Made by a program: the position numbers and the translations under genes
In this document: piece after piece, positions 1 through 64,000 of the stretch
Layout: each line of letters begins with the position of its first letter
Numbering within the stretch: position 1 is the first letter of the stretch
Notes under the pieces: model-generated
What the model was told of the DNA's origin: nothing
Databases searched by the model: none
The model's input: the letters and a program-made list of their open reading frames with translations, nothing else
Assembly: GCF_009707485.1 (NCBI RefSeq)
Contig: NZ_CP046121.1
Location: 496,001 to 560,000 of the forward strand
DNA: 64,000 bases
Reading direction: 5' to 3'
Source: Nostocoides sp. HKS02
Lineage (GTDB): Bacteria > Actinomycetota > Actinomycetes > Actinomycetales > Dermatophilaceae

Positions 1-83
1 GCAACGTCTTCGCGCACCCCACCCTGTCCGAGGCGGTCAAGGAAGCCGTCGAGGGCATCGCCGGCCACATGATCAACCTCTGA
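1..83 (+). CDS. Dihydrolipoamide dehydrogenase-like protein, C-terminal end (partial)
   Basis: Only the last 26 codons are present, in the frame starting at base 3 and ending in TGA at 81-83. The visible residues include AHPTLSEAVKEA. The His-Pro-Thr-Leu-Ser-Glu block is the conserved C-terminal dimer-interface segment of dihydrolipoamide dehydrogenases (E3), where the His-Pro pair completes the partner subunit's active site. Related disulfide oxidoreductases share part of it, so the exact family member is inferred. The next gene starts 10 bases later on the same strand, so co-transcription is possible. Confidence 0.75.
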   Translation, partial: NVFAHPTLSEAVKEAVEGIAGHMINL

Positions 84-93
84 GGGCCGACCG

Positions 94-684
94 ATGTCGC
101 GGGTGTCGCTGCCCATGCACACCGAGCGCCTCGTGCTGCGCAGCCTGCGCCCGGGGGACGAGGCGGACGTGTTCGCCTACCGCTCGATCCCCGAGGTCGT
201 GCGCTACATCCCGGGAGCGCCCAAGACCCGCGAGCAGGTGGCCGACCTGGTCGCCGAGCGCGCCACGGCCGGTCGCCTCGAGCCCACCTCGCCGATCCTG
301 ACCCTCGCGGTAGAGCTCGATGGGCGGGTCGTGGGCGACGTGCTGCTGCACCTCGACGGACTCGACGGCCATGACGGCCGGCAGGCCGAGGTGGGCTGGG
401 TGTTCGCACCCGACGTGGCTGGGCACGGTTACGCCACCGAGGCCGCGAGGGCCTTGGTCGACGCTGCCTTTCGCGAGGTGGGAGCGCACCGGGTCTGGGC
501 GAAGCTCGAGCCCGAGAACACGCCGTCGTCCCGGATCTGCGAACGACTCGGGATGCGGCACGAGGCGACCTTCCGCCAGGCCTCGTGGTTCAAGGAGCGC
601 TGGACCGACCTCGCCATCTACGCGGTGCTCGCCGAGGAGTGGGGGGCGTCCGGTCAGGCGTCGTCCCGCCCCGTCGGAGGCTGA
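94..684 (+). CDS. GNAT-family N-acetyltransferase, RimJ/RimL type
   Basis: The 196-residue protein begins THTERLVLRSL-like (residues 8-18), typical of RimJ/RimL-type acetyltransferases that acetylate the N-terminal amine of ribosomal proteins or small amines with acetyl-CoA. The acetyl-CoA loop (motif A) is seen around residues 106-120 as VFAPDVAGHGYATE, followed by a conserved Asn/Arg-rich helix with SSRICERLGMR. The substrate cannot be told from sequence. ATG at 94 lies 10 bases after the upstream stop, without a strong ribosome-binding site. The C-terminus has a short Ser/Gly-rich tail. The gene is followed closely by a C5/G5 hairpin. Confidence 0.85.
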   Translation: MSRVSLPMHTERLVLRSLRPGDEADVFAYRSIPEVVRYIPGAPKTREQVADLVAERATAGRLEPTSPILTLAVELDGRVVGDVLLHLDGLDGHDGRQAEVGWVFAPDVAGHGYATEAARALVDAAFREVGAHRVWAKLEPENTPSSRICERLGMRHEATFRQASWFKERWTDLAIYAVLAEEWGASGQASSRPVGG

Positions 685-687
685 CAC

Positions 688-702
688 GCCCCCTCGATGG
701 GG
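688..702 (+). terminator. Short GC hairpin after the acetyltransferase
   Basis: CCCCC and GGGGG flank the loop TCGAT four bases after the stop codon. There is no T run, so it is at best a weak actinobacterial-type terminator. Confidence 0.35.
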
Positions 703-721
703 GTGCGCACGACTGATACGC

Positions 722-746
722 CACTGCTCGCTGTGAGTGAGCAGTG
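722..746. promoter_or_regulatory. 25-bp palindrome upstream of the XRE regulator gene
   Basis: CACTGCTC (722-729) and GAGCAGTG (739-746) are perfect inverted repeats around a 9-bp centre in which positions 731/737 and 732/736 also pair. It sits just ahead of the XRE regulator, so a self-binding operator is the simplest reading. It overlaps the GTG at 737, an argument against translation starting there. Confidence 0.55.
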
Positions 747-811
747 ACGTAACGCTTGGTCCGACCCTGCGGGAGGGGCTCGCTGTCGGTGGGTCGTGGG
801 AAGTTCGGACC

Positions 812-1360
812 GTGGCGGAACTGCGAGGTCGATTCGAGGTCGGCGCACTGCTTGCGCAGGCGCGCCGCGTGGCTGGGCTGAGCCAGCGTGAGCTGGCGGC
901 GGCGGCCGGGGTGGCGGCATCGACGGTCGGCGGCGTGGAGTCGGGGGCGAAGGGGGTCAGCGTCGAGGTCCTCGCCCAGCTTCTCGAGCCGACTGGACTG
1001 CGACTCGCAGTCCTCGACGCGGACGACCGGGAGGTCGGTCCGTTTCCTGCGGACGCGGTCCGCGACAACGCCGGCCGACGGTTCCCGGCCCACCTCGACC
1101 TGCTGCCTCCCGACCAGGTGCCGCACGAGCGGCTCAGGTCGCCTCGGTACGACCGCATGCCTCCCGTGGCCTGGTACCACCGGCGCGCGACGTCGGATCG
1201 TCTCGGCGACGACGAGTCCCGCATTCGCGGCGAACGGCCCGACCACCCCACAGCGGCTCAGCTGGAGTTCCGCCGCCAGGAGCGGATGTACGGGAGGACG
1301 CGGTGGTGGCCAGCTCGGGCAGCCACCCTGGTCGCCTTGGCCCGTGCCGACGGCGATTAG
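812..1360 (+). CDS. XRE-family helix-turn-helix regulator
   Basis: The 182-residue protein has an N-terminal XRE/HTH_3 domain (about residues 7-65 from the GTG at 812) containing LLAQARRVAGLSQRELA and a recognition helix near ASTVGGVES. The C-terminal half (PAHLDLLPPDQVPHERLRS) is typical of stand-alone actinobacterial HTH proteins of unknown ligand. An in-frame GTG at 737 would add 25 residues, but it lies inside a palindrome. The GTG at 812 has a PafBC-type -35 (CTGTCGGTG, 783-791), an N8 spacer and GAAGTT (800-805) six bases before it, which suggests a leaderless DNA-damage-type promoter. No toxin or other partner is adjacent; rpsO follows. Function beyond DNA binding is not known. Confidence 0.75.
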   Translation: MAELRGRFEVGALLAQARRVAGLSQRELAAAAGVAASTVGGVESGAKGVSVEVLAQLLEPTGLRLAVLDADDREVGPFPADAVRDNAGRRFPAHLDLLPPDQVPHERLRSPRYDRMPPVAWYHRRATSDRLGDDESRIRGERPDHPTAAQLEFRRQERMYGRTRWWPARAATLVALARADGD

Positions 1361-1381
1361 GGCGCGCGCTGGGGGCGCTGG

Positions 1382-1387
1382 TAGCCT
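1382..1387 (+). promoter_or_regulatory. Candidate -10 box for rpsO
   Basis: TAGCCT lies about 95 bases before the rpsO start, leaving an untranslated leader of roughly 88 bases. Such a leader would allow S15-type translational feedback, but no specific fold was recognised. Confidence 0.4.
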
Positions 1388-1482
1388 TGGCACCGCCGTA
1401 GACCGGCCGCGGATTCAAGAGAGCCCAGGTGGACATGCCCTGGCGCACCGCGCAACAACCCGAGAAGGAGAGTGTCGACCTT

Positions 1483-1752
1483 ATGCCGTTGAGCACCGAC
1501 GTCAAGAAGCAGATCATGTCCGAGTACGCCACGCACGAGGGCGACACCGGTTCCCCCGAGGTCCAGATCGCGATGCTCACGCAGCGCATCCTCGACCTCA
1601 CGGAGCACTCGCGGCAGCACAAGCACGACCACCACAGCCGCCGCGGCCTCCTGCTCCTGGTCGGCCAGCGCCGCCGCCTCCTGCGTTACCTGGAGAGCGT
1701 CGACGTCGAGCGTTACCGCTCGCTGATCAAGCGCCTCGGTCTGCGCCGATAA
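1483..1752 (+). CDS. rpsO: 30S ribosomal protein S15
   Basis: The 89-residue product matches the usual S15 length exactly. It carries the conserved [17 protein letters not shown] helix (about residues 22-38), the [12 protein letters not shown] segment that contacts 16S rRNA, and the basic end [13 protein letters not shown]15 binds the central domain of 16S rRNA early in 30S assembly. The start ATG at 1483 is preceded by a good ribosome-binding site (AAGGAG at 1465-1470); an upstream in-frame ATG at 1429 gives a non-S15 extension and was rejected. pnp follows in the same direction, as in most bacteria, but a strong hairpin separates them. Confidence 0.97.
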
Positions 1753-1760
1753 GCATCCGT

Positions 1761-1793
1761 CAGGGGCGGTCCTCACGCTGAGGGCCGCCCCTG
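1761..1793 (+). terminator. Long hairpin between rpsO and pnp
   Basis: CAGGGGCGG (1761-1769) pairs with CCGCCCCTG (1785-1793), and the inner CCTCA/TGAGG pairs around a CGC loop with a T-G wobble between the two blocks. This 15-bp stem starts eight bases after the rpsO stop. There is no T run. It may terminate transcription, or act as an RNase III/processing site at this junction as in enterobacterial rpsO-pnp. Confidence 0.75.
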
Positions 1794-1894
1794 CCGCATG
1801 AGGAGAGTCATCTCCACCAGCACCACCCAGAAGAACGCCCGTGCACAACGACGATGCACCAGGGTCATTTGAGAGACATAGAGAAGGAGGGCCC

Positions 1895-4324
<2,430 letters not shown>

Positions 4325-4343
4325 TTCACCCGCATCACCCATG

Positions 4344-4378
4344 AGCGGGCCGGTACCCCTTGGGGTGCCGGCCCGCTT
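4344..4378 (+). terminator. Terminator hairpin after pnp
   Basis: AGCGGGCCGG pairs with CCGGCCCGCT, and the inner ACCCC/GGGGT closes on a two-base loop. It starts 20 bases after the stop codon. The stem is about 16 bp and ends in TT, a typical high-GC intrinsic terminator. Confidence 0.8.
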
Positions 4379-4411
4379 GCATGCCCGCCGCATTCGCCCA
4401 AGGCTGGGCCC

Positions 4412-5632
4412 ATGGCAGCAGATCGAACGTTCGTGGTGGTCGGCGGCGGGCTTGCGGGAGCCAAGGCGGTGGAGCAGCTGCGCGAGCTGGGGTTCGACGG
4501 CCAGCTGGTCCTGTTCGCCGGTGAGGAGCACCTGCCGTACGAGCGGCCGCCGCTGTCCAAGGACTACCTGAAGACCGGTGAGAAGCTCGAGGACGCGTTC
4601 GTCCACGACCAGCAGTGGTATGCCGACCACGACGTCGACCTGCGCACCGGCACCCGGGTGGCCGCGATCGACCGCGCCGCCAAGGCCGTCGTCACCGAGG
4701 CGGGGGACAGGGTCGAGTACGACCGGCTGCTGCTCGCCACGGGGAGCTCGCCGAGGACGCTCTCGCTCCCGGGGTCGACGCTCACCGGCGTGCTGAGCCT
4801 GCGGACCATCGAGGACAGCGACGCCATCCGCGGGGCCCTTCGGCCCGGGCGCCGGGTCGTCCTCATCGGGGGAGGGTGGATCGGACTCGAGGTGGCCGCC
4901 GCAGCGCGCGAACGGGGCGCTCAGGTCACCGTGCTGGAGTCCCTGGAGCTCCCGCTGGTGCGGGTGCTCGGACCGACGGTCGCCCAGGTCTTCGCAGATC
5001 TGCACCGCGAGCACGACGTCGACGTGCGCACCGAGGTCACGGTCGAGGCGATCGAGGGCGATGGTTCGGTGACCGGGGTACGGCTGGCCAGCGGCGAGGT
5101 GGTTCCTGCCGACACGGTGATCGTCGGGATCGGCGCGGCTCCCAACGTCGAGCTGGCGCAGGACGCAGGTCTGGACGTCGACAACGGCATCACCTGCGAC
5201 GCCGTCGGCCGCACCAGTGACTGGGACATCTTCGCCGTAGGCGATGTGGCCAATGTCGAGCACCCGTTCCTCGGCCACCGGGTGCGCGTCGAGCACTGGG
5301 CCAATGCGCTCAACCAGCCGCAGATCGTGGCGCCGGCGATGCTCGACGAGGACGGGCCCGAGCCGGAGCTGCCGTACTTCTACACCGACCAGTACGACCT
5401 CGGCATGGAGTACACCGGCCTGGCCGACCCCAGCGACGAGGTCGTGGTCAGGGGCGAGCTCGCCTCCCGCGAGTTCATCGCCTTCTGGACCCGGGACGGC
5501 CGCGTCATCGCCGGGATGAACGTCAACATCTGGGATGTCACGGAGCCGATCAAGGCCCTGATCCGGACGCGTGCCGCCATCGACCCAGCCCGGCTGGCCA
5601 ATCCCTCCGTCCCCCTCGAGGATCTCGCCTGA
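4412..5632 (+). CDS. FAD-dependent NAD(P)H oxidoreductase, ferredoxin/rubredoxin reductase type
   Basis: The 406-residue flavoprotein has an FAD Rossmann motif (GGGLAGAKAVEQLR, from residue 11), the PYERPPLSK block typical of putidaredoxin/rubredoxin reductase-like enzymes, an NAD(P)H Rossmann motif (GGGWIGLE, about 153-160), an FAD-binding DIFAVGD segment and a C-terminal reductase domain. Such enzymes pass electrons from NAD(P)H to a ferredoxin, usually for a P450 or dioxygenase, but no ferredoxin or oxygenase gene is adjacent, so the partner is unknown. ATG at 4412 lies six bases after an AAGGCT box. The preceding pnp terminator indicates a separate transcript. Confidence 0.9.
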   Translation: MAADRTFVVVGGGLAGAKAVEQLRELGFDGQLVLFAGEEHLPYERPPLSKDYLKTGEKLEDAFVHDQQWYADHDVDLRTGTRVAAIDRAAKAVVTEAGDRVEYDRLLLATGSSPRTLSLPGSTLTGVLSLRTIEDSDAIRGALRPGRRVVLIGGGWIGLEVAAAARERGAQVTVLESLELPLVRVLGPTVAQVFADLHREHDVDVRTEVTVEAIEGDGSVTGVRLASGEVVPADTVIVGIGAAPNVELAQDAGLDVDNGITCDAVGRTSDWDIFAVGDVANVEHPFLGHRVRVEHWANALNQPQIVAPAMLDEDGPEPELPYFYTDQYDLGMEYTGLADPSDEVVVRGELASREFIAFWTRDGRVIAGMNVNIWDVTEPIKALIRTRAAIDPARLANPSVPLEDLA

Positions 5633-5644
5633 CGCCGCCCTCGC

Positions 5645-5650
5645 TACGCT
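5645..5650 (+). promoter_or_regulatory. -10 box of dapB (leaderless)
   Basis: TACGCT ends 7 nt before the GTG start at 5658, so transcription should begin at or next to the start codon. Confidence 0.55.
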
Positions 5651-5657
5651 GGCGACC

Positions 5658-6410
5658 GTGAGCGACACGATCAGGGTGGCCGTCATCGGAGCCAACGGCC
5701 GAATGGGTTCTGAGGTCTGCCGGGCCGTGGATGCCGCTGAGGGCCTCGAGCTGGCTGGCCGGTTCGACGCCGGGGACGACCTCGGTGACCTCGGCGGGGC
5801 GCAGGTGGTCGTCGAGTTCTCCGTGCCCGACGCGTCGCCGGCGAACGTCGCGTACTGCGTCGAGCGCGGCGTCCACGTCGTCGTCGGCACCACCGGCTGG
5901 GACGACGACCGGCTGGACGCGCTTCGGGGCCAGCTGGCCGAGCACCAGGCCGTCGGCGTGCTCATCGCCCCGAACTTCGCGATCGGCGCGATCCTCATGA
6001 TGCGTTTCGCCCAGCAGGCGGCGCGCTTCTACGAGTCGGTCGAGGTCGTCGAGCTGCACCACCCCGGCAAGGTCGACGCGCCGTCCGGCACCGCGGCCCG
6101 GACCGCACGGCTGATCGCCCAGGCCCGCTCGGACGCCGGTCTCGGTGACGTCCCGGACGCCACCACCCAGGACCCCGATGGCGCGCGGGGGGCCCGCGTC
6201 GACGGCATACCGGTGCACTCGGTCCGGCTGCGCGGGCTGGTCGCCCACCAGGAGGTCCTGCTCGGCGCGGAGGGCGAGATGCTCACCCTGCGCCACGACT
6301 CGTTCGACCGCGCCTCGTTCATGCCGGGGGTCCTTGAGGGCATCCGCGGGGTCGGCGCCCACCTCGGCCTCACCGTCGGGCTGGAGCACTACCTCGGACT
6401 GGACGCCTGA
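5658..6410 (+). CDS. dapB: 4-hydroxy-tetrahydrodipicolinate reductase
   Basis: The 250-residue enzyme reduces hydroxytetrahydrodipicolinate with NAD(P)H in the diaminopimelate/lysine pathway. Visible motifs are the N-terminal nucleotide-binding VAVIGANGRMG, the GTTGW block and the substrate-binding HHPGKVDAPSGTA (from about residue 134). Length is normal for the family. The GTG at 5658 was chosen because the protein then starts just before the Rossmann fold and a -10 box abuts it; an upstream ATG at 5571 lies inside the previous gene. dapA and dapF, for other steps of the pathway, are elsewhere in this window. The stop codon abuts the next gene's GTG. Confidence 0.96.
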   Translation: MSDTIRVAVIGANGRMGSEVCRAVDAAEGLELAGRFDAGDDLGDLGGAQVVVEFSVPDASPANVAYCVERGVHVVVGTTGWDDDRLDALRGQLAEHQAVGVLIAPNFAIGAILMMRFAQQAARFYESVEVVELHHPGKVDAPSGTAARTARLIAQARSDAGLGDVPDATTQDPDGARGARVDGIPVHSVRLRGLVAHQEVLLGAEGEMLTLRHDSFDRASFMPGVLEGIRGVGAHLGLTVGLEHYLGLDA

Positions 6411-6761
6411 GTGCGCGAGAGGGTCACTGCGGTCGTCCTGCTGGTCGTCCTCGGGTTCTACAGCGCGACCATCGGCTGGCGGGGGGTGGAGCTCATCCGT
6501 GACGGGCGCCTCGTGCCGGTCCTGCTGGGGATCGCGGTCATCCTCGTGCCGGTGCTGGCGCTGGTCGCGATGGTGCCGCTGGTCCGGCTGGCTCGGGACG
6601 GCGCGGCGATGATGGCGCACGCACGCGAGCACGGCGCGCAGGGAGAGTGGGGCGAGGAGCTGGCGCAGGCGGAGGTATGCCGGGTGGCCGGCGACCGGGC
6701 TCGCGAGCAACGCCACTTCCGCGCCGCGGTCCGAGCCTGGCGGACCTCCCGCCCCGCCTGA
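6411..6761 (+). CDS. Small two-helix membrane protein, unknown function
   Basis: The 116-residue protein has two predicted membrane helices (about residues 6-22 and 37-60) separated by a short charged loop (RDGR). A soluble, Arg/Glu-rich tail follows. Its GTG start directly follows the dapB stop with no intervening base, so it is almost certainly translated with dapB. I do not recognise a family. The gene ends just before a long inverted repeat and converges on azlD. Confidence 0.7.
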   Translation: MRERVTAVVLLVVLGFYSATIGWRGVELIRDGRLVPVLLGIAVILVPVLALVAMVPLVRLARDGAAMMAHAREHGAQGEWGEELAQAEVCRVAGDRAREQRHFRAAVRAWRTSRPA

Positions 6762-6767
6762 CTGCCG

Positions 6768-6836
6768 ACTTCTTGCCCTGAATCCACCGTCTCGGGGGTT
6801 CTGGACGCCGAAACCGGTGGATTCAGGGCAAGAAGT
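6768..6836. terminator. Long perfect inverted repeat between convergent genes
   Basis: Two perfect 22-bp arms (6768-6789 and 6815-6836; the left arm begins ACTTCTTGCCC) enclose a 25-bp loop. The element lies between two convergent genes and begins seven bases after one stop codon, so it is probably a bidirectional terminator. The arms are unusually long and AT-rich for this DNA. Confidence 0.65.
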
Positions 6837-6851
6837 GGAGGGGAGGCCGGA

Positions 6852-7166
6852 TTAGGGGAGGCCGAGCATCCGCAGCCCGGCCGCGACCAGGGCCGCGAGC
6901 ACCACGACGACGATGAACGGGGCCCGCAGCGCCAGCGCCACGACGGCGACGGCCACGGCCCCTGCACGGGAGTCCAGCACCACCGCGCCGCTGCTTCTCG
7001 TGAGGGTCTGGACCCCGACCAGGGCGGCGAGCAGGGCGATCGGCAGGGCGGAGGTGACCCGGCTCGTGCGTTCACCCTCGAGCCAGCGGGTCGGCACGAC
7101 GTAGCCGAGGTACTTCAGGAGGAAGGCCAGCGAACCGGCGGCGATGACGGCGGTCCACAGGGTCAT
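6852..7166 (-). CDS. azlD: AzlD-family branched-chain amino acid exporter subunit
   Basis: The 104-residue hydrophobic protein has about four membrane helices and the AzlD-type block LKYLGYVVPTRWLEG near residue 18. AzlD is the small partner of AzlC in export of branched-chain amino acids. Its ATG overlaps the azlC stop by four bases (ATGA), indicating coupled translation. The exported substrate is inferred from the family. Confidence 0.88.
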   Translation of the reverse strand: MTLWTAVIAAGSLAFLLKYLGYVVPTRWLEGERTSRVTSALPIALLAALVGVQTLTRSSGAVVLDSRAGAVAVAVVALALRAPFIVVVVLAALVAAGLRMLGLP

Positions 7167-7924
7167 CGGGTCTCCGGACTCTCAGAGCTGGTCGGCTCGT
7201 CGACCCAGCGGTGCGGCGGGGCCGGGTCGTGGTGGGCGCGTCGCCAGAACCCGGCGAGCAGCGCTGACAGGGCAGCCACCAGGACGGGCACCCCGGCTGG
7301 GGCGTGGGGTGCGACCAGCACGGCCACCACCGCCGCAACCGCCGCGATGGCGAACGCGTCGCGGGACTTCAGCCGAGGGGCGAGCAGCCCGCAGAACGCG
7401 GCGGCAGCAGCGGCGTCGAGCCCGTACCGCTTGGGATCACCGATCGCGTCACCCACGAGGGCGCCGACCAGCGTCATGGCGTTCCACAGCACGTAGACCC
7501 CGACGCCGGTCGCCCAGAAGCCGAGCCGGCCCGCCGCTGCCTCGGGCTGGGCCACCCCGACCGCCGTCGACTCGTCGATGGTCAGCTGGGCGGCGGCGAC
7601 TCGGCGTGGCCCGCGGACGTCGAGCAGGCGTGAGACCTGCAGACCGTAGAGGCTGTTGCGGACGCCGAGGAGTGTGGAGGTGGCGATCGCGGCGACGGCC
7701 CCGGCAGGTCCACCGGCCATGATCCCCACGAACGCGAACTGCGACCCGCCCGAGAACAACAGCAGCGACAGCACCTGGGTCTGCCACAGGTTGAGCCCGG
7801 CGGCGACCGACAGCGCGCCGAAGCTGATGCCGTACGCACCCGTCGCGAGCGCGACGGACAGCGACTGGCGCAGGACCTGGGCGCGGCGCTCCCGCGCCAG
7901 GGGGGTCGTCAGCGGAGAGGTCAT
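7163..7924 (-). CDS. azlC: AzlC-family branched-chain amino acid permease
   Basis: The 253-residue membrane protein has the AzlC family pattern: an N-terminal [17 protein letters not shown] helix, the [11 protein letters not shown] motif (about residues 58-68), the [11 protein letters not shown] segment and several more hydrophobic helices. It forms the large subunit of a two-component exporter with AzlD. It is the middle gene of a three-gene minus-strand set (GNAT, azlC, azlD), with 9 bases to the GNAT stop. The last 30 residues are soluble and rich in Pro/Ser. Confidence 0.92.
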
Positions 7925-7933
7925 GGCCCGTCG

Positions 7934-8548
7934 TCAGGTGTCCTGGTCGGCGGCACGCGAGATGTCGGCCACCAGCCGGACCTCACGCGCGGTCAGGCGG
8001 TCGGGCGAGACGACCCGGTCACGGAAGGCGCCGTCGGGGGTGAGCCCGGCACGGGTGAGGAAGGCCCGACCTGCCTCGTCGGTCGCGAGGACCCAGGTCG
8101 CCATCGCCGCGGCGCCCGCTCCGCGGAGGGTGTCGACGGCGGCGTTGAGCAGCCGGGAGCCGTGGCCGGCCCGGCGCGCCTGCGGGTGGACCCCGATGGC
8201 GGTCAGCTCGCCGGTCTCGGGAGAGGCATCGGGGTCCTGGCTGGGGCCGATGGCGGCGAAACCGACGACCTGGTCACCCGCGCAGGCGACCAGCAGCCGG
8301 TGCACCCCCGCGGGCGGCGCGGCCAGCGAGCGTCGCCATGCGCCGGCGAACGCCGCGGGATCGAAGGCCGCGAGCACCTCCTCGGGCAGCACCGCGGCGT
8401 ATGCCTCGCGCCAGACCGCGTCCTGGACCAGGCCCACAGCGGGGGCGTCGCTCTCGCGAGCGGTGCGCACGCTGGCATCCGCGAGCGGGCCCCGCTGCTG
8501 GTCAGGGGAGTGCTCATGGGAGTGGTCGTGGGGGTGGTCCGGAGCCAT
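7934..8548 (-). CDS. GNAT-family N-acetyltransferase with His-rich N-terminus
   Basis: The 204-residue protein starts with an unusual His/Asp-rich stretch ([14 protein letters not shown]) that could bind metal, followed by a GNAT domain. Motif A is [21 protein letters not shown] (about residues 120-140), the acetyl-CoA-binding Q/RxxGxG/A loop. The substrate is unknown. The ATG at 8548 was chosen because a CAGGAT box lies 7 bases upstream; longer readings run antisense into the paa operon and are spurious. It heads the azlCD operon and is divergent from paaA across an 84-bp region with two palindromes. Confidence 0.82.
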
Positions 8549-8570
8549 GGCACCCATCCTGTCACCCACT

Positions 8571-8587
8571 CCCCGTGTAACACGGGG
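8571..8587. promoter_or_regulatory. Palindrome 1 in the GNAT/paaA divergent promoter
   Basis: CCCCGTGTAACACGGGG is a perfect 17-bp palindrome centred at 8579. It covers the expected -35 region of the minus-strand GNAT gene and shares the TGTAACA core with the second palindrome. Confidence 0.6.
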
Positions 8588-8596
8588 CCAGCAGAA

Positions 8597-8626
8597 TTGC
8601 AGAAGCCTGTAACAGGCGGGCATACT
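8597..8626 (+). promoter_or_regulatory. paaA promoter
   Basis: TTGCAG (8597-8602), an 18-bp spacer and CATACT (8621-8626) lie six bases before the paaA ATG, giving a leaderless mRNA. Confidence 0.6.
8605..8617. promoter_or_regulatory. Palindrome 2, inside the paaA promoter spacer
   Basis: GCCTGTAACAGGC is a perfect 13-bp palindrome centred at 8611. It is 32 bp (about three helical turns) from palindrome 1, with the same TGTAACA core. Its place between -35 and -10 suits a repressor. Confidence 0.6.
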
Positions 8627-8632
8627 GGGGCC

Positions 8633-9668
8633 ATGTACGGCAACGACTTCGCCACGGACGCCACGGACGCCGCCGACCGCCTGCCCGGTCCGGATGAGCC
8701 GCTCAACGCCGCGGAGTCCGGGCAGTTCGACGACCTCATCGAGGCCGAGCGCCGCATCGAGCCGCGCGACGAGATGCCCGACGCCTACCGCCAGACGCTG
8801 ATCCGTCAGATCGCCCAGCACGCGCACTCCGAGATCATCGGCATGCAGCCCGAGGGCAACTGGATCAGCCGGGCCCCCAGCCTGCGCCGCAAGGCGATCC
8901 TCATGGCCAAGGTGCAGGACGAGGCCGGTCACGGGCTGTACCTCTACAGCGCCGCCGAGACGCTGGGCGTCGACCGCGAGGACCTGCTGGACCGGCTGCA
9001 CACGGGTCGTCAGAAGTACTCCTCGATCTTCAACTACCCCACGCTGACCTGGGCCGACTGCGGGGCGATCGGCTGGCTCGTCGACGGCGCCGCGATCATG
9101 AACCAGGTGCCGCTGTGCCGCTGCTCTTACGGCCCCTACGCCCGCGCCATGATCCGGGTGTGCAAGGAGGAGTCGTTCCACCAACGGCAGGGGTTCGAGA
9201 TCCTGTGGACCCTCATGCGCGGCACGCAGGCCCAGCAGGCGATGGCGCAGGATGCCGCTGACCGGTGGTGGTGGCCGGCCCTGATGATGTTCGGGCCGCC
9301 CGACACCGGGGACGCCGCCTCGACCGGCGGCCATACCAGCCAGTCCATGGCGTGGGGCATCAAGCGGTTCAGCAACGACGACCTGCGTCAGAAGTTCGTC
9401 GACATGATGGTGCCGCAGGCCGATCGCCTCGGCCTCACCCTGCCCGACCCCGAGCTGCGGTGGAACGCCGAGCGCGGCCACTACGACTTCGGGCCGATCG
9501 ACTGGGACGAGTTCTGGCGGGTGCTCAAGGGTGACGGGGCGTGCAACGCCGAGCGACTCGCGCACCGTGTGGCCGCCCATGACGAGGGGGGCCTGGGTCC
9601 GCGAGGCCGCCACGGCATACGCCGCGAAGCAGGCCGAGGCGCGACGTGCCCGGGTCGACGTCGCATGA
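8633..9668 (+). CDS. paaA: Phenylacetyl-CoA epoxidase catalytic subunit PaaA (apparent frameshift near the end)
   Basis: PaaA is the di-iron subunit of the 1,2-phenylacetyl-CoA epoxidase that starts aerobic phenylacetate breakdown. The sequence shows the family's blocks: [30 protein letters not shown] with carboxylate/His iron ligands, and [12 protein letters not shown] with the second ligand set. After about residue 318 the frame slips at a G6 run (9586-9591). Removing one G restores the expected end ([20 protein letters not shown]...) and a TGA at 9666-9668 overlapping paaB by ATGA, giving 344 residues. As written, paaA reads straight into paaB. Sequencing error is likely, though a real fusion cannot be excluded. 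Confidence 0.92.
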
Positions 9669-9964
9669 GCCCCTCGACCGATCGCGCCACCTGGCCGCTC
9701 TGGGAGGTCTTCGTCCGGGGCAAGCGGGGGCTCTCGCACGTGCACGTCGGATCGCTCCACGCCCCCGACGCGACGATGGCGCTGCGCAACGCCCGTGACG
9801 TCTACACCAGACGCCAGGAGGGTGTCTCGTTGTGGGTCGTGCAGGCGTCCGACATCACGGCGAGCTCGCCCGACGAGCGCGACTCGTTCTTCGACCCGGC
9901 CGGCGACAAGGTCTACCGCCACCCGACGTTCTACGACGTCCCCGAGGACGTGGAGTACCTGTGA
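9665..9964 (+). CDS. paaB: Phenylacetyl-CoA epoxidase subunit PaaB
   Basis: The 99-residue protein contains [20 protein letters not shown] and [16 protein letters not shown], the diagnostic PaaB pattern. PaaB is a small subunit that bridges the PaaAC dimers of the epoxidase. The ATG at 9665 overlaps the corrected paaA stop by four bases, and its own stop overlaps the paaC GTG, so translation is coupled throughout the operon. It is intact. Confidence 0.95.
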
Positions 9965-10717
9965 GCGAGCTCGCGGCACCGTACATCCAAGGCCTCGCCG
10001 ACGACGCGCTCGTCTACGCCCAGCGGCTCGGGGAGTGGATCTCGCGCGCTCCCCAGATCGAGGAGGACCTGGCGCTGGCCAACATCGGCCTCGACCTGCT
10101 CGGCCAGGCGCGGGTCCTGCTGACCCGGGTGGGTGAGCTGGACGGGAGCGGCCGGTCCGAGGACGACCTGGCGTACTTCCGGGACGAGCGCGAGTTCCGC
10201 AACGTGCACCTCGTCGAGCAGGAGCGCGCTGGCTTCGGCTTCGAGATGGCGCGGCTGCTGTGGTTCGCGAGCTACCAGTGCGAGCTGTATGCCGCGCTGC
10301 GCGCTTCGTCGGACCCCATCCTCGCCGGGGTGGCGGAGAAGGCCCTCAAGGAGGTCGACTACCACCGCGACCACGCGACCCAGTGGGTGCTGCGCCTCGG
10401 CGACGGCACCAGTGAGTCCCACGAGCGGATGCAGCAGGGACTCGTCGACGTGCTGCCGTATGTCGACGAGCTTGTTCGAGGACGACGAGGCTTCTGTCGC
10501 CGCCGCGCAGGCCGGACTGGGCGTGCTGCCGTCGACCCTCCACGACGCTGTCGTCGACCGGGTGGCGGGGGTCGTCGCCGAGGCGACGCTCGAGCTGCCC
10601 ACCGAGACGCGCTGGCGCTCGCGCGGCGGACGGACCGGCATCCACTCCCGGCCGATGGGTTACCTCCTTGCCGAGCTGCAGCACATCGCCCGATCCCACC
10701 CGGGTGCGACGTGGTGA
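9961..10717 (+). CDS. paaC: Phenylacetyl-CoA epoxidase structural subunit PaaC (apparent frameshift)
   Basis: PaaC is the structural partner of PaaA. The N-terminal part ([34 protein letters not shown]) and middle ([16 protein letters not shown], [20 protein letters not shown]) are clear. At 10471-10474 the sequence reads CTTG where CTG is expected. Dropping one T joins YVDEL to [16 protein letters not shown] and continues to [24 protein letters not shown], giving 251 residues, a normal length. The GTG at 9961 overlaps the paaB stop. It is probably functional with a base error in this assembly. Confidence 0.9.
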
Positions 10718-11208
10718 CCGCCGTCGTGAGCTCCGCGGTGGCACAGGCGATTGCCGATGTCCCCGACCCCGAGGTGCCGGTGGTGTCCATCGAGGACCTC
10801 GGCATCCTGCGAGACCTCCAGGTCGACGAGGCCCGCCGCCACGTCGCGGTGACCATCACGCCGACCTACTCGGGTTGCCCGGCGATGGAGGCGATCGAGG
10901 CGCGCATCCGGCATACGGCGAGGGTCAACGGGTTCACCTGCGAGGTCCGCACCCAGCTCAGCCCGGCGTGGACCACCGACTGGATGAGCGAGCGGGGTCG
11001 CGCGCGGCTCCGCGAGTTCGGCATCGCGCCGCCGGGGCGGGCTGCTGACGGCCCGGTGACCGTCGCCCTGCGGCGTCGGCTCGTCGCGTGTCCGCAGTGC
11101 GGCAGCACCGACACCGAGGAGCTCGCGCGGTTCGGGTCGACCGCCTGCAAGGCGCTGCGCCGGTGCCTGGCCTGCCGCGAGCCGTTCGACGAGTTCAAGG
11201 CGCTGTGA
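10714..11208 (+). CDS. paaD: Phenylacetate degradation protein PaaD (MIP18/DUF59 family)
   Basis: The 164-residue protein has an N-terminal DUF59/MIP18 domain (DVPDPEVPVVSIEDLGI, TPTYSGCPAMEAIE) and a C-terminal zinc-ribbon-like segment with two CxxC pairs (CPQC about 38 residues from the end, then CLAC). PaaD is thought to help assemble the iron centres of the epoxidase. The GTG at 10714 overlaps the paaC stop (GTGA). It is intact, lying between two frameshifted neighbours. Confidence 0.93.
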   Translation: MTAVVSSAVAQAIADVPDPEVPVVSIEDLGILRDLQVDEARRHVAVTITPTYSGCPAMEAIEARIRHTARVNGFTCEVRTQLSPAWTTDWMSERGRARLREFGIAPPGRAADGPVTVALRRRLVACPQCGSTDTEELARFGSTACKALRRCLACREPFDEFKAL

Positions 11209-12342
11209 AGTCCATGGCCCTGCTTCCCGGTCCACGCACCGACACGCTCCACCGCCGCCGCGCCAGGTTCCATCCGCTCACGGTGGTCGCGCTCGAACGC
11301 CTCACCGACGACGCCGTCGCGCTCACCTTCGCCATCCCGGACGACCTGCGTGAGGACTACCGCTTCGAGCCTGGTCAGCACCTCACGCTGCGCGCCACCA
11401 TCGACGGCGAGGAGGTCCGGCAGTCGTACTCGATCTGCCTGGCCCGCAGCGAGGCCGAACGCACCGGCACCGTGCGGGTTGCCTCCGCGCGGGTGGCCGG
11501 GGGCCGGATGTCGAACTGGCTCAACGACATCGCGGCAGTCGGTGACGTCATCGACGTCATGAGCCCCCTCGGCTCGTTCACCTGCCCCACCCGGCCCGAT
11601 GCCAGCCGACACCACCTCGCGGTCGCGGCGGGGTCAGGCATCACGCCGGTCCTGTCGATTGTCAGCACGGTGCTCGAGGAGGAGCCGCTGTCGCAGGTCA
11701 CGCTCCCTGTTCGGCAACCGTCGCACGGCGACGGTGATGTTCCTCGAGGAGCTCGAGGACCTCAAGAACCGCTACCTCGGGCGGTTGCAGCTGATCAACG
11801 TCCTGTCGCGCGAGCCGCAGGACGTCGAGCTCTTCACCGGCCGCCTCGACCCCGAGCGCGTCGCCCGCATCCTCGCGGTGTTCGCGCCGGTCGACACCGT
11901 CGACGAGTGGTACCTCTGCGGGCCGTACGGCATGGTCACCGGTGCGGAGGCGCTCCTCGCCGAAGCCGGCGTCGACGCGCGCCACGTCCACCACGAGATC
12001 TTCCACGTGGCCGAGCAGGAGGCGCCTCGGGCGCCGGTTGTGGTGGACGCCAGCGCGCCCGCCGCTGCCCTCGTCACCGTCAACCTCGACGGGCGCACCA
12101 CGCGGATCGAGATGCCCACCAAGGACGAGTCGATCCTCGACGCCACGCTGCGGGTGCGACCCGACGCTCCGTACTCCTGCACCGGCGGTGTGTGCGGCAC
12201 CTGCCGTGCTCGGCTCGTCAGTGGCGAGGTGCGGATGGACCGCAACTACGCCCTCGAGCCCGAGGAGGTCGCCGCGGGGGTGGTGCTCGCCTGCCAGAGC
12301 CACCCGGTGACCGACGAGGTCGCCCTCGACTACGACGCCTGA
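11205..12342 (+). CDS. paaE: Phenylacetyl-CoA epoxidase reductase PaaE (apparent frameshift)
   Basis: PaaE passes electrons from NADPH to the PaaA iron centre. Domains in order are an FAD domain (FEPGQHLTLRA, RQSYSIC), an NAD(P) domain (AGSGITPVLSIV; later WYLCGPYGMV) and a C-terminal plant-type 2Fe-2S domain with CTGGVCGTCRARL and a final Cys in ACQSHP. At 11705-11707 CCC replaces an expected CC; removing one C joins SQVTL to LFGNRRTATVMFLEE. The corrected protein is about 378 residues from the GTG at 11205 (overlapping paaD) or 375 from the ATG at 11214. It is the last gene of the operon and converges on folA. Confidence 0.9.
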
Positions 12343-12361
12343 CGCTGCGGCTAAGGGCAGG

Positions 12362-12828
12362 TCAGGCGCGCTCGTACGTCACCCAGCTGAAGCCGTCCTG
12401 GTCCTTGCGCGCCACCTCGTGCCAGCGGGACGGGTTGATCGGGGGAACCGCACGTCGCCGTCCGGCGACTGGTCGACCTCGGTGATGAGCAGTCGGTGCG
12501 CCCAGGCCATCGCCTCGGCATAGATCTGGCCGCCGCCGCACACGAACACCTCGTCCGCTGGACCGGCCAGCGACAGCGCCTCGCTCAAGGAGTGGGCCGT
12601 CTCGACCTCGGGGTGGTGCCAGTTCGGCTGGTGGGTGACGACGATCGTGCGCCGCCCGGGCAGGACCCGTCCGATCGAGTCGAAGGTCTTGCGGCCCATG
12701 ATCATCGGGTGGCCCATCGTGGTCCGCTTGAAGAAGGCGAAGTCCTCGGGGATGCGCCAGGGCATCTCGTTGCCGGCACCGATGACGCCGTTGCGCCCGA
12801 CCGCGGCAATGAGCGTCACGTTCGTCAT
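12362..12828 (-). CDS. folA: Dihydrofolate reductase (apparent frameshift near the end)
   Basis: The N-terminal region is a clear DHFR: LIAAVGRNGVIGAGNEMPWRIPED (with the substrate-binding acidic residue in the PED), MGRKTFDSIGRVLPGR and CGGGQIYAEAM. The enzyme regenerates tetrahydrofolate consumed by ThyA. At the G5 run 12443-12447 one base seems missing. Adding it restores an ending reading FPPINPSRWHEVARKDQDGF and a stop at 12362-12364, for 155 residues, the usual length. The ATG at 12828 follows TAGCCT by seven bases, so it has its own leaderless promoter in the 26-bp gap after thyA. Confidence 0.92.
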
Positions 12829-12835
12829 GAGGGAC

Positions 12836-12841
12836 AGGCTA
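12836..12841 (-). promoter_or_regulatory. -10 box of folA (leaderless)
   Basis: On the minus strand TAGCCT ends 7 nt before the folA ATG, inside the short thyA-folA gap. Confidence 0.55.
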
Positions 12842-12854
12842 GGGGGCGACCCGC

Positions 12855-13646
12855 TCAGACGGCGATGGGCGCCTTGATCGACGGGTACGCCTCGTAGCCC
12901 ACGAGCTCGAAGTCCGCGAGGTCGAACTCGTCGATCTGCTTGCCCGGCGTGATCCGCATCTGTGGCAGGGGCAGCGGCGTGCGGGTCAGCTGGAGGGTGG
13001 CCTGCTCGACGTGGTTGGAGTAGAGGTGGGCATCGCCCAGGGTGTGCACGAAGTCACCGGGCTCGAGGTCGCAGACCTGGGCGACCATCATCGTCAGCAG
13101 CGCGTAGGAGGCGATGTTGAACGGCACGCCGAGAAAGATGTCGGCCGAGCGCTGGTAGAGCTGGCACGACAGCTTGCCGCCCGCGACGTAGAACTGGAAC
13201 ATCGTGTGGCACGGCGGGAGCGCCATCGAGTCGACGTCGGCGACGTTCCACGCCGAGACGATGTGGCGTCGCGAGTCCGGGTTGGTCCTGATCGACTCGA
13301 TGACCTTGGCGATCTGGTCGATGTGTCGACCGTCGGGGGTCGGCCAGGAGCGCCACTGGTAGCCGTAGACCGGGCCGAGATCGCCGTTGGCGTCGGCCCA
13401 CTCGTCCCAGATCGTGATGCCCCGCTCCTGGAGCCAGCGCACGTTGGAGTCCCCGCGCAGGAACCACAGCAGCTCGCCGATGATCGACTTGAGGTGCAGC
13501 TTCTTCGTGGTGAGCACGGGGAAGCCCTCGGAGAGGTCGAACCGCATCTGGTACCCGAAGACCGACCGGGTCCCGGTGCCGGTGCGGTCGGACTTGTCGA
13601 CGCCGGTCGTCATCACGTGGTCGAGGAGGTCGAGATACTGCTGCAC
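12855..13646 (-). CDS. thyA: Thymidylate synthase
   Basis: The 263-residue enzyme methylates dUMP using methylene-tetrahydrofolate. It shows the nucleophile block [11 protein letters not shown] (Cys near residue 145), the [13 protein letters not shown] region, the [20 protein letters not shown] segment and the [11 protein letters not shown] block. Length equals that of typical ThyA. The GTG at 13646 lies six bases after a TAGCGT box. folA follows 26 bases downstream, a common functional pairing because ThyA oxidises the folate that DHFR recycles. Confidence 0.97.
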
Positions 13647-13652
13647 GCTCGC

Positions 13653-13658
13653 ACGCTA
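13653..13658 (-). promoter_or_regulatory. -10 box of thyA (leaderless)
   Basis: On the minus strand TAGCGT is followed after 6 nt by the GTG start of thyA. Confidence 0.55.
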
Positions 13659-13727
13659 ACACCGCGGTCCGGCATACCGACGCACCATGGCCGACGGACC
13701 ATGGCGGGTGCAGCCTGACGGGGGCGA

Positions 13728-13733
13728 TAGCCT
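13728..13733 (+). promoter_or_regulatory. -10 box of dapA (leaderless)
   Basis: TAGCCT ends 6 nt before the dapA ATG. Confidence 0.55.
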
Positions 13734-13739
13734 GCTGGT

Positions 13740-14630
13740 ATGAGCACCACGTCACCGTTCGGCCGCCTCCTGACGGCGATGGTCAGCCCCATGCGCCCCG
13801 ACGGCAGCCTGGACCTCGAGGGCGCGCGCCGGCTGGTGGCCCACCTGCTCGACACCGGCCACGACGGGATCGTCGTCAACGGCACCACCGGCGAGTCCGC
13901 CACGCTCAGCGACGACGAGAGCATCCAGCTGGTCGAGCTCGTCGCCGAGGAGGCCGGCGGCCGCGCCGCGGTGGTTGCCGGAGTCGGCTCGAACGCCACG
14001 GCGCACAGCGTCGAGATGGCCCACCGTGCGCTCGGCGCCGGCGCCACCGGCCTGCTGCTGGTCTCGCCCTACTACACCAAGCCCACCCAGCCCGGTCTGG
14101 TCGCGCACTGCCGCGCGGTGGCCGACGCCACCGACCTGCCGGTGATGCTCTACGACATCCCGGGCCGCACCGGCATCCCGTTCGACACCGCCACGCTCCT
14201 CGAGCTGGCCGCGCACGACCGCATCGTCGCGGTCAAGGACGCCAAGGGGTTGCCCTGGGAGACGACCAAGGTCCTGGCGGCCACCGATCTCCTGTACTTC
14301 TCCGGCGCCGACGAGACCAACCTGCCGTGGCTCGCGATGGGCGCGACCGGGGTCGTCAGCGTGGTGGGCCACGTGGCCGGGCGCGAGTATGCCGCGATGA
14401 TCGCGGCCGTCGACCAGGGTGACCTCGCGCAGGCGCGCGCCATCCACCACCGGCTGGTCCCGGCGGTCGACGCCCTCATGACCACCTCGCAGGGCGCGAT
14501 CATGGCCAAGGCCGCCATGGTCGAGCTGGGCATCATCGAGCATCCGACCGTGCGGCTCCCGCTGGTCGAGTCACCGCCCGAGCACCTCGACCTCCTTCGT
14601 GCCGGGCTCAAAGAGTCAGGACTGCTGTGA
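13740..14630 (+). CDS. dapA: 4-hydroxy-tetrahydrodipicolinate synthase
   Basis: The 296-residue TIM-barrel aldolase condenses pyruvate with aspartate semialdehyde. Seen are the substrate-binding NGTTGESATLS block (about residues 45-55), the SPYYTKPTQ block, the catalytic Tyr in YDIPGRTG (about 138) and the Schiff-base Lys in VAVKDAKG (about 166). Length is normal. The ATG at 13740 is leaderless. The gene overlaps rnj by GTGA; this dapA-rnj pairing is common in actinobacteria and suggests co-expression. Confidence 0.97.
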   Translation: MSTTSPFGRLLTAMVSPMRPDGSLDLEGARRLVAHLLDTGHDGIVVNGTTGESATLSDDESIQLVELVAEEAGGRAAVVAGVGSNATAHSVEMAHRALGAGATGLLLVSPYYTKPTQPGLVAHCRAVADATDLPVMLYDIPGRTGIPFDTATLLELAAHDRIVAVKDAKGLPWETTKVLAATDLLYFSGADETNLPWLAMGATGVVSVVGHVAGREYAAMIAAVDQGDLAQARAIHHRLVPAVDALMTTSQGAIMAKAAMVELGIIEHPTVRLPLVESPPEHLDLLRAGLKESGLL

Positions 14631-16312
14631 GCCATCCCCATCCCGAGCTGACGGCCCCGCCGAAGCTCGCGCCCCACGGCGTGCGCATCATCGCCCTCGG
14701 CGGCCTCGGCGAGGTCGGCCGCAACATGGCGGTCATCGAGCACGCCGGCCAGCTGCTCATCATCGACTGCGGAGTGCTGTTCCCTGAGGACCACCATCCG
14801 GGGGTCGACCTCATCCTGCCGGACTTCGAGTACATCGAGAACCGGCTCGACGACATCCAGGCCATCGTGCTGACCCACGGCCACGAGGACCACATCGGTG
14901 CCGTGCCCTACCTGCTCAAGCTCAAGCCCGACATCCCCATCGTCGGGTCGATGCTGACCCTGGCCCTGATCGAGGCCAAGCTCAAGGAGCACCGCATCCG
15001 GCCCTACACGCTGGGTGTCAAGGAGGGCATGCGGGAGCGGCTCGGGGTGTTCGACTGCGAGTTCGTCGCGGTCAACCACTCGATTCCCGACGCGCTCGCC
15101 GTCTTCGTGCGCACGCCCGGGGGCACGATCCTGCACACCGGCGACTTCAAGATGGACCAGCTCCCGCTCGACGGGCGCCTGACCGACCTGCGCGCCTTCG
15201 CCCGACTCGGGGAGGAGGGCGTGGACCTGTTCATGACCGACTCGACCAACGCCGAGGTCCCGGGGTTCACCACTCCCGAGCGTGACATCGCGCCGGCCAT
15301 CGACAAGGTGTTCCGCGACGCCGAGCGCCGCATCATCGTGGCCTGCTTCTCCAGCCACGTGCACCGCGTCCAGCAGGTGCTCGACGCCGCCGAGAAGGCC
15401 GGTCGCAAGGTCGCCATGGTGGGCCGCTCGATGGTGCGCAACATGGGGATCGCGGCCGAGCTGGGCTACCTGCACGTGCCCGACGGCGTGCTCGTCGACG
15501 TCAAGAAGCTCGGCAACCTCCCGGACCGGCAGGTCGTCCTCATCTGCACCGGGTCCCAGGGTGAGCCGATGGCCGCGCTCTCACGCATGGCCAACCGCGA
15601 CCACCGCATCGAGGTCGGCGACGGTGACACCGTCCTCATGGCGTCCTCCCTGATCCCGGGCAACGAGAACGCCGTCTACCGCGTCATCAACGGCCTCATG
15701 CGGCTCGGGGCCGACGTCGTCCACAAGGGCAACGCCAAGGTCCACGTCTCGGGTCACGCCAGTGCCGGCGAGCTGCTCTACTGCTACAACATCGTCAAGC
15801 CCCGCAACGTCATGCCGGTGCACGGCGAATGGCGCCACCTCGTGGCCAACGGCAAGCTCGCGGAGCAGACCGGCGTCCCGCGCGCACAGGTGGTCCTGGC
15901 CGAGGACGGTGTCGTGGTCGACCTGGTCGACGGTGTGGCGAGCATCGTCGGCGCCGTCCCCTGCGGCTACATCTACGTCGACGGGTCCTCGGTGGGCGAG
16001 TTCGACGAGGCCCTGCTCAAGGACCGCCGCATCCTGCGCGACGAGGGTTTCGTCTCGGTCATCGTCGTCATGGATGCCGCGACCGGCAAGATCGCGGCCG
16101 GCCCCGAGATCACCGCCCGCGGCTTCGCCGAGGACGACGAGATCTTCAACCAGGTCCGACCCAAGATCGAGCAGGCCCTGGCCGAGGCCACGGGCAACGG
16201 CGTCACCGACTCCTACCAGCTCGAGCAGGTCATGCGTCGCGCGGTCGGCAGCTGGGTCGGCGGCAAGATCCGTCGCCGTCCGATGATCATCCCGGTGGTC
16301 ATCCAGGCGTGA
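14627..16312 (+). CDS. rnj: Ribonuclease J
   Basis: The 561-residue metallo-beta-lactamase/beta-CASP nuclease has the zinc-binding motif THGHEDHIGA (about residues 83-92), further ligands in FVAVNHSIPD and HTGDFKMD, the beta-CASP CTGSQGEP block and the later VSGHASAGEL. It acts as endonuclease and 5'-3' exonuclease in mRNA and rRNA processing. The GTG start overlaps the dapA stop. A longer upstream reading in another frame is spurious. Together with PNPase it provides much of the RNA-decay machinery. Confidence 0.97.
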   Translation: MSHPHPELTAPPKLAPHGVRIIALGGLGEVGRNMAVIEHAGQLLIIDCGVLFPEDHHPGVDLILPDFEYIENRLDDIQAIVLTHGHEDHIGAVPYLLKLKPDIPIVGSMLTLALIEAKLKEHRIRPYTLGVKEGMRERLGVFDCEFVAVNHSIPDALAVFVRTPGGTILHTGDFKMDQLPLDGRLTDLRAFARLGEEGVDLFMTDSTNAEVPGFTTPERDIAPAIDKVFRDAERRIIVACFSSHVHRVQQVLDAAEKAGRKVAMVGRSMVRNMGIAAELGYLHVPDGVLVDVKKLGNLPDRQVVLICTGSQGEPMAALSRMANRDHRIEVGDGDTVLMASSLIPGNENAVYRVINGLMRLGADVVHKGNAKVHVSGHASAGELLYCYNIVKPRNVMPVHGEWRHLVANGKLAEQTGVPRAQVVLAEDGVVVDLVDGVASIVGAVPCGYIYVDGSSVGEFDEALLKDRRILRDEGFVSVIVVMDAATGKIAAGPEITARGFAEDDEIFNQVRPKIEQALAEATGNGVTDSYQLEQVMRRAVGSWVGGKIRRRPMIIPVVIQA

Positions 16313-16341
16313 TGCCGGGGCGGCTCGCTGCACGAACGGCG

Positions 16342-17742
16342 CTACCAGGGGCGCGTGGGCAGGTCCTCGCGCGGGTCCGCGTCGGCAGCGAGCACCCAGC
16401 CGTCGGCCGTAGGCGTGTAGTCGAACCCCGCTCCGTGCTCGGCCAGCTCGGCGACGGCCGCGAGCAGCCGCTCGACGTGGGCGGGCGTGGTGCCCAGGCC
16501 GACGCTGGCGCGCACCGCGGTGCTCGGCCCCGCGGCATACGGGTCGTCGAGCAGGGCGTCGACGCACAGGTGGGCACAGAACTTGCCGTCCCGCACCCCG
16601 ACCCCGTGCTCGGCAGACAGGGCCGCCGACACCAGCGAGGAGTCGAGCCCGTCGATGGTGAAGGTGGCGACCGCGACCCGGTCATGGTCCTCGCCGAACA
16701 GCGAGTACGTCTCGACCCCGTCGATGGCGCGCAGCCCCTCGAGCAGGCGCGAGCCAAGGGCGCGCTCGTGTGCCTCGACCGCCGCAGCATTGGCCCGCAG
16801 CGTGTGGCAGGCCGCAGCGAGCGCGATGGCGCCCACGACGTTCGGGCTGCCGGCTTCGTGGCGTGCGGCCCCGGTCTGCCACTGCACGCCCTCCTCGGTG
16901 ACGGCGCGGGTGGCCCCACCGCCGGCGAGGTAGGGCTGCGCGGCGTCGAGCCAGTCGGAGCGTCCCGCCAGCACGCCGGCGCCGAACGGGGCGTAGAGCT
17001 TGTGGCCGGACAGCACGACGTAGTCGACGCCGAGCTCGTCGAGGTCGATGTGCCGGTGCGGGGCCAGCTGCGCGGCGTCGAGGACGACCCTGGCACCTGC
17101 TCGTCGGGCGATCGCGGCGAGCTCGCGGACCGGCCACACCTCGCCCGTGACGTTGGAGGCGCCGGCCAGGACGACGAGGCGGTGGCGGCCGTGCCGGGTT
17201 GCGAGCGCGGACCGGAGCACGGCCTGGGCGTCGGCCGGGGTGCCGGGCACGGGCAGCCGCACGGTCTGCCGCGGCTTCCACGGCAGCAGGGCGGCGTGGT
17301 GCTCGGTCTCGAAGACGAACACGCTCGTGTCGCGGGGGAGTGCCCGCGCCAGCAGGTTGAACGAGTCCGTGCTGTTGCGCGTGAAGATGACCTCGTCGCC
17401 CGCGCGGGCACCCACGAACGCGGCCACCTCGGCGCGCGCCTCTTCGTACCACGCGCTCGTCACGCGCGAGGCGTAGCCGTTGCCGCGGTGGACCGACGAG
17501 TAGGTGCGCAGGGCGGTGTCCACGGCCTGCTTCACGCTGACCAGCGCGGGGGTGGAGGCGGCGTGGTCGAAGTTGGCGTAGTCCACGGTTCCGTGGAGCG
17601 TGGGCACGCCCAGGCCGGCCGACACGACCGGCGGCAAGCCAGCGCCGGCCCGTTCGAGTGCGGGCACGGCGCGGAGGTGGTCTCGGGCCGCTGCCAGGGG
17701 AGCGGTCCGACGAGCGTGGGGTGGGGTGCTGGCGACCGACAT
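16342..17742 (-). CDS. Class-V aminotransferase / cysteine desulfurase-like enzyme under SAM-IV control
   Basis: The 466-residue PLP enzyme has the fold-I pattern: HHAALLPW, VVLDAAQLAPHRHIDL with the PLP-stabilising Asp, and LSGHKLYAPFGAGVL with the PLP-binding Lys. It resembles SufS/CsdA-type cysteine desulfurases, and a Cys (KFCAHLCVD) lies near the usual active-site loop. An extra N-terminal segment of about 60 residues and a Pro/Asp-rich tail are atypical. No Suf scaffold genes are adjacent. A SAM-IV riboswitch upstream ties it to sulfur amino acid supply. The ATG at 17742 follows AGGAG (17756-17752). The true substrate is unproven. Confidence 0.87.
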   Translation of the reverse strand: MSVASTPPHARRTAPLAAARDHLRAVPALERAGAGLPPVVSAGLGVPTLHGTVDYANFDHAASTPALVSVKQAVDTALRTYSSVHRGNGYASRVTSAWYEEARAEVAAFVGARAGDEVIFTRNSTDSFNLLARALPRDTSVFVFETEHHAALLPWKPRQTVRLPVPGTPADAQAVLRSALATRHGRHRLVVLAGASNVTGEVWPVRELAAIARRAGARVVLDAAQLAPHRHIDLDELGVDYVVLSGHKLYAPFGAGVLAGRSDWLDAAQPYLAGGGATRAVTEEGVQWQTGAARHEAGSPNVVGAIALAAACHTLRANAAAVEAHERALGSRLLEGLRAIDGVETYSLFGEDHDRVAVATFTIDGLDSSLVSAALSAEHGVGVRDGKFCAHLCVDALLDDPYAAGPSTAVRASVGLGTTPAHVERLLAAVAELAEHGAGFDYTPTADGWVLAADADPREDLPTRPW

Positions 17743-17756
17743 TCGCGACAACTCCT

Positions 17757-17784
17757 GGTCCGGTGGACCCGAAGCTGCGGGTCC
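17757..17784 (-). promoter_or_regulatory. Possible expression platform of the SAM-IV riboswitch
   Basis: On the minus strand GGGTCC (17770-17765) can pair with upstream GGACCC (17784-17779) or, via GGTCC, with downstream GGACC (17761-17757). The second pairing abuts the AGGAG ribosome-binding site at 17756-17752. The two hairpins exclude each other. Confidence 0.5.
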
Positions 17785-17892
17785 GCGCTTGCCGGCTGCG
17801 GGTGCAGACGGCCCGGTCGTCACCCGGAGCACCCCACCGCGGTGGAGGGTTGCTGGTCAGCAAGCCGGGGCTACGCGCTGACACTCATGACC
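17779..17892 (-). promoter_or_regulatory. SAM-IV riboswitch
   Basis: Reading the minus strand from 17892, the RNA begins GGTCATGAGTGTCAGCG, continues with AGCCCCGGCTTGCTGACC, AGCAACCCTCC, GCGGTGGGGTGC and CCGGGTGACGACC, and ends with CCGGCAAGCGCGGACC. This is the SAM-IV consensus from start to finish. The outer P1 pair GGTC/GACC (17892-17889 with 17818-17815) is present, and the loop GGCTTGC can pair with GGCAAGC for the pseudoknot. SAM-IV riboswitches bind S-adenosylmethionine and control sulfur-metabolism genes in actinobacteria. Confidence 0.95.
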
Positions 17893-17902
17893 TTGACCGA
17901 GG

Positions 17903-17908
17903 ACCCTA
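17903..17908 (-). promoter_or_regulatory. -10 box for the riboswitch transcript
   Basis: TAGGGT on the minus strand sits about 10 nt before the first riboswitch base, consistent with transcription starting at the aptamer. Confidence 0.5.
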
Positions 17909-18016
17909 GCCGTTCCGGCCACGGGATGGACAGCGCTGCCCGTCATCTGAGACCACGGATCCGAGATTCGCCCGGGTGGAACGCGTGTGACACGTGTGTC
18001 GGGTGTGACCATCGCG

Positions 18017-18022
18017 TAGCCT
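18017..18022 (+). promoter_or_regulatory. -10 box of ftsK (leaderless)
   Basis: TAGCCT ends 7 nt before the ftsK ATG; just upstream are several GTGTGAC-like repeats (about 17987-18010). Confidence 0.5.
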
Positions 18023-18029
18023 GCGGAGC

Positions 18030-20731
18030 ATGGCGACACGTCCGTCCACCGCGCGCGCGGCTGGCCGCAGCACAGCAACGCGGCCCGCGAACCGCAAGAG
18101 CAGCACGCCCCGCAAGTCCCCGGCCCGCGGCAAGACCAGCGGTGGGGGACTCCCGCTTCCCCCTGCGCGCGGTCAAGGGCACGTGGATGGGGATGGCCCA
18201 CGTCGCCGGCGGTGCCGTGCGCCGCGTCGGCCACACCGCGAGCGACCTCGAGCCCGAGCACCGGCGCGACGGGCTCGGCTTCTTCCTCATCGGGCTGTCC
18301 ATCCTCGTCGCCGCCCGGGAGTGGTGGGCGTTCGAGGGCGCGCTGGGCGACGTCGTCCATGCCGTGGTGGCCGGCACCTTCGGTCGGGTGGCGTATGCCG
18401 TCCCGCTCGCCCTGCTCTTCCTCGGCACCCGCTTGCTCCGCGCACCTCAGGACAGCGCGGCCAACTCGCGCATCGGCATCGGCCTGGGCGCGATGGTGGT
18501 GTCTGCCGCGGGGCTGGCGCACGTCGCCGCAGGCATCCCGACCCCGCCCCACGGGGCGGCCGGCATGCGCGACGGCGGCGGGATCATCGGCTTCCTCGCC
18601 TCGAGCCCACTCCAGGCGGCGGTCTCGACGTACGGCACCGTGCCGATCCTGCTCATGCTGGGGCTCTTCGGCCTGCTCGTGATGACTGCCACCCCGGTCC
18701 ACCAGATCCCCGAACGGCTGCGCGAGCTGCGCGACCAGCTGCTCCACCGCGGCGTCCCGACCGACGAGACCGAGCCGGCGGCCGAAGAGAAGCCCAGGCG
18801 TCGCCGCCGCGTCATCGACCCCGACGGGCCGCTGGACGGCGACGAGGCGTTCGAGCAGGCGGCCCTCGTGGCGCCCGACGGCCGCCGCCTGCGGCCCGGC
18901 GAGAAGCGCCCGACCGCGCCGGGAGTCCTCGCTCCGTCCGCGCCCGCCGGGCCGGGCAGCGCCACCCGAAGCCCCGCCGTCGAGGTGAAGGCCGCCCTCG
19001 AGGCGCCTCCCACGACGCCCCTGCCGCAGCGCGTCGAGCAGCTCGCCCTCGCCGGCGACATCACCTACACGCTGCCCGACAACGCCCTCCTCGAGCCGGG
19101 CTCGCCGCACAAGACCCGCAGCGCCGCCAACGACCGCGTCGTCGAGTCGCTGTCGCAGGTCCTCGAGCAGTTCGACATCGACGCCCAGGTCACCGGCTTC
19201 AGCCGCGGGCCGACCGTCACCCGCTACGAGGTCGAGCTCGGTCGCGGCACGAAGGTCGAGCGGGTCACCGCCCTGTCCAAGAACATCGCGTATGCCGTGG
19301 CCTCGGCCGACGTGCGCATCCTCAGCCCGATCCCGGGCAAGTCCGCCATCGGCATCGAGATCCCGAACGCCGACCGCGAGAAGGTCAGCCTCGGCGACGT
19401 GCTGCGCAGCCAGGCCGCCCGCGGCAACGACCACCCGATGGTCATGGGCGTCGGCAAGGACGTGGAGGGCGGCTACGTCATCGCCAACCTCGCGAAGATG
19501 CCCCACCTGCTCGTCGCCGGTGCCACCGGGGCCGGCAAGTCGAGCTTCGTGAACTCGATGATCACCTCGGTGCTCATGCGCTCCACGCCCGACGAGGTCC
19601 GCATGGTCCTGGTCGACCCCAAGCGGGTGGAGCTCACGGCATACGAGGGGATCCCGCACCTCATCACCCCGATCATCACGAACCCCAAGAAGGCCGCCGA
19701 AGCGCTGCAGTGGGTCGTGCGCGAGATGGACACCCGCTACGACGACCTCGCGCAGTTCGGGTTCAAGCACGTCGACGACTTCAACAAGGCGGTGCGGGCC
19801 GGCAAGGTCAAGCCGCTGCCCGGGTCCGAGCGGGTCATCCACCCGTACCCCTACCTGCTGGTCATCGTCGACGAGCTCGCCGACCTCATGATGGTCGCGC
19901 CACGAGACGTCGAGGAGTGCATCGTCCGCATCACCCAGCTCGCGCGGGCCGCCGGCATCCACCTCGTCCTGGCCACGCAGCGCCCGTCCGTGGACGTCGT
20001 CACCGGCCTGATCAAGGCGAACATCCCGTCCCGGATGGCCTTCGCCACCTCCTCGCTGGCGGACAGCCGGGTGGTCCTCGACCAGCCGGGCGCCGAGAAG
20101 CTCATCGGCCAGGGTGACGCGCTTGTTCCTGCCGATGGGCACGAGCAAGCCGATGCGTGTGCAGGGCGCCTGGGTCACCGAGTCCGAGATCCAGAACGTC
20201 GTCAAGCACGTCACCGAGCAGCTCAAGCCGAACTACCGCGACGACGTGACCGTCGTCGCGGCGAAGAAGCAGGTCGAGGACGACATCGGTGACGACCTCG
20301 ACCTGCTGCTGCAGGCCACCGAGCTCGTCGTCACGACGCAGTTCGGCTCGACGTCGATGCTGCAGCGCAAGCTGCGCGTCGGCTTCGCCAAGGCCGGCCG
20401 CCTCATGGACCTGCTCGAGTCCCGCGGCGTGGTGGGACCCTCCGAGGGCTCCAAGGCGCGCGACGTGCTCGTGAAGCCCGACGACCTCCCGGTCACGCTG
20501 GCGCTCATGCGCGGTGACGTGGTGCCGGACCCGGAGCCGGTGTTCGACGCGCAGGCGCCGGTCAGCCACGGGTCCACCGACAGCACTGACGACCTCGGCG
20601 CGCCTGGCCCGGCGCCGTATGCCGCGGGGCGCGACCCGCGCTACGACGGCGACCCGGTCGCGGCGCAGTACGACGGGTACGAGCAGGCGCCGGAGTCGAC
20701 CGATGCGTGGGAGCTCACCGGACGCGACTGA
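18030..20731 (+). CDS. ftsK: DNA translocase FtsK/SpoIIIE (two apparent frameshifts)
   Basis: FtsK pumps chromosomal DNA through the closing septum. The N-terminal basic Arg/Ser/Thr-rich segment is followed by membrane helices ([29 protein letters not shown] and others), a linker, and the motor with Walker [10 protein letters not shown], Walker [14 protein letters not shown] and [21 protein letters not shown]. The C-terminal winged-helix gamma domain ([21 protein letters not shown]) reads KOPS. The frame slips at C5 18159-18163 and at CTTG 20122-20125; removing one base at each gives a continuous protein of about 899 residues. Since ftsK is normally essential, both are probably sequence errors. 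The ATG at 18030 is leaderless. Confidence 0.92.
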
Positions 20732-20782
20732 GCCGGGCGGAATGGGCGGAATGGATTGGGGGCCCGTCGTCGTTGCGCCCAC

Positions 20783-22099
20783 GTGACCACAACCACCGAG
20801 CCGCTGACCGACGCCACCGTGACGACGCCCCACGCGGCTCACGCGACGGCTCCCGTCCCGGCGGGCCCGGCGCCCAGCCCGGCAGGACTGGCGCCCAGCC
20901 CGGCCCCGAGCGCGCGGTCCACCCTGCGGTTCGTCCTGGTCCTCGGCGCGCTGATGGCCATCGGGCCGCTCACCATCGACACCTACCTGCCCGCCCTGCC
21001 GTCGATCACCCACGACCTCGCTGCCTCGGAGTCGGCGGTCCAGGCCACCCTGACCGGGATCCTGCTCGGCATGGGCCTCGGGCAGCTGCTCATCGGGCCG
21101 CTGTCCGACGCCATCGGCCGGCGCAAGCCGCTGATCGCCGGGGTGGCGCTGCACATCCTCGCGTCGGTGCTCTGCGCCCTCGCGCCGACGGTGGAGCTGC
21201 TGACCGTCGGACGCGTGCTCCAGGGCCTGGGCAACGCCGCGGTGGCGGTCGTGGCGATGGCCACGGTCCGCGACGTCTTCGTGGGCTCGGCCGCGGCGAC
21301 CCTGCTGTCGCGCCTCATGCTCGTCTCCGGCGTGGCGCCGATCCTCGCGCCGACGCTCGGGGGAGCCATCCTGCGGTTCACGACGTGGCGCGGCGTCTTC
21401 GTCGTGCTGGCGGTGGCCGGGGTGCTGCTCGTGACGCTGGCGTCGACCGCGCTGCGCGAGACGCTGCCGGTGGAGCGACGTCGCCCGGCCGATGTCCGCG
21501 ACGTCCTCGGCACCTACCGCGGCCTGCTTCGCGACCGCACCTTCGTCGGGCTGGTGCTCGTGGCGGGGCTCGGCTTCGCCACGCTCTTCTCCTACATCGG
21601 CGGCTCGTCGTTCGTCCTGCAGGACGTCTACGGCCTGAGCGCCCAGCAGTTCGCCCTCGTGTTCGGAGCCAACTCCCTCGGCCTCATCGTGGCTTCGCAG
21701 GTCAACCCGCTGCTGGTGCGGCGGTACGGCCCGCGCATCGTGCTGCGGGCCGCCGTAAGCGTGTCCGCCGTGGCCGCGCTGACGCTGCTCGCCGCTGCCG
21801 TCACCGGGATCGGTGGGCTCGCCACGATCCTTGCGCCGCTCTGGGTGGTGCTGGCCTGCGCCGGCCTGACCTTCCCGAACACCCCCGCGCTCGCGCTCAC
21901 CCGGCACGGTGAGGCGGCCGGCACGGCAGCCGCGCTGCTCGGCGCCTCGCAGTTCGCGATCGGTGGGGCAGCGGCGCCGCTGATCGGTGCGATGGGCTCC
22001 GGCTCCGCGGTCCCGATGGCGGTCGTCATGGCCAGCTGCGCCACCCTCGCCGCGGTTGTCGCGGCCAGGACCCTTCGGGTCAGCGTCATCACCGACTGA
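20783..22099 (+). CDS. Bcr/CflA-type MFS multidrug exporter
   Basis: The 438-residue protein starts with a soluble Thr/Pro/Ala-rich leader of about 45 residues containing a short repeat (PAPSPAGLAPSPAPS). Twelve predicted membrane helices follow. The block AIGPLTIDTYLPALPSI in the first helix is diagnostic of the Bcr/CflA drug-resistance family, and GQLLIGPLSDAIGRRKPL is the MFS loop 2-3 signature. It likely exports drugs by proton antiport, substrate unknown. The GTG at 20783 was chosen; an alternative start at 20756 lacks support. It follows ftsK by about 50 bases. Confidence 0.9.
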   Translation: MTTTTEPLTDATVTTPHAAHATAPVPAGPAPSPAGLAPSPAPSARSTLRFVLVLGALMAIGPLTIDTYLPALPSITHDLAASESAVQATLTGILLGMGLGQLLIGPLSDAIGRRKPLIAGVALHILASVLCALAPTVELLTVGRVLQGLGNAAVAVVAMATVRDVFVGSAAATLLSRLMLVSGVAPILAPTLGGAILRFTTWRGVFVVLAVAGVLLVTLASTALRETLPVERRRPADVRDVLGTYRGLLRDRTFVGLVLVAGLGFATLFSYIGGSSFVLQDVYGLSAQQFALVFGANSLGLIVASQVNPLLVRRYGPRIVLRAAVSVSAVAALTLLAAAVTGIGGLATILAPLWVVLACAGLTFPNTPALALTRHGEAAGTAAALLGASQFAIGGAAAPLIGAMGSGSAVPMAVVMASCATLAAVVAARTLRVSVITD

Positions 22100-22106
22100 C
22101 CGCCCC

Positions 22107-22112
22107 TAGGGT
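22107..22112 (+). promoter_or_regulatory. -10 box of the ion channel gene (leaderless)
   Basis: TAGGGT ends 7 nt before the ATG at 22120. Confidence 0.5.
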
Positions 22113-22119
22113 GGGCGCC

Positions 22120-22783
22120 ATGCGCGCACAGCTCTCGGCGGTCAAGGCGCACCCGAGCGGGGTGCTCCTCGGCGCCCAGCTCCTCGAGGTGCTGGCCTAC
22201 CCGTTCGCGGGCGACGCGGCGCTCGGGCGGACCCTCATCGGGATCTTCGGCGTGGTCATCCTGGCCGTGGCCGTGTATGCCGTTCGCGCCACGCCCGCGC
22301 TCACCTGGGTGGCCGTGGTGCTGGGCGTCCCGGTGGTCGCCCTCACGGTGGCCGAGGGTTTCGTTCCCGACAACCCCGGGGTGGTCCTGTCGGCCGCGCT
22401 GGTGCGTGCCGCGTTCTACGGCTACACGAGCTACGCCCTCATCCGTTACCTGTTCGCCGACTCGTGGGTCACCCGCGACGAGATCTTCGCCGTGGGCGCG
22501 AACTTCACGGTCGTCTCGTGGATGTTCGCGTACCTCTTCACGGCCGTCCAGGTCGTCTGGCCGGGGTCGTTCATCGCCTACCAGGGGGGAGGGACAGCGC
22601 ACCTTCCTCGAGCTGCTCTTCCTGTCCTTCGCCAACCTCACCAGCGTCGGCTTGTCCGACGTGACCGCCGTGCTGCCCCACGCGCGCTCGGTGGTGATCA
22701 TCGAGCAGGTGGCCGGCGTCATGTACGTCGCGCTGATCATCGCCCGGGTGGTCGGGCTGACGATCACGCGCTGGCGCACCTAG
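22120..22783 (+). CDS. Two-pore-domain-like (Ion_trans_2) ion channel family protein, apparent frameshift
   Basis: The N-terminal part has four hydrophobic segments. After an apparent extra G in the run 22584-22589, the frame moves to FLELLFLSFANLTSVGLSDVT, a pore helix plus filter-like loop, then a last membrane helix (GVMYVALIIARVVGLTI). The corrected protein is about 220 residues. In place of the potassium-selective TVGYGD there is TSVGLSD, so ion selectivity is uncertain. Such proteins are common in actinobacteria and uncharacterised. Its stop is 10 bases from the convergent dipeptidase gene. Confidence 0.8.
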
Positions 22784-22793
22784 CCCGGCGTGC

Positions 22794-23960
22794 TCAGCCG
22801 TCGAGCTCGCTGATCGTCGCCAGGCTCGGGCCGCGCTGCTCCTGGAGTGCCCTCGCACCCGACTCCGCCTCGCGCATGACGCGCAGGATGTTGCCGCTGG
22901 CGAGCTTGCCCAGGTCCTCGTCGGACCATCCGCGCTCGGCCAGCGCCTCGAGCAGGCGACGGTAGCCGGTGACGTCCTCGAGCCCTTCGGGCAGCACCTC
23001 GACCCCGTCGTAGTCGCCGCCGAGCCCGACGTGGTCGACGCCGGCGACCTCGCGGACGTGCTCGACGTGGGCGACGACATCGGCCAGCGTCGCCGGCGGC
23101 TCGGGCACCCGCTCGCGGTATGCCGCGAAGAAGGCCGCGAACTCGTCGGCGTCGGCCGGGGTGATGCCCTCGGACGCGGCCTGTGCCGTGCCCTCGGCCC
23201 GCCACGCCGCGGCCTGCGGGTTCACGAAGCTCGGGACGAAGGTGACCATGCAGACGCCCCCGTTGTCGCGCAGCGCCTCGAGCACGTCGTCCGGCGCGTT
23301 GCGCGGGCTGTCGCACACGGCCTGTGCCGACGAGTGGCTGAAGATCGCCGGCACCTGCGCCACGCGAAGGGCGTGGCGCATGGTCTCCGCCGAGACGTGC
23401 GAGAGGTCGACGAGCATCCCGATGCGGTTCATCTCGCGGACCACCTCGACGCCGAACGGCGACAGTCCGCCGTGGACCCGGGCGTCGGTGGCCGAGTCCG
23501 CCCAGGGGACGTTGCTGTTGTGCGTCAGGGTGAGGTAGCGCACCCCGAGGACGTGCAGCATCCGCAACGTCGCGAGCGAGCTGTTGATCGAGTGACCGCC
23601 CTCGGCGCCCAGCAGCGACGCGATCCGGCCGCCGGCCCACGCCGCCTCCACCTCGTCGGCCGTCCGCGCGAACGCCAGCTGGTCGGCATACCTCGCCACC
23701 AGCTGGTGACCGGCATCGATCTGCTCCAACGTCGCGCTCACCGCCGCGTCGCCGGTGAGCGAGGCCGGCACGAACACCGACCAGAACTGGCCGCCGACCC
23801 CGCCCTGGCGCAGCCGTGGCAGGTCCGTGTGGGTCGGGGTGCCGCCTGCGCCGACGTCGAGCCGGTCGAAGTCGTAGCCCACGCGGGCGCGAGCCTCCCA
23901 GAGCAAGTCGTTGTGCCCGTCGATCACGGGGTGGGCTCGCAGGAGGGCGCTGACCGTCAT
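22794..23960 (-). CDS. Membrane dipeptidase (renal dipeptidase family, M19)
   Basis: The 388-residue zinc enzyme begins with HPVIDGHNDLLW, where the HxD pair binds zinc. Further conserved blocks are LLGAEGGHSINSSL (bridging Glu), YLTLTHNSNVPWADS, VDLSHVSAETM and FSHSSAQAVCDSPRNAPDD, with GLGGDYDG near the end. M19 enzymes cleave dipeptides, including those with D-residues. There is no signal peptide, so it is likely cytoplasmic. The ATG at 23960 lies six bases after TACGGT. It is divergent from rimO with only 32 bp between the start codons. Confidence 0.94.
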   Translation of the reverse strand: MTVSALLRAHPVIDGHNDLLWEARARVGYDFDRLDVGAGGTPTHTDLPRLRQGGVGGQFWSVFVPASLTGDAAVSATLEQIDAGHQLVARYADQLAFARTADEVEAAWAGGRIASLLGAEGGHSINSSLATLRMLHVLGVRYLTLTHNSNVPWADSATDARVHGGLSPFGVEVVREMNRIGMLVDLSHVSAETMRHALRVAQVPAIFSHSSAQAVCDSPRNAPDDVLEALRDNGGVCMVTFVPSFVNPQAAAWRAEGTAQAASEGITPADADEFAAFFAAYRERVPEPPATLADVVAHVEHVREVAGVDHVGLGGDYDGVEVLPEGLEDVTGYRRLLEALAERGWSDEDLGKLASGNILRVMREAESGARALQEQRGPSLATISELDG

Positions 23961-23966
23961 GACGTC

Positions 23967-23972
23967 ACCGTA
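23967..23972 (-). promoter_or_regulatory. -10 box of the dipeptidase gene (leaderless)
   Basis: TACGGT on the minus strand ends 6 nt before the start codon. Confidence 0.5.
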
Positions 23973-23980
23973 CCCACCCC

Positions 23981-23986
23981 TAGAGT
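23981..23986 (+). promoter_or_regulatory. -10 box of rimO (leaderless)
   Basis: TAGAGT ends 6 nt before the rimO ATG, only 8 bp from the opposing -10 box of the dipeptidase gene, so the two promoters probably compete. Confidence 0.55.
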
Positions 23987-23992
23987 GGACGC

Positions 23993-25477
23993 ATGAGCTC
24001 GACCGCACAGCGCAGTGTCGCCCTGGTCACCTTGGGGTGCACCCGCAACGACGTCGACTCCGAGGAGCTCGCCGGCCGCCTCGCCGCGGAGGGCTGGCTG
24101 CTGGTCGACAGCGCCGACGATGCCGACGTCGCGGTGGTCAACACCTGCGGGTTCGTCGAGCAGGCCAAGAAGGACTCGATCGACGTGCTGCTCGAGGCGT
24201 CCGCTCGCAAGGGCCAGGGCCGCACCAAGGCCGTCGTCGCCGTGGGCTGCCTCGCCGAGCGGTACGGATCCCAGCTCGCCGCCGAGCTGCCCGAGGCCGA
24301 CGCGGTGCTGGGGTTCGACTCCTACGCCGACATGTCGACGCACCTGCAGGCCATCCTCGACGGCCACGCACCGGCCTCCCACACGCCCCAGGACCGCCGC
24401 CGGCTCCTGCCGCTGTCTCCCGTGGAGCGTCAGGACGGCGCCGCTGCGGTGGCCATCCCAGGTCACGGTGTCCCGGCTGACGTGACCATCGAGGGCCCCG
24501 TGCCCGCCTCCGGGCCCAGAGTGATCCGGGCTCGCCTCGACGGGCGCCCGTGGGCTCCGCTGAAGATCGCCAGCGGCTGCGACCGCCGCTGCGCCTTCTG
24601 CGCGATCCCGATGTTCCGCGGCGCCTTCGTGTCACGTCGTCCGCACGACATCATCGCCGAGGCCCACTGGCTGGCCGAGCGTGGCGTCAAGGAGCTCTTC
24701 CTGGTCAGCGAGAACTCCACGTCCTACGGCAAGGATCTCGGCGATATCGGCCTGCTCGAGAAGCTGCTGCCCGAGCTCACCGCGGTGCCCGGCATCGAGC
24801 GCGTGCGGGTCTCCTACCTCCAGCCCGCCGAGATCCGACCCGACCTGCTCGACGCCATGGCGACCGTGCCCGGCGTGGTGCCGTACTTCGACATCTCGTT
24901 CCAGCACGCCTCGGCGCCGCTGCTGCGCTCGATGCGACGCTTCGGCGGTCGCGAGGCGTTCCTCGGCCTGCTCGACCAGGTCCGTGAGCGGGCCCCGCTC
25001 GCCGGCATCCGCAGCAACGTCATCGTGGGTTTCCCGGGTGAGACCGAGGACGACCTCGCCGAGCTCGAGGCGTTCCTCGTCGCGGCCCGGCTCGACGTCG
25101 TGGGCGTGTTCGGGTACTCCGACGAGGACGGCACCGAGGCGCAGACCTATGGCGAGAAGCTGTCCGACGACGTCGTCACCGAGCGCGTCGCCCGGTTCAG
25201 CGCGCTGATCGAGGAGCTCAACCTCCAGCGCGCGGAGGAGCGCATCGGCGAGACCGTCGAGGTCCTCGTGGAGTCCGTGCCGTCCGGGTCGTCTGGGTCG
25301 TCTGAGTCGGATGACGACGAGCCGATGGTCGTGGGTCGGGCAGCGCACCAGGGCCCGGATGTCGACGGAGTCACCTACCTCGATCCTGCGGAGTTCCCCG
25401 GCGTCCGGGTGGGTGACCTCGTCCCCGCCAGGATCGTCGCCACCCACGGCATCGACCTCGTGGGGCAGCCGTGCTGA
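23993..25477 (+). CDS. rimO: Ribosomal protein S12 methylthiotransferase
   Basis: The 494-residue radical-SAM enzyme methylthiolates an aspartate of ribosomal protein S12. The N-terminal UPF0004 domain carries three cluster cysteines ([29 protein letters not shown]). The radical-SAM motif CDRRCAFC lies at about residues 196-203, and a C-terminal TRAM domain follows. The N-terminal block [11 protein letters not shown] marks RimO rather than MiaB, whose paralogue is also in this window. An insertion of about 50 residues separates the first two domains ([18 protein letters not shown] region), and a Ser/Asp patch lies before the TRAM end. It overlaps pgsA by 7 bases. Confidence 0.96.
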
Positions 25478-26136
25478 GCGAGTCGGCCCCCGCACCTGAC
25501 CCGGCCGCGACCCCGGTGGCCAGCCCGGCGCCCAGCTCGTGGAACGTCGCCAACGCGCTCACCGTGTGCCGCATCCTGCTCGTCCCCGTCTACGGCTGGT
25601 TGCTGCTCAGCGACGGCGGCGCCAGCCCCAGAGAGCGCTGGTGGGCTGCCGCGGTGCTCGTGGTGGCGACCGCGACCGACCGGCTGGACGGCGACCTCGC
25701 GCGCCGTCACGGGCTGGTGACCAACCTCGGCAAGATCGCCGACCCGATCGCCGACAAGACCCTGATGGGCATGGCGTTCGTCGGCCTGTCGATCCTCGGG
25801 GACCTGCCGTGGTGGGTCACCGTCGTCGTGCTCGTGCGCGAGTGGGGGGTCACGGTGCTGCGCTTCTACGTGATCCGCCACGGGGTCATGCCCGCTGGCC
25901 GCGGGGGCAAGGTCAAGACGGCACTGCAGTTCTTCGGGCTGTTGTTGTACACGCTGCCGCTGTGGTCCTTCCCCGGAGCGGACGCGTGGACGTGGGTGGC
26001 CCGGATCATCCTGGCGCTGGCCGTCCTGGTTACCGTCGTCACCGGCCTCGACATCGCCGTCAAGGCGTTTCGGCTGCGCCGCGACAGCCCCCGGTCGGAG
26101 CGCAAGCGCCAGGCTCGCGCCGCACGCCGCGGATGA
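25471..26136 (+). CDS. pgsA: CDP-alcohol phosphatidyltransferase, probable phosphatidylglycerophosphate synthase
   Basis: The 221-residue membrane enzyme contains the full CDP-alcohol signature [19 protein letters not shown] followed by IADPIAD (about residues 70-95), whose aspartates bind the metal and CDP-lipid. Hydrophobic helices flank it. It transfers a phosphatidyl group to glycerol-3-phosphate in the inner membrane. The assignment to PgsA follows from length and from the rimO-pgsA-cinA order seen in actinobacteria. The GTG at 25471 overlaps the rimO end. The basic tail ([13 protein letters not shown]) is probably cytoplasmic. Confidence 0.92.
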
Positions 26137-26639
26137 GCGCCGCCGAGGTCGTGGCCACCCTGACGGCCTCTGGGCTGACGATCGGCACCGCCGAGTCGCT
26201 CACCGGCGGGCTGGTCTGCGGCGCCCTGACGGAGGTGCCCGGTGCCTCCGCGGTCGTCCGGGGTGGGGTGGTCGCCTACGCCACCGACCTCAAGGCGGCG
26301 ATGCTGGGCGTCGACGCCGACTTGCTGACAGCCGGGGGCGCTGTCCAGGCCGAGGTCGCGGTCCAGATGGCCCAGGGCGTATGCCGCGTGCTCGGCTGCG
26401 AGGTGGGCGTCGCGACGACCGGCGTCGCCGGACCCGATCCCCAGGACGGTCAGCCGGTGGGCACAGTGTTCGTCGCCGTGGCGACGTCCGCAGCGGCCGG
26501 GAGCCCTGCCTGTGTCCGCGTCGAGGCACTCTCGCTCGACGGAAGCCGGGATTCGATCCGCCACGAGACGGTCGAGGCCGCACTGGCCCTCGTGCTGGCT
26601 GTGGTGGAGGCCCAGGCGCAGGCTCACGTGCGCGAGTGA
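26133..26639 (+). CDS. cinA: CinA-family protein (nicotinamide-nucleotide amidohydrolase domain)
   Basis: The 168-residue protein is a stand-alone CinA C-terminal domain (PncC type): [22 protein letters not shown] at residues 15-36 holds the catalytic Ser/Lys-type region, followed by [17 protein letters not shown] and [18 protein letters not shown]. The family deamidates NMN to recycle NAD. It lacks the N-terminal MoCF domain of full-length CinA, as is usual in actinobacteria. The ATG overlaps the pgsA stop (ATGA). Confidence 0.92.
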
Positions 26640-26808
26640 CCGCTGCGGAAGATTCTGGCCGCCCGAGTCGTTGATCACGACATACTGTGAGTTTGTCCAA
26701 TCCTCCGCGCGCGGTGTCCGGGGCGCGGGGTACCGTGGTCACAGCGGTCCGGTGCGCGGTGCACCAGGCCCGGTGCCGGAAAGGTGCCGAGTCCATGAGG
26801 GAGGCGTC

Positions 26809-27108
26809 ATGATCCTGCTTCGTCGAGAGCTCGGTGACGTCCTCCGCGAGCAGCGGCAGTCGCAGGGACGCACCCTGCGCGAGGTGTCGGCTGCGGCGTC
26901 GGTGTCGCTGGGTTACCTCAGCGAGGTCGAGCGCGGCGAGAAGGAAGCATCATCCGAGCTGCTTGCCTCGATCTGTGGGGCGCTGCGCCTGCCACTGTCC
27001 GAGGTGCTTGGTCAGGTGTCCGAGCGGGTGGCCGAGACCGAGGCGCTGACAGCTCCGGTGGCGCTGCCGATTCCCTCGACTCCGCTGGTGTCCGCCTCCG
27101 CCGCCTGA
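26809..27108 (+). CDS. clgR: XRE-family regulator ClgR
   Basis: The 99-residue protein has an XRE domain over residues 5-65 with [33 protein letters not shown], the highly conserved ClgR core. ClgR activates clp protease and related stress genes in actinobacteria and is itself degraded by Clp. The last 30 residues are Pro/Ser/Ala-rich and end in SASAA, the kind of non-polar tail that ClpP-dependent degradation of ClgR uses in relatives (inferred here). The ATG at 26809 has GAGGGAGG just upstream. A TACCGT box at 26731-26736 is a possible -10, giving a leader of about 70 bases. Confidence 0.92.
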
Positions 27109-27148
27109 GCGTGCGCTGGCTGAGCGTCTCCGTCTGAGCGTCTCCGCG
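27106..27148. repeat. TGAGCG-containing tandem repeat at the clgR end
   Basis: TGAGCGTCTCCG occurs at 27121-27132 and again at 27135-27146 (14-bp period), and a third TGAGCG at 27106 contains the clgR stop codon. It is a small local duplication in the gap before nei. Confidence 0.7.
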
Positions 27149-27158
27149 CCTCGCTTGC

Positions 27159-28025
27159 TCAGCGTGCGCGGTACGGCGTCGCCCGTCCCCCCGACGACCC
27201 CAGGGGCCGTTGTGGCCTGCCGTCGTCCGTCATCCCCAGGCCGCCCTGGCACGTGGGGCAGTAGAACATCGTGCGCTCACGCCCGGGCGGCCCCACCATG
27301 GCGACGCGGACCGTGCTCGCGCACCGTCGACAGGGCCGTCCTGCCCGGGCATGGACGTAGGTCTCCTCGCCGTGACGGCGTACGCCGGTGCTGGCCTGCA
27401 CCCCCTGGTGCCGTGCGGTGTCGATGAGCCGGTGCACCCGGGCCACCAGCGTGGCAAGGACCGCCTCGGGCAGCTCAGCGGCCATGGTCCACGGGTGCAG
27501 TCGCTCGAGGAACAGGCTCTCGGCAGCCCAGAGCGTGCCCACGCCGGCGAGGTGTCGCTGGTCGAGCAGCGCAGCCCCGATCGTGGCGTCGCTGGTGCGC
27601 AGGTTGGCGACCGCGACGGCCGCGTCCCAGTCGGGGCCGAGCAGGTCGGGGCCGAGGTGGCCCACGACGGTGGGCTCGTCAGCGGTGGGCAGGACCTCCA
27701 GCAGACCGAGACGGAGCCCGAGCGCGGTCCAGGTGCTCGTGCCGATCGCGGCCCGCAGGTCGCTGCGGCGTAACCAGCGGGGTGTGTCGGCGGCCCGCTC
27801 GACGCGCCACTGACCCTCCATGCGGAGGTGGGAGTGCACCGTCACCCCCGAGTCGAGCCGGTGCAGCAGATGCTTGCCGCGACTGACCACCTCGAGGGTG
27901 GTGGCGCCTCTCAGGTCGATGGTGGCGACCGCAGGAAAGCGCAGGTCGCACACCACCACCGGCGCGCCGGCCAGCGCCTGGTCGAGCCGGTGGGCCGTGC
28001 GCCAGACGGTGTCACCCTCGGGCAT
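27159..28025 (-). CDS. nei: Endonuclease VIII / formamidopyrimidine-DNA glycosylase family
   Basis: The 288-residue DNA repair enzyme starts MPEGDTVWR; Pro2 and Glu3 are the catalytic residues of the Fpg/Nei family, and PEGDT rather than PELPE points to Nei. The H2TH region (LLDQRHLAGVGTLWAAESLF) and a C-terminal zinc finger (CRRCAST...FYCPTC) are present. It excises oxidised pyrimidines and nicks the strand. About 28 extra residues follow the zinc finger. Its ATG is three bases after the lhr stop, so it may be co-transcribed with that helicase. Confidence 0.93.
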   Translation of the reverse strand: MPEGDTVWRTAHRLDQALAGAPVVVCDLRFPAVATIDLRGATTLEVVSRGKHLLHRLDSGVTVHSHLRMEGQWRVERAADTPRWLRRSDLRAAIGTSTWTALGLRLGLLEVLPTADEPTVVGHLGPDLLGPDWDAAVAVANLRTSDATIGAALLDQRHLAGVGTLWAAESLFLERLHPWTMAAELPEAVLATLVARVHRLIDTARHQGVQASTGVRRHGEETYVHARAGRPCRRCASTVRVAMVGPPGRERTMFYCPTCQGGLGMTDDGRPQRPLGSSGGRATPYRAR

Positions 28026-28028
28026 CGG

Positions 28029-31000
28029 TCACCGGCGGAGCCTCAGGCCGCGAGGCGTGGCATGGAACCCGGCTCGCGCGAGGGCTGCGGCGAGCGGATG
28101 TGCGGAACCGAGGACGGTGTCCCCGTCGGCCTTCTCCACGGTCAGTCGTCCGAGCGCACCCTCGCGCACGGCGAGGGCGAGCGCGTCGGCAGCACTCTGG
28201 AGCGGCTGGTCGTCCTCGGTCCATGACAACAGGGTCTTGCCTCCGCGCTCGACGTAGAGGACGAGCTCGCCGTCGACCAGCACCACGAGGGCGCCCGCCT
28301 TGCGGGCTGGCTGGTGACCGCGCTTCGTAGCCCCGACCGTGGTCGTCGCGGAGTCCTTCGCACCGTCGGAACCGCTGGGCGGCTCGGCGCCGTGGGGGCC
28401 TCGGTCGGCGGCGCGCTGCGGCCACGGGAGCGCCGCGCCGTACGGGTTGGCCGGATCGGTCGCCGCGAGCACCATGGCGGGCGTCGCCCGGTCGGTCGCC
28501 GCCCCGAGCGGGCGGACCCCGGCGCGCAGCCGGTCAACCGCCCCGGTGGTCGAGAACTGGGAGGCCCCGAGCGACTCCACGAAGTACCCCCGCCGCACCC
28601 GACCCGACTCCTCGGCCGCCGCGAGCACCCGGTAGACGCCGGCGAAGCCGCCCGGCACGTCCTCGGCCACGACACTGCCCCGGGTCACGATGCCGTAGCG
28701 GTCGAGCAGGACCTCGGCCGTGGCGTACGCGCGAACGGTCGGGTCAGGCTCGGGCTCGGGCAGGAGCGACCATCGCCCCGCACCGGCCGGCGGCCCACCG
28801 CGCACGGGCATGGTGGGCCGACCCAGGCTGCGCTGGCCGGACAGCGCTCCGAGGGAGCCCCGCCGCCCGGCATACCTCGTGGTGCGCGGCCCGGAGCGGG
28901 AGCGTTTGTGGGCGGTGCGGCCACCGGCAAGGTGGGCGCGCAGCGGTGCGAGGGTGTCGTTGGTGACCAGGCCGTCCCACGCGAGCGACCACAGGTCCGT
29001 GAGGAGGCCCTCGTCGTCCTGGCTGCCGACCGCGTCGGAGAGGGTGCGGAAGAAGTACGCGCCGCCCCCCTGACAGGGCGTCGAGGATCGCCTGCTGCAG
29101 GTCGGTCACGGGGCTGGCTCCCGGCGGGGCCAGGGTGAGGTGGGCAGTGTCAGCGAGGTGGAGCGAGACCCACCCGTCGTCGCCCGGCAGGGCGCCATGG
29201 CCTCGCCAGACGACCTCGCCGCTGCTGGTGAGGTCATCGAGCAGGGCGGGGGTGTAACCGACCACCCGGCTGGGCAGCACGAGGGTCTCGAGCGCGCTGG
29301 CGGGCACGACCGCGCCGGCGAGCTGCTCGATGGCCCGGACCAGCCCCTCGCGACCGCGCAGGGCGCCGCCCACGCCCTGCCAGGCTGGCAGGAAGCGGGC
29401 CAGCTCGACCGCAGCCACCGGCTCGACCTCGGCGCGCAGTGCTGCCAGCGACCGGCGCCGCAGCAGCCGCAGCACCTCGGCGTCGCAGTAGTCGAGCCCG
29501 TGCAGGCCGCCGCCGTTCTCGGTCGGGAGCAGCTCACCCTCGACGACCCGACCGGCCGAGACCAGGCGGCGCAGCGCATCGGTGGCGACGGCCGGTCCGA
29601 CCCCCACCAGGCCGCGACGGCGGCGGCGGGGAACGGACCGTGCGTGCGGGCGTAGCGTCGAACCAGGTCCCCGAGCGGGTCGGGGACCGACTCGAGGAAC
29701 GCCTGGGGGATGCCGACCGGCAGCGAGCACCCCAGGGCGTCACGCAGGCGGCCCGCGTCCTCGATCGCGGCCCAGCGCTCCTCGCCGGCCACCCGGACCC
29801 GGATCAGCCGACGGGCACCCTCGAGCTCGACGAGCCAGCCGCCGACCGTCGCCGCGGTCGCCGGGTCCTGGCAACGCCTGACGATGTCGTCGAGGGGGAG
29901 GGGGCCGAGCGCCCGCAGCAGGTCGGCCACGTCCTCGGCGTCGCGACAGGCGCGCTCGGGGGTGAGGCGCTGGAGCTCGGTCTCGGTGCGGGTGACCTCG
30001 GCGGGGTCGAGCAGGTCGCGCAGCGAGAGGCCCTCGCCGCGGCCGAGCAGCTCGGCCAGGAGGGTCGGGTCGAGGGCGAGGGCGGCGGCGCGCTTCTCGG
30101 CCAGGGGCGAGTCGCCCTCGTAGAGGAACTGCGCGACGTACCCGAACATCAGGGACCGGGCGAACGGCGAGGGCTGGGCCGACTCGACGTCGACCATGGT
30201 GACCTCGCGGGACTCGATCGAGCGCATCAGGGCGGTCAGCCCCGGCACGTCGAACACGTCCTGGACGCACTCGCGCACCGTCTCGAGGACGATCGGGAAC
30301 GACGCGTACTGGCTGGCCACCTCGAGCAGCTGGGCGGCCCGCTGGCGCTGCTGCCACAGCGGCTGGCGGCGGTCGGGACGCCGTCGGGGCAGGAGCAGCG
30401 CCCGGGACGCGCACTCCCTGAAGCGGGCGGCGAACAGCGCCGACCCGCCGATCTGCGAGGTCACCAGGTCGTGCACCTCGTCGGCCTCGAGCCGCACGAG
30501 CTCGAGCAGCTCGGCCCCGATGCCGCGCCCCGACGACCCGGTGGACCCCTCGTCGTCGAACTCGAGGTCGGGCAGGCGGAAGACGATGCCGTCGTCGCCG
30601 TGCATGGCCTGCACGTCGACGCCGTAGCGCTCGCGCATGCGGGCCGAGACGCACAGCGCCCACGGCGCGTGCACCTGACCACCGAACGGTGAGTGCACCG
30701 CGACCCGCCAGTCGCCGATCTCGTCGCGGAACCGCTCGACCACGATGGTCCGGTCATCGGGAACGTGGCGGGTGGCCTGCTGCTGCTCGGACAGGTAGGC
30801 GAGCAGGTTGTCGGTGGCCCACTCGTCGAGGCCGGCCGCGGTGACCCGCTCGCGGGCCCTGGCGGGGGAGAGCCCCACGACCTCGCGGACGAACGCGCCC
30901 ACCGCCCGGCCCAGCTCTGCCGGGCGACCTAGCTGGTCGCCCTTCCAGAACGGCAGCCGTCCCGGCAGGCCGGGCGCCGGGGTCACCAGCACCCGGTCGT

Positions 31001-32804
31001 GGGTGATGTCCTCGATGCGCCACGTCGAGGTGCCGAGGGTGAACACGTCGCCGACCCGGGACTCGTAGACCATCTCCTCGTCGAGCTCACCGACCCGTCG
31101 GCCCGCGCCCTCGGACGAGGCGAGGAACACGGCATACAACCCGCGGTCGGGGATGGTGCCGCCGGAGGTGACGGCGAGCCGCTGAGCCCCCGGACGCCCG
31201 GTGAGGGTGCCCGTGACCCGGTCCCAGACGATGCGAGGGCGCAGCTCGGCGAACTCGTCGCTGGGGTAGCGCCCCGAGAGCATGTCGAGCACGGACTCGA
31301 GGATCGACCGGGGCAGCGCCGCGAACGGCGTGGCGCGGCGGACCACCTGCTCGAGGTCGTCGACGGTCCACTCGTCGAGCGCGCACATGGCCACGATCTG
31401 CTGGGCGAGCACGTCGACCGGGTTGGCCGGCACGCGCAGGGACTCGATGGCACCGGTCCGCATGCGCTCGACGACGACCGCGGTCTGCACGAGGTCGCCC
31501 CGGAACTTCGGGAAGAGGACCCCGCGGGACACTGCCCCGACCTGGTGGCCGGCGCGCCCGACCCGCTGGAGCCCGGACGCCACGGACGGCGGTGACTCGA
31601 CCTGGATCACCAGGTCGACGGCCCCCATGTCGATGCCCAGCTCCAGCGAGCTCGTCGCGACCACGGCGGGCAGGCGGCCGGCCTTGAGGTCCTCCTCGAT
31701 CAGCTGGCGGTGCTCCTTGCTCACCGACCCGTGGTGGGCCCGCGCGAGGACCGCGGGTGCGCCGGACGACGCGCCCGACTGGGCCATGAGCTGGGCAGGC
31801 GTGCGCCCGGCGGTATGCCGCGGGGCGGGCTCGGCAGGCTCGTCACCACGAGCCTCGCGGGCCGTCTCGAGGCGCTCGTCCCATATCTCGTTGAGCCGGG
31901 CGGTGAGCCGCTCCGCGAGGCGTCGGGAGTTGGAGAAGACCAAGGTGGAGCGATGGGTGGCGATCAGGTCGACGATGCGCTCCTCGACGTGTGGCCAGAT
32001 CGAGGCACGCCGCTCGGCGCCCGAGGCCGGACCCGACAGGTCGCCCTCGATCACCTCACCGAGGGCGGACATGTCCGCGATCGGGACGACGACCTCGAGG
32101 TCCCACTCCTTGGTCGACGGTGGCCGCACGACCTCGACCGGCCGGCCGCCGGCGAGGTAGCGAGCCACCTCGTCGACCGGTTCGACGGTGGCGGACAGGC
32201 CGATGCGTTGCGCCGGGGTGTCGAGCAGGGCGTCGAGGCGCTCGAGCGAGAGGGCGAGGTGGGCGCCGCGCTTGGTGCCGGCGACGGCGTGCACCTCGTC
32301 GAGGATGACGGTCTCGACCCCGGCCAGGGCCTCGCGGGCCTGGGAGGTGAGGATGAGGAAGAGCGACTCAGGGGTGGTGATGAGCACGTCGGTGGGAGTG
32401 CGCGCGAATGCGCGGCGCTCGTTCGCCGGCGTGTCGCCGGAACGCACGGCCACGGTGATGTCGGGTGGGGTCAGCCCGAGCCGGGTCGCCGCGTGGCCGA
32501 TGCCGACCAGCGGCGAGCGCAGGTTGCGCTCGACGTCGACGGCCAGGGCCTTCATCGGGGAGACGTAGAGGACCCGGCACCGCTTGAGCCGCTCGACGGG
32601 AACCGGCTCGCTGGACAACCGGTCGAGCGCCCAGAGGAACGCGGACAGCGTCTTGCCCGAGCCGGTGGGCGCCACGACGAGCGCATGGTGCCCCGAGCTG
32701 ATCGCCGACCAGGCGCCGGCCTGGGCCGCGGTGGGCGCGGTGAAGGAGCCCCTGAACCACGCCGCGGTGGCGGGGGAGAACCGGTCGAGCACGTCGCCTG
32801 CCAT
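28029..32804 (-). CDS. lhr: Large ATP-dependent helicase Lhr (two compensating frameshifts)
   Basis: Lhr is a superfamily-2 3'-5' DNA/RNA helicase with repair roles. Walker A APTGSGKT is at residues 46-53, a DEVHAV box follows at about 170, and then FSNSRRLAERL, ASSLELGIDMGAVDLVIQ and QRVGRAGHQ motifs. Long winged-helix and Lhr-core regions run to about 1,590 residues. The frame moves at C5 29601-29605 (one base missing; AAWWG should continue to VGPAVATDALRRLV) and returns at C6 29065-29070 (one extra; ALSGG to GAYFFRTLSDAV). The shifts cancel, so both ends share a frame. The ATG at 32804 is preferred to the GTG at 32813. nei follows directly. Confidence 0.93.
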
Positions 32805-32893
32805 CAGAGCCACAGCCTCTCACCCCGGACCGACACTCGCTGCCGCCGTAGGACGCTGGCTGGTCGGCCGGTGGTCCTGTCGGACGCTGTGCC

Positions 32894-32899
32894 TACACT
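32894..32899 (+). promoter_or_regulatory. -10 box of the DUF3046 gene (leaderless)
   Basis: TACACT ends 6 nt before the GTG at 32906. Confidence 0.5.
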
Positions 32900-32905
32900 C
32901 GGGCC

Positions 32906-33127
32906 GTGCGTCTGAGCCGGTTCTGGGAGCTGATGAACGACGAGTTCGGCGAGACCTATGCCGGCTCGCTCGCTCGCGGGCACACCCTGCACGCCCTCGG
33001 CGACGTCACGGTGCTCGAGGCGCTGGACCGCGGCGAGTCTCCTCGGCGGGTCTGGCTCGCGCTCTGCGACGACATGGACGTGCCCGAGTCGCGCCGACTC
33101 GGCATCGAGCGCCGGCACGTCCGGTGA
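32906..33127 (+). CDS. DUF3046 family protein
   Basis: The 73-residue protein reads RLSRFWELMNDEFGETYAGS near its start and EALDRGESPRRVWLALCDDMDVP later, the pattern of the actinobacterial DUF3046 family. The function is unknown. In many actinobacteria it lies just upstream of recA-recX; here a monooxygenase gene and an ABC exporter have come between. The GTG at 32906 is leaderless. Its stop overlaps the next gene (GTGA). Confidence 0.88.
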   Translation: MRLSRFWELMNDEFGETYAGSLARGHTLHALGDVTVLEALDRGESPRRVWLALCDDMDVPESRRLGIERRHVR

Positions 33128-34152
33128 CCCGTCTCGACTGGTCGGCCCACCCGCTGGTCCTCGCACCCATGGCGGGCGGCCCGACCACCGTGGCACTCGC
33201 CGCCGCGGCGGCTCGGGGAGGGATGTTCCCGTTCCTCGCCGGCGCCTACCTCACCGCCGCGCGGCTGCGCGAGGACGTCGCAGCCCTGCGTGCGGCGACC
33301 GCGGCGCCGTTCGGGGTCAACGTCTTCGCGCCGTCACCGAACCTGCCCACGATGCACGCCGACGCCCTCGCGTATGCCGAGCTGCTGGCGCCGTGGGCGG
33401 CCGCCGCGGGCGTCGAGCTCGGCGAGCCGCGCTATGACGACGACGCGTTCGACGCCAAGGTGGACCTGCTCGTCGAGCTGGCGCCGCCGCTCGTGAGCTT
33501 CGCCTTCGCCTGGCCACCCGCCGAGGTCGTGGCCCGCCTCCAGGCGGCCGGCGTCGAGGTCTGGGTCACGCTCAACGATCCCGACGAGGTGGCCTGGGCG
33601 CAGGAGCTGGGCGTCGACGGGCTGGTGGCCCAGGGCTGGGAGGCCGGCGGTCACCGGGGTGGCCCGGTCGACACCGGCGCAGAACAGCTGGCGGTGCGCG
33701 AGCTCGTCAGCGCACTGCGAGACCGCAGTCCGCTGCCGGTGATGGCGGCCGGCGGGCTCATGACCGGTGGCGACGCCGCGCAACTGCGCGCGGTCGGCGC
33801 GGTGGCCAGCGCGTTCGGCACGGCCTTCCTGGACTGCGTCGAGGCCGGCACCGCCGGGGTCCACCGGTATGCGCTCACCCACCGCAGCGGCACGCGCGTC
33901 ACGCGGGCGTTCACCGGCCGCAGCGCGCGGGCCCTGAGCACGACGTGGACCGAGCGGTTCGGCGACGTCGCGCCGGCGGCATACCCCCACGTGCACCACC
34001 TGACCGCGCCCCTGCGGGCCCACGGCAAGGCGACCGGCGAGGCCGAGCTGGTGCACCTGTGGGCGGGCACCGGCCACGCCGGGATCCGTCCGATGGCGGC
34101 CACCGAGCTGGCCCGCACCCTGCGGGCCGAGCTGGACGCCGGAAATGGGTGA
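33124..34152 (+). CDS. Nitronate monooxygenase / 2-nitropropane dioxygenase-like FMN protein
   Basis: The 342-residue TIM-barrel flavoprotein has the NMO pattern: LAPMAGGPTTVALAAAAARGG near the N-terminus, PFGVNVFAPS, the QGWEAGGHRGG FMN-phosphate loop (about residues 170-180) and PVMAAGGLMTG. Family members oxidise alkyl nitronates or propionate-3-nitronate, but many annotated members have other roles, so the substrate is unproven. The GTG overlaps the DUF3046 stop. The next gene is the ABC ATPase, 35 bases downstream. Confidence 0.88.
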   Translation: MTRLDWSAHPLVLAPMAGGPTTVALAAAAARGGMFPFLAGAYLTAARLREDVAALRAATAAPFGVNVFAPSPNLPTMHADALAYAELLAPWAAAAGVELGEPRYDDDAFDAKVDLLVELAPPLVSFAFAWPPAEVVARLQAAGVEVWVTLNDPDEVAWAQELGVDGLVAQGWEAGGHRGGPVDTGAEQLAVRELVSALRDRSPLPVMAAGGLMTGGDAAQLRAVGAVASAFGTAFLDCVEAGTAGVHRYALTHRSGTRVTRAFTGRSARALSTTWTERFGDVAPAAYPHVHHLTAPLRAHGKATGEAELVHLWAGTGHAGIRPMAATELARTLRAELDAGNG

Positions 34153-34187
34153 GAGCGTGTCGGCGATTGTCGGTAGCGTGCAGCATC

Positions 34188-35120
34188 GTGCCTGACGACG
34201 ACATCCTGCTGAGCGCCTCGGGGCTGACGAAGACCTTCGGGGACTTCACGGCCGTCGACGGCATCGACTTCGCGGTCCGCAAGGGGGAGTGCTTCGGGTT
34301 CCTCGGTCCCAACGGGGCGGGCAAGTCCTCGACGATGCGCATGGTGGGGTGTGTCTCCCCGGTCTCCGACGGTGAGCTGCGGCTGTTCGGGCTCGACCCC
34401 GGTCAGCACGGCCCGGCCATCCGCGCGCGCCTGGGCAGCTGCCCCCAGAAGGACACCCTCGACGAGGAGCTCACGGTCGAGGAGAACCTCTGGGTCTACG
34501 GCCGCTACTTCGGCCTCTCGCGCAAGGAGGTCCGCTCCCGGGCTGCCGAGCTGCTCGACTTCGCCCAGCTCACCGACCGGGCCGGTGACAAGGTCGAGCC
34601 GCTGTCCGGCGGCATGAAGCGGCGGCTGACGATCGCCCGCTCGCTGATCAACTCACCCGAGATCCTGCTGCTCGACGAGCCCACCACGGGCCTGGACCCG
34701 CAAGCGCGCCACGTCCTGTGGGACCGGCTCTTCCGGCTCAAGCGCTCCGGCGTGACGCTGGTGCTGACCACGCACTACATGGACGAGGCGGAGCAGCTCT
34801 GCGACCGGCTGGTGGTCATGGACCACGGGCGGATCGTCGCCGAGGGGTCGCCTCGCGAGCTCATCGACACCTACTCGACCCGTGAGGTGCTCGAGCTGCG
34901 CTTCGACGTCGAGGACCAGCGCGACTTCGCCCAACAGCTCGCCGGGGTGGGGGAGCGGGTGGAGGTCCTGCCCGACCGCCTGCTGGTCTACACCGACGAC
35001 GGCGACGCGGCCGCCGCGGCAGTCCACGCCCGCGGCATCGCGCCGCTGTCCTCGTTGGTGCGCCGCTCGACCCTGGAAGACGTGTTCCTCCACCTGACCG
35101 GCCGGACGCTGGTGGACTGA
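34188..35120 (+). CDS. ABC transporter ATP-binding protein (drug/daunorubicin-type exporter)
   Basis: The 310-residue ATPase has Walker A GPNGAGKSS (about residues 42-50), a Q-loop near CPQKDTLDEEL, the signature LSGGMKRRL, Walker B ILLLDEPTTGLDP and the switch His in TTHYMDEAE. The C-terminal domain of about 80 residues is the DUF4162/DrrA type, typical of two-permease ABC-2 exporters such as NodI or DrrA. The GTG at 34188 follows TAGCGT (34174-34179) by eight bases. It overlaps the first permease by one base. Confidence 0.93.
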   Translation: MPDDDILLSASGLTKTFGDFTAVDGIDFAVRKGECFGFLGPNGAGKSSTMRMVGCVSPVSDGELRLFGLDPGQHGPAIRARLGSCPQKDTLDEELTVEENLWVYGRYFGLSRKEVRSRAAELLDFAQLTDRAGDKVEPLSGGMKRRLTIARSLINSPEILLLDEPTTGLDPQARHVLWDRLFRLKRSGVTLVLTTHYMDEAEQLCDRLVVMDHGRIVAEGSPRELIDTYSTREVLELRFDVEDQRDFAQQLAGVGERVEVLPDRLLVYTDDGDAAAAAVHARGIAPLSSLVRRSTLEDVFLHLTGRTLVD

Positions 35121-35971
35121 TGTCACCCCTGCCGCCCACCGAAGCCGTCACCGAGCAGTGGGAGCAACGGGCCACCCCAGGCCCGCGACCCGCACTGAGC
35201 GCCCACGAACGGGTGCTGGCAGTGTGGGAGTACCACCTGCGGGTCTATCGCCGGACCTGGCGTGGCTCGGTCATCTCCCGGGCGCTCATGCCCCTGCTCT
35301 TCCTGCTGTCCATGGGGGTCGGGCTCGGGTCGCTGGTCGACCACCGGGCCGGCGGCGTCCACGGCGTGCCGTACCTCGCGTTCGTGGCCCCGGCGATCCT
35401 GGCGGTGCAGACCATGTGGGTGGCCAACGGCGAGTCGACGTACCAGGTGCTCGGGTACATCAAGTGGAACATGACCTACCACGCCCAGCTGGCCTCGCCT
35501 CTGGGCGTGCGCGACGTGCTCTCAGGGCACTTCCTGGCGGTGGCCTGCCACCTGGTCATGTCCACGTCGTTCTTCATGGTCGTCGCCGCGCTGTTCGGGG
35601 GCTTCCACTCCTGGTGGGCCCTGCTGTGCCTGCCGATCGCCGTCCTGACCGGCATGGCCTTCAGCATCCCGATGTTCGCGTTCACCGCGGTGCAGGAGGG
35701 TGACAACGGGTTCAACATCCTGTTCCGCTGGATCATCACGCCGATGATGCTCTTCTCCGGGACGTTCTTCCCCATCCAGCAGCTGCCCGTCTGGATGCAG
35801 CCGATCGCCTGGGCGACGCCCCTGTGGCACGGCGTCGAGGCCTGTCGCGCGGTGGCCAGCGGCACCATCGCCTGGGGGCCGCTGGCCGGTCACCTGCTCG
35901 TCCCGCTGGCGTATGCCGCGGTGGGCTGGTGGCTTGCCGAGCGCGCCTTTGCCCGGAGGCTGGTTCCGTGA
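35120..35971 (+). CDS. ABC-2 type exporter permease, first
   Basis: The 283-residue protein has a soluble head of about 40 residues and then six predicted membrane helices, with the ABC-2 membrane pattern (ALMPLLFLLSMGVGLGSLVD, LFSGTFFPIQQLPVWMQ). It lacks its own ATPase and pairs with the ATP-binding protein upstream and the second permease downstream; all three overlap by 1-4 bases. The exported substrate is unknown (lipid, sugar or drug in related systems). Confidence 0.9.
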   Translation: MSPLPPTEAVTEQWEQRATPGPRPALSAHERVLAVWEYHLRVYRRTWRGSVISRALMPLLFLLSMGVGLGSLVDHRAGGVHGVPYLAFVAPAILAVQTMWVANGESTYQVLGYIKWNMTYHAQLASPLGVRDVLSGHFLAVACHLVMSTSFFMVVAALFGGFHSWWALLCLPIAVLTGMAFSIPMFAFTAVQEGDNGFNILFRWIITPMMLFSGTFFPIQQLPVWMQPIAWATPLWHGVEACRAVASGTIAWGPLAGHLLVPLAYAAVGWWLAERAFARRLVP

Positions 35972-36798
35972 GCGCGACCACGACTTCGACCTCGCCGGCC
36001 GCGCGGGTGGCTCGTCTCGTCCCGATGCCTGCGGGGGCCGGCCTCGCCCGGATGATGGTCGAGCGCAACGTCACGGCGTTCCGACGGGGCTGGATCGCGC
36101 TCGTCACCGGGTTTGCCGAGCCGGTGTTCTACCTGTTCTCCCTCGGGATCGGGATCGGCGCCCTAGTGCACACCGTCACCACCGACTCGGGCCGCGTCGT
36201 GAGCTACGTGCAGTTCGTCGCGCCGGCGCTGCTGGCGACCTCGGCGATGAACGGCGCCGTGTTCGACTCGACCTTCAACGTGTTCTTCAAGCTGAAGTAC
36301 GCCCGCCTGTACGACGCCGTGCTGGCCACCCCCATGGGCCCGCGGGACATCGCCGTCGGAGAGATCTCGTGGTCGCTCATCCGCGGCGGGATGTACTCGG
36401 CCCTGTTCCTGGCGGTGGCCCTGGTGGCTGGTGCGGTCACCTCCTGGTGGGCCGTGCTGGCCTTGCCCGCGGCCGTGTTCATCGGCTTCGCCTTCGCGGC
36501 GGCGGGGATGTTCGCCACGACCTTCATGCGCTCGTGGGTCGACTTCGACTACGTGACCCTGGCGATCCAGCCGATGTTCCTGTTCTCGGCGACCTTCTTC
36601 CCGCTGTCGACCTACCCCGATGCGCTGCGATGGCTGGTGGAGTGCACTCCGCTGTACCACGGCGTCGCGCTCGAGCGGGCGCTCCTGCTCGGGGACGTGG
36701 GCTGGGGAGTGCTGGGTCACGTGCTGTACCTGGGCGTGCTGGGTGGGGTGGGCGTCATCGGCGCAGCCCGTCGGCTCGAACGACTGCTGCTTTCGTAG
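35968..36798 (+). CDS. ABC-2 type exporter permease, second
   Basis: The 276-residue membrane protein shares the layout of the preceding permease (FAEPVFYLFSLGIGIGALV, LFSATFFPLSTYPDALRW, GVALERALLLGDVGW) with six helices, so the two arose by duplication and probably form a heterodimer. The GTG at 35968 overlaps the upstream stop by four bases. It is the last gene of the three-gene operon; the recA regulatory region follows. Confidence 0.9.
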   Translation: MSATTTSTSPAARVARLVPMPAGAGLARMMVERNVTAFRRGWIALVTGFAEPVFYLFSLGIGIGALVHTVTTDSGRVVSYVQFVAPALLATSAMNGAVFDSTFNVFFKLKYARLYDAVLATPMGPRDIAVGEISWSLIRGGMYSALFLAVALVAGAVTSWWAVLALPAAVFIGFAFAAAGMFATTFMRSWVDFDYVTLAIQPMFLFSATFFPLSTYPDALRWLVECTPLYHGVALERALLLGDVGWGVLGHVLYLGVLGGVGVIGAARRLERLLLS

Positions 36799-36829
36799 GT
36801 CGGCGTGTCGCGCTAGACCACCGCCCATT

Positions 36830-36845
36830 TCGAACACACGTTCGG
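36830..36845. promoter_or_regulatory. LexA (SOS) box upstream of recA
   Basis: TCGAACACACGTTCGG matches the actinobacterial SOS box TCGAAC-N4-GTTCGA at 11 of 12 specified bases and abuts the TAGACT -10 box (36846-36851). Confidence 0.85.
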
Positions 36846-36851
36846 TAGACT
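36846..36851 (+). promoter_or_regulatory. -10 box of the LexA-controlled recA promoter
   Basis: TAGACT follows the SOS box immediately, so bound LexA would block RNA polymerase. Confidence 0.65.
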
Positions 36852-36911
36852 CATGCACAGGTGGAGCCCCGACGGGCCTTCGTCCACAGCTCTGGTGTGG
36901 GCTCAGGTCGA

Positions 36912-36934
36912 CTGTCGGTGGCGACTCCTAGCGT
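36912..36934 (+). promoter_or_regulatory. Second recA promoter of the RecA-NDp (PafBC) type
   Basis: CTGTCGGTG (36912-36920), an 8-bp spacer and TAGCGT (36929-36934) fit the mycobacterial LexA-independent damage promoter TTGTCRGTG-N8-TANNNT. Confidence 0.8.
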
Positions 36935-36962
36935 CTGACCCAACAGCGGATACTGCACAGAT

Positions 36963-36991
36963 TCTGACTGACCAGTTCTCTGACTGACCAG
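36963..36991. repeat. 13-bp direct repeat in the recA leader
   Basis: TCTGACTGACCAG occurs at 36963-36975 and 36979-36991 with a 3-bp spacer (16-bp period). It lies in the untranslated leader of both recA promoters. Confidence 0.75.
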
Positions 36992-37036
36992 GGTCGAAGG
37001 CAGGCGCGCCCGACTCGACCAGTGAAAGAAGGAACC

Positions 37037-38113
37037 GTGGCGAAGATGGCTGCAACCACCAGCTCGAACGGCATCGACCAGAAGGCCAAGTCCCTGGACT
37101 CCGTCATGGGCCAGATCGAGAAGTCGTTCGGCAAGGGCGCCGTGATGCGCCTGGGCGACGACATCCGACCGCCCATCGAAGTGATCCCCACCGGCTCGAT
37201 CGCGCTCGACATCGCGCTCGGCATCGGTGGCCTTCCGCGCGGTCGGGTCGTGGAGATCTACGGCCCGGAGTCCTCGGGCAAGACCACCGTCGCCCTGCAT
37301 GCGATCGCCAACGCGCAGAAGGCCGGCGGCATCGCCGCGTTCATCGACGCCGAGCACGCCCTCGACCCGGAGTACGCCAAGAAGCTGGGGGTCGACACCG
37401 ACGCTCTGCTCGTCAGCCAGCCCGACACCGGTGAGCAGGCACTCGAGATCGCCGACATGCTGATCCGCTCGGGCGCCCTCGACATCATCGTCATCGACTC
37501 CGTCGCGGCGCTGGTTCCCCGTGCCGAGATCGAGGGCGAGATGGGCGACAGCCACGTGGGCCTGCAGGCCAGGCTCATGTCCCAGGCCCTGCGCAAGCTC
37601 ACCGGCGCCATCAACAACACGGGCACCACCGCCATCTTCATCAACCAGCTCCGCGAGAAGATCGGCGTCATGTTCGGCTCGCCCGAGACGACGACCGGTG
37701 GCAAGGCGCTGAAGTTCTACGCCTCGGTCCGACTCGACGTCCGCCGCATCGAGACGCTCAAGGACGGCACCGAACCCGTCGGCAACCGCACCCGCGTCAA
37801 GGTCGTCAAGAACAAGGTCTCGCCCCCGTTCAAGCAGGCCGAGTTCGACATCCTCTACGGCTTCGGCATCTCTCGCGAGGGTGGCCTCATCGACATGGGC
37901 GTCGACCAGGGCTTCGTCCGCAAGGCCGGTGCCTGGTACACCTACGACGGCGACCAGCTGGGCCAGGGCAAGGAGAACGCCCGGCAGTTCCTCAAGGACA
38001 ACCCCGACCTGGCCGACGAGATCGAGAAGAAGATCAAGGAGAAGCTCGGCATCGGTCCGCAGGTCGACAAGCCGGCCATAGCTGTCGTCCCTGAGGTCTC
38101 CGTCGAGTTCTGA
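37037..38113 (+). CDS. recA: DNA recombinase RecA
   Basis: The 358-residue protein (from the GTG at 37037) has Walker A GPESSGKT (residues 76-83), the [10 protein letters not shown] block, Walker [23 protein letters not shown], and the DNA-binding loop 2 region with [20 protein letters not shown]. It drives homologous recombination and LexA self-cleavage. No intein is present. The start is uncertain: an AAGAAGGA site (37026-37033) is close to the GTG at 37037, and the ATG at 37046 is possible. recX follows six bases later; LexA- and PafBC-type promoters lie upstream. Confidence 0.98.
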
Positions 38114-38118
38114 TCCGC

Positions 38119-38727
38119 ATGACTGCGCGACACGACACGGCCAGGGCTGCCCTCGAGGCGGCCCTGGCCGCGACCGCGTCCGACCGAGCCGAGGCCCGGC
38201 CCGAGCGGCCCGACCGACCCGAACCGGCCGAACAGTCCGGTGAACCGAACCCCTATGACGTCGCCCGCCAGATCGCCTTGCGCCAGCTCGCGCTGTCACC
38301 GAAGAGCCGCAAGCAGCTCCTCGACAAGCTGCGCCAGCGCAACTGCCCCGACGACGTCGCCGAGGCGGTGCTCGACCGCCTCACCGAGGTCGGGCTCATC
38401 GACGACGAGGCGTTTGCCGGGATGCTCGTCCGGTCCCAGCAGGCCGGCCGCGGCCTGGCCAAGCGAGCCCTCGCGCGCGAGCTGCGCACCAAGGGCGTCG
38501 ACGACGAGACGGCGCAGGCCGCGCTGGAGGCGGTCAGCTCCGACGACGAGCGGGCCCGCGCGGAGCGGCTCGTGGCCAAGCGCCTGAAGGCTCTGCACGG
38601 GCTCGAGCCCGCTGTGCAGACCCGTCGGCTCGCCGCCATGCTGGCCCGCAAGGGGTACCCCTCCGACCTGGTGATGAGCGTGGTTCGCGAGGCCGTCGCG
38701 AACGCGCCGGAGCACCGGCGTGACTGA
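38119..38727 (+). CDS. recX: Regulatory protein RecX
   Basis: The 202-residue protein has three-helix RecX repeats: RQIALRQLALSPKSRKQLLDKL, VLDRLTEVGLIDDEAFAGML, RGLAKRALARELRTKGVDDE, and a last repeat RRLAAMLARKGYPSDLV. RecX limits RecA filament growth. An N-terminal stretch of about 45 residues is low-complexity (Ala, then Pro/Glu/Arg). The gene is six bases after recA, so it shares the SOS promoters. Confidence 0.95.
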   Translation: MTARHDTARAALEAALAATASDRAEARPERPDRPEPAEQSGEPNPYDVARQIALRQLALSPKSRKQLLDKLRQRNCPDDVAEAVLDRLTEVGLIDDEAFAGMLVRSQQAGRGLAKRALARELRTKGVDDETAQAALEAVSSDDERARAERLVAKRLKALHGLEPAVQTRRLAAMLARKGYPSDLVMSVVREAVANAPEHRRD

Positions 38728-38772
38728 GCACGGCATACCCGGCGGTGCGCAGCACGTACCCTTGTCCGTGCG

Positions 38773-40299
38773 ATGAGTACCACCACAGCCCTCGTGGCCC
38801 ACCCCACCTACGACGTCCGCACCCATGGGTGCCAGATGAACGTCCACGACTCCGAGCGGCTGGCCGGGCTGCTCGAGACGGCGGGCTACGTCGACGTCAA
38901 CAGCCTCCCGGCAGACCAGCGCCCTGAGGCTGCCGACGTGGTCGTCTTCAACACGTGTGCGGTGCGCGAGAACGCCGACAACAAGCTCTACGGCAACCTC
39001 GGTCAGCTGCGTCCGGCCAAGACCCGCAACCCCGACATGCAGATCGCCGTCGGCGGCTGCATGGCCCAGAAGGACCGCGAGACCATCGTCGCGCGTGCGC
39101 CCTGGGTCGATGTCGTGTTCGGCACCAACAACATCGGCAGCCTCCCGGCCCTGCTCGACCGGGCGCGCCACAACAAGCGCGCGGAGGTCGAGATCCTCGA
39201 GAGCCTCGAGGTGTTCCCGAGCACGCTGCCGACGCGACGTGACTCGGCCTATGCCGGCTGGGTCTCGATCTCGGTGGGGTGCAACAACACCTGCACGTTC
39301 TGCATCGTCCCGAGCCTGCGTGGTCGTGAGGCCGACCGGCGCCCTGGTGACGTCCTGGCCGAGATCCGGGCGCTCGTCGAGCAGGGGGTCGTCGAGGTGA
39401 CCCTGCTCGGACAGAACGTCAACACCTATGGCGTCGAGTTCGGCGACCGACTCGCGTTCGGCAAGCTGTTGCGGGCCTGCGGCGAGATCGACGGTCTGGA
39501 GCGGGTCCGGTTCACCAGCCCCCACCCCGCGGCATTCACCGACGACGTCATCACCGCGATGGCGCAGACCCCGAACGTCATGCCCAGCCTGCACATGCCG
39601 CTGCAGTCGGGCTCCGACAAGGTGCTCAAGGACATGCGCCGGTCCTACCGCAGTGCGAAGTTCCTCGGCATCCTCGACAAGGTCCGCGCCCAGATCCCTG
39701 ACGCGGCGATCACCACCGACATCATCGTCGGCTTCCCCGGCGAGACCGAGGCCGACTTCGCCGAGACGCTGCGCGTCGTGCGCGAGTCCCGGTTCGCGAG
39801 CGCCTTCACCTTCCAGTACTCCATCCGCCCGGGCACCCCGGCCGCGACGATGCCCGACCAGCTGCCCAAGGCGGTCGTCCAGGAGCGTTACGAGCGGCTG
39901 ATCGAGGTCCAGGAGGAGGTCTCCTGGGCGGAGAACCGCCGCCTCGAGGGGCGCGAGGTCGAGGTGCTCGTCGCCACCGGCGAGGGACGCAAGGACACCG
40001 CGACCCACCGACTCTCAGGTCGAGCCCGGGACAACCGGCTGGTGCACTTCGCCGTGCCCGAGGGCGGCGAGCGACCGCGTCCGGGTGACCTGGTCACGGT
40101 CGGGGTCACCTACGGCGCGCCTCACCACCTGGTCGCCGACGCCTCCCTCGCGGGTGGCGCGTATGCCGTGCGCCGTTCGGCCGGCGGCGATGCATGGGCG
40201 GCGCTCCAGGACGCTCCGGTCCCGGGCAAGCCCGGGGTCTCGCTGGGCATGCCCGGTGTGGGTCGGCCCGCACCCACGGCCGCGCCCACCTGCGGCTGA
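38773..40299 (+). CDS. miaB: tRNA (i6A37) methylthiotransferase
   Basis: The 508-residue radical-SAM enzyme methylthiolates i6A37 in tRNA. The N-terminal domain has [25 protein letters not shown] and VGGCMAQKD cluster cysteines. CNNTCTFC is at about residues 171-178, and a TRAM domain closes the fold. An Ala/Pro/Gly-rich tail of about 45 residues follows. TACCCT (38757-38762) lies ten bases before the ATG. miaA, which makes its substrate, is two genes downstream. Confidence 0.96.
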
Positions 40300-40335
40300 C
40301 GATCTGGCTGCGCGAATCTGGAAGACTGCCGACCC

Positions 40336-40950
40336 ATGACCATCCGGCCCATCGTCATCACCGGCGAGCCCGTCCTGCACCAGCGCGCCGAGCCGGTGCC
40401 GACCTTCGACGGAACGCTCGAACAGCTGGCCACCGACCTGTTCGAGACCATGGATGCCGCCCACGGCGTGGGCCTCGCCGCGCCCCAGATCGGGGTGGGC
40501 CTGCGGGTGTTCACCTGGGCGATGGACAACGACGACGGGGTGCCGGCTCGCGGCATCATCGTCAACCCGTTCGTCAGTGCGGCCAAGCCCAGCGTCGAGG
40601 AGCCGGACCCGCACGACGAGACCGAGGGCTGCTTGTCCGTGCCCGGCGAGAGCTTCCCCCTCAAGCGAGGGGAGCGAGCCACGGTCAGCGGCTTCGACCT
40701 CGCGGGCAACGAGGTCTCGTTCGAGGCGACGGGGTGGTTCGCCCGGTGCATGCAGCATGAGTACGACCACCTCAACGGCTTCCTCTACGTCGACCGGCTC
40801 AGCGACCGATGGGCCCGCAAGGCGCGCAAGGCCGTGAAGCGTCAAGGCTGGGGCGCCCCGGGGTTCAGCTGGCTGCCCGGAGTGGACCCCGACCCGTTCG
40901 GGCACGACGACGTCGAGCACCAGCACGACGAGAACCAGCACGACCTCTGA
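40336..40950 (+). CDS. def: Peptide deformylase
   Basis: The 204-residue metalloenzyme removes the formyl group from new proteins. Its three hallmark motifs are GVGLAAPQIG (about residues 44-53), EGCLSVP (about 97-103) and QHEYDH (about 137-142), which together bind the metal. The C-terminus is unusual, with a tail rich in His/Asp/Glu (HDDVEHQHDENQHDL). The ATG at 40336 is preceded by AAGACT, eight bases upstream. miaA follows after 19 bases. Confidence 0.96.
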   Translation: MTIRPIVITGEPVLHQRAEPVPTFDGTLEQLATDLFETMDAAHGVGLAAPQIGVGLRVFTWAMDNDDGVPARGIIVNPFVSAAKPSVEEPDPHDETEGCLSVPGESFPLKRGERATVSGFDLAGNEVSFEATGWFARCMQHEYDHLNGFLYVDRLSDRWARKARKAVKRQGWGAPGFSWLPGVDPDPFGHDDVEHQHDENQHDL

Positions 40951-40969
40951 CGATGACTCCACCACCGAG

Positions 40970-41905
40970 ATGACGGGCCCGCTCGTCGTCGCCGTCGTCG
41001 GGGCCACCGCGACCGGCAAGTCCGACCTTGCGCTGGACCTCGCCGAGCACCTCGGCGGTGAGGTGGTCAATGCCGACGCCAGCCAGCTGTACCGCGGCAT
41101 GGACATCGGCACGGCCAAGGTGCCACCAGCCGAGCGACGCGGCATACCGCACCACCAGCTCGACGTGCTGGGGGTGACGCAGGAGGCGAGTGTGGCTGCC
41201 TACCAGGCCGCCGCGCGGGCCGACCTCGCCGCGATCCAGGGCCGGGGGGCTCACCCCGTCCTGGTCGGTGGCTCGGGGCTCTACGTCCGGGCAGCCCTCG
41301 ACGTGCTCGACATCCCGCCGACGGATGCGGTGGTGCGCGCGCGCCTGGAGCGCGAGGCCGCCGAGGTCGGCACGGCTCGGATGCTCGAGCGGCTCACCAC
41401 CCTCGACCCGCGTGCCGCGGCGGTGATCGAGCCGCGCAACACCCGCCGGATCGTGCGGGCCCTGGAGGTCATCGAGCTCACCGGCCGGCCGTTCTCGGCC
41501 TCGATGCCGACTCGCGAGCTCGTCCAGCCGACGGTGCTGGTGGGCCTGCGCGTCGCGCGGGACGAGCTCGACCGGCGCATCGACGCCCGGGTGACGCGGA
41601 TGTGGGCCGCCGGCTTGCTCGACGAGGTGCGGGGTCTCGAGGCGAACGGTCTGCGCGAGGGACGCACCGCCGCTCGGGCGCTCGGTTATGCGCAGGCCCT
41701 GGCCCAGCTCGACGGCACGACGACCCAGGCGCAGGCCATGGAGCAGACCGCGCTGCTGACCCGCCGGTTCGCCCGGCGACAGGAGTCGTGGTTCGGTGCC
41801 GACCCCCGCATCCACTGGCTCGACGCCACGACGACCGACCACCAGCGCCTGCTCGACCATGCCCTCGCCCTGGTCGGTGCGGCCATCAGGGCCCGCCATC
41901 AGTGA
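40970..41905 (+). CDS. miaA: tRNA dimethylallyltransferase
   Basis: The 311-residue enzyme adds the dimethylallyl group to A37 of tRNAs reading U-codons. It shows the P-loop GATATGKSDLA (residues 11-21), DASQLYRGMDIGTAK and GGSGLYVRAAL, plus the RRIVRALEVIELTGRP block. Its product is the MiaB substrate. The ATG at 40970 has only a weak ribosome-binding site. The gene is 11 bases before dapF, whose -10 box overlaps the miaA stop codon. Confidence 0.96.
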   Translation: MTGPLVVAVVGATATGKSDLALDLAEHLGGEVVNADASQLYRGMDIGTAKVPPAERRGIPHHQLDVLGVTQEASVAAYQAAARADLAAIQGRGAHPVLVGGSGLYVRAALDVLDIPPTDAVVRARLEREAAEVGTARMLERLTTLDPRAAAVIEPRNTRRIVRALEVIELTGRPFSASMPTRELVQPTVLVGLRVARDELDRRIDARVTRMWAAGLLDEVRGLEANGLREGRTAARALGYAQALAQLDGTTTQAQAMEQTALLTRRFARRQESWFGADPRIHWLDATTTDHQRLLDHALALVGAAIRARHQ

Positions 41906-41909
41906 CAAT
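41904..41909 (+). promoter_or_regulatory. -10 box of dapF (leaderless)
   Basis: GACAAT ends 7 nt before the dapF ATG and overlaps the miaA stop codon; the same box precedes hemW. Confidence 0.45.
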
Positions 41910-41916
41910 GGTGTCC

Positions 41917-42792
41917 ATGGCTGACCAGACCGCCTTCACCAAGGGCCACGGCACCGAGAACGACTTCGTGCTCGTGCCGGACCTCGAGGGCGCCCAGGAG
42001 CTGACGGCCGCTCAGGTCAGCTGGCTCGCCGACCGCCGGGCCGGGGTCGGCGGTGACGGGGTGATCCGGGTCGTGCCGACCGCCGCAGCCAGCGACCCCG
42101 ACGTGCTGGCTCAGGCAACCCAGGCCCGCTGGTTCATGGACTACCGCAACGCCGACGGCAGCCTCGCGGAGATGTGCGGCAACGGCACCCGGGTGTTCGC
42201 CGCCTACCTGCGCCGCGAGGGCCTGGAGACCGCCGACGAGTTCGCCATCGCGACGCGGGCCGGGGTCAAGATCGTCCGGTTCGAGGGCCCTGACCTCATC
42301 GCGGTCAACCTCGGCCCATGGCGGCTCGCCCAGCCCGTCATCGCCGAGAGTGAGGGGTTCGACGCCCTCGTCCACCTCGACGGCCACGCGCCGCTGTCGG
42401 CGCTCAGCCTCGACCTCGGCAACCCCCACACGGTCGTCGCGCTGCCCGAGGGCATCGACCTCGACGCGCTCGACCTGCACCGCGCACCGGTCGTCAACCC
42501 CGCACCACCGCACGGCACGAACGTCGAGCTCGTGCGTCCCCTCGGCTCGGGTCACGTCCGGATGCGCGTGCACGAGCGGGGGGTCGGTGAGACGCGGTCC
42601 TGTGGCACCGGGGCGGCCGCAGCGGCGCTGGCCACCCGGTTCTGGGCCGAGGGTCGCGGTGACACCTGGATCGTCGACGTCCCCGGCGGCCGACTGCGGG
42701 TGCGCGCGCTGCCAGGGCAGGAGGTCGAGCTCGCCGGACCGGCCGTTCTCGTGGCCGACGGCAGCGTCGCCCTCGAGGTGCGATCGTCCTAA
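41917..42792 (+). CDS. dapF: Diaminopimelate epimerase
   Basis: The 291-residue enzyme converts LL- to meso-diaminopimelate for lysine and cell-wall synthesis. Its two catalytic cysteines are seen in ADGSLAEMCGNGTR (about residues 80-93) and in RSCGTGAAAAAL (about 227-238). KGHGTENDF at the N-terminus binds substrate. The ATG at 41917 was chosen over the far-upstream ATG at 41602, which lies inside miaA. The ggt gene follows 20 bases later. Confidence 0.97.
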   Translation: MADQTAFTKGHGTENDFVLVPDLEGAQELTAAQVSWLADRRAGVGGDGVIRVVPTAAASDPDVLAQATQARWFMDYRNADGSLAEMCGNGTRVFAAYLRREGLETADEFAIATRAGVKIVRFEGPDLIAVNLGPWRLAQPVIAESEGFDALVHLDGHAPLSALSLDLGNPHTVVALPEGIDLDALDLHRAPVVNPAPPHGTNVELVRPLGSGHVRMRVHERGVGETRSCGTGAAAAALATRFWAEGRGDTWIVDVPGGRLRVRALPGQEVELAGPAVLVADGSVALEVRSS

Positions 42793-42800
42793 AACGGTCA

Positions 42801-42806
42801 TAACGT
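42801..42806 (+). promoter_or_regulatory. -10 box of ggt (leaderless)
   Basis: TAACGT ends 6 nt before the ggt ATG. Confidence 0.45.
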
Positions 42807-42812
42807 CGGGGA

Positions 42813-44657
42813 ATGCGCAGACCTCGCGTCCCCCTCGTCCTCGCCGCCGGGGTAGCCGGCTCCCTCGCTGTCGGGCTGACGGTCCCCGCCTCGGCGACCG
42901 CCACAGCACGCGCGGGCACTGCAGCTCCCGGACCCAAGCCCGTCTCGAACTCCCTGCCCAAGGTCCCCGTGATGCGCGGCGGCGGCGGAGCGGTGTCGTC
43001 GGTCGACGCCGTCGCCAGCCAGGTCGGGATCGACGTGCTCAAAGCCGGGGGCAACGCCGCGGACGCCGCGGTGGCCACGGCGGCCGCGTTGGGTGTCACC
43101 GAGCCGTACTCGACCGGCATCGGCGGTGGCGGCTTCTTCGTGTTCTACGACGCCAAGACCGGGCAGGTGAAGACCATCGACGGCCGTGAGACGGCCCCGC
43201 GCACCTTCACCCAGAACGCCTTCCTCGAGCCCGACGGCACGCCCATGGCGTTCGACAAGGCCGTGAACTCCGGGCTCTCCGTCGGGGTTCCCGGCTCACC
43301 AGCCACGTGGGACCTCGCCGCCCGCACGTTCGGCACGCAGCCGTTGGGCGCCCTGCTCAAGCCCGCCGAGACCATCGCCCGACGCGGCTTCGTCGTCGAC
43401 CAGACCTTCCACGACCAGACCGCGGCGAACGCCAAGCGGTTCTCGAACTTCCCCGCGACCGCCAAGGTCTTCCTGCCGGGCGGCAGCGCCCCCGCCGTCG
43501 GTTCGGTGTTCCGCAACCCCGACATGGCGGCCGCCTACCGTGAGCTGCGCACCCACGGCGTGGCCTCGCTGTATGCCGGCCGGCTCGGCCAGGCGGTCGT
43601 CGCCGAGGCGGAGAACCCCCACACCAAACCCGGGCTGAGGGTGCCACACGGTCAGATCACCACCGCCGACCTCCGCGCGTACCGGGCCCTGCCGAAGGCA
43701 CCGGTCCACTCCCAGTACCGCGGCCTGGACGTCTACGGCATGCCCGTTCCCAGCTCCGGCGGCATCGCGGTGGCCGAGATCCTCAACCTGCTCGAGGCCA
43801 TCGACCAGCGCACCGGCACGCCGCTGAGCGCTGTGAGCAACGCCGACTACCTGCACCGCTTCAGCGAGGCATCGGCCCTTGCCTTCGCCGACCGCAACCG
43901 CTACGTCGGTGACGTGCCGGGCGTGCCGACCAGCGAGCTCGTCTCGCAGGGCTTCGCCGACGAGCGCGCCTGCCTCTTCAGCCCTGACGCGGCGCTCAAG
44001 CGGCCGGTGCCGTTCGGGAGCCCGGACGGCAGCTACAGCTCGTGCGGCCCGACGGCGACGACGTCCCGGCTGCCCAACGACGGGCAGTCGACGAGCCACC
44101 TCGTCGTCACCGACAAGTGGGGCAACGCGGTGTCCTACACGCTCACCATCGAGCAGACCGGCGGGTCGGCCATCACCGTTCCCGGATGGGGCTTCCTGCT
44201 CAACAACGAGCTGACCGACTTCGACTTCGTGCCGCTGTCGGCCGATGTGCCCGATCCCAACCTGCCCGGCCCGGGCAAGCGGCCTCGCTCGTCGATGAGC
44301 CCCACGGTGATCCTCGACCACGGCCAGCTGCGCCTGGTGGCCGGAAGCCCGGGCGGCGCCACGATCATCACCACCGTGGCCCAGGTGCTGACCGAGTACC
44401 TCGATCGGGGCATGTCGCTCGTGGACGCCATCGCCGCAGCTCGGTTGTCCTCGCGCAACGGCGTCGAGCAGGCCGAGCCCGCGCTGTTGTCCTCGCCCGA
44501 CGCGGCCGCCCTCACGGCCAAGGGCCACGTCCTGATGTCAACGCCCGAGATCGGCGCGGCCACGGCGATCAGGGTGGTCGGCCCGAACGACTTCGAGGCG
44601 GCGGCCGAGACCGTGCGTCGCGGCGGCGGGTCCGCGATGGTGGTCAACCCCCGCTAG
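42813..44657 (+). CDS. ggt: Gamma-glutamyltransferase, secreted
   Basis: The 614-residue protein starts with a Sec-type signal peptide (RRPRVPLVLAAGVAGSLAVG, cleavage probably after ASA near residue 30). It is an Ntn-hydrolase that cuts itself before a Thr, seen at STSHLVVTDKWGNAVS (about residue 428). Other family blocks are GIGGGGFFVFYD, DGRETAP, PSSGGIAVAEIL and SPGGATIITTV. It acts outside the membrane, cleaving gamma-glutamyl peptides. Its stop codon abuts the stop of the convergent methyltransferase gene with no spacer. Confidence 0.95.
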   Translation: MRRPRVPLVLAAGVAGSLAVGLTVPASATATARAGTAAPGPKPVSNSLPKVPVMRGGGGAVSSVDAVASQVGIDVLKAGGNAADAAVATAAALGVTEPYSTGIGGGGFFVFYDAKTGQVKTIDGRETAPRTFTQNAFLEPDGTPMAFDKAVNSGLSVGVPGSPATWDLAARTFGTQPLGALLKPAETIARRGFVVDQTFHDQTAANAKRFSNFPATAKVFLPGGSAPAVGSVFRNPDMAAAYRELRTHGVASLYAGRLGQAVVAEAENPHTKPGLRVPHGQITTADLRAYRALPKAPVHSQYRGLDVYGMPVPSSGGIAVAEILNLLEAIDQRTGTPLSAVSNADYLHRFSEASALAFADRNRYVGDVPGVPTSELVSQGFADERACLFSPDAALKRPVPFGSPDGSYSSCGPTATTSRLPNDGQSTSHLVVTDKWGNAVSYTLTIEQTGGSAITVPGWGFLLNNELTDFDFVPLSADVPDPNLPGPGKRPRSSMSPTVILDHGQLRLVAGSPGGATIITTVAQVLTEYLDRGMSLVDAIAAARLSSRNGVEQAEPALLSSPDAAALTAKGHVLMSTPEIGAATAIRVVGPNDFEAAAETVRRGGGSAMVVNPR

Positions 44658-45274
44658 TCACCCGCCCCGACGCACCTCGAGGACCCGGAAGCCCTTGTCC
44701 GTGGCATACCGCGACACGGCATACCGTTCGGGGTCCAGCTGCTCGGTGAGCCACGCCTGCAGCGAGTCCGAGCCGAGGTTCTTCTGCACGACGAGGTAGG
44801 CCGCGCCCCCCGGTGCGAGCCGGGGCAGCCAGGTGAGCAGGAGCTCGTGCAGCGCCGCCTTGCCCACGCGGATCGGGGGTTCGACCAGATCGCGTCGAAC
44901 GCGACGTCCTCCGGTATGCCGTCGGGCCGGCTGGCGACCACGCCGGTGAGTCCCAGCGCGGCCGCGTTCGTGCGCACGAGGTCCAGCGACCGCTCGTTGA
45001 CGTCCACGGCATACACGGTGGCCCCGGGGGAGCGCAGCGCCAGCGTGAGCGCGATCGGACCCCAGCCGCAGCCGAGGTCGAGGAGGGCCCCGGTGGGTGG
45101 CGGAGCGGGCGCCTCGCGCAGGAGGACGGCGGTGCCCTTGTCGAGGCCGTGCGGGCTGAACACCCCGCTGGCGGTGCGCACGCTGACGGTCTGGCCGGCG
45201 AGCCGGATGGTGAGGCTGCGCTGCTGGGCAGCACTCGCGGGCTCGGCGGTGAAGTAGTGCTCGTGCGTGCTCAT
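44658..45274 (-). CDS. RsmC/RlmG-type rRNA guanine N2-methyltransferase (apparent frameshift)
   Basis: The N-terminal part has the S-adenosylmethionine motif LLDLGCGWGPIAL and VYAVDVNERSLDL. The catalytic motif is broken: one base seems missing in the G5 run 44875-44879. Adding it restores SNPPIRVGKAALHELL and a natural end (FRVLEVRRGG) for about 205 residues. SNPPI is the motif IV of the RsmC/RlmG group, which methylate guanine in 16S or 23S rRNA. This is a single-domain form, as is common in Gram-positives. The ATG at 45274 lies eight bases after TACCGT. Confidence 0.88.
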
Positions 45275-45347
45275 CGGGGGTAACGGTAGACGGCTCGGCA
45301 TAAACCCGTCGCCACCCCGGTTGAAAGGATGAGATTCTTGAGGGGAT

Positions 45348-46799
45348 ATGACACTGAAGCGATCAGACATCTTTGACCTGAAGGCGACCGCGCTGGCAAC
45401 CGAGGACGAGTTCCTCGACAGCGACGGGGGCGGTTACGACGGCGACCAGTACGACCGCGAGGACCGCGCTGCCCTGCGCCGGGTCGCCGGGTTGTCCACC
45501 GAGCTCGAGGACGTCACCGAGGTCGAGTACCGCCAGCTGCGGCTCGAGCGGGTGGTCCTCGCGGCCGTCTGGACCGAGGGCACCGCCGAGGACGCCGACA
45601 ACTCGATGCGCGAGCTCGCCGCACTGGCCGAGACGGCCGGGTCCACGGTGCTCGCCGGCCTGGTCCAGCGCCGCGCCAAACCCGACACCGGCACCTACCT
45701 CGGCTCGGGCAAGGCCATCGAGCTGCGCGACATCGTCATCGCCGAAGGCGCCGACACGGTCATCTGCGACACCGAGCTGACCCCCAGCCAGCGGCGTGCG
45801 CTCGAGGACGTCGTCAAGGTCAAGGTGATCGACCGCACCGCCCTGATCCTCGACATCTTCGCCCAGCACGCGAAGTCCAAGGAGGGCAAGGCCCAGGTCG
45901 AGCTGGCCCAGCTCCAGTACCTCCTGCCGCGACTTCGCGGCTGGGGCGAGTCGATGTCCCGCCAGGCCGGTGGCCAGGCAGCCGGGGGTCAGGGCATGGG
46001 TTCGCGCGGCCCCGGTGAGACGAAGATCGAGCTCGACCGCCGCCGGATCAACACCCGCATGGCCAAGCTGCGCCGTGAGATCAAGGACATGAAGACCAGC
46101 CGCGACACCCGCCGACTGAGCCGCAAGGCCCACGAGGTGCCGAGCGTCGCGATCGCGGGCTACACCAATGCCGGCAAGTCCTCGCTGCTCAACCGGCTCA
46201 CCGGCGCCGGGGTCCTGGTCGAGAACCAGCTGTTCGCCACCCTCGACCCGACCGTGCGCCGCGCCGAGACCGAGGACGGCCGGCTCTACACCCTCGCCGA
46301 CACGGTCGGCTTCGTCCGCCAGCTGCCGACGCAGCTGGTCGAGGCCTTCCGCTCGACCCTCGAGGAGGTCGCCGACGCCGACCTGCTGCTGCACGTCGTC
46401 GACGGCTCGCACCCCGACCCCGAGGGCCAGATCAGCGCGGTCCGGGCCGTCCTGGCTGACGTCGAGGCCGCCAACGTCCGCGAGGTCATCGTCGTCAACA
46501 AGGCGGATGCCGCCGACCCCGAGGTCCTCGACCGGATCCGGCGTCACGAGAAGCACTCGATCGTCGTGTCGGCCCGCACCGGCGCCGGTCTCGACGAGCT
46601 GCGCGCGCTCATCGCCGAGGAGCTCCCGCGCCCCACGATCGACGTCGAGGTGCTGGTTCCCTACGACCGCGGCGACCTCGTCAGCCGCCTGCACGAGGAG
46701 GCCGAGGTGCTGTCCAGCGAGCACACCGGCACCGGCACCCTGCTCAAGGCTCGCGTGCACCCCGAGCTCGCCAGCGAGCTCGCGGCCTACGCCGCCTGA
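45348..46799 (+). CDS. hflX: Ribosome-associated GTPase HflX
   Basis: The 483-residue GTPase splits stalled 70S ribosomes. The N-terminal nucleotide-binding region includes GTYLGSGKAIELRD. A Gln/Gly-rich linker (GGQAAGGQGMGSRGPGETK) joins it to the G domain: G1 GYTNAGKSS, G3 DTVGFVRQLP, G4 NKAD. The N-terminal acidic segment (SDGGGYDGDQYDREDRAALRR) is typical of actinobacterial HflX. The ATG at 45348 follows GAGGGG closely. Neighbouring nrdR or lexA, usual partners in relatives, are absent. Confidence 0.96.
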   Translation: MTLKRSDIFDLKATALATEDEFLDSDGGGYDGDQYDREDRAALRRVAGLSTELEDVTEVEYRQLRLERVVLAAVWTEGTAEDADNSMRELAALAETAGSTVLAGLVQRRAKPDTGTYLGSGKAIELRDIVIAEGADTVICDTELTPSQRRALEDVVKVKVIDRTALILDIFAQHAKSKEGKAQVELAQLQYLLPRLRGWGESMSRQAGGQAAGGQGMGSRGPGETKIELDRRRINTRMAKLRREIKDMKTSRDTRRLSRKAHEVPSVAIAGYTNAGKSSLLNRLTGAGVLVENQLFATLDPTVRRAETEDGRLYTLADTVGFVRQLPTQLVEAFRSTLEEVADADLLLHVVDGSHPDPEGQISAVRAVLADVEAANVREVIVVNKADAADPEVLDRIRRHEKHSIVVSARTGAGLDELRALIAEELPRPTIDVEVLVPYDRGDLVSRLHEEAEVLSSEHTGTGTLLKARVHPELASELAAYAA

Positions 46800-46833
46800 C
46801 CCGCCTGTGCCGTCGGACCCCAGCACGCGCGCC

Positions 46834-47307
46834 ATGCAGATCCGACCGGGTGGCCTCGACACGCCCCAGGTGGCAGCACTGCTCGCCGAGCACCTCGACG
46901 ACATGTACCGGTTCTCGCCGCCGGAGAGCGTGCACGCCCTCGACCTCGACCGGCTGCGCCAGCCTGGCCTGACCTTCTGGAGCCTGTGGGATGGCGAGGC
47001 GGTGCTGGGGTGCGCGGCCCTGCGCGAGCTGGACCCGAGCCATGCCGAGCTGAAGTCGATGCGCACCGCGCCCGCTCACCGACGGCGCGGTGTCGCCGGT
47101 GCGCTGCTCGACCACGTGGTGGCTGTGGCCCGGAACCACGGCTACTCGCGACTCAGCCTCGAGACCGGCCCGACGGAGGAGTTCGCCCCGGCCCGGGCGC
47201 TGTATGCCGGGTACGGCTTCTCGCCGTGCGGACCCTTCGGCCCGTATGCCGTCGACGAGTTCAGCGTGTTCATGACCCTCGACCTCGCGGCTACGCTCGA
47301 GCCATGA
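46834..47307 (+). CDS. GNAT-family N-acetyltransferase
   Basis: The 157-residue acetyltransferase has motif A with LKSMRTAPAHRRRGVAGALL (about residues 71-90), and the later GYGFSPCGPFGPYAVDEFSVFM block that resembles YbhO/PanZ-like small-molecule acetyltransferases. Substrate unknown. The ATG at 46834 is preferred because homologues begin MQIRPG; a GTG at 46807 would add nine residues. The stop overlaps the next gene by ATGA. Confidence 0.86.
   Translation: MQIRPGGLDTPQVAALLAEHLDDMYRFSPPESVHALDLDRLRQPGLTFWSLWDGEAVLGCAALRELDPSHAELKSMRTAPAHRRRGVAGALLDHVVAVARNHGYSRLSLETGPTEEFAPARALYAGYGFSPCGPFGPYAVDEFSVFMTLDLAATLEP
47292..47297 (+). promoter_or_regulatory. -10 box of the NmrA-like gene (leaderless)
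   Basis: TACGCT, inside the preceding acetyltransferase gene, ends 6 nt before the ATG at 47304. Confidence 0.4.
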
Positions 47308-48155
47308 CCATCGGACTCACCGGAGTGACGGGACACGTCGGTGGCCGGGTGCGCGAGCTGCTGCCCGACACCGGACAGCCGCTCGTCCTGTTGGCCCGTA
47401 CCCCGAGCACGGTGACCGCGGGACCGCGCGACGAGGTGCGTCCCTGCGACTTCGCCGACCCGGACGGGGCCACCGCTGCCCTGGACGGGGTGGAGATCCT
47501 GCTCATGGTCTCGGCAGCGGAGGCCGCTGACCGCGTCGACCAGCACCGCGCGTTCGTCGCGGCGGCGGCCGCAGCGGGGGTCCGGCACGTCGTCTACACG
47601 TCGTTCCAGGGCGCGGCCCCCGACTGCACCTTCACCCTGGGGCGGGACCACTGGGCCACCGAGGAGGCGCTCCGGGAGTCAGGGATGGCCCACACCTTCC
47701 TCCGGGACAGCTTCTACGCCGACTTCCTGCCGTTCATGGCCCAGGACGGCGTGCTGCGGGGGCCGGCCGGTGACGGCCGGGTCGCAGCCGTCGCCCGCGA
47801 CGACGTGGCCGCGGTGGCGGCCGTGATCCTGGCCGCGCCCGACCAGCACGCGGGCGCGGCATACGACCTCACCGGCCCCGAGGCGCTCAGCCTGGCCGAG
47901 GTCGCTGCGCTGGTCACCGAGGTGACCGGGACACCGACCCGCTACCTCGATGAGACCATCCCGGAGGCGTATGCCTCCCGGGCGTCCTACGGCGCCCCGG
48001 ACTGGCTGGTGGACGCCTGGGTCTCGACCTACACGGCGATCGCGGCGGGTGAGGTCGCGACGGTCTCCGACGCGGTGCCACGGCTCACCGGTCGGCCCGC
48101 CACCAGCCTGCGCGAGCTGCTGCTGCGGGTCAGAGGCGGCGCAGCGCAGTCGTGA
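47304..48155 (+). CDS. NmrA/SDR-family NAD(P)-binding protein
   Basis: The 283-residue protein has an N-terminal Rossmann motif GLTGVTGHVGGRV (residues 4-16) and the extended-SDR layout VVYTSFQGAAPD and LRDSFYADF. It resembles NmrA-like quinone oxidoreductases (QOR2 type) that sense or use NAD(P)H. Role unknown. Its end overlaps the convergent helicase gene by 26 bases, so the two 3' ends are antisense to each other. Confidence 0.85.
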   Translation: MTIGLTGVTGHVGGRVRELLPDTGQPLVLLARTPSTVTAGPRDEVRPCDFADPDGATAALDGVEILLMVSAAEAADRVDQHRAFVAAAAAAGVRHVVYTSFQGAAPDCTFTLGRDHWATEEALRESGMAHTFLRDSFYADFLPFMAQDGVLRGPAGDGRVAAVARDDVAAVAAVILAAPDQHAGAAYDLTGPEALSLAEVAALVTEVTGTPTRYLDETIPEAYASRASYGAPDWLVDAWVSTYTAIAAGEVATVSDAVPRLTGRPATSLRELLLRVRGGAAQS

Positions 48156-50712
48156 GGACGACCGGCTCGCCCGCCTCGTCCGAGGCGTCGAGGTCCACGA
48201 CCGCCTCGATGACCCAGTCGTGGTCGCCCTCGGGATCGTGGATCGTCTGCCGGGCCTCCCAGCGGCGCGCACCGGGCACGGGCGTGATCGTCAGCAGGTG
48301 AGGTCCGCGGGCCTCGGCGTCGGTGCCGATGGTGTCGTGGTCGGCGAAGTACGCGCCCAACGCGGTGTCCCAGGCGGCCTCGTCCAGCGGGCCGTCGTCG
48401 AGGGCGGCCAACGTGCCGAACTGGTCCCGGCTGGCCAGCTCGACGCGACGGAACATCGCGTTGCGGACCATGACGCGAAATGCTCTCTCGTTGAACGTGA
48501 TCGGGCGCGTCGGACGGGTGCCACCATGGGCATGCAGGCCCTCGAGCTCCTCGAGCCGCTCCTGGGCGTCGGGGTCCGCGAGGGCCTCCCACTCATCCAG
48601 CAGTGACGAGTCGGTCTGGCGGATCATCTCACCCAGCCACTCGAACAGGTCGTCGAAGGCCTCGCTGTGGTGCGCGGCGGGCACCGTCTGGCGAAGGGTG
48701 CGGTAGGCGTCGGTGAGGTAGCGCAGCACCAGTCCCTCGGACCGGGACAGGCCGTAGAACGCGACGAACTCGGAGAACGTCATGGCGCGCTCGTACATGT
48801 CGCGCACCACCGACTTGGGGGACAGCGCGGACTCCGAGACCCACGGATGGCTCTGCCGGAAGATCTCGAAGGTCGCCTCGAGGAGGTCCCGCAAGGGCAT
48901 CGGCCAGGTGACGTCCTCGAGCAGGGTCATGCGCTCGTCGTACTCGATCCCGTCGGCCTTCATCTCGGCCACGGCGTCGCCCTTGGCCTTGAACTGCTGG
49001 GCCATCAGCACCTGGCGCGGGTCGTCGAGCACGGCCTCGATGATCGAGACCACGTCGAGCGCGTAGCCGGGGGAGTCGGGGTCCAGCACGTCGAGGGCGG
49101 CCAGCGCGAGGGGGGCGAGGGGCTGGTTGAGGGCGAAGTCGTCGGACACGTCTGGACTCAGCCGCACGGTGCGGCCGTCAGGCTCGGGGGGCGAGACCCG
49201 TTGCACCACACCGGTGTCGAGGAGACTGCGGCCCAACGTGATCGCGCGCCGCGACAGTCTGGCCTGGGCGCGGGGAGCCTCGTGGTTGTCGCGAAGCAGC
49301 TGGCTGAGCGCACGCACCGGGTCGCCTGGACGTTGCACCAGGTTGAGGATCATGGCGTGGTCGACGCGCATCCGGGAGACCAGGGGCTCGGGCTCGGCCG
49401 CCACGAGCTTGTCGTAGGTCTGCTCGGTCCACGAGACCTCGCCGTCGGCGGGCTTGCGCCGCTGGACCTTCTTGAGCTTCTTGGGGTCGTCCCCGGCCTT
49501 GGCGACGAGCCGGGCGTTCTCGATGACGTGCTCGGGCGCCTGCACGACGACCGACCCGCTGGTGTCGTAGCCGGCCCGACCGGCCCGGCCCGCGATCTGG
49601 TGGAACTCGCGCGCCTTGAGCACGCGTTGGCGGGACCCGTCGAACTTCACCAGACCCGTGAAGAGGACGGTCCGGATCGGGACGTTGATGCCCACGCCCA
49701 AGGTGTCCGTGCCGCAGATGACCTTGAGCAGGCCGTCCTGGGCCAGCTGCTCGACCAGCCTGCGGTAGCGGGGAAGCATCCCGGCGTGGTGGACGCCGAT
49801 CCCCGCGCGAACCAGTGTCGAGAGGGTCCGGCCGAACCCCGCCTGGAACCGGAAGCCCCCGATTCGCTCGGCGATCGCCGCCTTGTCGACCTTGATGGAG
49901 CCCTTGAGGGCGAAGAGCGCCTGGGCCTGCTCGAGCGCCGCGGCCTGGGTGAAGTGGACGACGTACACCGGCGACTGGCGCGTGGTCAGGAGCTCCTCGA
50001 TGGTCTCGGGCAAGGGGGTGAGCGCCCACGAGAAGCTCAGCGGCACAGGGCGTTCCGTCCCGGTGACCAGGGCGGTCGGACGGCCGTTCCGGCGCGAGAG
50101 GTCGGCTGCGATTCCGCTGACGTCGCCCAGAGTGGCGGACATGAGCACGAACTGGGCCTGCGGCAGCTCGAGGAGGGGGACCTGCCAGGCCCACCCGCGG
50201 TCGGGGTCCGCGTAGAAGTGGAACTCGTCCATGACGACGAGCCCCACGTCAGCGTCGCGCCCCTCGCGCAGGGCGATGTTGGCGAGGATCTCCGCCGTGC
50301 AGCAGATGATGGGGGCGTCGGGGTTCACCGAGGCGTCGCCCGTGAGCATCCCGACCTCCGAGGCGCCGAAGAGCTCGCAGAGGGCGAAGAACTTCTCGCT
50401 CACCAGCGCCTTGATCGGGGCGGTGTAGAAGCTGACCCGGTCGGTGGCGAGCGCCGCCAGGTGGGCTCCGGTGGCGACCAGCGACTTGCCCGAGCCGGTC
50501 GGAGTCGACAGCACGACGTTCTCCCCAGCCAGCACCGCGAGGAGCGCCTCGTCCTGGTGGGGGTACATCGGGGTCCCGCGCGCGCTCGCCCACCCCTCGA
50601 ACGCGGCATACACCTCGTCGGGCGTCGCGTCTCGGCGCGAACGGTCGGTGGGCAGGAGGTCGGGAAGGAGAGTGGTGGGCAGGGGGGAGGACTGCTCGGC
50701 GTCGGCGCTCAT
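48130..50712 (-). CDS. DEAD/DEAH-box helicase with DUF3516 domain
   Basis: The 860-residue superfamily-2 helicase has Walker A TPTGSGKS (residues 70-77), DEFH box (about 162-165), SATLGD, and the later motifs HHAGMLPRYRR, GTDTLGVGINVP and QIAGRAGRAG. A large C-terminal DUF3516 region of about 450 residues follows. This Ski2-like layout is restricted mainly to actinobacteria; its role is probably RNA processing, unproven. The ATG at 50712 was chosen over the ATG at 50721 because a GAGGAT box lies seven bases before it. It is divergent from dinG across 74 bp. Confidence 0.9.
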   Translation of the reverse strand: MSADAEQSSPLPTTLLPDLLPTDRSRRDATPDEVYAAFEGWASARGTPMYPHQDEALLAVLAGENVVLSTPTGSGKSLVATGAHLAALATDRVSFYTAPIKALVSEKFFALCELFGASEVGMLTGDASVNPDAPIICCTAEILANIALREGRDADVGLVVMDEFHFYADPDRGWAWQVPLLELPQAQFVLMSATLGDVSGIAADLSRRNGRPTALVTGTERPVPLSFSWALTPLPETIEELLTTRQSPVYVVHFTQAAALEQAQALFALKGSIKVDKAAIAERIGGFRFQAGFGRTLSTLVRAGIGVHHAGMLPRYRRLVEQLAQDGLLKVICGTDTLGVGINVPIRTVLFTGLVKFDGSRQRVLKAREFHQIAGRAGRAGYDTSGSVVVQAPEHVIENARLVAKAGDDPKKLKKVQRRKPADGEVSWTEQTYDKLVAAEPEPLVSRMRVDHAMILNLVQRPGDPVRALSQLLRDNHEAPRAQARLSRRAITLGRSLLDTGVVQRVSPPEPDGRTVRLSPDVSDDFALNQPLAPLALAALDVLDPDSPGYALDVVSIIEAVLDDPRQVLMAQQFKAKGDAVAEMKADGIEYDERMTLLEDVTWPMPLRDLLEATFEIFRQSHPWVSESALSPKSVVRDMYERAMTFSEFVAFYGLSRSEGLVLRYLTDAYRTLRQTVPAAHHSEAFDDLFEWLGEMIRQTDSSLLDEWEALADPDAQERLEELEGLHAHGGTRPTRPITFNERAFRVMVRNAMFRRVELASRDQFGTLAALDDGPLDEAAWDTALGAYFADHDTIGTDAEARGPHLLTITPVPGARRWEARQTIHDPEGDHDWVIEAVVDLDASDEAGEPVVLTTALRRL

Positions 50713-50774
50713 CGGGTCCATCCTCGCAGCCCGTGCGGCTGGGGATCGGATCGTGAGGCGGCGGCAGCACGCCT

Positions 50775-50780
50775 TAGGCT
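50775..50780 (+). promoter_or_regulatory. -10 box of dinG (leaderless)
   Basis: TAGGCT ends 6 nt before the ATG at 50787. Confidence 0.5.
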
Positions 50781-50786
50781 GGGCCG

Positions 50787-53114
50787 ATGGCCACCCTCGA
50801 CGAGCTGTTGCACGCTGCCGTCCTCGGTGTCGGGGGAGTCGAGCGTCCAGGTCAGGTCGAGATGGCCCACGCGGTCCAGGACGCCATCGTGGCCGAGGAG
50901 CACCTGCTCGTGCAGGCCGGCACCGGCACGGGGAAGTCGCTCGCCTACCTCCTGCCGGCCGTCATGCACGCCCAGAAGACCGGCAAGCCCGCTGTCGTCG
51001 CGACGGCGACCCTCGCACTGCAGGCACAGCTGGTCGACCGCGACCTCCCGCGGCTGGCCGAGGCGGTCACCCCGCTGCTCGGGCGTCGGCCCACCTACGG
51101 ACTGGTCAAGGGGCGCCGCAACTACCTGTGTGCCCACAAGCTCGAGGGTGGCTTCCCCGACGACGAGGGCCTGTTCGAGGTCGCCGAGGTGGACCGCGCC
51201 GCATCCAGGCTCGGGCAGGAGGTCGTGCGGCTGCGCGAGTGGGCCGACGAGACCCAGTCGGGCGACCGCGACGAGCTCGTACCCGGCGTGAGCGAGCGGG
51301 CCTGGCGTCAGGTGTCGGTCAGCGCCCACGAGTGCCTCGGCGGCACCTGCCCGATGATCGCCGACTGCTTCGTCGAGCGCAGCCGCGAGGCAGCCAAGGA
51401 CTGCGACGTCATCGTCACCAACCACTCGTTCATGGCGATCGACTCGTTCGAGGGGCGCCAGATGCTGCCCGAGCACGACCTGCTCGTCGTCGACGAGGCC
51501 CACGAGCTGGTCGACCGCGTCACCTCGACCATCACCGACGAGCTCACGGCGCCCATGGTGGCTGCGGCCGCCAAGCGCGCCGGACGGCTCGCCGAGTCCA
51601 CCGAGGCCGTCGACGACGCGTCGGTGTTCCTCCAGGGCGTGCTCGACGAGCTCCCCGAGGGCAGGCTCACCGGCATCCCGGACGCGTTGTCCCTCGCCCT
51701 CGCCCGGGTCCGCGACACCGCGCGCCAGGTGCAGAGCGAGCTCAAGCCCGAACGGGGGGTCGAGCCCGACGGCGGTCGCAAGGTCGCCCAGGCGGCGATC
51801 GAGGAGGTCTTCGAGAACTCCTCACGCATCCTCGAGCAGCGCGAGCTCGACGTGGTCTGGGTCAACCGTGACCCACGGCGTGGGTCGGTGCTGAGAGTAG
51901 CGCCCATGAGTGTCGCGATGTTGTTGCGAGACAAGGTCTTTGGCGATCGCACCGTGGTGATGACGTCCGCCACCCTCGAGCTGGGCGGCACCTTCGACGC
52001 GCTCGCCGGGACGATGGGACTGCGTGGCGAGGGCGCCCCGACCTGGCGCGGGCTCGACGTGGGCAGCCCCTTCGACTACCCCCAGCAGGCCATCGCCTAC
52101 GTCGCCCAGCACCTGCCGTCGCCCGGCCGCGACGGCCTCAGCACGCAGACCCTCGACGAGATCGAGGCACTGGTGCGCGCCGCCGGCGGCCGCACGCTGG
52201 GCCTGTTCTCGTCGATGCGGGCGGCGCGCGAGGCGACCGAGGCGATGCGCGAGCGGTTCGACGGAGACCTCGGCTTCCTCTGCCAGGGCGACGACCAGAT
52301 CACGACGCTGGTCAGGCAGTTCGCCCGCGACCCGGCAACCTGCCTGTTCGGCACCCTGACGCTGTGGCAGGGCGTCGACGTGCCGGGATCGGCCTGTCAG
52401 CTCGTCATCATCGACCGGATCCCGTTCCCCAGGCCCGACGACCCGCTGTCCTCGGCCCGCTCGCAGGCCATCGCTCGCATGGGTGGCAACGGGTTCATGG
52501 CGGTGTCGGCCACCCATGCAGCCCTGCGGCTCGCCCAAGGAGCGGGCCGGCTGATCCGGCGTGCGGACGACCGTGGGGTCGTGGCGTTCCTCGACTCGCG
52601 CATGATGACCGCGCGGTATGCCGGCTTCCTCCAGCGCTCGCTGCCCCCGTTCTGGCCCACGACCGACCGCGAGCGCGTGCTGGCGGCGCTGCGGCGCCTC
52701 GACGAGACCGCCGCCCCGCCACTGACGGTCCACGAACCAGCGCTGCGCGGCGTCGCTGGTGCCGTGGCGGGCAGCACCGGGGGACGGGTCGGCGAGGACG
52801 CCGCCGAGCACCCCCGCCCCGTGGCCCTGGACCCGCCGGCTCCGGACGTGCCGGCCGTGGACCCGCCGGCTCCGGACGTGCCGGCCCTGGACCCGCCGGC
52901 TCAGGACGTGCCCGCGGAGGAGCCCGTGTCGGCGCCCGTTGCAGCCGGTTCCGCGTGGACCGCTGAAGCCGACGAGGAGCTGCGGGACGGCGTCGAGCTC
53001 GGGCTCTCGCTCGAGGAGCTCGCCGAGAGCCTCGAGCTGACGGAGGACGTCGTGGCCGCCCGCCTGGCGAGCCTGCGCCTCGAGGTCGTGCCCGGAGCCC
53101 CACGACTGATGTGA
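50787..53114 (+). CDS. dinG: DinG-family ATP-dependent DNA helicase
   Basis: The 775-residue XPD/DinG-type helicase has Walker A AGTGTGKS (residues 44-51), four cysteines suited to a 4Fe-4S cluster (near residues 115, 183, 188 and 193), a DEAH box (about 236) and FGTLTLWQGVDVPG late in the motor. It unwinds DNA 5'-3', probably at R-loops. A Pro/Asp-rich linker of three 10-residue repeats (LDPPAPDVPA) leads to a C-terminal 50-residue block (WTAEADEELRDGVELGLSLE) resembling a helix-turn-helix, an actinobacterial addition. Confidence 0.93.
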   Translation: MATLDELLHAAVLGVGGVERPGQVEMAHAVQDAIVAEEHLLVQAGTGTGKSLAYLLPAVMHAQKTGKPAVVATATLALQAQLVDRDLPRLAEAVTPLLGRRPTYGLVKGRRNYLCAHKLEGGFPDDEGLFEVAEVDRAASRLGQEVVRLREWADETQSGDRDELVPGVSERAWRQVSVSAHECLGGTCPMIADCFVERSREAAKDCDVIVTNHSFMAIDSFEGRQMLPEHDLLVVDEAHELVDRVTSTITDELTAPMVAAAAKRAGRLAESTEAVDDASVFLQGVLDELPEGRLTGIPDALSLALARVRDTARQVQSELKPERGVEPDGGRKVAQAAIEEVFENSSRILEQRELDVVWVNRDPRRGSVLRVAPMSVAMLLRDKVFGDRTVVMTSATLELGGTFDALAGTMGLRGEGAPTWRGLDVGSPFDYPQQAIAYVAQHLPSPGRDGLSTQTLDEIEALVRAAGGRTLGLFSSMRAAREATEAMRERFDGDLGFLCQGDDQITTLVRQFARDPATCLFGTLTLWQGVDVPGSACQLVIIDRIPFPRPDDPLSSARSQAIARMGGNGFMAVSATHAALRLAQGAGRLIRRADDRGVVAFLDSRMMTARYAGFLQRSLPPFWPTTDRERVLAALRRLDETAAPPLTVHEPALRGVAGAVAGSTGGRVGEDAAEHPRPVALDPPAPDVPAVDPPAPDVPALDPPAQDVPAEEPVSAPVAAGSAWTAEADEELRDGVELGLSLEELAESLELTEDVVAARLASLRLEVVPGAPRLM
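52827..52916 (+). repeat. 30-bp tandem repeat within dinG
   Basis: Three units (52827-52856, 52857-52886, 52887-52916) encode LDPPAPDVPA, VDPPAPDVPA and LDPPAQDVPA. Copies one and two differ by one base, so the array may vary in copy number. Confidence 0.85.
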
Positions 53115-53181
53115 GCTCGGACGGTGCGGGCCACCGGGAGGCCGGGCCCGACGCGTCGGCGGGCCGTGGCAGGCTGGGGCC

Positions 53182-54156
53182 GTGACCGAGACGCCGCCCC
53201 GTTCGATGCCTCCGCTGGTCCTCATCAGCGGACCGGAGGTCGTCCTGGTCGAGCGAGCCCTGACGGCTACGGTTGACGAGCTGCGCCACGCTGCCCCCGA
53301 CCTCGACGTCGTGCGACTGACCGCGGCCACCTACGACGCGGGCTCGCTCACCATGCACGCCAGTCCCTCCCTCTTCGGTGGCGAGAAGTGCCTCGTGGTG
53401 GAGGACCTCGACGAGGCCTCCGACGAGCTCCAGGACGACCTCCTGGCGTTCCTCGCCGCACCCGAGCCCGACGTGACCCTGGTCGTCACGCACAAGGCCG
53501 GCCAGCGCGGCAAGAAGGTGCTGGACACCCTCAAGAAGCAAGGCGCGCGGGTGCTCGAGGCCCCGGCCATCAAGACCGACCGCGACAAGACCGACTTCGC
53601 GATGCACGAGTTCCGCCGGGCCCGCCGCAAGGCGACCCCCGACGCCGTGCGAGCCCTGATCGAGGCCGTCGGCAAGGACGTTCGCGAGCTGGCGGCGGCC
53701 TGCAGCCAGCTCGTGGCCGACACGACCGGAGTCATCGACGAGCAGCTCGTCGCGAGATATCACGGGGGCAAGGTCGAGGCGACCGGGTTCCGGGTCGCCG
53801 ACGCCGCCGTGGCGGGCAATCCCGGCGAGGCGCTGCGGCTGCTCCGCCACGCCATCGCCACCGGGGTCGACCCGGTGCCGATCGTGGCCGTGCTCGCCCA
53901 GCAGCTGCGCCAGCTCGTCAAGGTGGGGTCGGCGGGTCGAGGCCGGTCCGCCGACATCGCCCGGGACCTCGGGATGGCGCCGTGGCAGGTCGACAAGGCC
54001 CGGCGGGGCCTGTCGGGGTGGGGCCCTGAGGGGCTCGCGGACTCGATCCAGGCGGTGGCGCTGGCCGACTTCGAGGTCAAGGGTGGCGGGCGGGACCCGG
54101 TCTACGCGGTCGAGCGCGCGATCTTGACCATCACCGAGGCCCGCACCGGCCGCTGA
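53182..54156 (+). CDS. holA: DNA polymerase III subunit delta
   Basis: The 324-residue clamp-loader subunit has the HolA layout: PLVLISGPEVVLVERAL at the start (the degenerate nucleotide-binding region), TMHASPSLFGGEKCLVVEDL, and a C-terminal helical domain with DPVPIVAVLAQQLRQLVKV. It opens the beta clamp during loading. The GTG at 53182 lies six bases after CAGGCT. The holA-rpsT pairing is the usual bacterial order. Two hairpins follow before rpsT. Confidence 0.95.
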   Translation: MTETPPRSMPPLVLISGPEVVLVERALTATVDELRHAAPDLDVVRLTAATYDAGSLTMHASPSLFGGEKCLVVEDLDEASDELQDDLLAFLAAPEPDVTLVVTHKAGQRGKKVLDTLKKQGARVLEAPAIKTDRDKTDFAMHEFRRARRKATPDAVRALIEAVGKDVRELAAACSQLVADTTGVIDEQLVARYHGGKVEATGFRVADAAVAGNPGEALRLLRHAIATGVDPVPIVAVLAQQLRQLVKVGSAGRGRSADIARDLGMAPWQVDKARRGLSGWGPEGLADSIQAVALADFEVKGGGRDPVYAVERAILTITEARTGR

Positions 54157-54188
54157 GCGCGGCCCTTCGCGCTGGTTGAACGGCTCGC

Positions 54189-54228
54189 GGGCAGCATCCT
54201 CAGGGCCAGGACCCGGAGGATGCTGCCC
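54189..54228 (+). terminator. Long hairpin after holA
   Basis: GGGCAGCATCCTC (54189-54201) pairs perfectly with GAGGATGCTGCCC (54216-54228), with GGG/CCC also pairing inside the loop. A shorter AGCGCG/CGCGCT hairpin precedes it at 54156-54173. The 315-bp gap 54157-54471 holds these, a second terminator-like hairpin and the rpsT promoter and leader. Confidence 0.7.
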
Positions 54229-54282
54229 ACGAGGGCTGACACGCCCGCCCGCCCACCAGGGCGGGCCGCGAGGAAGCCGAGC

Positions 54283-54302
54283 ACGCGGCATACCCGCGTT
54301 TT
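54283..54302 (+). terminator. Hairpin with T run upstream of rpsT
   Basis: ACGCGG (54283-54288) pairs with CCGCGT (54294-54299) around loop CATAC, followed by TTTT (54299-54302). The loop is part of the repeated GGCATAC motif. Confidence 0.55.
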
Positions 54303-54330
54303 GGGGGTGGGGGCTGGTCGCTGGTAGATT
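54301..54330 (+). promoter_or_regulatory. rpsT promoter
   Basis: TTGGGG (54301-54306), 18-bp spacer and TAGATT (54325-54330) predict a start near 54337 and a leader of about 135 bases. GTGCGCGCATG appears twice near the start of that leader (54341-54351 and 54355-54365). Confidence 0.6.
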
Positions 54331-54471
54331 TGCCCTTCGCGTGCGCGCATGGTCGTGCGCGCATGCTGATCCACCCAGAGTCCCTCAACCACAGGTGCCC
54401 CACGCCTGGTCCCGAGAGGCTTCTGCCGCCCTCTAACGGCAAACCACCGACCAACCAAGAGAGACACACCT

Positions 54472-54732
54472 GTGGCAAACATCAAGTCCCAGCTCAAGCG
54501 GATCAAGACGAACGCTGTCGCGACCGAGCGCAACAAGGCCGTCAAGAGCGAGCTCAAGACCTGGATCCGCAAGTTCCAGAAGGCTGCCGACACCGGCGAT
54601 GCCGCGGCCGCCCAGGAGGCGCTCAAGGCTGCCTCCACCAAGCTCGACAAGGCCGTGAGCAAGGGCGTCATCCACGCCAACCAGGCGGCCAACAAGAAGT
54701 CCGCCATGGCGAAGAAGGCCGCGTCGCTCTGA
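54472..54732 (+). CDS. rpsT: 30S ribosomal protein S20
   Basis: The 86-residue basic protein starts [28 protein letters not shown], the S20 pattern, and ends with [16 protein letters not shown], the 16S rRNA-binding end. The start is GTG with a weak AGAGAG site. Non-ATG starts and long leaders also occur at rpsT in other bacteria, where S20 limits its own translation, so feedback here is possible but unproven. Confidence 0.97.
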
Positions 54733-54756
54733 CGCAGCCACTGCGCTGAGGTTTCA

Positions 54757-54790
54757 CGAGGGTCGGTCACCTGCGGGTGACCGGCCCTCG
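54757..54790. terminator. Bidirectional terminator between rpsT and the PemK-like gene
   Basis: CGAGGGTCGGTCACC (54757-54771) pairs with GGTGACCGGCCCTCG (54776-54790) with one G-T wobble and a TGCG loop. It lies between two converging genes. Confidence 0.8.
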
Positions 54791-54803
54791 CGCGTCGCCG
54801 GGG

Positions 54804-55298
54804 CTATCGTGCGGCGCGGACGGCCCGGGCCACGTCCCTGAACCGCTGCTCGTCGAGAACGGCCCCCTCGCGGCGCACTGACGCCGCGTCGATGCGCAGG
54901 ATCCGGTCGACGCGCACCTCGCTCGCGCGCCCCTGACGGTCCCACGGACCCGACCCGATGTCTTCCCAGATCCGCCCGAACCGGGCCTCCCGGGCTGTGT
55001 CGCGGTCGTGGTCCTTGCTGGTGAGCATGAGTCCCAGCAGCCAGCCGCCGTCACGGCCGATGATCAGGACGGGGCGGTCCTTGCCCTGGCGGTGGTCCTC
55101 CTCGAACGGCACCCAGGTCCAGACGATCTCGCCGGGGTCGGGTCGTCCGTCGGGCACGGGGGAGTACGTCATGGTGGGCACCCCGGTGAAGTCGCCCGGG
55201 TATCCCGCGTGGCCGGCGGGCGGGGCCGGCCTCTCGGCAGCGGGGGCACGGCTGGTCCGACGGACCAGCCGGGAGAGCAACGCGCGGACGTTCGGCAT
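54804..55298 (-). CDS. PemK/MazF-like protein without antitoxin
   Basis: The 164-residue protein has a basic/Pro-rich N-terminal segment of about 55 residues and then a PemK/MazF-like SH3-barrel core (PGEIVWTWVPFEED, KDRPVLIIGRDG, MLTSKDHDRDT, EVRVDRILRIDA). MazF toxins cut mRNA, but this actinobacterial branch is usually solitary and its RNase activity is unproven. No antitoxin gene is adjacent on either side. The ATG at 55298 lies seven bases after TAGCGT in a palindrome shared with the divergent MFS gene. Longer readings into the MFS gene are spurious. Confidence 0.82.
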   Translation of the reverse strand: MPNVRALLSRLVRRTSRAPAAERPAPPAGHAGYPGDFTGVPTMTYSPVPDGRPDPGEIVWTWVPFEEDHRQGKDRPVLIIGRDGGWLLGLMLTSKDHDRDTAREARFGRIWEDIGSGPWDRQGRASEVRVDRILRIDAASVRREGAVLDEQRFRDVARAVRAAR

Positions 55299-55305
55299 GG
55301 GCGTC

Positions 55306-55315
55306 ACGCTAGCGT
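55306..55315. promoter_or_regulatory. Palindromic -10 shared by two divergent leaderless genes
   Basis: ACGCTAGCGT reads the same on both strands. It gives TAGCGT exactly 7 nt before the ATG of each gene (55298 on minus, 55323 on plus), so the two -10 boxes overlap. Confidence 0.65.
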
Positions 55316-55322
55316 CCAGGGA

Positions 55323-56579
55323 ATGCCTGGGCGTCGCCTCGGGGTTGCACCCGTCGTGACCGACGCCCTCGCCGCAGCCCCAGCCCCCGAGCTCGACGTC
55401 GAGCCACAGATTCGCTCTCGCCACAGCACGCTGGCGCTGCTCGCCCTCGCTGCCGGTGGCTTCGCGATCGGCACCACCGAGTTCGTGACGATGGGCCTGC
55501 TCCCCGAGGTCGCCCAGGGCGTCCACGTCGACATCCCCACCGCGGGCCACATCGTGTCGGCGTACGCCGCGGGCGTGGTCGTCGGGGCCCCGGTGCTGGC
55601 CACCCTCGGTTCGCGGATGCCGCGCAAGCGACTGCTGCTCTGGCTCATGGGCGCGCTCGCCGTGGCCAACGGTCTGTCGGCGCTCGCCGGCAGCTACGGC
55701 CTGCTCATGCTCGCGCGGTTCCTGTCCGGCGTGCCGCACGGCGCGTACTTCGGCGTCGGCTCGCTCGTGGCCGCCTCGCTCGTGCCCGCCCACCGCCGCA
55801 CCTGGGCCGTGTCGATGATGCTCACCGGGCTCACCGTGGCCAACATCGTCGGCGTCCCCCTCACGACGCGGCTCGGCCAGACCTACGGGTGGCAGTGGCC
55901 GTATGCCGCCGTGGCGGTCATCGCGCTCGTCACCGTGCTCGCGATCTGGCGCTGGGTGCCGTTCTGCCCGCCCGACGGGGGACGGTCGATGCGCTCGGAG
56001 CTCTCGGCGCTCAAGCGGCCGCAGGTGTGGCTGGCGCTCGGAATCGGCACGGTCGGGTTCGGTGGCATGTTCGCGACGTTCTCCTACATCTCACCCACGA
56101 TGACCGACCTCGGCGGCTTCGCCAGGTCCACGGTGCCGCTGATCCTCGCGCTCTACGGCGTGGGGATGACAGCCGGTGCCATGCTCGCCGGCCCGGTGTC
56201 CCGGATCGGGCTGCTCCGGGGAATCATGGTCGCCCTGCTCGCCATCGCGGCCCTGCTCTTCGCGTTCGGGCCGGCGGTCCAGGCATCCCAGGCCCTCGCC
56301 CTCGTCGTGGTCTTCCTGCTGGGCCTGCTGCCCAGCGTCATGGTGCCGATGCTCCAGACCCGGCTGATGGATGTCGCGCACGACGGTCAGGCGCTGGCCG
56401 CCGCGCTCAACCACTCCACCCTCAACATCGCCAACGCGCTCGGCGCCTGGATTGGCTCGCTCGTGCTGGCGGCTGGTCTCGGGTACGACTGGCCCTCACG
56501 GGTCGGCGGCATCCTGGCCGTGCTCGGGCTCGGGATCGCCGCCTGGTCGGCCGCGCTCCAGCGGCGCACGAGTCTTTGA
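55323..56579 (+). CDS. MFS transporter, AraJ/arabinose-efflux-type
   Basis: The 418-residue protein has about 12 membrane helices with the AraJ/PbuE-like start LAAGGFAIGTTEFVTMGLLPEVA, the MFS loop 2-3 GSRMPRKRLLL, and VPHGAYFGVGSLVAA in helix 4. Related proteins export sugars, nucleosides or drugs; substrate unknown. The ATG at 55323 fits the -10 spacing; a GTG at 55356 is possible. The TGA lies inside the terminator stem that follows. Confidence 0.9.
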   Translation: MPGRRLGVAPVVTDALAAAPAPELDVEPQIRSRHSTLALLALAAGGFAIGTTEFVTMGLLPEVAQGVHVDIPTAGHIVSAYAAGVVVGAPVLATLGSRMPRKRLLLWLMGALAVANGLSALAGSYGLLMLARFLSGVPHGAYFGVGSLVAASLVPAHRRTWAVSMMLTGLTVANIVGVPLTTRLGQTYGWQWPYAAVAVIALVTVLAIWRWVPFCPPDGGRSMRSELSALKRPQVWLALGIGTVGFGGMFATFSYISPTMTDLGGFARSTVPLILALYGVGMTAGAMLAGPVSRIGLLRGIMVALLAIAALLFAFGPAVQASQALALVVVFLLGLLPSVMVPMLQTRLMDVAHDGQALAAALNHSTLNIANALGAWIGSLVLAAGLGYDWPSRVGGILAVLGLGIAAWSAALQRRTSL

Positions 56580-56619
56580 TCGATCCGGGCGGCCAGGACA
56601 GCCCGAATCCATCAAAGAC
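56572..56619 (+). terminator. Terminator overlapping the MFS stop codon
   Basis: GTCTTTGAT (56572-56580) pairs with ATCAAAGAC (56611-56619); inner GAT/AAT-type pairs and CGGGC/GCCCG continue the stem with two mismatches and a 10-base loop. The stop codon TGA (56577-56579) is in the left arm. Confidence 0.7.
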
Positions 56620-56718
56620 CGAGGTGGGACGGGTGCGGGTGGTACGTCACCGGCATACCGGCGCGCATGGGAGACTGTGCTGATCGCTGTCCCGACGTCC
56701 GTGAGGTTCTGAACACCC

Positions 56719-58569
56719 GTGTCACCCATGGCCCGCACCGCGCTGCAGCCCCACGCGACGCCGCCGGACCTGATCCGGAACTTCAGCATCATCGCCCACA
56801 TCGACCACGGCAAGTCCACGCTGGCCGACCGGATGCTCCAGGTCACGGGCATCGTCGACGATCGCGCCATGCGCGCGCAGTACCTCGACCGCATGGACAT
56901 CGAGCGTGAGCGCGGCATCACCATCAAGAGCCAAGCGGTGCGTATGCCGTGGGAGCTCGACGGGGTGACGTACTGCCTCAACATGATCGACACCCCCGGT
57001 CACGTCGACTTCACCTACGAGGTGTCCCGGTCGCTGGCCGCCTGCGAGGGTGCCGTGCTGATCGTCGACGCCGCCCAGGGCATCGAGGCGCAGACCCTGG
57101 CGAACCTCTACCTCGCCATGGAGAACGACCTCACCATCATCCCGGTGCTCAACAAGATCGACCTGCCCGCGGCCCAGCCCGAGAAGTTCGCCGAGGAGCT
57201 CGCCGGGCTGATCGGCTGCGAGCCCGAGGACTGCCTGCGGGTGTCCGGCAAGACCGGCGCCGGCGTCGAGCCCCTGCTCGACCAGATCGTCCGCCAGCTG
57301 CCGCCGCCGGTCGGAGATCCGGATGCGCCGGCCCGCGCGATGATCTTCGACTCGGTCTACGACACCTACCGCGGGGTCGTCACGTACGTCAGGGTCATCG
57401 ACGGCAACCTCAACCCGCGCGAGAAGATCGCGATGATGTCCACCCGGGCGACGCACGAGCTGCTCGAGATCGGGGTCAGCTCGCCCGAGCCCACCCCGGC
57501 CAAGGGCCTCGGGGTCGGCGAGGTCGGCTACCTCATCACCGGCGTGAAGGACGTGCGCCAGTCCCGCGTCGGCGACACGGTGACCAATGCCGCCAAGCCC
57601 GCCACCACGGCCCTCGGTGGCTACCGCGACCCCAAGCCGATGGTCTTCTCCGGCCTCTACCCGATCGACGGCTCGGACTACCCCGACCTGCGTGATGCGC
57701 TCGACAAGCTCAAGCTCAACGACGCCGCCCTGGTCTACGAGCCGGAGACGTCCGCGGCGCTGGGATTCGGTTTCCGGATCGGCTTCCTCGGCATGCTCCA
57801 CCTCGAGATCGTGCGCGAGCGGCTGGAACGCGAGTTCGACCTCGACCTCATCTCGACTCTGCCCAACGTCGTCTACGACGTCACCATGGACGACGGCACG
57901 GTGCTCACGGTCACGAACCCGAGCGAGTTCCCGTACGGCAAGGTGACCTCGGTGACCGAGCCGGTGGTGCGGGCGACCGTCCTGGCCCCGAGTGAGTTCA
58001 TCGGCGCGATCATGGAGCTGTGCCAGCAGAAGCGCGGCTCGCTGCGGGGTATGGACTACCTCTCGGAGGAGCGCGTCGAGATGCGCTACACCCTGCCGCT
58101 GGCCGAGATCGTCTTCGACTTCTTCGACCAGCTGAAGTCGCGCACCCGCGGCTACGCCTCCCTGGACTACGAGCCCGACGGCGACCAGGTGGCCGACCTC
58201 GTCAAGGTCGACATCATGCTCCAGGGTGAGACCGTCGATGCGTTCTCCTCGATCGTCCACAAGGACAAGGCCTACGCGTACGGCGTGATGATGGCGGGCA
58301 AGCTCAAGGACCTCATCCCGCGCCAGCAGTTCGAGGTGCCGATCCAGGCGGCCATCGGGTCGCGGATCATCGCCCGCGAGAACATCCGGGCGATCCGCAA
58401 GGACGTGCTGGCCAAGTGCTACGGCGGCGACATCAGCCGCAAGCGCAAGCTGCTCGAGAAGCAGAAGGCCGGCAAGAAGCGGATGAAGAACATCGGCACG
58501 GTCGAGGTGCCACCTGAGGCGTTCATCGCGGCCCTGTCCTCCGACGCGGGCGACAAGACCAAGAAGTAG
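56719..58569 (+). CDS. lepA: Translation elongation factor 4 (LepA)
   Basis: The 616-residue GTPase has G1 AHIDHGKST (residues 26-34), G2 [12 protein letters not shown]3 DTPGHVDF and G4 NKIDLP, then the EF-G-like domains and the LepA-specific C-terminal domain ([22 protein letters not shown]). It acts on stalled or maturing ribosomes. The GTG at 56719 or the ATG at 56728 could be the start. The upstream 139-bp gap holds a terminator and one GGCATAC copy. Confidence 0.97.
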
Positions 58570-58605
58570 CGACGTCGGTCACAGCCCGCTGTGGTTACTG
58601 TCCGG

Positions 58606-58611
58606 TAACCT
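58606..58611 (+). promoter_or_regulatory. -10 box of the DUF4442 gene (leaderless)
   Basis: TAACCT ends 6 nt before the ATG and overlaps an inverted repeat (GGTTAC at 58593-58598, GTAACC at 58605-58610), a possible operator. Confidence 0.5.
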
Positions 58612-58617
58612 CGGGGC

Positions 58618-59100
58618 ATGGTCGACACCTACGCGCTGTACCGACGCCTCGCGGCATACCCGCAGGGGCACCGGCTGTTCTCCCTCGTGTTCGAGCAGGC
58701 CGCACCGTACTTCCGCACGGCGCGGCCGCGGTTCGTCCAGCTCGGTCCCAACCGCGCCGAGCTGACGATCCGCAAGCGTCGCCGCGTGCAGAACCACCTC
58801 GGCACCGTCCACGTGATCGCCATCTGCAACGGTCTCGAGGCGGCCATGGGTGCGCTCGCCGAGGCGACCATCCCGCCGACCCGCCGGTGGATCCCGCGGG
58901 GCATGGAGGTCGACTACACCGCCAAGGCGACGACCGACATCCGGTGCCTCGCGCAGACCGACCCGGCCGACTGGGCCCGACCCGGCGACGTCGAGATCCC
59001 CGTACGCGTCACCGCGGTCCGCGACGACGGCACGCCGGTCGTGCAGGGCACCATCCGCCTCTGGGTCACCGACAAGCCGGCGGGCAAGCCGGCACGCTGA
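58618..59100 (+). CDS. DUF4442 hotdog-fold protein
   Basis: The 160-residue protein matches the DUF4442/PaaI-like thioesterase group, with QNHLGTVHVIAICNGLEAAMG (about residues 60-80) carrying the conserved Asn-His and helix. A C-terminal strand ends VVQGTIRLWVTDKP. It may hydrolyse acyl-CoA, but no substrate is known. It is leaderless and is followed at once by the convergent Nudix gene. Confidence 0.88.
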   Translation: MVDTYALYRRLAAYPQGHRLFSLVFEQAAPYFRTARPRFVQLGPNRAELTIRKRRRVQNHLGTVHVIAICNGLEAAMGALAEATIPPTRRWIPRGMEVDYTAKATTDIRCLAQTDPADWARPGDVEIPVRVTAVRDDGTPVVQGTIRLWVTDKPAGKPAR

Positions 59101-59103
59101 GCC

Positions 59104-59658
59104 TCAGACCGGCACCGTCGACTCCTCGACGGTGCCGAGCTCGAGCACGCCGCTCTCGCCGTCGCGCGCGCGGTCGGCGGCCGTCCAGAGCGTGGCGAGG
59201 TCGCGCGGCCAGACCTCCTGCTCGGTCGACTCCAGCTCGGCGCGCGACCACCAGCGGTGCTCGGTCATCGTCAGCCGCTCGAGCTCGGTGTGGCCGTCGG
59301 TGCTCACCTCGAAGGCGTGGCAGCGCAGCAGCCAGAACACCTCCCGCTGGGTCGTGACGACGTCGCTGTAGCCGTGCACGACGGTGCGGGTGGCGAGCGG
59401 ACCGAGGAGGTCGGCCTCGGCAACGGACAGCCCGGTCTCCTCGGCCACCTCGCGGACGGCTGCCTCGCGGTCGCCCTCGCCCGGGTCGACCCCACCACCC
59501 GGGGTGATCCACCAGTGCGGCACGGGGGACAGGCCCAGGTCGGCGTCGCGAAACAACAGGATGCGGTCGCGGTCGTCCACGAGCAGCACCCGCATCGCGC
59601 GTCGCTCGACGTGTGGCCGCTGCGCCGGCGGCGGCACGGGGCCGACGGGGGCGGTCAT
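59104..59658 (-). CDS. Nudix hydrolase
   Basis: The 184-residue protein carries a complete Nudix box GGVDPGEGDREAAVREVAEE followed by TGL (from about residue 52), with HWWITPGGG upstream. Nudix enzymes cleave nucleoside diphosphates linked to other groups; the substrate is unknown. The ATG at 59658 overlaps the stop of the phosphatase gene (ATGA), so the two are co-translated. Confidence 0.92.
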   Translation of the reverse strand: MTAPVGPVPPPAQRPHVERRAMRVLLVDDRDRILLFRDADLGLSPVPHWWITPGGGVDPGEGDREAAVREVAEETGLSVAEADLLGPLATRTVVHGYSDVVTTQREVFWLLRCHAFEVSTDGHTELERLTMTEHRWWSRAELESTEQEVWPRDLATLWTAADRARDGESGVLELGTVEESTVPV

Positions 59659-60452
59659 GCCCGCAACCGCGCGCGCAGGGCGTCGACCTCCGCCTGGCTC
59701 CACCCCTGCTCACCTAGCCAGCCGGCGGCGCCGCCGTGCCGCTGCGCCAGCACCGTGAGGATCCGCTCCATCGTCTCGGCTCGCGGGGTGTGGTGCGCCA
59801 GGGGCTGGTCGCGCAGGGCCTCGCCGTATGCCGGCCGGGGCAGCAGCCGGGCGACGATCTGTTCGATGCGCTCGGCGCTCGCGACGTAGTCCGCGACCAC
59901 GTCCTCGTCGGCCACGCCGGCGACCGAAAGGGTCAGGCCGACGACGGTGCCGGTGCGGTCCTTGCCCGCGGCGCAGTGGACGACCGTCGCGCCAGTGCTC
60001 CTCGCGATCACGTGCAGGGCCGCACTGACCGAGTCGGGGCGGTCGACGAGGTAACCCAGGTAGTGGCTGGCCCAGTAGTCGTCGTCCCGGCGTGGCGGCT
60101 TCGGCCGGCCGCTGCGCTTCGACCAGGGCAGCACGAGCGCGGCCGCCGCGGCGGCGTCGGCGTCGATCGCGTCGTCGGCGACCAGCGAGTGGTGGTGGTG
60201 CGGCACGAGCTCGCGGGTGCGCAGCGGCCCGGGACCCTCGAGGTGCACCTCGACGGTGCTGCGCAGGTCGACGATGTCGCTCACCCCGAGCTCACCCACG
60301 AGGCGTTCGACGTCGGCGTCGGAGAGGTCCTGGAGGTTGTCCGAGCGCAGCAGCCGACCCGGAGCGATCCGGCCGCCGTCGGTCGTCGGCAGTCCGCCGA
60401 CATCGCGCATGTTCACGACGCCGTCGAGGTCGATCCAGTGGGGAGTGGTCAC
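59655..60452 (-). CDS. Tyrosine-protein phosphatase (MptpB-like)
   Basis: The 265-residue enzyme has the phosphatase P-loop VVHCAAGKDRTGTV (Cys about residue 160, the HCxxGKDR pattern shared by MptpB and inositol phosphatases). NMRDVGGLPTTDGGRI at the N-terminus is the Y_phosphatase3 start. Related enzymes dephosphorylate phosphotyrosine or phosphoinositides; some are secreted virulence factors, but no signal peptide is present here. Upstream lie two unusual hairpins. Confidence 0.92.
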   Translation of the reverse strand: MTTPHWIDLDGVVNMRDVGGLPTTDGGRIAPGRLLRSDNLQDLSDADVERLVGELGVSDIVDLRSTVEVHLEGPGPLRTRELVPHHHHSLVADDAIDADAAAAAALVLPWSKRSGRPKPPRRDDDYWASHYLGYLVDRPDSVSAALHVIARSTGATVVHCAAGKDRTGTVVGLTLSVAGVADEDVVADYVASAERIEQIVARLLPRPAYGEALRDQPLAHHTPRAETMERILTVLAQRHGGAAGWLGEQGWSQAEVDALRARLRA

Positions 60453-60508
60453 CGCTCGACCCTACGTCCAGTCGTCGCTGGCCCCCACGCGGCAACCCTG
60501 ACAAAGGT

Positions 60509-60543
60509 GAGAGCCTCGGAAAGTATGAGTTTCCGAGGCTCTC
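60509..60543. repeat. Perfect 14-bp-arm hairpin in the phosphatase-hemW gap
   Basis: GAGAGCCTCGGAAA (60509-60522) and TTTCCGAGGCTCTC (60530-60543) flank a 7-base loop. It lies 57 bp upstream of the phosphatase start. No terminated gene is adjacent. Confidence 0.75.
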
Positions 60544-60633
60544 GACGGTCAGGACCGAGGCCCTGCCCGACGCCCCCGCCGAAGCGAGTGCGTAGGGATA
60601 GGTGTAGTCCGCAAGCGCAGTCGGGACAAGGGG

Positions 60634-60643
60634 TTTCGCGAAA
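60634..60643. promoter_or_regulatory. Short palindrome in the phosphatase-hemW gap
   Basis: TTTCGCGAAA is a perfect 10-bp palindrome in the middle of the 287-bp gap; its role is unknown. Confidence 0.4.
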
Positions 60644-60676
60644 ATTCCCGCGCGTGCGCCGCCCAGTTTCGAGCGC

Positions 60677-60705
60677 ACACGGCGTGTCGGCGAGACACGC
60701 CGTGT
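60677..60705. repeat. Perfect 12-bp-arm hairpin upstream of hemW
   Basis: ACACGGCGTGTC (60677-60688) and GACACGCCGTGT (60694-60705) flank GGCGA. It lies 22 bp before the hemW -10 box, so it could be an operator or a terminator. Confidence 0.7.
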
Positions 60706-60727
60706 CGGGGGCCGGGTCGCCGGCTGA

Positions 60728-60733
60728 GACAAT
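60728..60733 (+). promoter_or_regulatory. -10 box of hemW (leaderless)
   Basis: GACAAT ends 6 nt before the hemW ATG. Confidence 0.45.
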
Positions 60734-60739
60734 GGCGTC

Positions 60740-61966
60740 ATGCCCAGCGCCCTGCCGGACGGCGACCCCGCACCGCCTGACGGTCGGCTGCCGGCGCGTG
60801 CGCTGCAGACCCTGGGCGAGCGCCCGTTCGGCGTCTACCTCCACGTGCCGTTCTGCTCGGTGCGCTGCGGGTACTGCGACTTCAACACCTACACCCTGAC
60901 CGAGCTCGGGGCGGACGGCGCCAGCGTCGCCACCTTCGCCGATGCAGCCCTGCGCGAGGTCGACTTCGCGGCGAACGTGCTCGGCGACCCGCCCCGAGTC
61001 GACACGGTGTTCGTAGGCGGTGGCACTCCCACGATGCTCGCGGCGGCCGACCTCGCGCGGATGCTCGGCGGCATACGCGACACCTTCGGGCTGGCGGCGG
61101 ACGCCGAGGTGACCACCGAGGCCAACCCCGACTCGGTCACCGCCGAGGGCCTCGAGCTGCTGGCCGGGGCCGGCTTCACCCGGGTGTCCATCGGTATGCA
61201 GTCCGCGGTGCCCCACGTCCTGCGCACCCTCGAGCGCACCCACGACCCGGCCAACGTGGTGCGCGCGGTGAGCGCGGCCCGGGCCGCAGGTCTCCAGGTC
61301 AGCCTGGACCTCATCTACGGCACGCCCGGCGAGAGCCTGGAGGACTGGCGCGCCAGCCTCGACGCGGCGACCGACCTCCAACCCGACCACGTCTCGGCGT
61401 ATGCCCTGGTCGTCGAGGACGGCACCAAGCTGGCGGCCCAGGTGCGTCGCGGACAGGTGCCGGCGCCCGAGGACGACGACGAGGCGGCCAAGTACGAGCT
61501 CGCCGACGACCACCTCGCCGGCGCCGGCTACGGGTGGTACGAGGTGAGCAACTGGGCGCGTCGGTCCGATGCCCGGTGCCGCCACAACGAGGGGTACTGG
61601 AGCGACGCCAACTGGTGGGGGATCGGCCCGGGCGCGCACAGCCACGTCGGCGGCGTCCGGTGGTGGAACGTCAAGCACCCCAACGCGTATGCCGCCCGCG
61701 TGGGCGGCGGTCTCAGCCCGGCTCACGGGCGCGAGACCCTCACGGACGAGCAGCGCTACGACGAGCGGGTCCTCCTCCAGGTGAGGCTGGCCGACGGCTT
61801 GCCGCTCGAGACCCTGGCGCCGCACGGCCGCACCGCCGTGGCCGGGCTGATCGCCGAGGGTCTGGTCGACGGCAGCGCGGCCCTGCGCCGCCGACGGGTC
61901 GTGCTGACGAGGCAGGGCCGCCTGCTCACCGACACCGTCGTGCGTCGCCTTGTCGGTCCGGGCTAG
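60740..61966 (+). CDS. hemW: Radical SAM heme chaperone HemW
   Basis: The 408-residue protein carries the radical-SAM motif CSVRCGYC (residues 39-46) followed by DF, the HemW/HemN-type variant. GGGTPT, the SIGMQS block and GIGPGAHSHV follow, with a C-terminal winged-helix region. HemW binds heme and inserts it into target proteins; it is not the coproporphyrinogen oxidase it was once called. HemW, DUF3097 and hrcA in this order are typical of actinobacteria. Confidence 0.95.
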   Translation: MPSALPDGDPAPPDGRLPARALQTLGERPFGVYLHVPFCSVRCGYCDFNTYTLTELGADGASVATFADAALREVDFAANVLGDPPRVDTVFVGGGTPTMLAAADLARMLGGIRDTFGLAADAEVTTEANPDSVTAEGLELLAGAGFTRVSIGMQSAVPHVLRTLERTHDPANVVRAVSAARAAGLQVSLDLIYGTPGESLEDWRASLDAATDLQPDHVSAYALVVEDGTKLAAQVRRGQVPAPEDDDEAAKYELADDHLAGAGYGWYEVSNWARRSDARCRHNEGYWSDANWWGIGPGAHSHVGGVRWWNVKHPNAYAARVGGGLSPAHGRETLTDEQRYDERVLLQVRLADGLPLETLAPHGRTAVAGLIAEGLVDGSAALRRRRVVLTRQGRLLTDTVVRRLVGPG

Positions 61967-61969
61967 CGG

Positions 61970-61995
61970 GTCCGGGCGGGGCGCCCCGGCCGGAC
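61970..61995. terminator. Hairpin between convergent hemW and DUF4870 genes
   Basis: GTCCGG pairs with CCGGAC, then GGGG with CCCC inside, starting four bases after the hemW stop. Confidence 0.6.
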
Positions 61996-61999
61996 GGGC

Positions 62000-62431
62000 T
62001 CAGCGCACCCAGTCCGGCGTCAGGGGGTAGCGGTACCACTCGCCGTTGTTCGCCTTGACCGCGGCGATGATCTGGAAGACCACCGAGGCGACCGCCGTGG
62101 CGACGAGGAACGGGATGCCGATGAGAACAATCGACAGCAAACCGAACACGAGGTACGCGATGAGCAGCACGAGCTGGAAGTTCAGGGCCTGCGCAGCGTG
62201 GAACCGGATGAACGGGCCGCGGTCGCGCAGCACGAGGTAGATCACGAGAGGGCCGAGGAACGGCAGCCCGACGAGGGCCGCGAGGAACGGCGACAGGTGG
62301 ACCAGCGTGGACCACAGTCGCTCGTCCGACTGCGACATGGGGTTCGCCGACGGCGCACTGTCGTAGTTCGGCGCACTGCCATAGTTCTGGCCGCCCTCGG
62401 GCGGCTCGGTGGGGGCTGGCTGGTCGGTCAT
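62000..62431 (-). CDS. DUF4870 membrane protein
   Basis: The 143-residue protein has a Pro/Ser/Asn-rich soluble head of about 30 residues and three membrane helices (LSPFLAALVGLPFLGPLVIY, LVLLIAYLVFGLLSIVLIGI, and FLVATAVASVVFQIIAAVKA). The DUF4870 core RDRGPFIRFHAAQALNFQ lies between the first two. Function unknown. An ATG at 62431 follows GGAGGACCCCC-type purine-rich DNA. Confidence 0.9.
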   Translation of the reverse strand: MTDQPAPTEPPEGGQNYGSAPNYDSAPSANPMSQSDERLWSTLVHLSPFLAALVGLPFLGPLVIYLVLRDRGPFIRFHAAQALNFQLVLLIAYLVFGLLSIVLIGIPFLVATAVASVVFQIIAAVKANNGEWYRYPLTPDWVR

Positions 62432-62517
62432 GGGGGTCCTCCGGACTCGGGTGTGCTGCTCACCCAGTCAAACGCATCGCACGCCCTCTGGACACTGGTT
62501 TCGGGGTGCGTTCAGGG

Positions 62518-62543
62518 CCTGGTCAGGGCCGACCCTGACCAGG
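62518..62543. terminator. Hairpin overlapping the DUF3097 stop codon
   Basis: CCTGGTCAGGG (62518-62528) pairs perfectly with CCCTGACCAGG (62533-62543) around CCGA. The DUF3097 stop codon (62523-62525) lies in one arm. Confidence 0.65.
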
Positions 62544-63416
62544 GTGCGTGGGTTCGGTGACGAAGTCGATGAGCTCCTCGACGCTGGCGAGCAGGGTCGG
62601 CTCGAGGTCGGCGTAGCTGCGCACGGTCCCCAGGATCCGTTTCCAGGCCATGGCGATGTCGGCCTGGGTCCGGTGCGGCCAGCCCAGGTGCGCGCAGATC
62701 CCGTCCTTCCACGAGGTGCCGCGGGGGATGACCGGCCAGACCGAGAGGCCGAGCCGTTCAGGACGGACTGACTGCCACACGTCGACGTAGGGGTGGCCGA
62801 GGACGCGGACGTGCGCGGCATACGGACCCGACGACGCCCCCTGGACGATCCGGTGCTCCTTGGTGCCCGGCACGAGGTGGTCGACGAGCACCGCCATCCG
62901 GCGTCCCGGACCGGGCTGGAACTCGGCGATGGCGCCGGCGAGGTCGTCGACGCCGTCGAGCATCTCGACGACGACCCCCTCGATGCGCAGGTCGTCTCCC
63001 CACACCTTCTCCACGAGCTCGGCGTCGTGGCGGCCCTCGACGAAGATGCGCGAACCGCTGGCCACCCGCGCGCGCACCCCGGCCACGGCCCGGGAGCCGG
63101 AGGCGGTGCGCGACGCCACCTGCCGCGCCGCGGCGAGCTCGGCGCGGGCCCCGGCCTTCGGCGGCGTCAGGACCACCGGGCCGCCGTCGAGCAGGAAGCC
63201 CGGGCCGAGCGGGAATCCCTTGGACCGCCCGCGACGGTCCTCGAGGTGCACGACGTACATGCCGCCGGCCTTCTCGACCCGCACCACCGCACCGCACCAG
63301 CCCGTCTCGACGTCCTCGACGACCAGACCGTTCTCGGCCTCGACCTCGCGCGATCGACCCCGCGCGGGGGCACGCCAGTCGCCGGAGAGCACGTCGGCGC
63401 CATAGCGGTCTTTCAC
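62523..63416 (-). CDS. DUF3097 family protein
   Basis: The 297-residue protein starts VKDRYGADVLSGDWR, the DUF3097 N-terminus. A central part contains FVEGRHDAELVEKVWGDDLR, which resembles a Toprim-like nucleic-acid-binding core (EGxxD) and VLVDHLVPGTKE. Function unknown; it is conserved beside hemW and hrcA in actinobacteria. The GTG at 63416 was chosen because TACGGT (63429-63424) ends seven bases before it. Confidence 0.9.
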   Translation of the reverse strand: MKDRYGADVLSGDWRAPARGRSREVEAENGLVVEDVETGWCGAVVRVEKAGGMYVVHLEDRRGRSKGFPLGPGFLLDGGPVVLTPPKAGARAELAAARQVASRTASGSRAVAGVRARVASGSRIFVEGRHDAELVEKVWGDDLRIEGVVVEMLDGVDDLAGAIAEFQPGPGRRMAVLVDHLVPGTKEHRIVQGASSGPYAAHVRVLGHPYVDVWQSVRPERLGLSVWPVIPRGTSWKDGICAHLGWPHRTQADIAMAWKRILGTVRSYADLEPTLLASVEELIDFVTEPTHPGQGRP

Positions 63417-63499
63417 GCCCCAGACCGTATGCCGCCGGGCGGCGTCCCAGCCGGTGGCGCGCCGGGTGGGGCGCTCGTCGGCAGGGGAACGACATAGAC

Positions 63500-63526
63500 T
63501 TGGCACTCGTAGAGTCTGAGTGCCAG
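63500..63526. promoter_or_regulatory. CIRCE operator upstream of hrcA
   Basis: TTGGCACTC, N9 and GAGTGCCAG match the CIRCE consensus TTAGCACTC-N9-GAGTGCTAA. HrcA, the next gene, is the repressor of this site. A TAGACT box at 63495-63500 abuts the left arm. Confidence 0.93.
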
Positions 63527-63576
63527 CCGGCGGGCCGGTCAGGAACACCCGCCGACAGCGCAGAGGAGGAGAGGCC

Positions 63577-64000
63577 ATGAGTGAGGAACGTCGACTCGCC
63601 GTCCTCCGCGCGATCGTGCAGGACTACGTGCAGACCTCCGAGCCCGTGGGCTCCAAGTCCCTGCTCGAGCGCCACCAGCTCGGTGTCTCGGCCGCGACGG
63701 TGCGCAACGACATGGCCGCCCTCGAGGAGGAGGGGCTCATCGCCGCCCCGCACACCTCCGCCGGGCGCGTGCCCACCGATGCCGGCTACCGCCTGTTCGT
63801 CGACCGGCTGAGCTCGGTCAAGCCGATGTCGGTGGCGGAGCGCTCCGCCATCGCGCAGTTCCTCCAGGGTGCTGTCGACCTCGACGACGTCGTCGAGCGC
63901 ACGGTGCGGCTGCTCGCCTCCCTCACCCGCCAGGTCGCCGTGATGCAGTACCCGTCGCTCACCCGCTCGTCGGTGCGCCACGTCGAGTTCGTGCCCATGG
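63577..64000 (+). CDS. hrcA: Heat-inducible transcription repressor HrcA (partial)
   Basis: The first 141 residues are present; the gene runs off the window. The N-terminal winged-helix domain ([64 protein letters not shown]) is a textbook HrcA. It represses dnaK/groE-type genes at CIRCE sites in the absence of heat stress. GAGGAGAGG lies just before the ATG at 63577. With a CIRCE site in its own promoter it should repress itself; dnaJ often follows outside the window. Confidence 0.97.

Follow-up and report, generated by a model that had tools for sequence, protein, structure and literature searches.

The octamer GTATGCCG is strongly over-represented along the chromosome of Nostocoides sp. 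HKS02 (Dermatophilaceae) and may, judging from its distribution, be a label of self-DNA comparable in action to the DNA uptake sequences known from Neisseriaceae and Pasteurellaceae, a reading on which we are evenly divided. The window analyzed here is a stretch of 64,000 nt (NZ_CP046121.1, 496,001-560,000, forward strand). It harbors 47 copies where a second-order Markov model predicts 1.1. Over the whole chromosome (3.48 Mb), we counted 2,537 copies (1,273 and 1,264 by strand), approximately one per 1.4 kb, and 159 copies (94 and 65 by strand) of the reversed word used as a control. The excess had been noticed in a sequence-only reading of the window, and its extent is larger than the window alone showed. 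The copies in the window, located by exact match to GTATGCCG, are listed below; those outside called genes were defined with a simple gene finder.

2119..2126, plus strand, GTATGCCG
2853..2860, minus strand, GTATGCCG
4618..4625, plus strand, GTATGCCG
6203..6210, minus strand, GTATGCCG
6675..6682, plus strand, GTATGCCG
9613..9620, minus strand, GTATGCCG
10287..10294, plus strand, GTATGCCG
10909..10916, minus strand, GTATGCCG
13670..13677, minus strand, GTATGCCG, outside called genes
14387..14394, plus strand, GTATGCCG
16533..16540, minus strand, GTATGCCG
18393..18400, plus strand, GTATGCCG, in FtsK frame
19290..19297, plus strand, GTATGCCG, in FtsK frame
19637..19644, minus strand, GTATGCCG, in FtsK frame
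20617..20624, plus strand, GTATGCCG, outside called genes
22275..22282, plus strand, GTATGCCG, outside called genes
23118..23125, plus strand, GTATGCCG
23684..23691, minus strand, GTATGCCG
26379..26386, plus strand, GTATGCCG, in CinA frame
28868..28875, minus strand, GTATGCCG, outside called genes
31130..31137, minus strand, GTATGCCG
31813..31820, plus strand, GTATGCCG
33372..33379, plus strand, GTATGCCG
33977..33984, minus strand, GTATGCCG
35911..35918, plus strand, GTATGCCG
38731..38738, minus strand, GTATGCCG, outside called genes
40161..40168, plus strand, GTATGCCG
41140..41147, minus strand, GTATGCCG
43571..43578, plus strand, GTATGCCG
44717..44724, minus strand, GTATGCCG
44914..44921, plus strand, GTATGCCG, outside called genes
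45007..45014, minus strand, GTATGCCG, outside called genes
47202..47209, plus strand, GTATGCCG
47244..47251, plus strand, GTATGCCG
47857..47864, minus strand, GTATGCCG
50604..50611, minus strand, GTATGCCG
52616..52623, plus strand, GTATGCCG
54286..54293, minus strand, GTATGCCG, holA-rpsT gap (gene calls), small stem-loop
55901..55908, plus strand, GTATGCCG
56651..56658, minus strand, GTATGCCG, outside called genes
56942..56949, plus strand, GTATGCCG
58652..58659, minus strand, GTATGCCG
59826..59833, plus strand, GTATGCCG
61069..61076, minus strand, GTATGCCG
61687..61694, plus strand, GTATGCCG
62816..62823, minus strand, GTATGCCG
63427..63434, plus strand, GTATGCCG, outside called genes

The sequence-only reading had taken the heptamer GTATGCC/GGCATAC as the unit, with about 52 copies, no gap above about 2.8 kb, and a GC content near 71%. 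These figures are accurate: the window contains exactly 52 heptamers (28 GTATGCC and 24 GGCATAC) for 2.8 expected under the second-order model, the largest gap between neighbors is 2,821 bases, and the GC content is 71.6%. GTACGCC/GGCGTAC, described as several times rarer, has 11 copies. The extension to eight letters was also seen, in 47 copies instead of the about 46 announced. The unit itself, however, has to be corrected. In a 464-kb sample of the chromosome, GTATGCCG was found 342 times for 9.4 expected, and the words with the other final bases (GTATGCCA and its counterparts ending in C and T) 5, 5, and 5 times for 4.4, 5.7, and 4.2 expected. As heptamers without the final G are at chance level, the unit is the octamer. 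The five such heptamers of the window (8399, 8619, 44703, 47969, and 61399) are therefore of this chance-level kind, including that at 8619, formerly assigned to the motif in the paaA −10 region. The copies at 13671, 38732, 54287, 56652, and 63427, reported as lying between genes, are indeed outside those of the simple gene finder. At 54287, the proposed terminator loop has a 5-bp stem followed by TTTT, but a scan for terminator patterns gave no match there.

Among 186 Dermatophilaceae genomes, 108 are strongly enriched, 11 weakly, and 67 not. Strong enrichment is found in 31 of the 53 genera of the family, whose enriched members carry hundreds to thousands of copies per chromosome; under the same rule, the 273 genomes compared from 19 other families of the order all stay below 100 per Mb. 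This family restriction supports the uptake reading. The comparison with related genera and the Markov-corrected counts beyond the window had both been proposed as checks on the sequence-only reading, and the counts are far above the model rather than near a ratio of 1. Enrichment differs even within one genus (G084 vs. G085 and G086). In a LeuS tree, the non-enriched genomes group together no more than after shuffling of the labels (459 of 500 shuffles as low), so that the history of the motif is very patchy. The family comprises soil and water bacteria.

Dialects differing by a single base replace the octamer in some lineages. GGATGCCG is present in 2,099-4,480 copies in seven genomes of three genera, and GTATGNCG is found in two Flexivirga species and in genus g14. 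Positions G1, A3, T4, G5, C7, and G8 are common to these dialects. According to the ComEC tree, the GGATGCCG genomes G017 and G178 form one clade and G034 is placed elsewhere, indicating that it originated or was spread on at least two occasions. In genus g3, GTACGCCG is frequent in both G002 (27 per 60 kb) and G003 (19 per 20 kb). As it also occurs in seven actinobacteria of other families (2-9 per 20 kb) and shows no excess in 20 kb of G004, we do not claim it as a dialect of this genus.

The positions of the copies are conserved: GTATGCCG is retained at 234 of 407 orthologous sites versus 107 of 612 for eleven control words. Low-GC pieces are poor in the octamer (2.0 vs. 8.0 per 10 kb), and the single phage examined, TJE1 of a Tetrasphaera host, has two copies for 0.94 expected. 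In one GGATGCCG genome, a stretch resembling cobalamin genes has 13 copies of GTATGCCG and two of GGATGCCG and looks as if imported from another dialect. Orthologous retention, low-GC paucity, and this seemingly foreign stretch support the uptake reading, as do a density and a non-palindromic form resembling those of known uptake sequences. The likeness to uptake sequences put forward by the sequence-only reading thus appears backed by density, strand symmetry, family restriction, dialects, and conserved positions.

Under this reading, competent cells of the family would preferentially bind or import fragments bearing GTATGCCG, the word presumably being read at the uptake step. The route would most likely be a Tad/Flp pilus and ComEA-ComEC, as used by Micrococcus luteus, whose transformation depends on the Flp pilus according to two reports (PMC4322843, PMC6370729). 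Octamer-bearing DNA would be over-sampled in recombination with relatives, which may drive its accumulation up to about one copy per 1.4 kb, at fixed orthologous places and with rarity in foreign DNA. A change in the specificity of the reader, whichever protein plays this role, would cause the word to drift into dialects.

The genes for such a route are present. In a set of 46 family genomes (26 enriched and 20 non-enriched), ComEC and DprA were found in all 46 and TadE in 45, and a ComEA frame in each of the 32 comEC loci read. The 20 non-enriched genomes all encode ComEC, DprA, and a helicase-linked TadE-like protein, the latter below the family cut-off in one of them, and 19 encode TadE. 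Being nearly or fully universal, comEC, dprA, TadE, and the helicase-linked Tad locus settle nothing by their presence. They do not separate the two classes and are rejected as determinants, as is ComEA architecture, alike in both. Motif loss does not track machinery loss, since non-enriched relatives retain ComEC, DprA, Tad-type genes, and ComEA. PilM, a marker of type IV pili, has a match in two of the 46 genomes and is absent from 44; by this proxy marker alone, a minor-pilin receptor of the ComP or ComN type is not indicated. The site between flp and tadC often contains inserted genes of unrelated kinds; with a gene finder that performs poorly on lower-GC genomes such as G022, we saw none common to enriched genomes. 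No reader protein for GTATGCCG was found among the gene families searched. The uptake reading is weakened by these non-discriminating genes and by the missing reader, by the lack of enrichment of close inverted pairs, by the patchy history, and by the HKS02 comEC, split over two frames in the assembly. To our knowledge, uptake sequences have been tied to Gram-negative bacteria, which we also counted against it.

Alternatively, an orphan methyltransferase and/or a sequence-specific repair enzyme may recognize the octamer and maintain or create its copies, as envisaged for a HIP1-like motif. We regard this as unlikely. It likewise predicts genome-wide, codon-independent, and conserved copies, as well as a dialect shift when enzyme specificity changes; cyanobacterial HIP1 is linked to orphan methylases according to PMC4390886, and one-mismatch states at the sites of relatives are mostly T4>C (27/53). 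However, GTATGCCG is not a palindrome, its one-mismatch neighbors are only mildly depleted (217 seen vs. 276 expected, a sum leaving out GGATGCCG and CTATGCCG), and the imported stretch seems to retain its foreign dialect. The N6/N4 methylase family PF01555, the sole one tested, occurs in 8 of 26 enriched versus 10 of 20 non-enriched genomes (18 of 46), with no link to enrichment, and is disfavored as determinant. Methylation or repair, initially judged equally possible, is therefore less supported; the uptake-like, non-polar character proposed with it is supported.

Chi sites are octamers that are over-represented genome-wide and oriented. A Chi-like signal for a candidate helicase-nuclease (AdnAB or another), which would protect and channel broken self-DNA, fits the octamer length and a self-DNA logic, and seems to us improbable. 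RecC was matched in 7 of 26 enriched versus 14 of 20 non-enriched genomes (21 of 46 overall; Fisher p 0.007 without kinship correction), as though its role had passed to another enzyme. Yet HKS02 has no RecC match, which leads us to reject Chi acting through RecBCD, and other enriched genomes have RecC (G142, with 3,986 copies). Unlike Chi, GTATGCCG is unoriented: over 21 segments, 177 and 165 copies lie on the two strands (heterogeneity p 0.98; chi-square 9.9, 21 df; origin not located).

Still less probable is a binding site for a chromosome-organizing or DNA-segregation protein, evenly spread over the chromosome. The cover is slightly even, with 14 gaps below 100 bp, in any orientation, versus 24.5 at random and 6 above 4 kb versus 13.3, but the coefficient of variation of spacing (0.95) does not depart from that of random placement (mean 1.04 and minimum 0.88 over 500 random sets), so that even spacing is not a marked property. 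Such sites would not be expected to vanish within a genus. Strand symmetry also speaks against a polar, FtsK-orienting word of the KOPS type, in agreement with the sequence-only reading.

Base composition or a codon-pair or amino-acid bias (Tyr-Ala, Ala-Tyr) has a negligible probability and is rejected: although 132 of the 270 coding copies are TAT-GCC and 79 are GCA-TAC, Tyr-Ala(GCC) pairs flanked by G on both sides use TAT-GCC in 132 of 144 cases, versus 7 of 68 for pairs with neither outer base of the octamer, the choice flipping only when bases outside the codon pair complete the octamer, and the density is higher outside called genes than inside (0.86 vs. 0.71 per kb). The bias thus survives the Tyr-Ala codon-context check suggested beforehand, and the Markov expectation and the 273 genomes of other families likewise argue against composition.

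Returning to the uptake reading, this could be the first uptake-sequence system outside Proteobacteria, in which a Gram-positive family would select DNA bearing its own octamer by a Tad pilus and ComEA, with dialects walling off lineages and many losses; we place this proposal just short of an even chance. No report of such self-DNA marks in actinobacteria was found in the searchable literature, from which subscription papers are mostly absent. Where the matches were few, none dealt by title with a genome-wide motif; among the 15 best-ranked of 884 matches, none dealt by title or opening of the abstract with transformation in this family, a further point against the uptake reading. If true, DNA self-labeling would have evolved once more, giving a third such system, this time in cells that lack an outer membrane and, for the most part, type IV pili; it would also allow one to ask which step selection targets, the pilus, ComEA, or a later one. 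Because members of a single family have retained, altered, or lost the word on many occasions, comparison of sister species could map the reader protein. Such a system could also be of use for genetic work on soil and wastewater actinobacteria.

Several known systems resemble this one. Cyanobacterial HIP1 (GCGATCGC) is also a high-density genome-wide octamer, low in some relatives, but, unlike GTATGCCG, is palindromic and contains nested methylase sites (PMC4390886). Uptake sequences (DUS and USS) are 9-12 nt long, with hundreds or thousands of copies and clade dialects sharing a common core (PMC12616744, PMC3630211). Their copies often form inverted-repeat terminators, whereas close inverted pairs of GTATGCCG are not enriched (four inverted among six pairs below 60 bp; a single perfect hairpin, L028:16838-16855). 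The Pasteurellaceae USS (AAGTGCGGT, ACAAGCGGT) is similar to GTATGCCG in its short core (9 nt), its many copies, and its two clade dialects, but has AT-rich outer parts (PMC12616744); non-coding flanks in HKS02 do not exceed 0.3 bit at any position (71 sites), and a family set of 105 sites, orthologous copies included, 0.77 bit at one position. The Neisseriaceae DUS is found in type IV-piliated Proteobacteria that have a ComP-type receptor, and GTATGCCG in Actinomycetota mostly lacking a PilM match. Both are short words present in thousands of copies in one family, with single-base dialects around a common core (PMC3630211).

The sequence-only reading counted 28 GTATGCC and 24 GGCATAC in the window, and we found exactly these numbers. 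It also put the extended octamers at about 46 and the heptamers expected from base composition at about 6: most heptamers do extend and the excess is real, but the exact figure is 47 of 52 with G as the next base, and a second-order Markov model trained on the window itself predicts 2.8 heptamers and 1.1 octamers (52 and 47 observed). The Markov-corrected count that it proposed beyond the window upholds the excess: in a 464-kb chromosome sample, made of the window and 20 stretches of 20 kb of the same chromosome, the octamer GTATGCCG (GTATGCC and a final G) occurs 342 times versus 9.4 expected. Since the versions with other final letters (GTATGCCA and those ending in C or T) are at chance level with five copies each, the unit of enrichment is the octamer and not the heptamer. 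Among its 24 one-letter neighbors, a clear excess is seen in this sample for GGATGCCG (100 vs. 42.6 expected) and CTATGCCG (14 vs. 5.3); the remaining 22 add up to 217 copies versus 276 expected, and the biggest shortfall is that of GCATGCCG (33 vs. 54). The whole chromosome of 3,482,451 bases carries 1,273 forward and 1,264 reverse copies of GTATGCCG; the reversed word, its letters read backwards, has 94 and 65.

Using our own simple GC-frame gene finder, we located 270 copies of the sample within called genes and 72 outside, at densities of 0.71 and 0.86 per kb, respectively; the latter class is approximate because the finder misses genes. As claimed, TAT-GCC and, on the other strand, GCA-TAC are the main coding readings, with 132 and 79 copies. 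The codon-context bias at Tyr-Ala is set by bases outside the pair: Tyr before GCC is TAT in 132/144 cases when both flanking bases are G, in 17/73 when one is, and in 7/68 when neither is. As TAT frequency rises with the flanking Gs, codon choice tracks the DNA letters beyond the codon pair, which rules out codon bias as an explanation of GTATGCCG. Strand totals over 21 segments are 177 and 165, with no polarity beyond chance (chi-square 9.9, 21 df, p 0.98) in a test that works independently of the replication origin position; the suggestion that the motif is non-polar, unlike KOPS, the polar word orienting FtsK, is thus borne out. Over 10-kb pieces, copy number follows GC (Spearman 0.72): the five pieces below 0.68 GC hold 2.0 copies on average and the other 41 hold 8.0. 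This low-GC DNA, poor in GTATGCCG, was probably acquired.

In the window, GGCATACT stands directly before the ATG of a single 443-aa open frame (8633–9964) and could be the −10 element of a leaderless promoter. The frame, matching PaaA/PaaC at residues 42–318 and PaaB at residues 354–440, is either a PaaA–PaaB fusion or a joined reading.

The octamer is kept at orthologous places. Around the comEA locus of the source genome and of seven named relatives 78–81% identical to it, 234 of 407 directed comparisons find the octamer of one genome unaltered in its partner (eight genomes, the pairs being non-independent), versus 107/612 for eleven control octamers of our choice (0–32% each). The one-mismatch states at orthologous sites are T4>C in 27/53, a synonymous TAT-TAC change.

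Among 186 genomes of the family, which we take to be Dermatophilaceae in the GTDB sense, with counts transcribed by hand and sizes to the nearest 0.1 Mb, 108 are strong by our rule (a density of 100 per Mb or more that is also no less than double that of the reversed word), 11 are weak, with 40 per Mb or more, and the other 67 are non-enriched. Strong genomes, present in 31 of 53 genera, carry 102–1,356 copies per Mb (median 453), and the non-enriched ones 13 on average; strong and non-enriched species occur together within genera g4, g13, g33, and g42. In an order-wide draw of 297 genomes (24 from the family), the 273 members of 19 other families all stayed below 100 per Mb; the densest, G395, has 80 per Mb, yet its reversed control has 61. 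A scan of named genomes, with 42 of 80 loci tabulated, gave 5–22 copies in loci of 11–21 kb that are family-like by name or label (35, with three exceptions: Luteipulveratus, 0; Humibacillus sp. DSM 29435 and a Humibacillus MAG, 1 each) and no copy in seven loci from other families. At one protein, Phycicoccus sp. Soil802, Root101, and Soil748, Pedococcus, and Knoellia koreensis come closest to the source genome among named relatives (78–83%). The genus of the source genome is probably Pedococcus or one close to it.

Both Humibacillus loci use the GGATGCCG dialect instead (13 and 16 copies), as do the weak genomes G017, G018, G034, and G035 (3,816, 3,838, 4,480, and 3,619 copies) and the non-enriched G178 (3,949). 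G036 and G037 combine 2,195 and 2,099 copies with 1,217 and 1,189 retained GTATGCCG; the background in the remaining family genomes is 241–1,336. A further dialect, GTATGNCG, occurs in 60 kb of G029 with 24 C, 27 G, 20 A, and 9 T. We infer that its genus, g14, is Flexivirga since Flexivirga meconopsidis and F. caeni share this dialect, with 19 and 20 copies of the non-C forms per 20 kb. Two small single-gene trees, with 30 rows for ComEC and 18 for LeuS, give no direction of change; each requires seven changes of the non-enriched label, five and six of them, respectively, forced by well-supported branches. This label is somewhat clustered in the ComEC tree (17/500 shuffles equally low), where GGATGCCG users sit at two places, and shows no clustering in the LeuS tree (459/500). 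We read this as the motif having been lost many times in the family. In G034, the first 20 kb of a 3.7-Mb contig (G034:C1:1–20000) hold 13 GTATGCCG and 2 GGATGCCG, although GGATGCCG is the dialect of this genome. These counts, the position, and genes whose protein starts we read as cobalamin cluster-like suggest that the stretch came from a GTATGCCG donor and has kept that dialect, in an assembly rated 3% contaminated.

We searched for candidate machinery in 46 genomes of our choice: 26 enriched (21 strong, G017, G034, and G178 with GGATGCCG, and the weak G002 and G003) and 20 non-enriched, including G158 with a faint GGATGCCG excess. ComEC and DprA are encoded by all 46, TadE by 45, a helicase-linked TadE-like protein by 46 (45 above cut-off), and PilM by two. 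A ComEA frame is present in all 32 comEC loci read, alike in both classes; that of the source genome has SLBB and helix-hairpin-helix domains. The Tad-type competence apparatus thus seems ancestral, and, being near-universal, does not alone decide who carries the octamer. In this set, motif loss is not linked to machinery loss, and no reader protein was found. In the source genome, comEC (L103:5197–7598, G000:C1:1516197–1518598) is read in two overlapping frames, each with part of the Competence domain, which is nearly whole within one frame in 42 of the 45 other genomes; the split may stem from an assembly error or from a disrupted gene. The flp–tad interval often holds unrelated insertions (G007, G008, G049, G050, G053, G068, G086, G142, and G151), which we read as diguanylate-cyclase-like, phosphofructokinase-like, or transporter genes; the interval thus resembles an insertion hot spot. 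Inside the Tad locus of G086, between tadC and flp (L206:3624–4958), we also read a retron-type reverse transcriptase-like frame.

The motif acts at the DNA level, without polarity, is bound to the family, forms dialects, stays at orthologous sites across relatives, and is scarce where GC is low. The known kind that best combines these marks is the DNA uptake sequence. We give even chances that the octamer would work like one and do not file it there, having found no reader protein, no link to machinery loss, and no excess of inverted pairs in the 464-kb sample. A modification or repair motif like HIP1, the palindromic octamer of cyanobacteria (excerpts of PMC4390886), is unlikely; a PF01555 methylase occurs in 18/46 genomes (16 above cut-off), 8/26 enriched and 10/20 non-enriched. 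Somewhat less likely still is a Chi-like recombination signal for AdnAB; RecC is patchy (21/46) and rarer in enriched genomes (7/26 vs. 14/20, uncorrected for kinship). Least probable is a chromosome-organizing site; spacing, with a CV of 0.95, is only a little more regular than in 500 random sets, whose CV averages 1.04 and goes down to 0.88.

Nothing relevant on the octamer was among the literature matches listed, nor on uptake sequences in Actinobacteria or the family among the matches listed for these, which were the best 15 where several hundred papers matched. For an uptake function, the comparison is with the DUS of Neisseriaceae (PMC3630211, in part), the USS of Pasteurellaceae, and the Flp-pilus-dependent transformation of Micrococcus luteus (parts of PMC4322843 and PMC6370729). 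Copies of DUS and USS are often arranged as inverted repeats, according to an excerpt of PMC12616744. Two inverted octamers forming a perfect hairpin outside called genes, in one extracted locus (L028:16838–16855), resemble these repeats.
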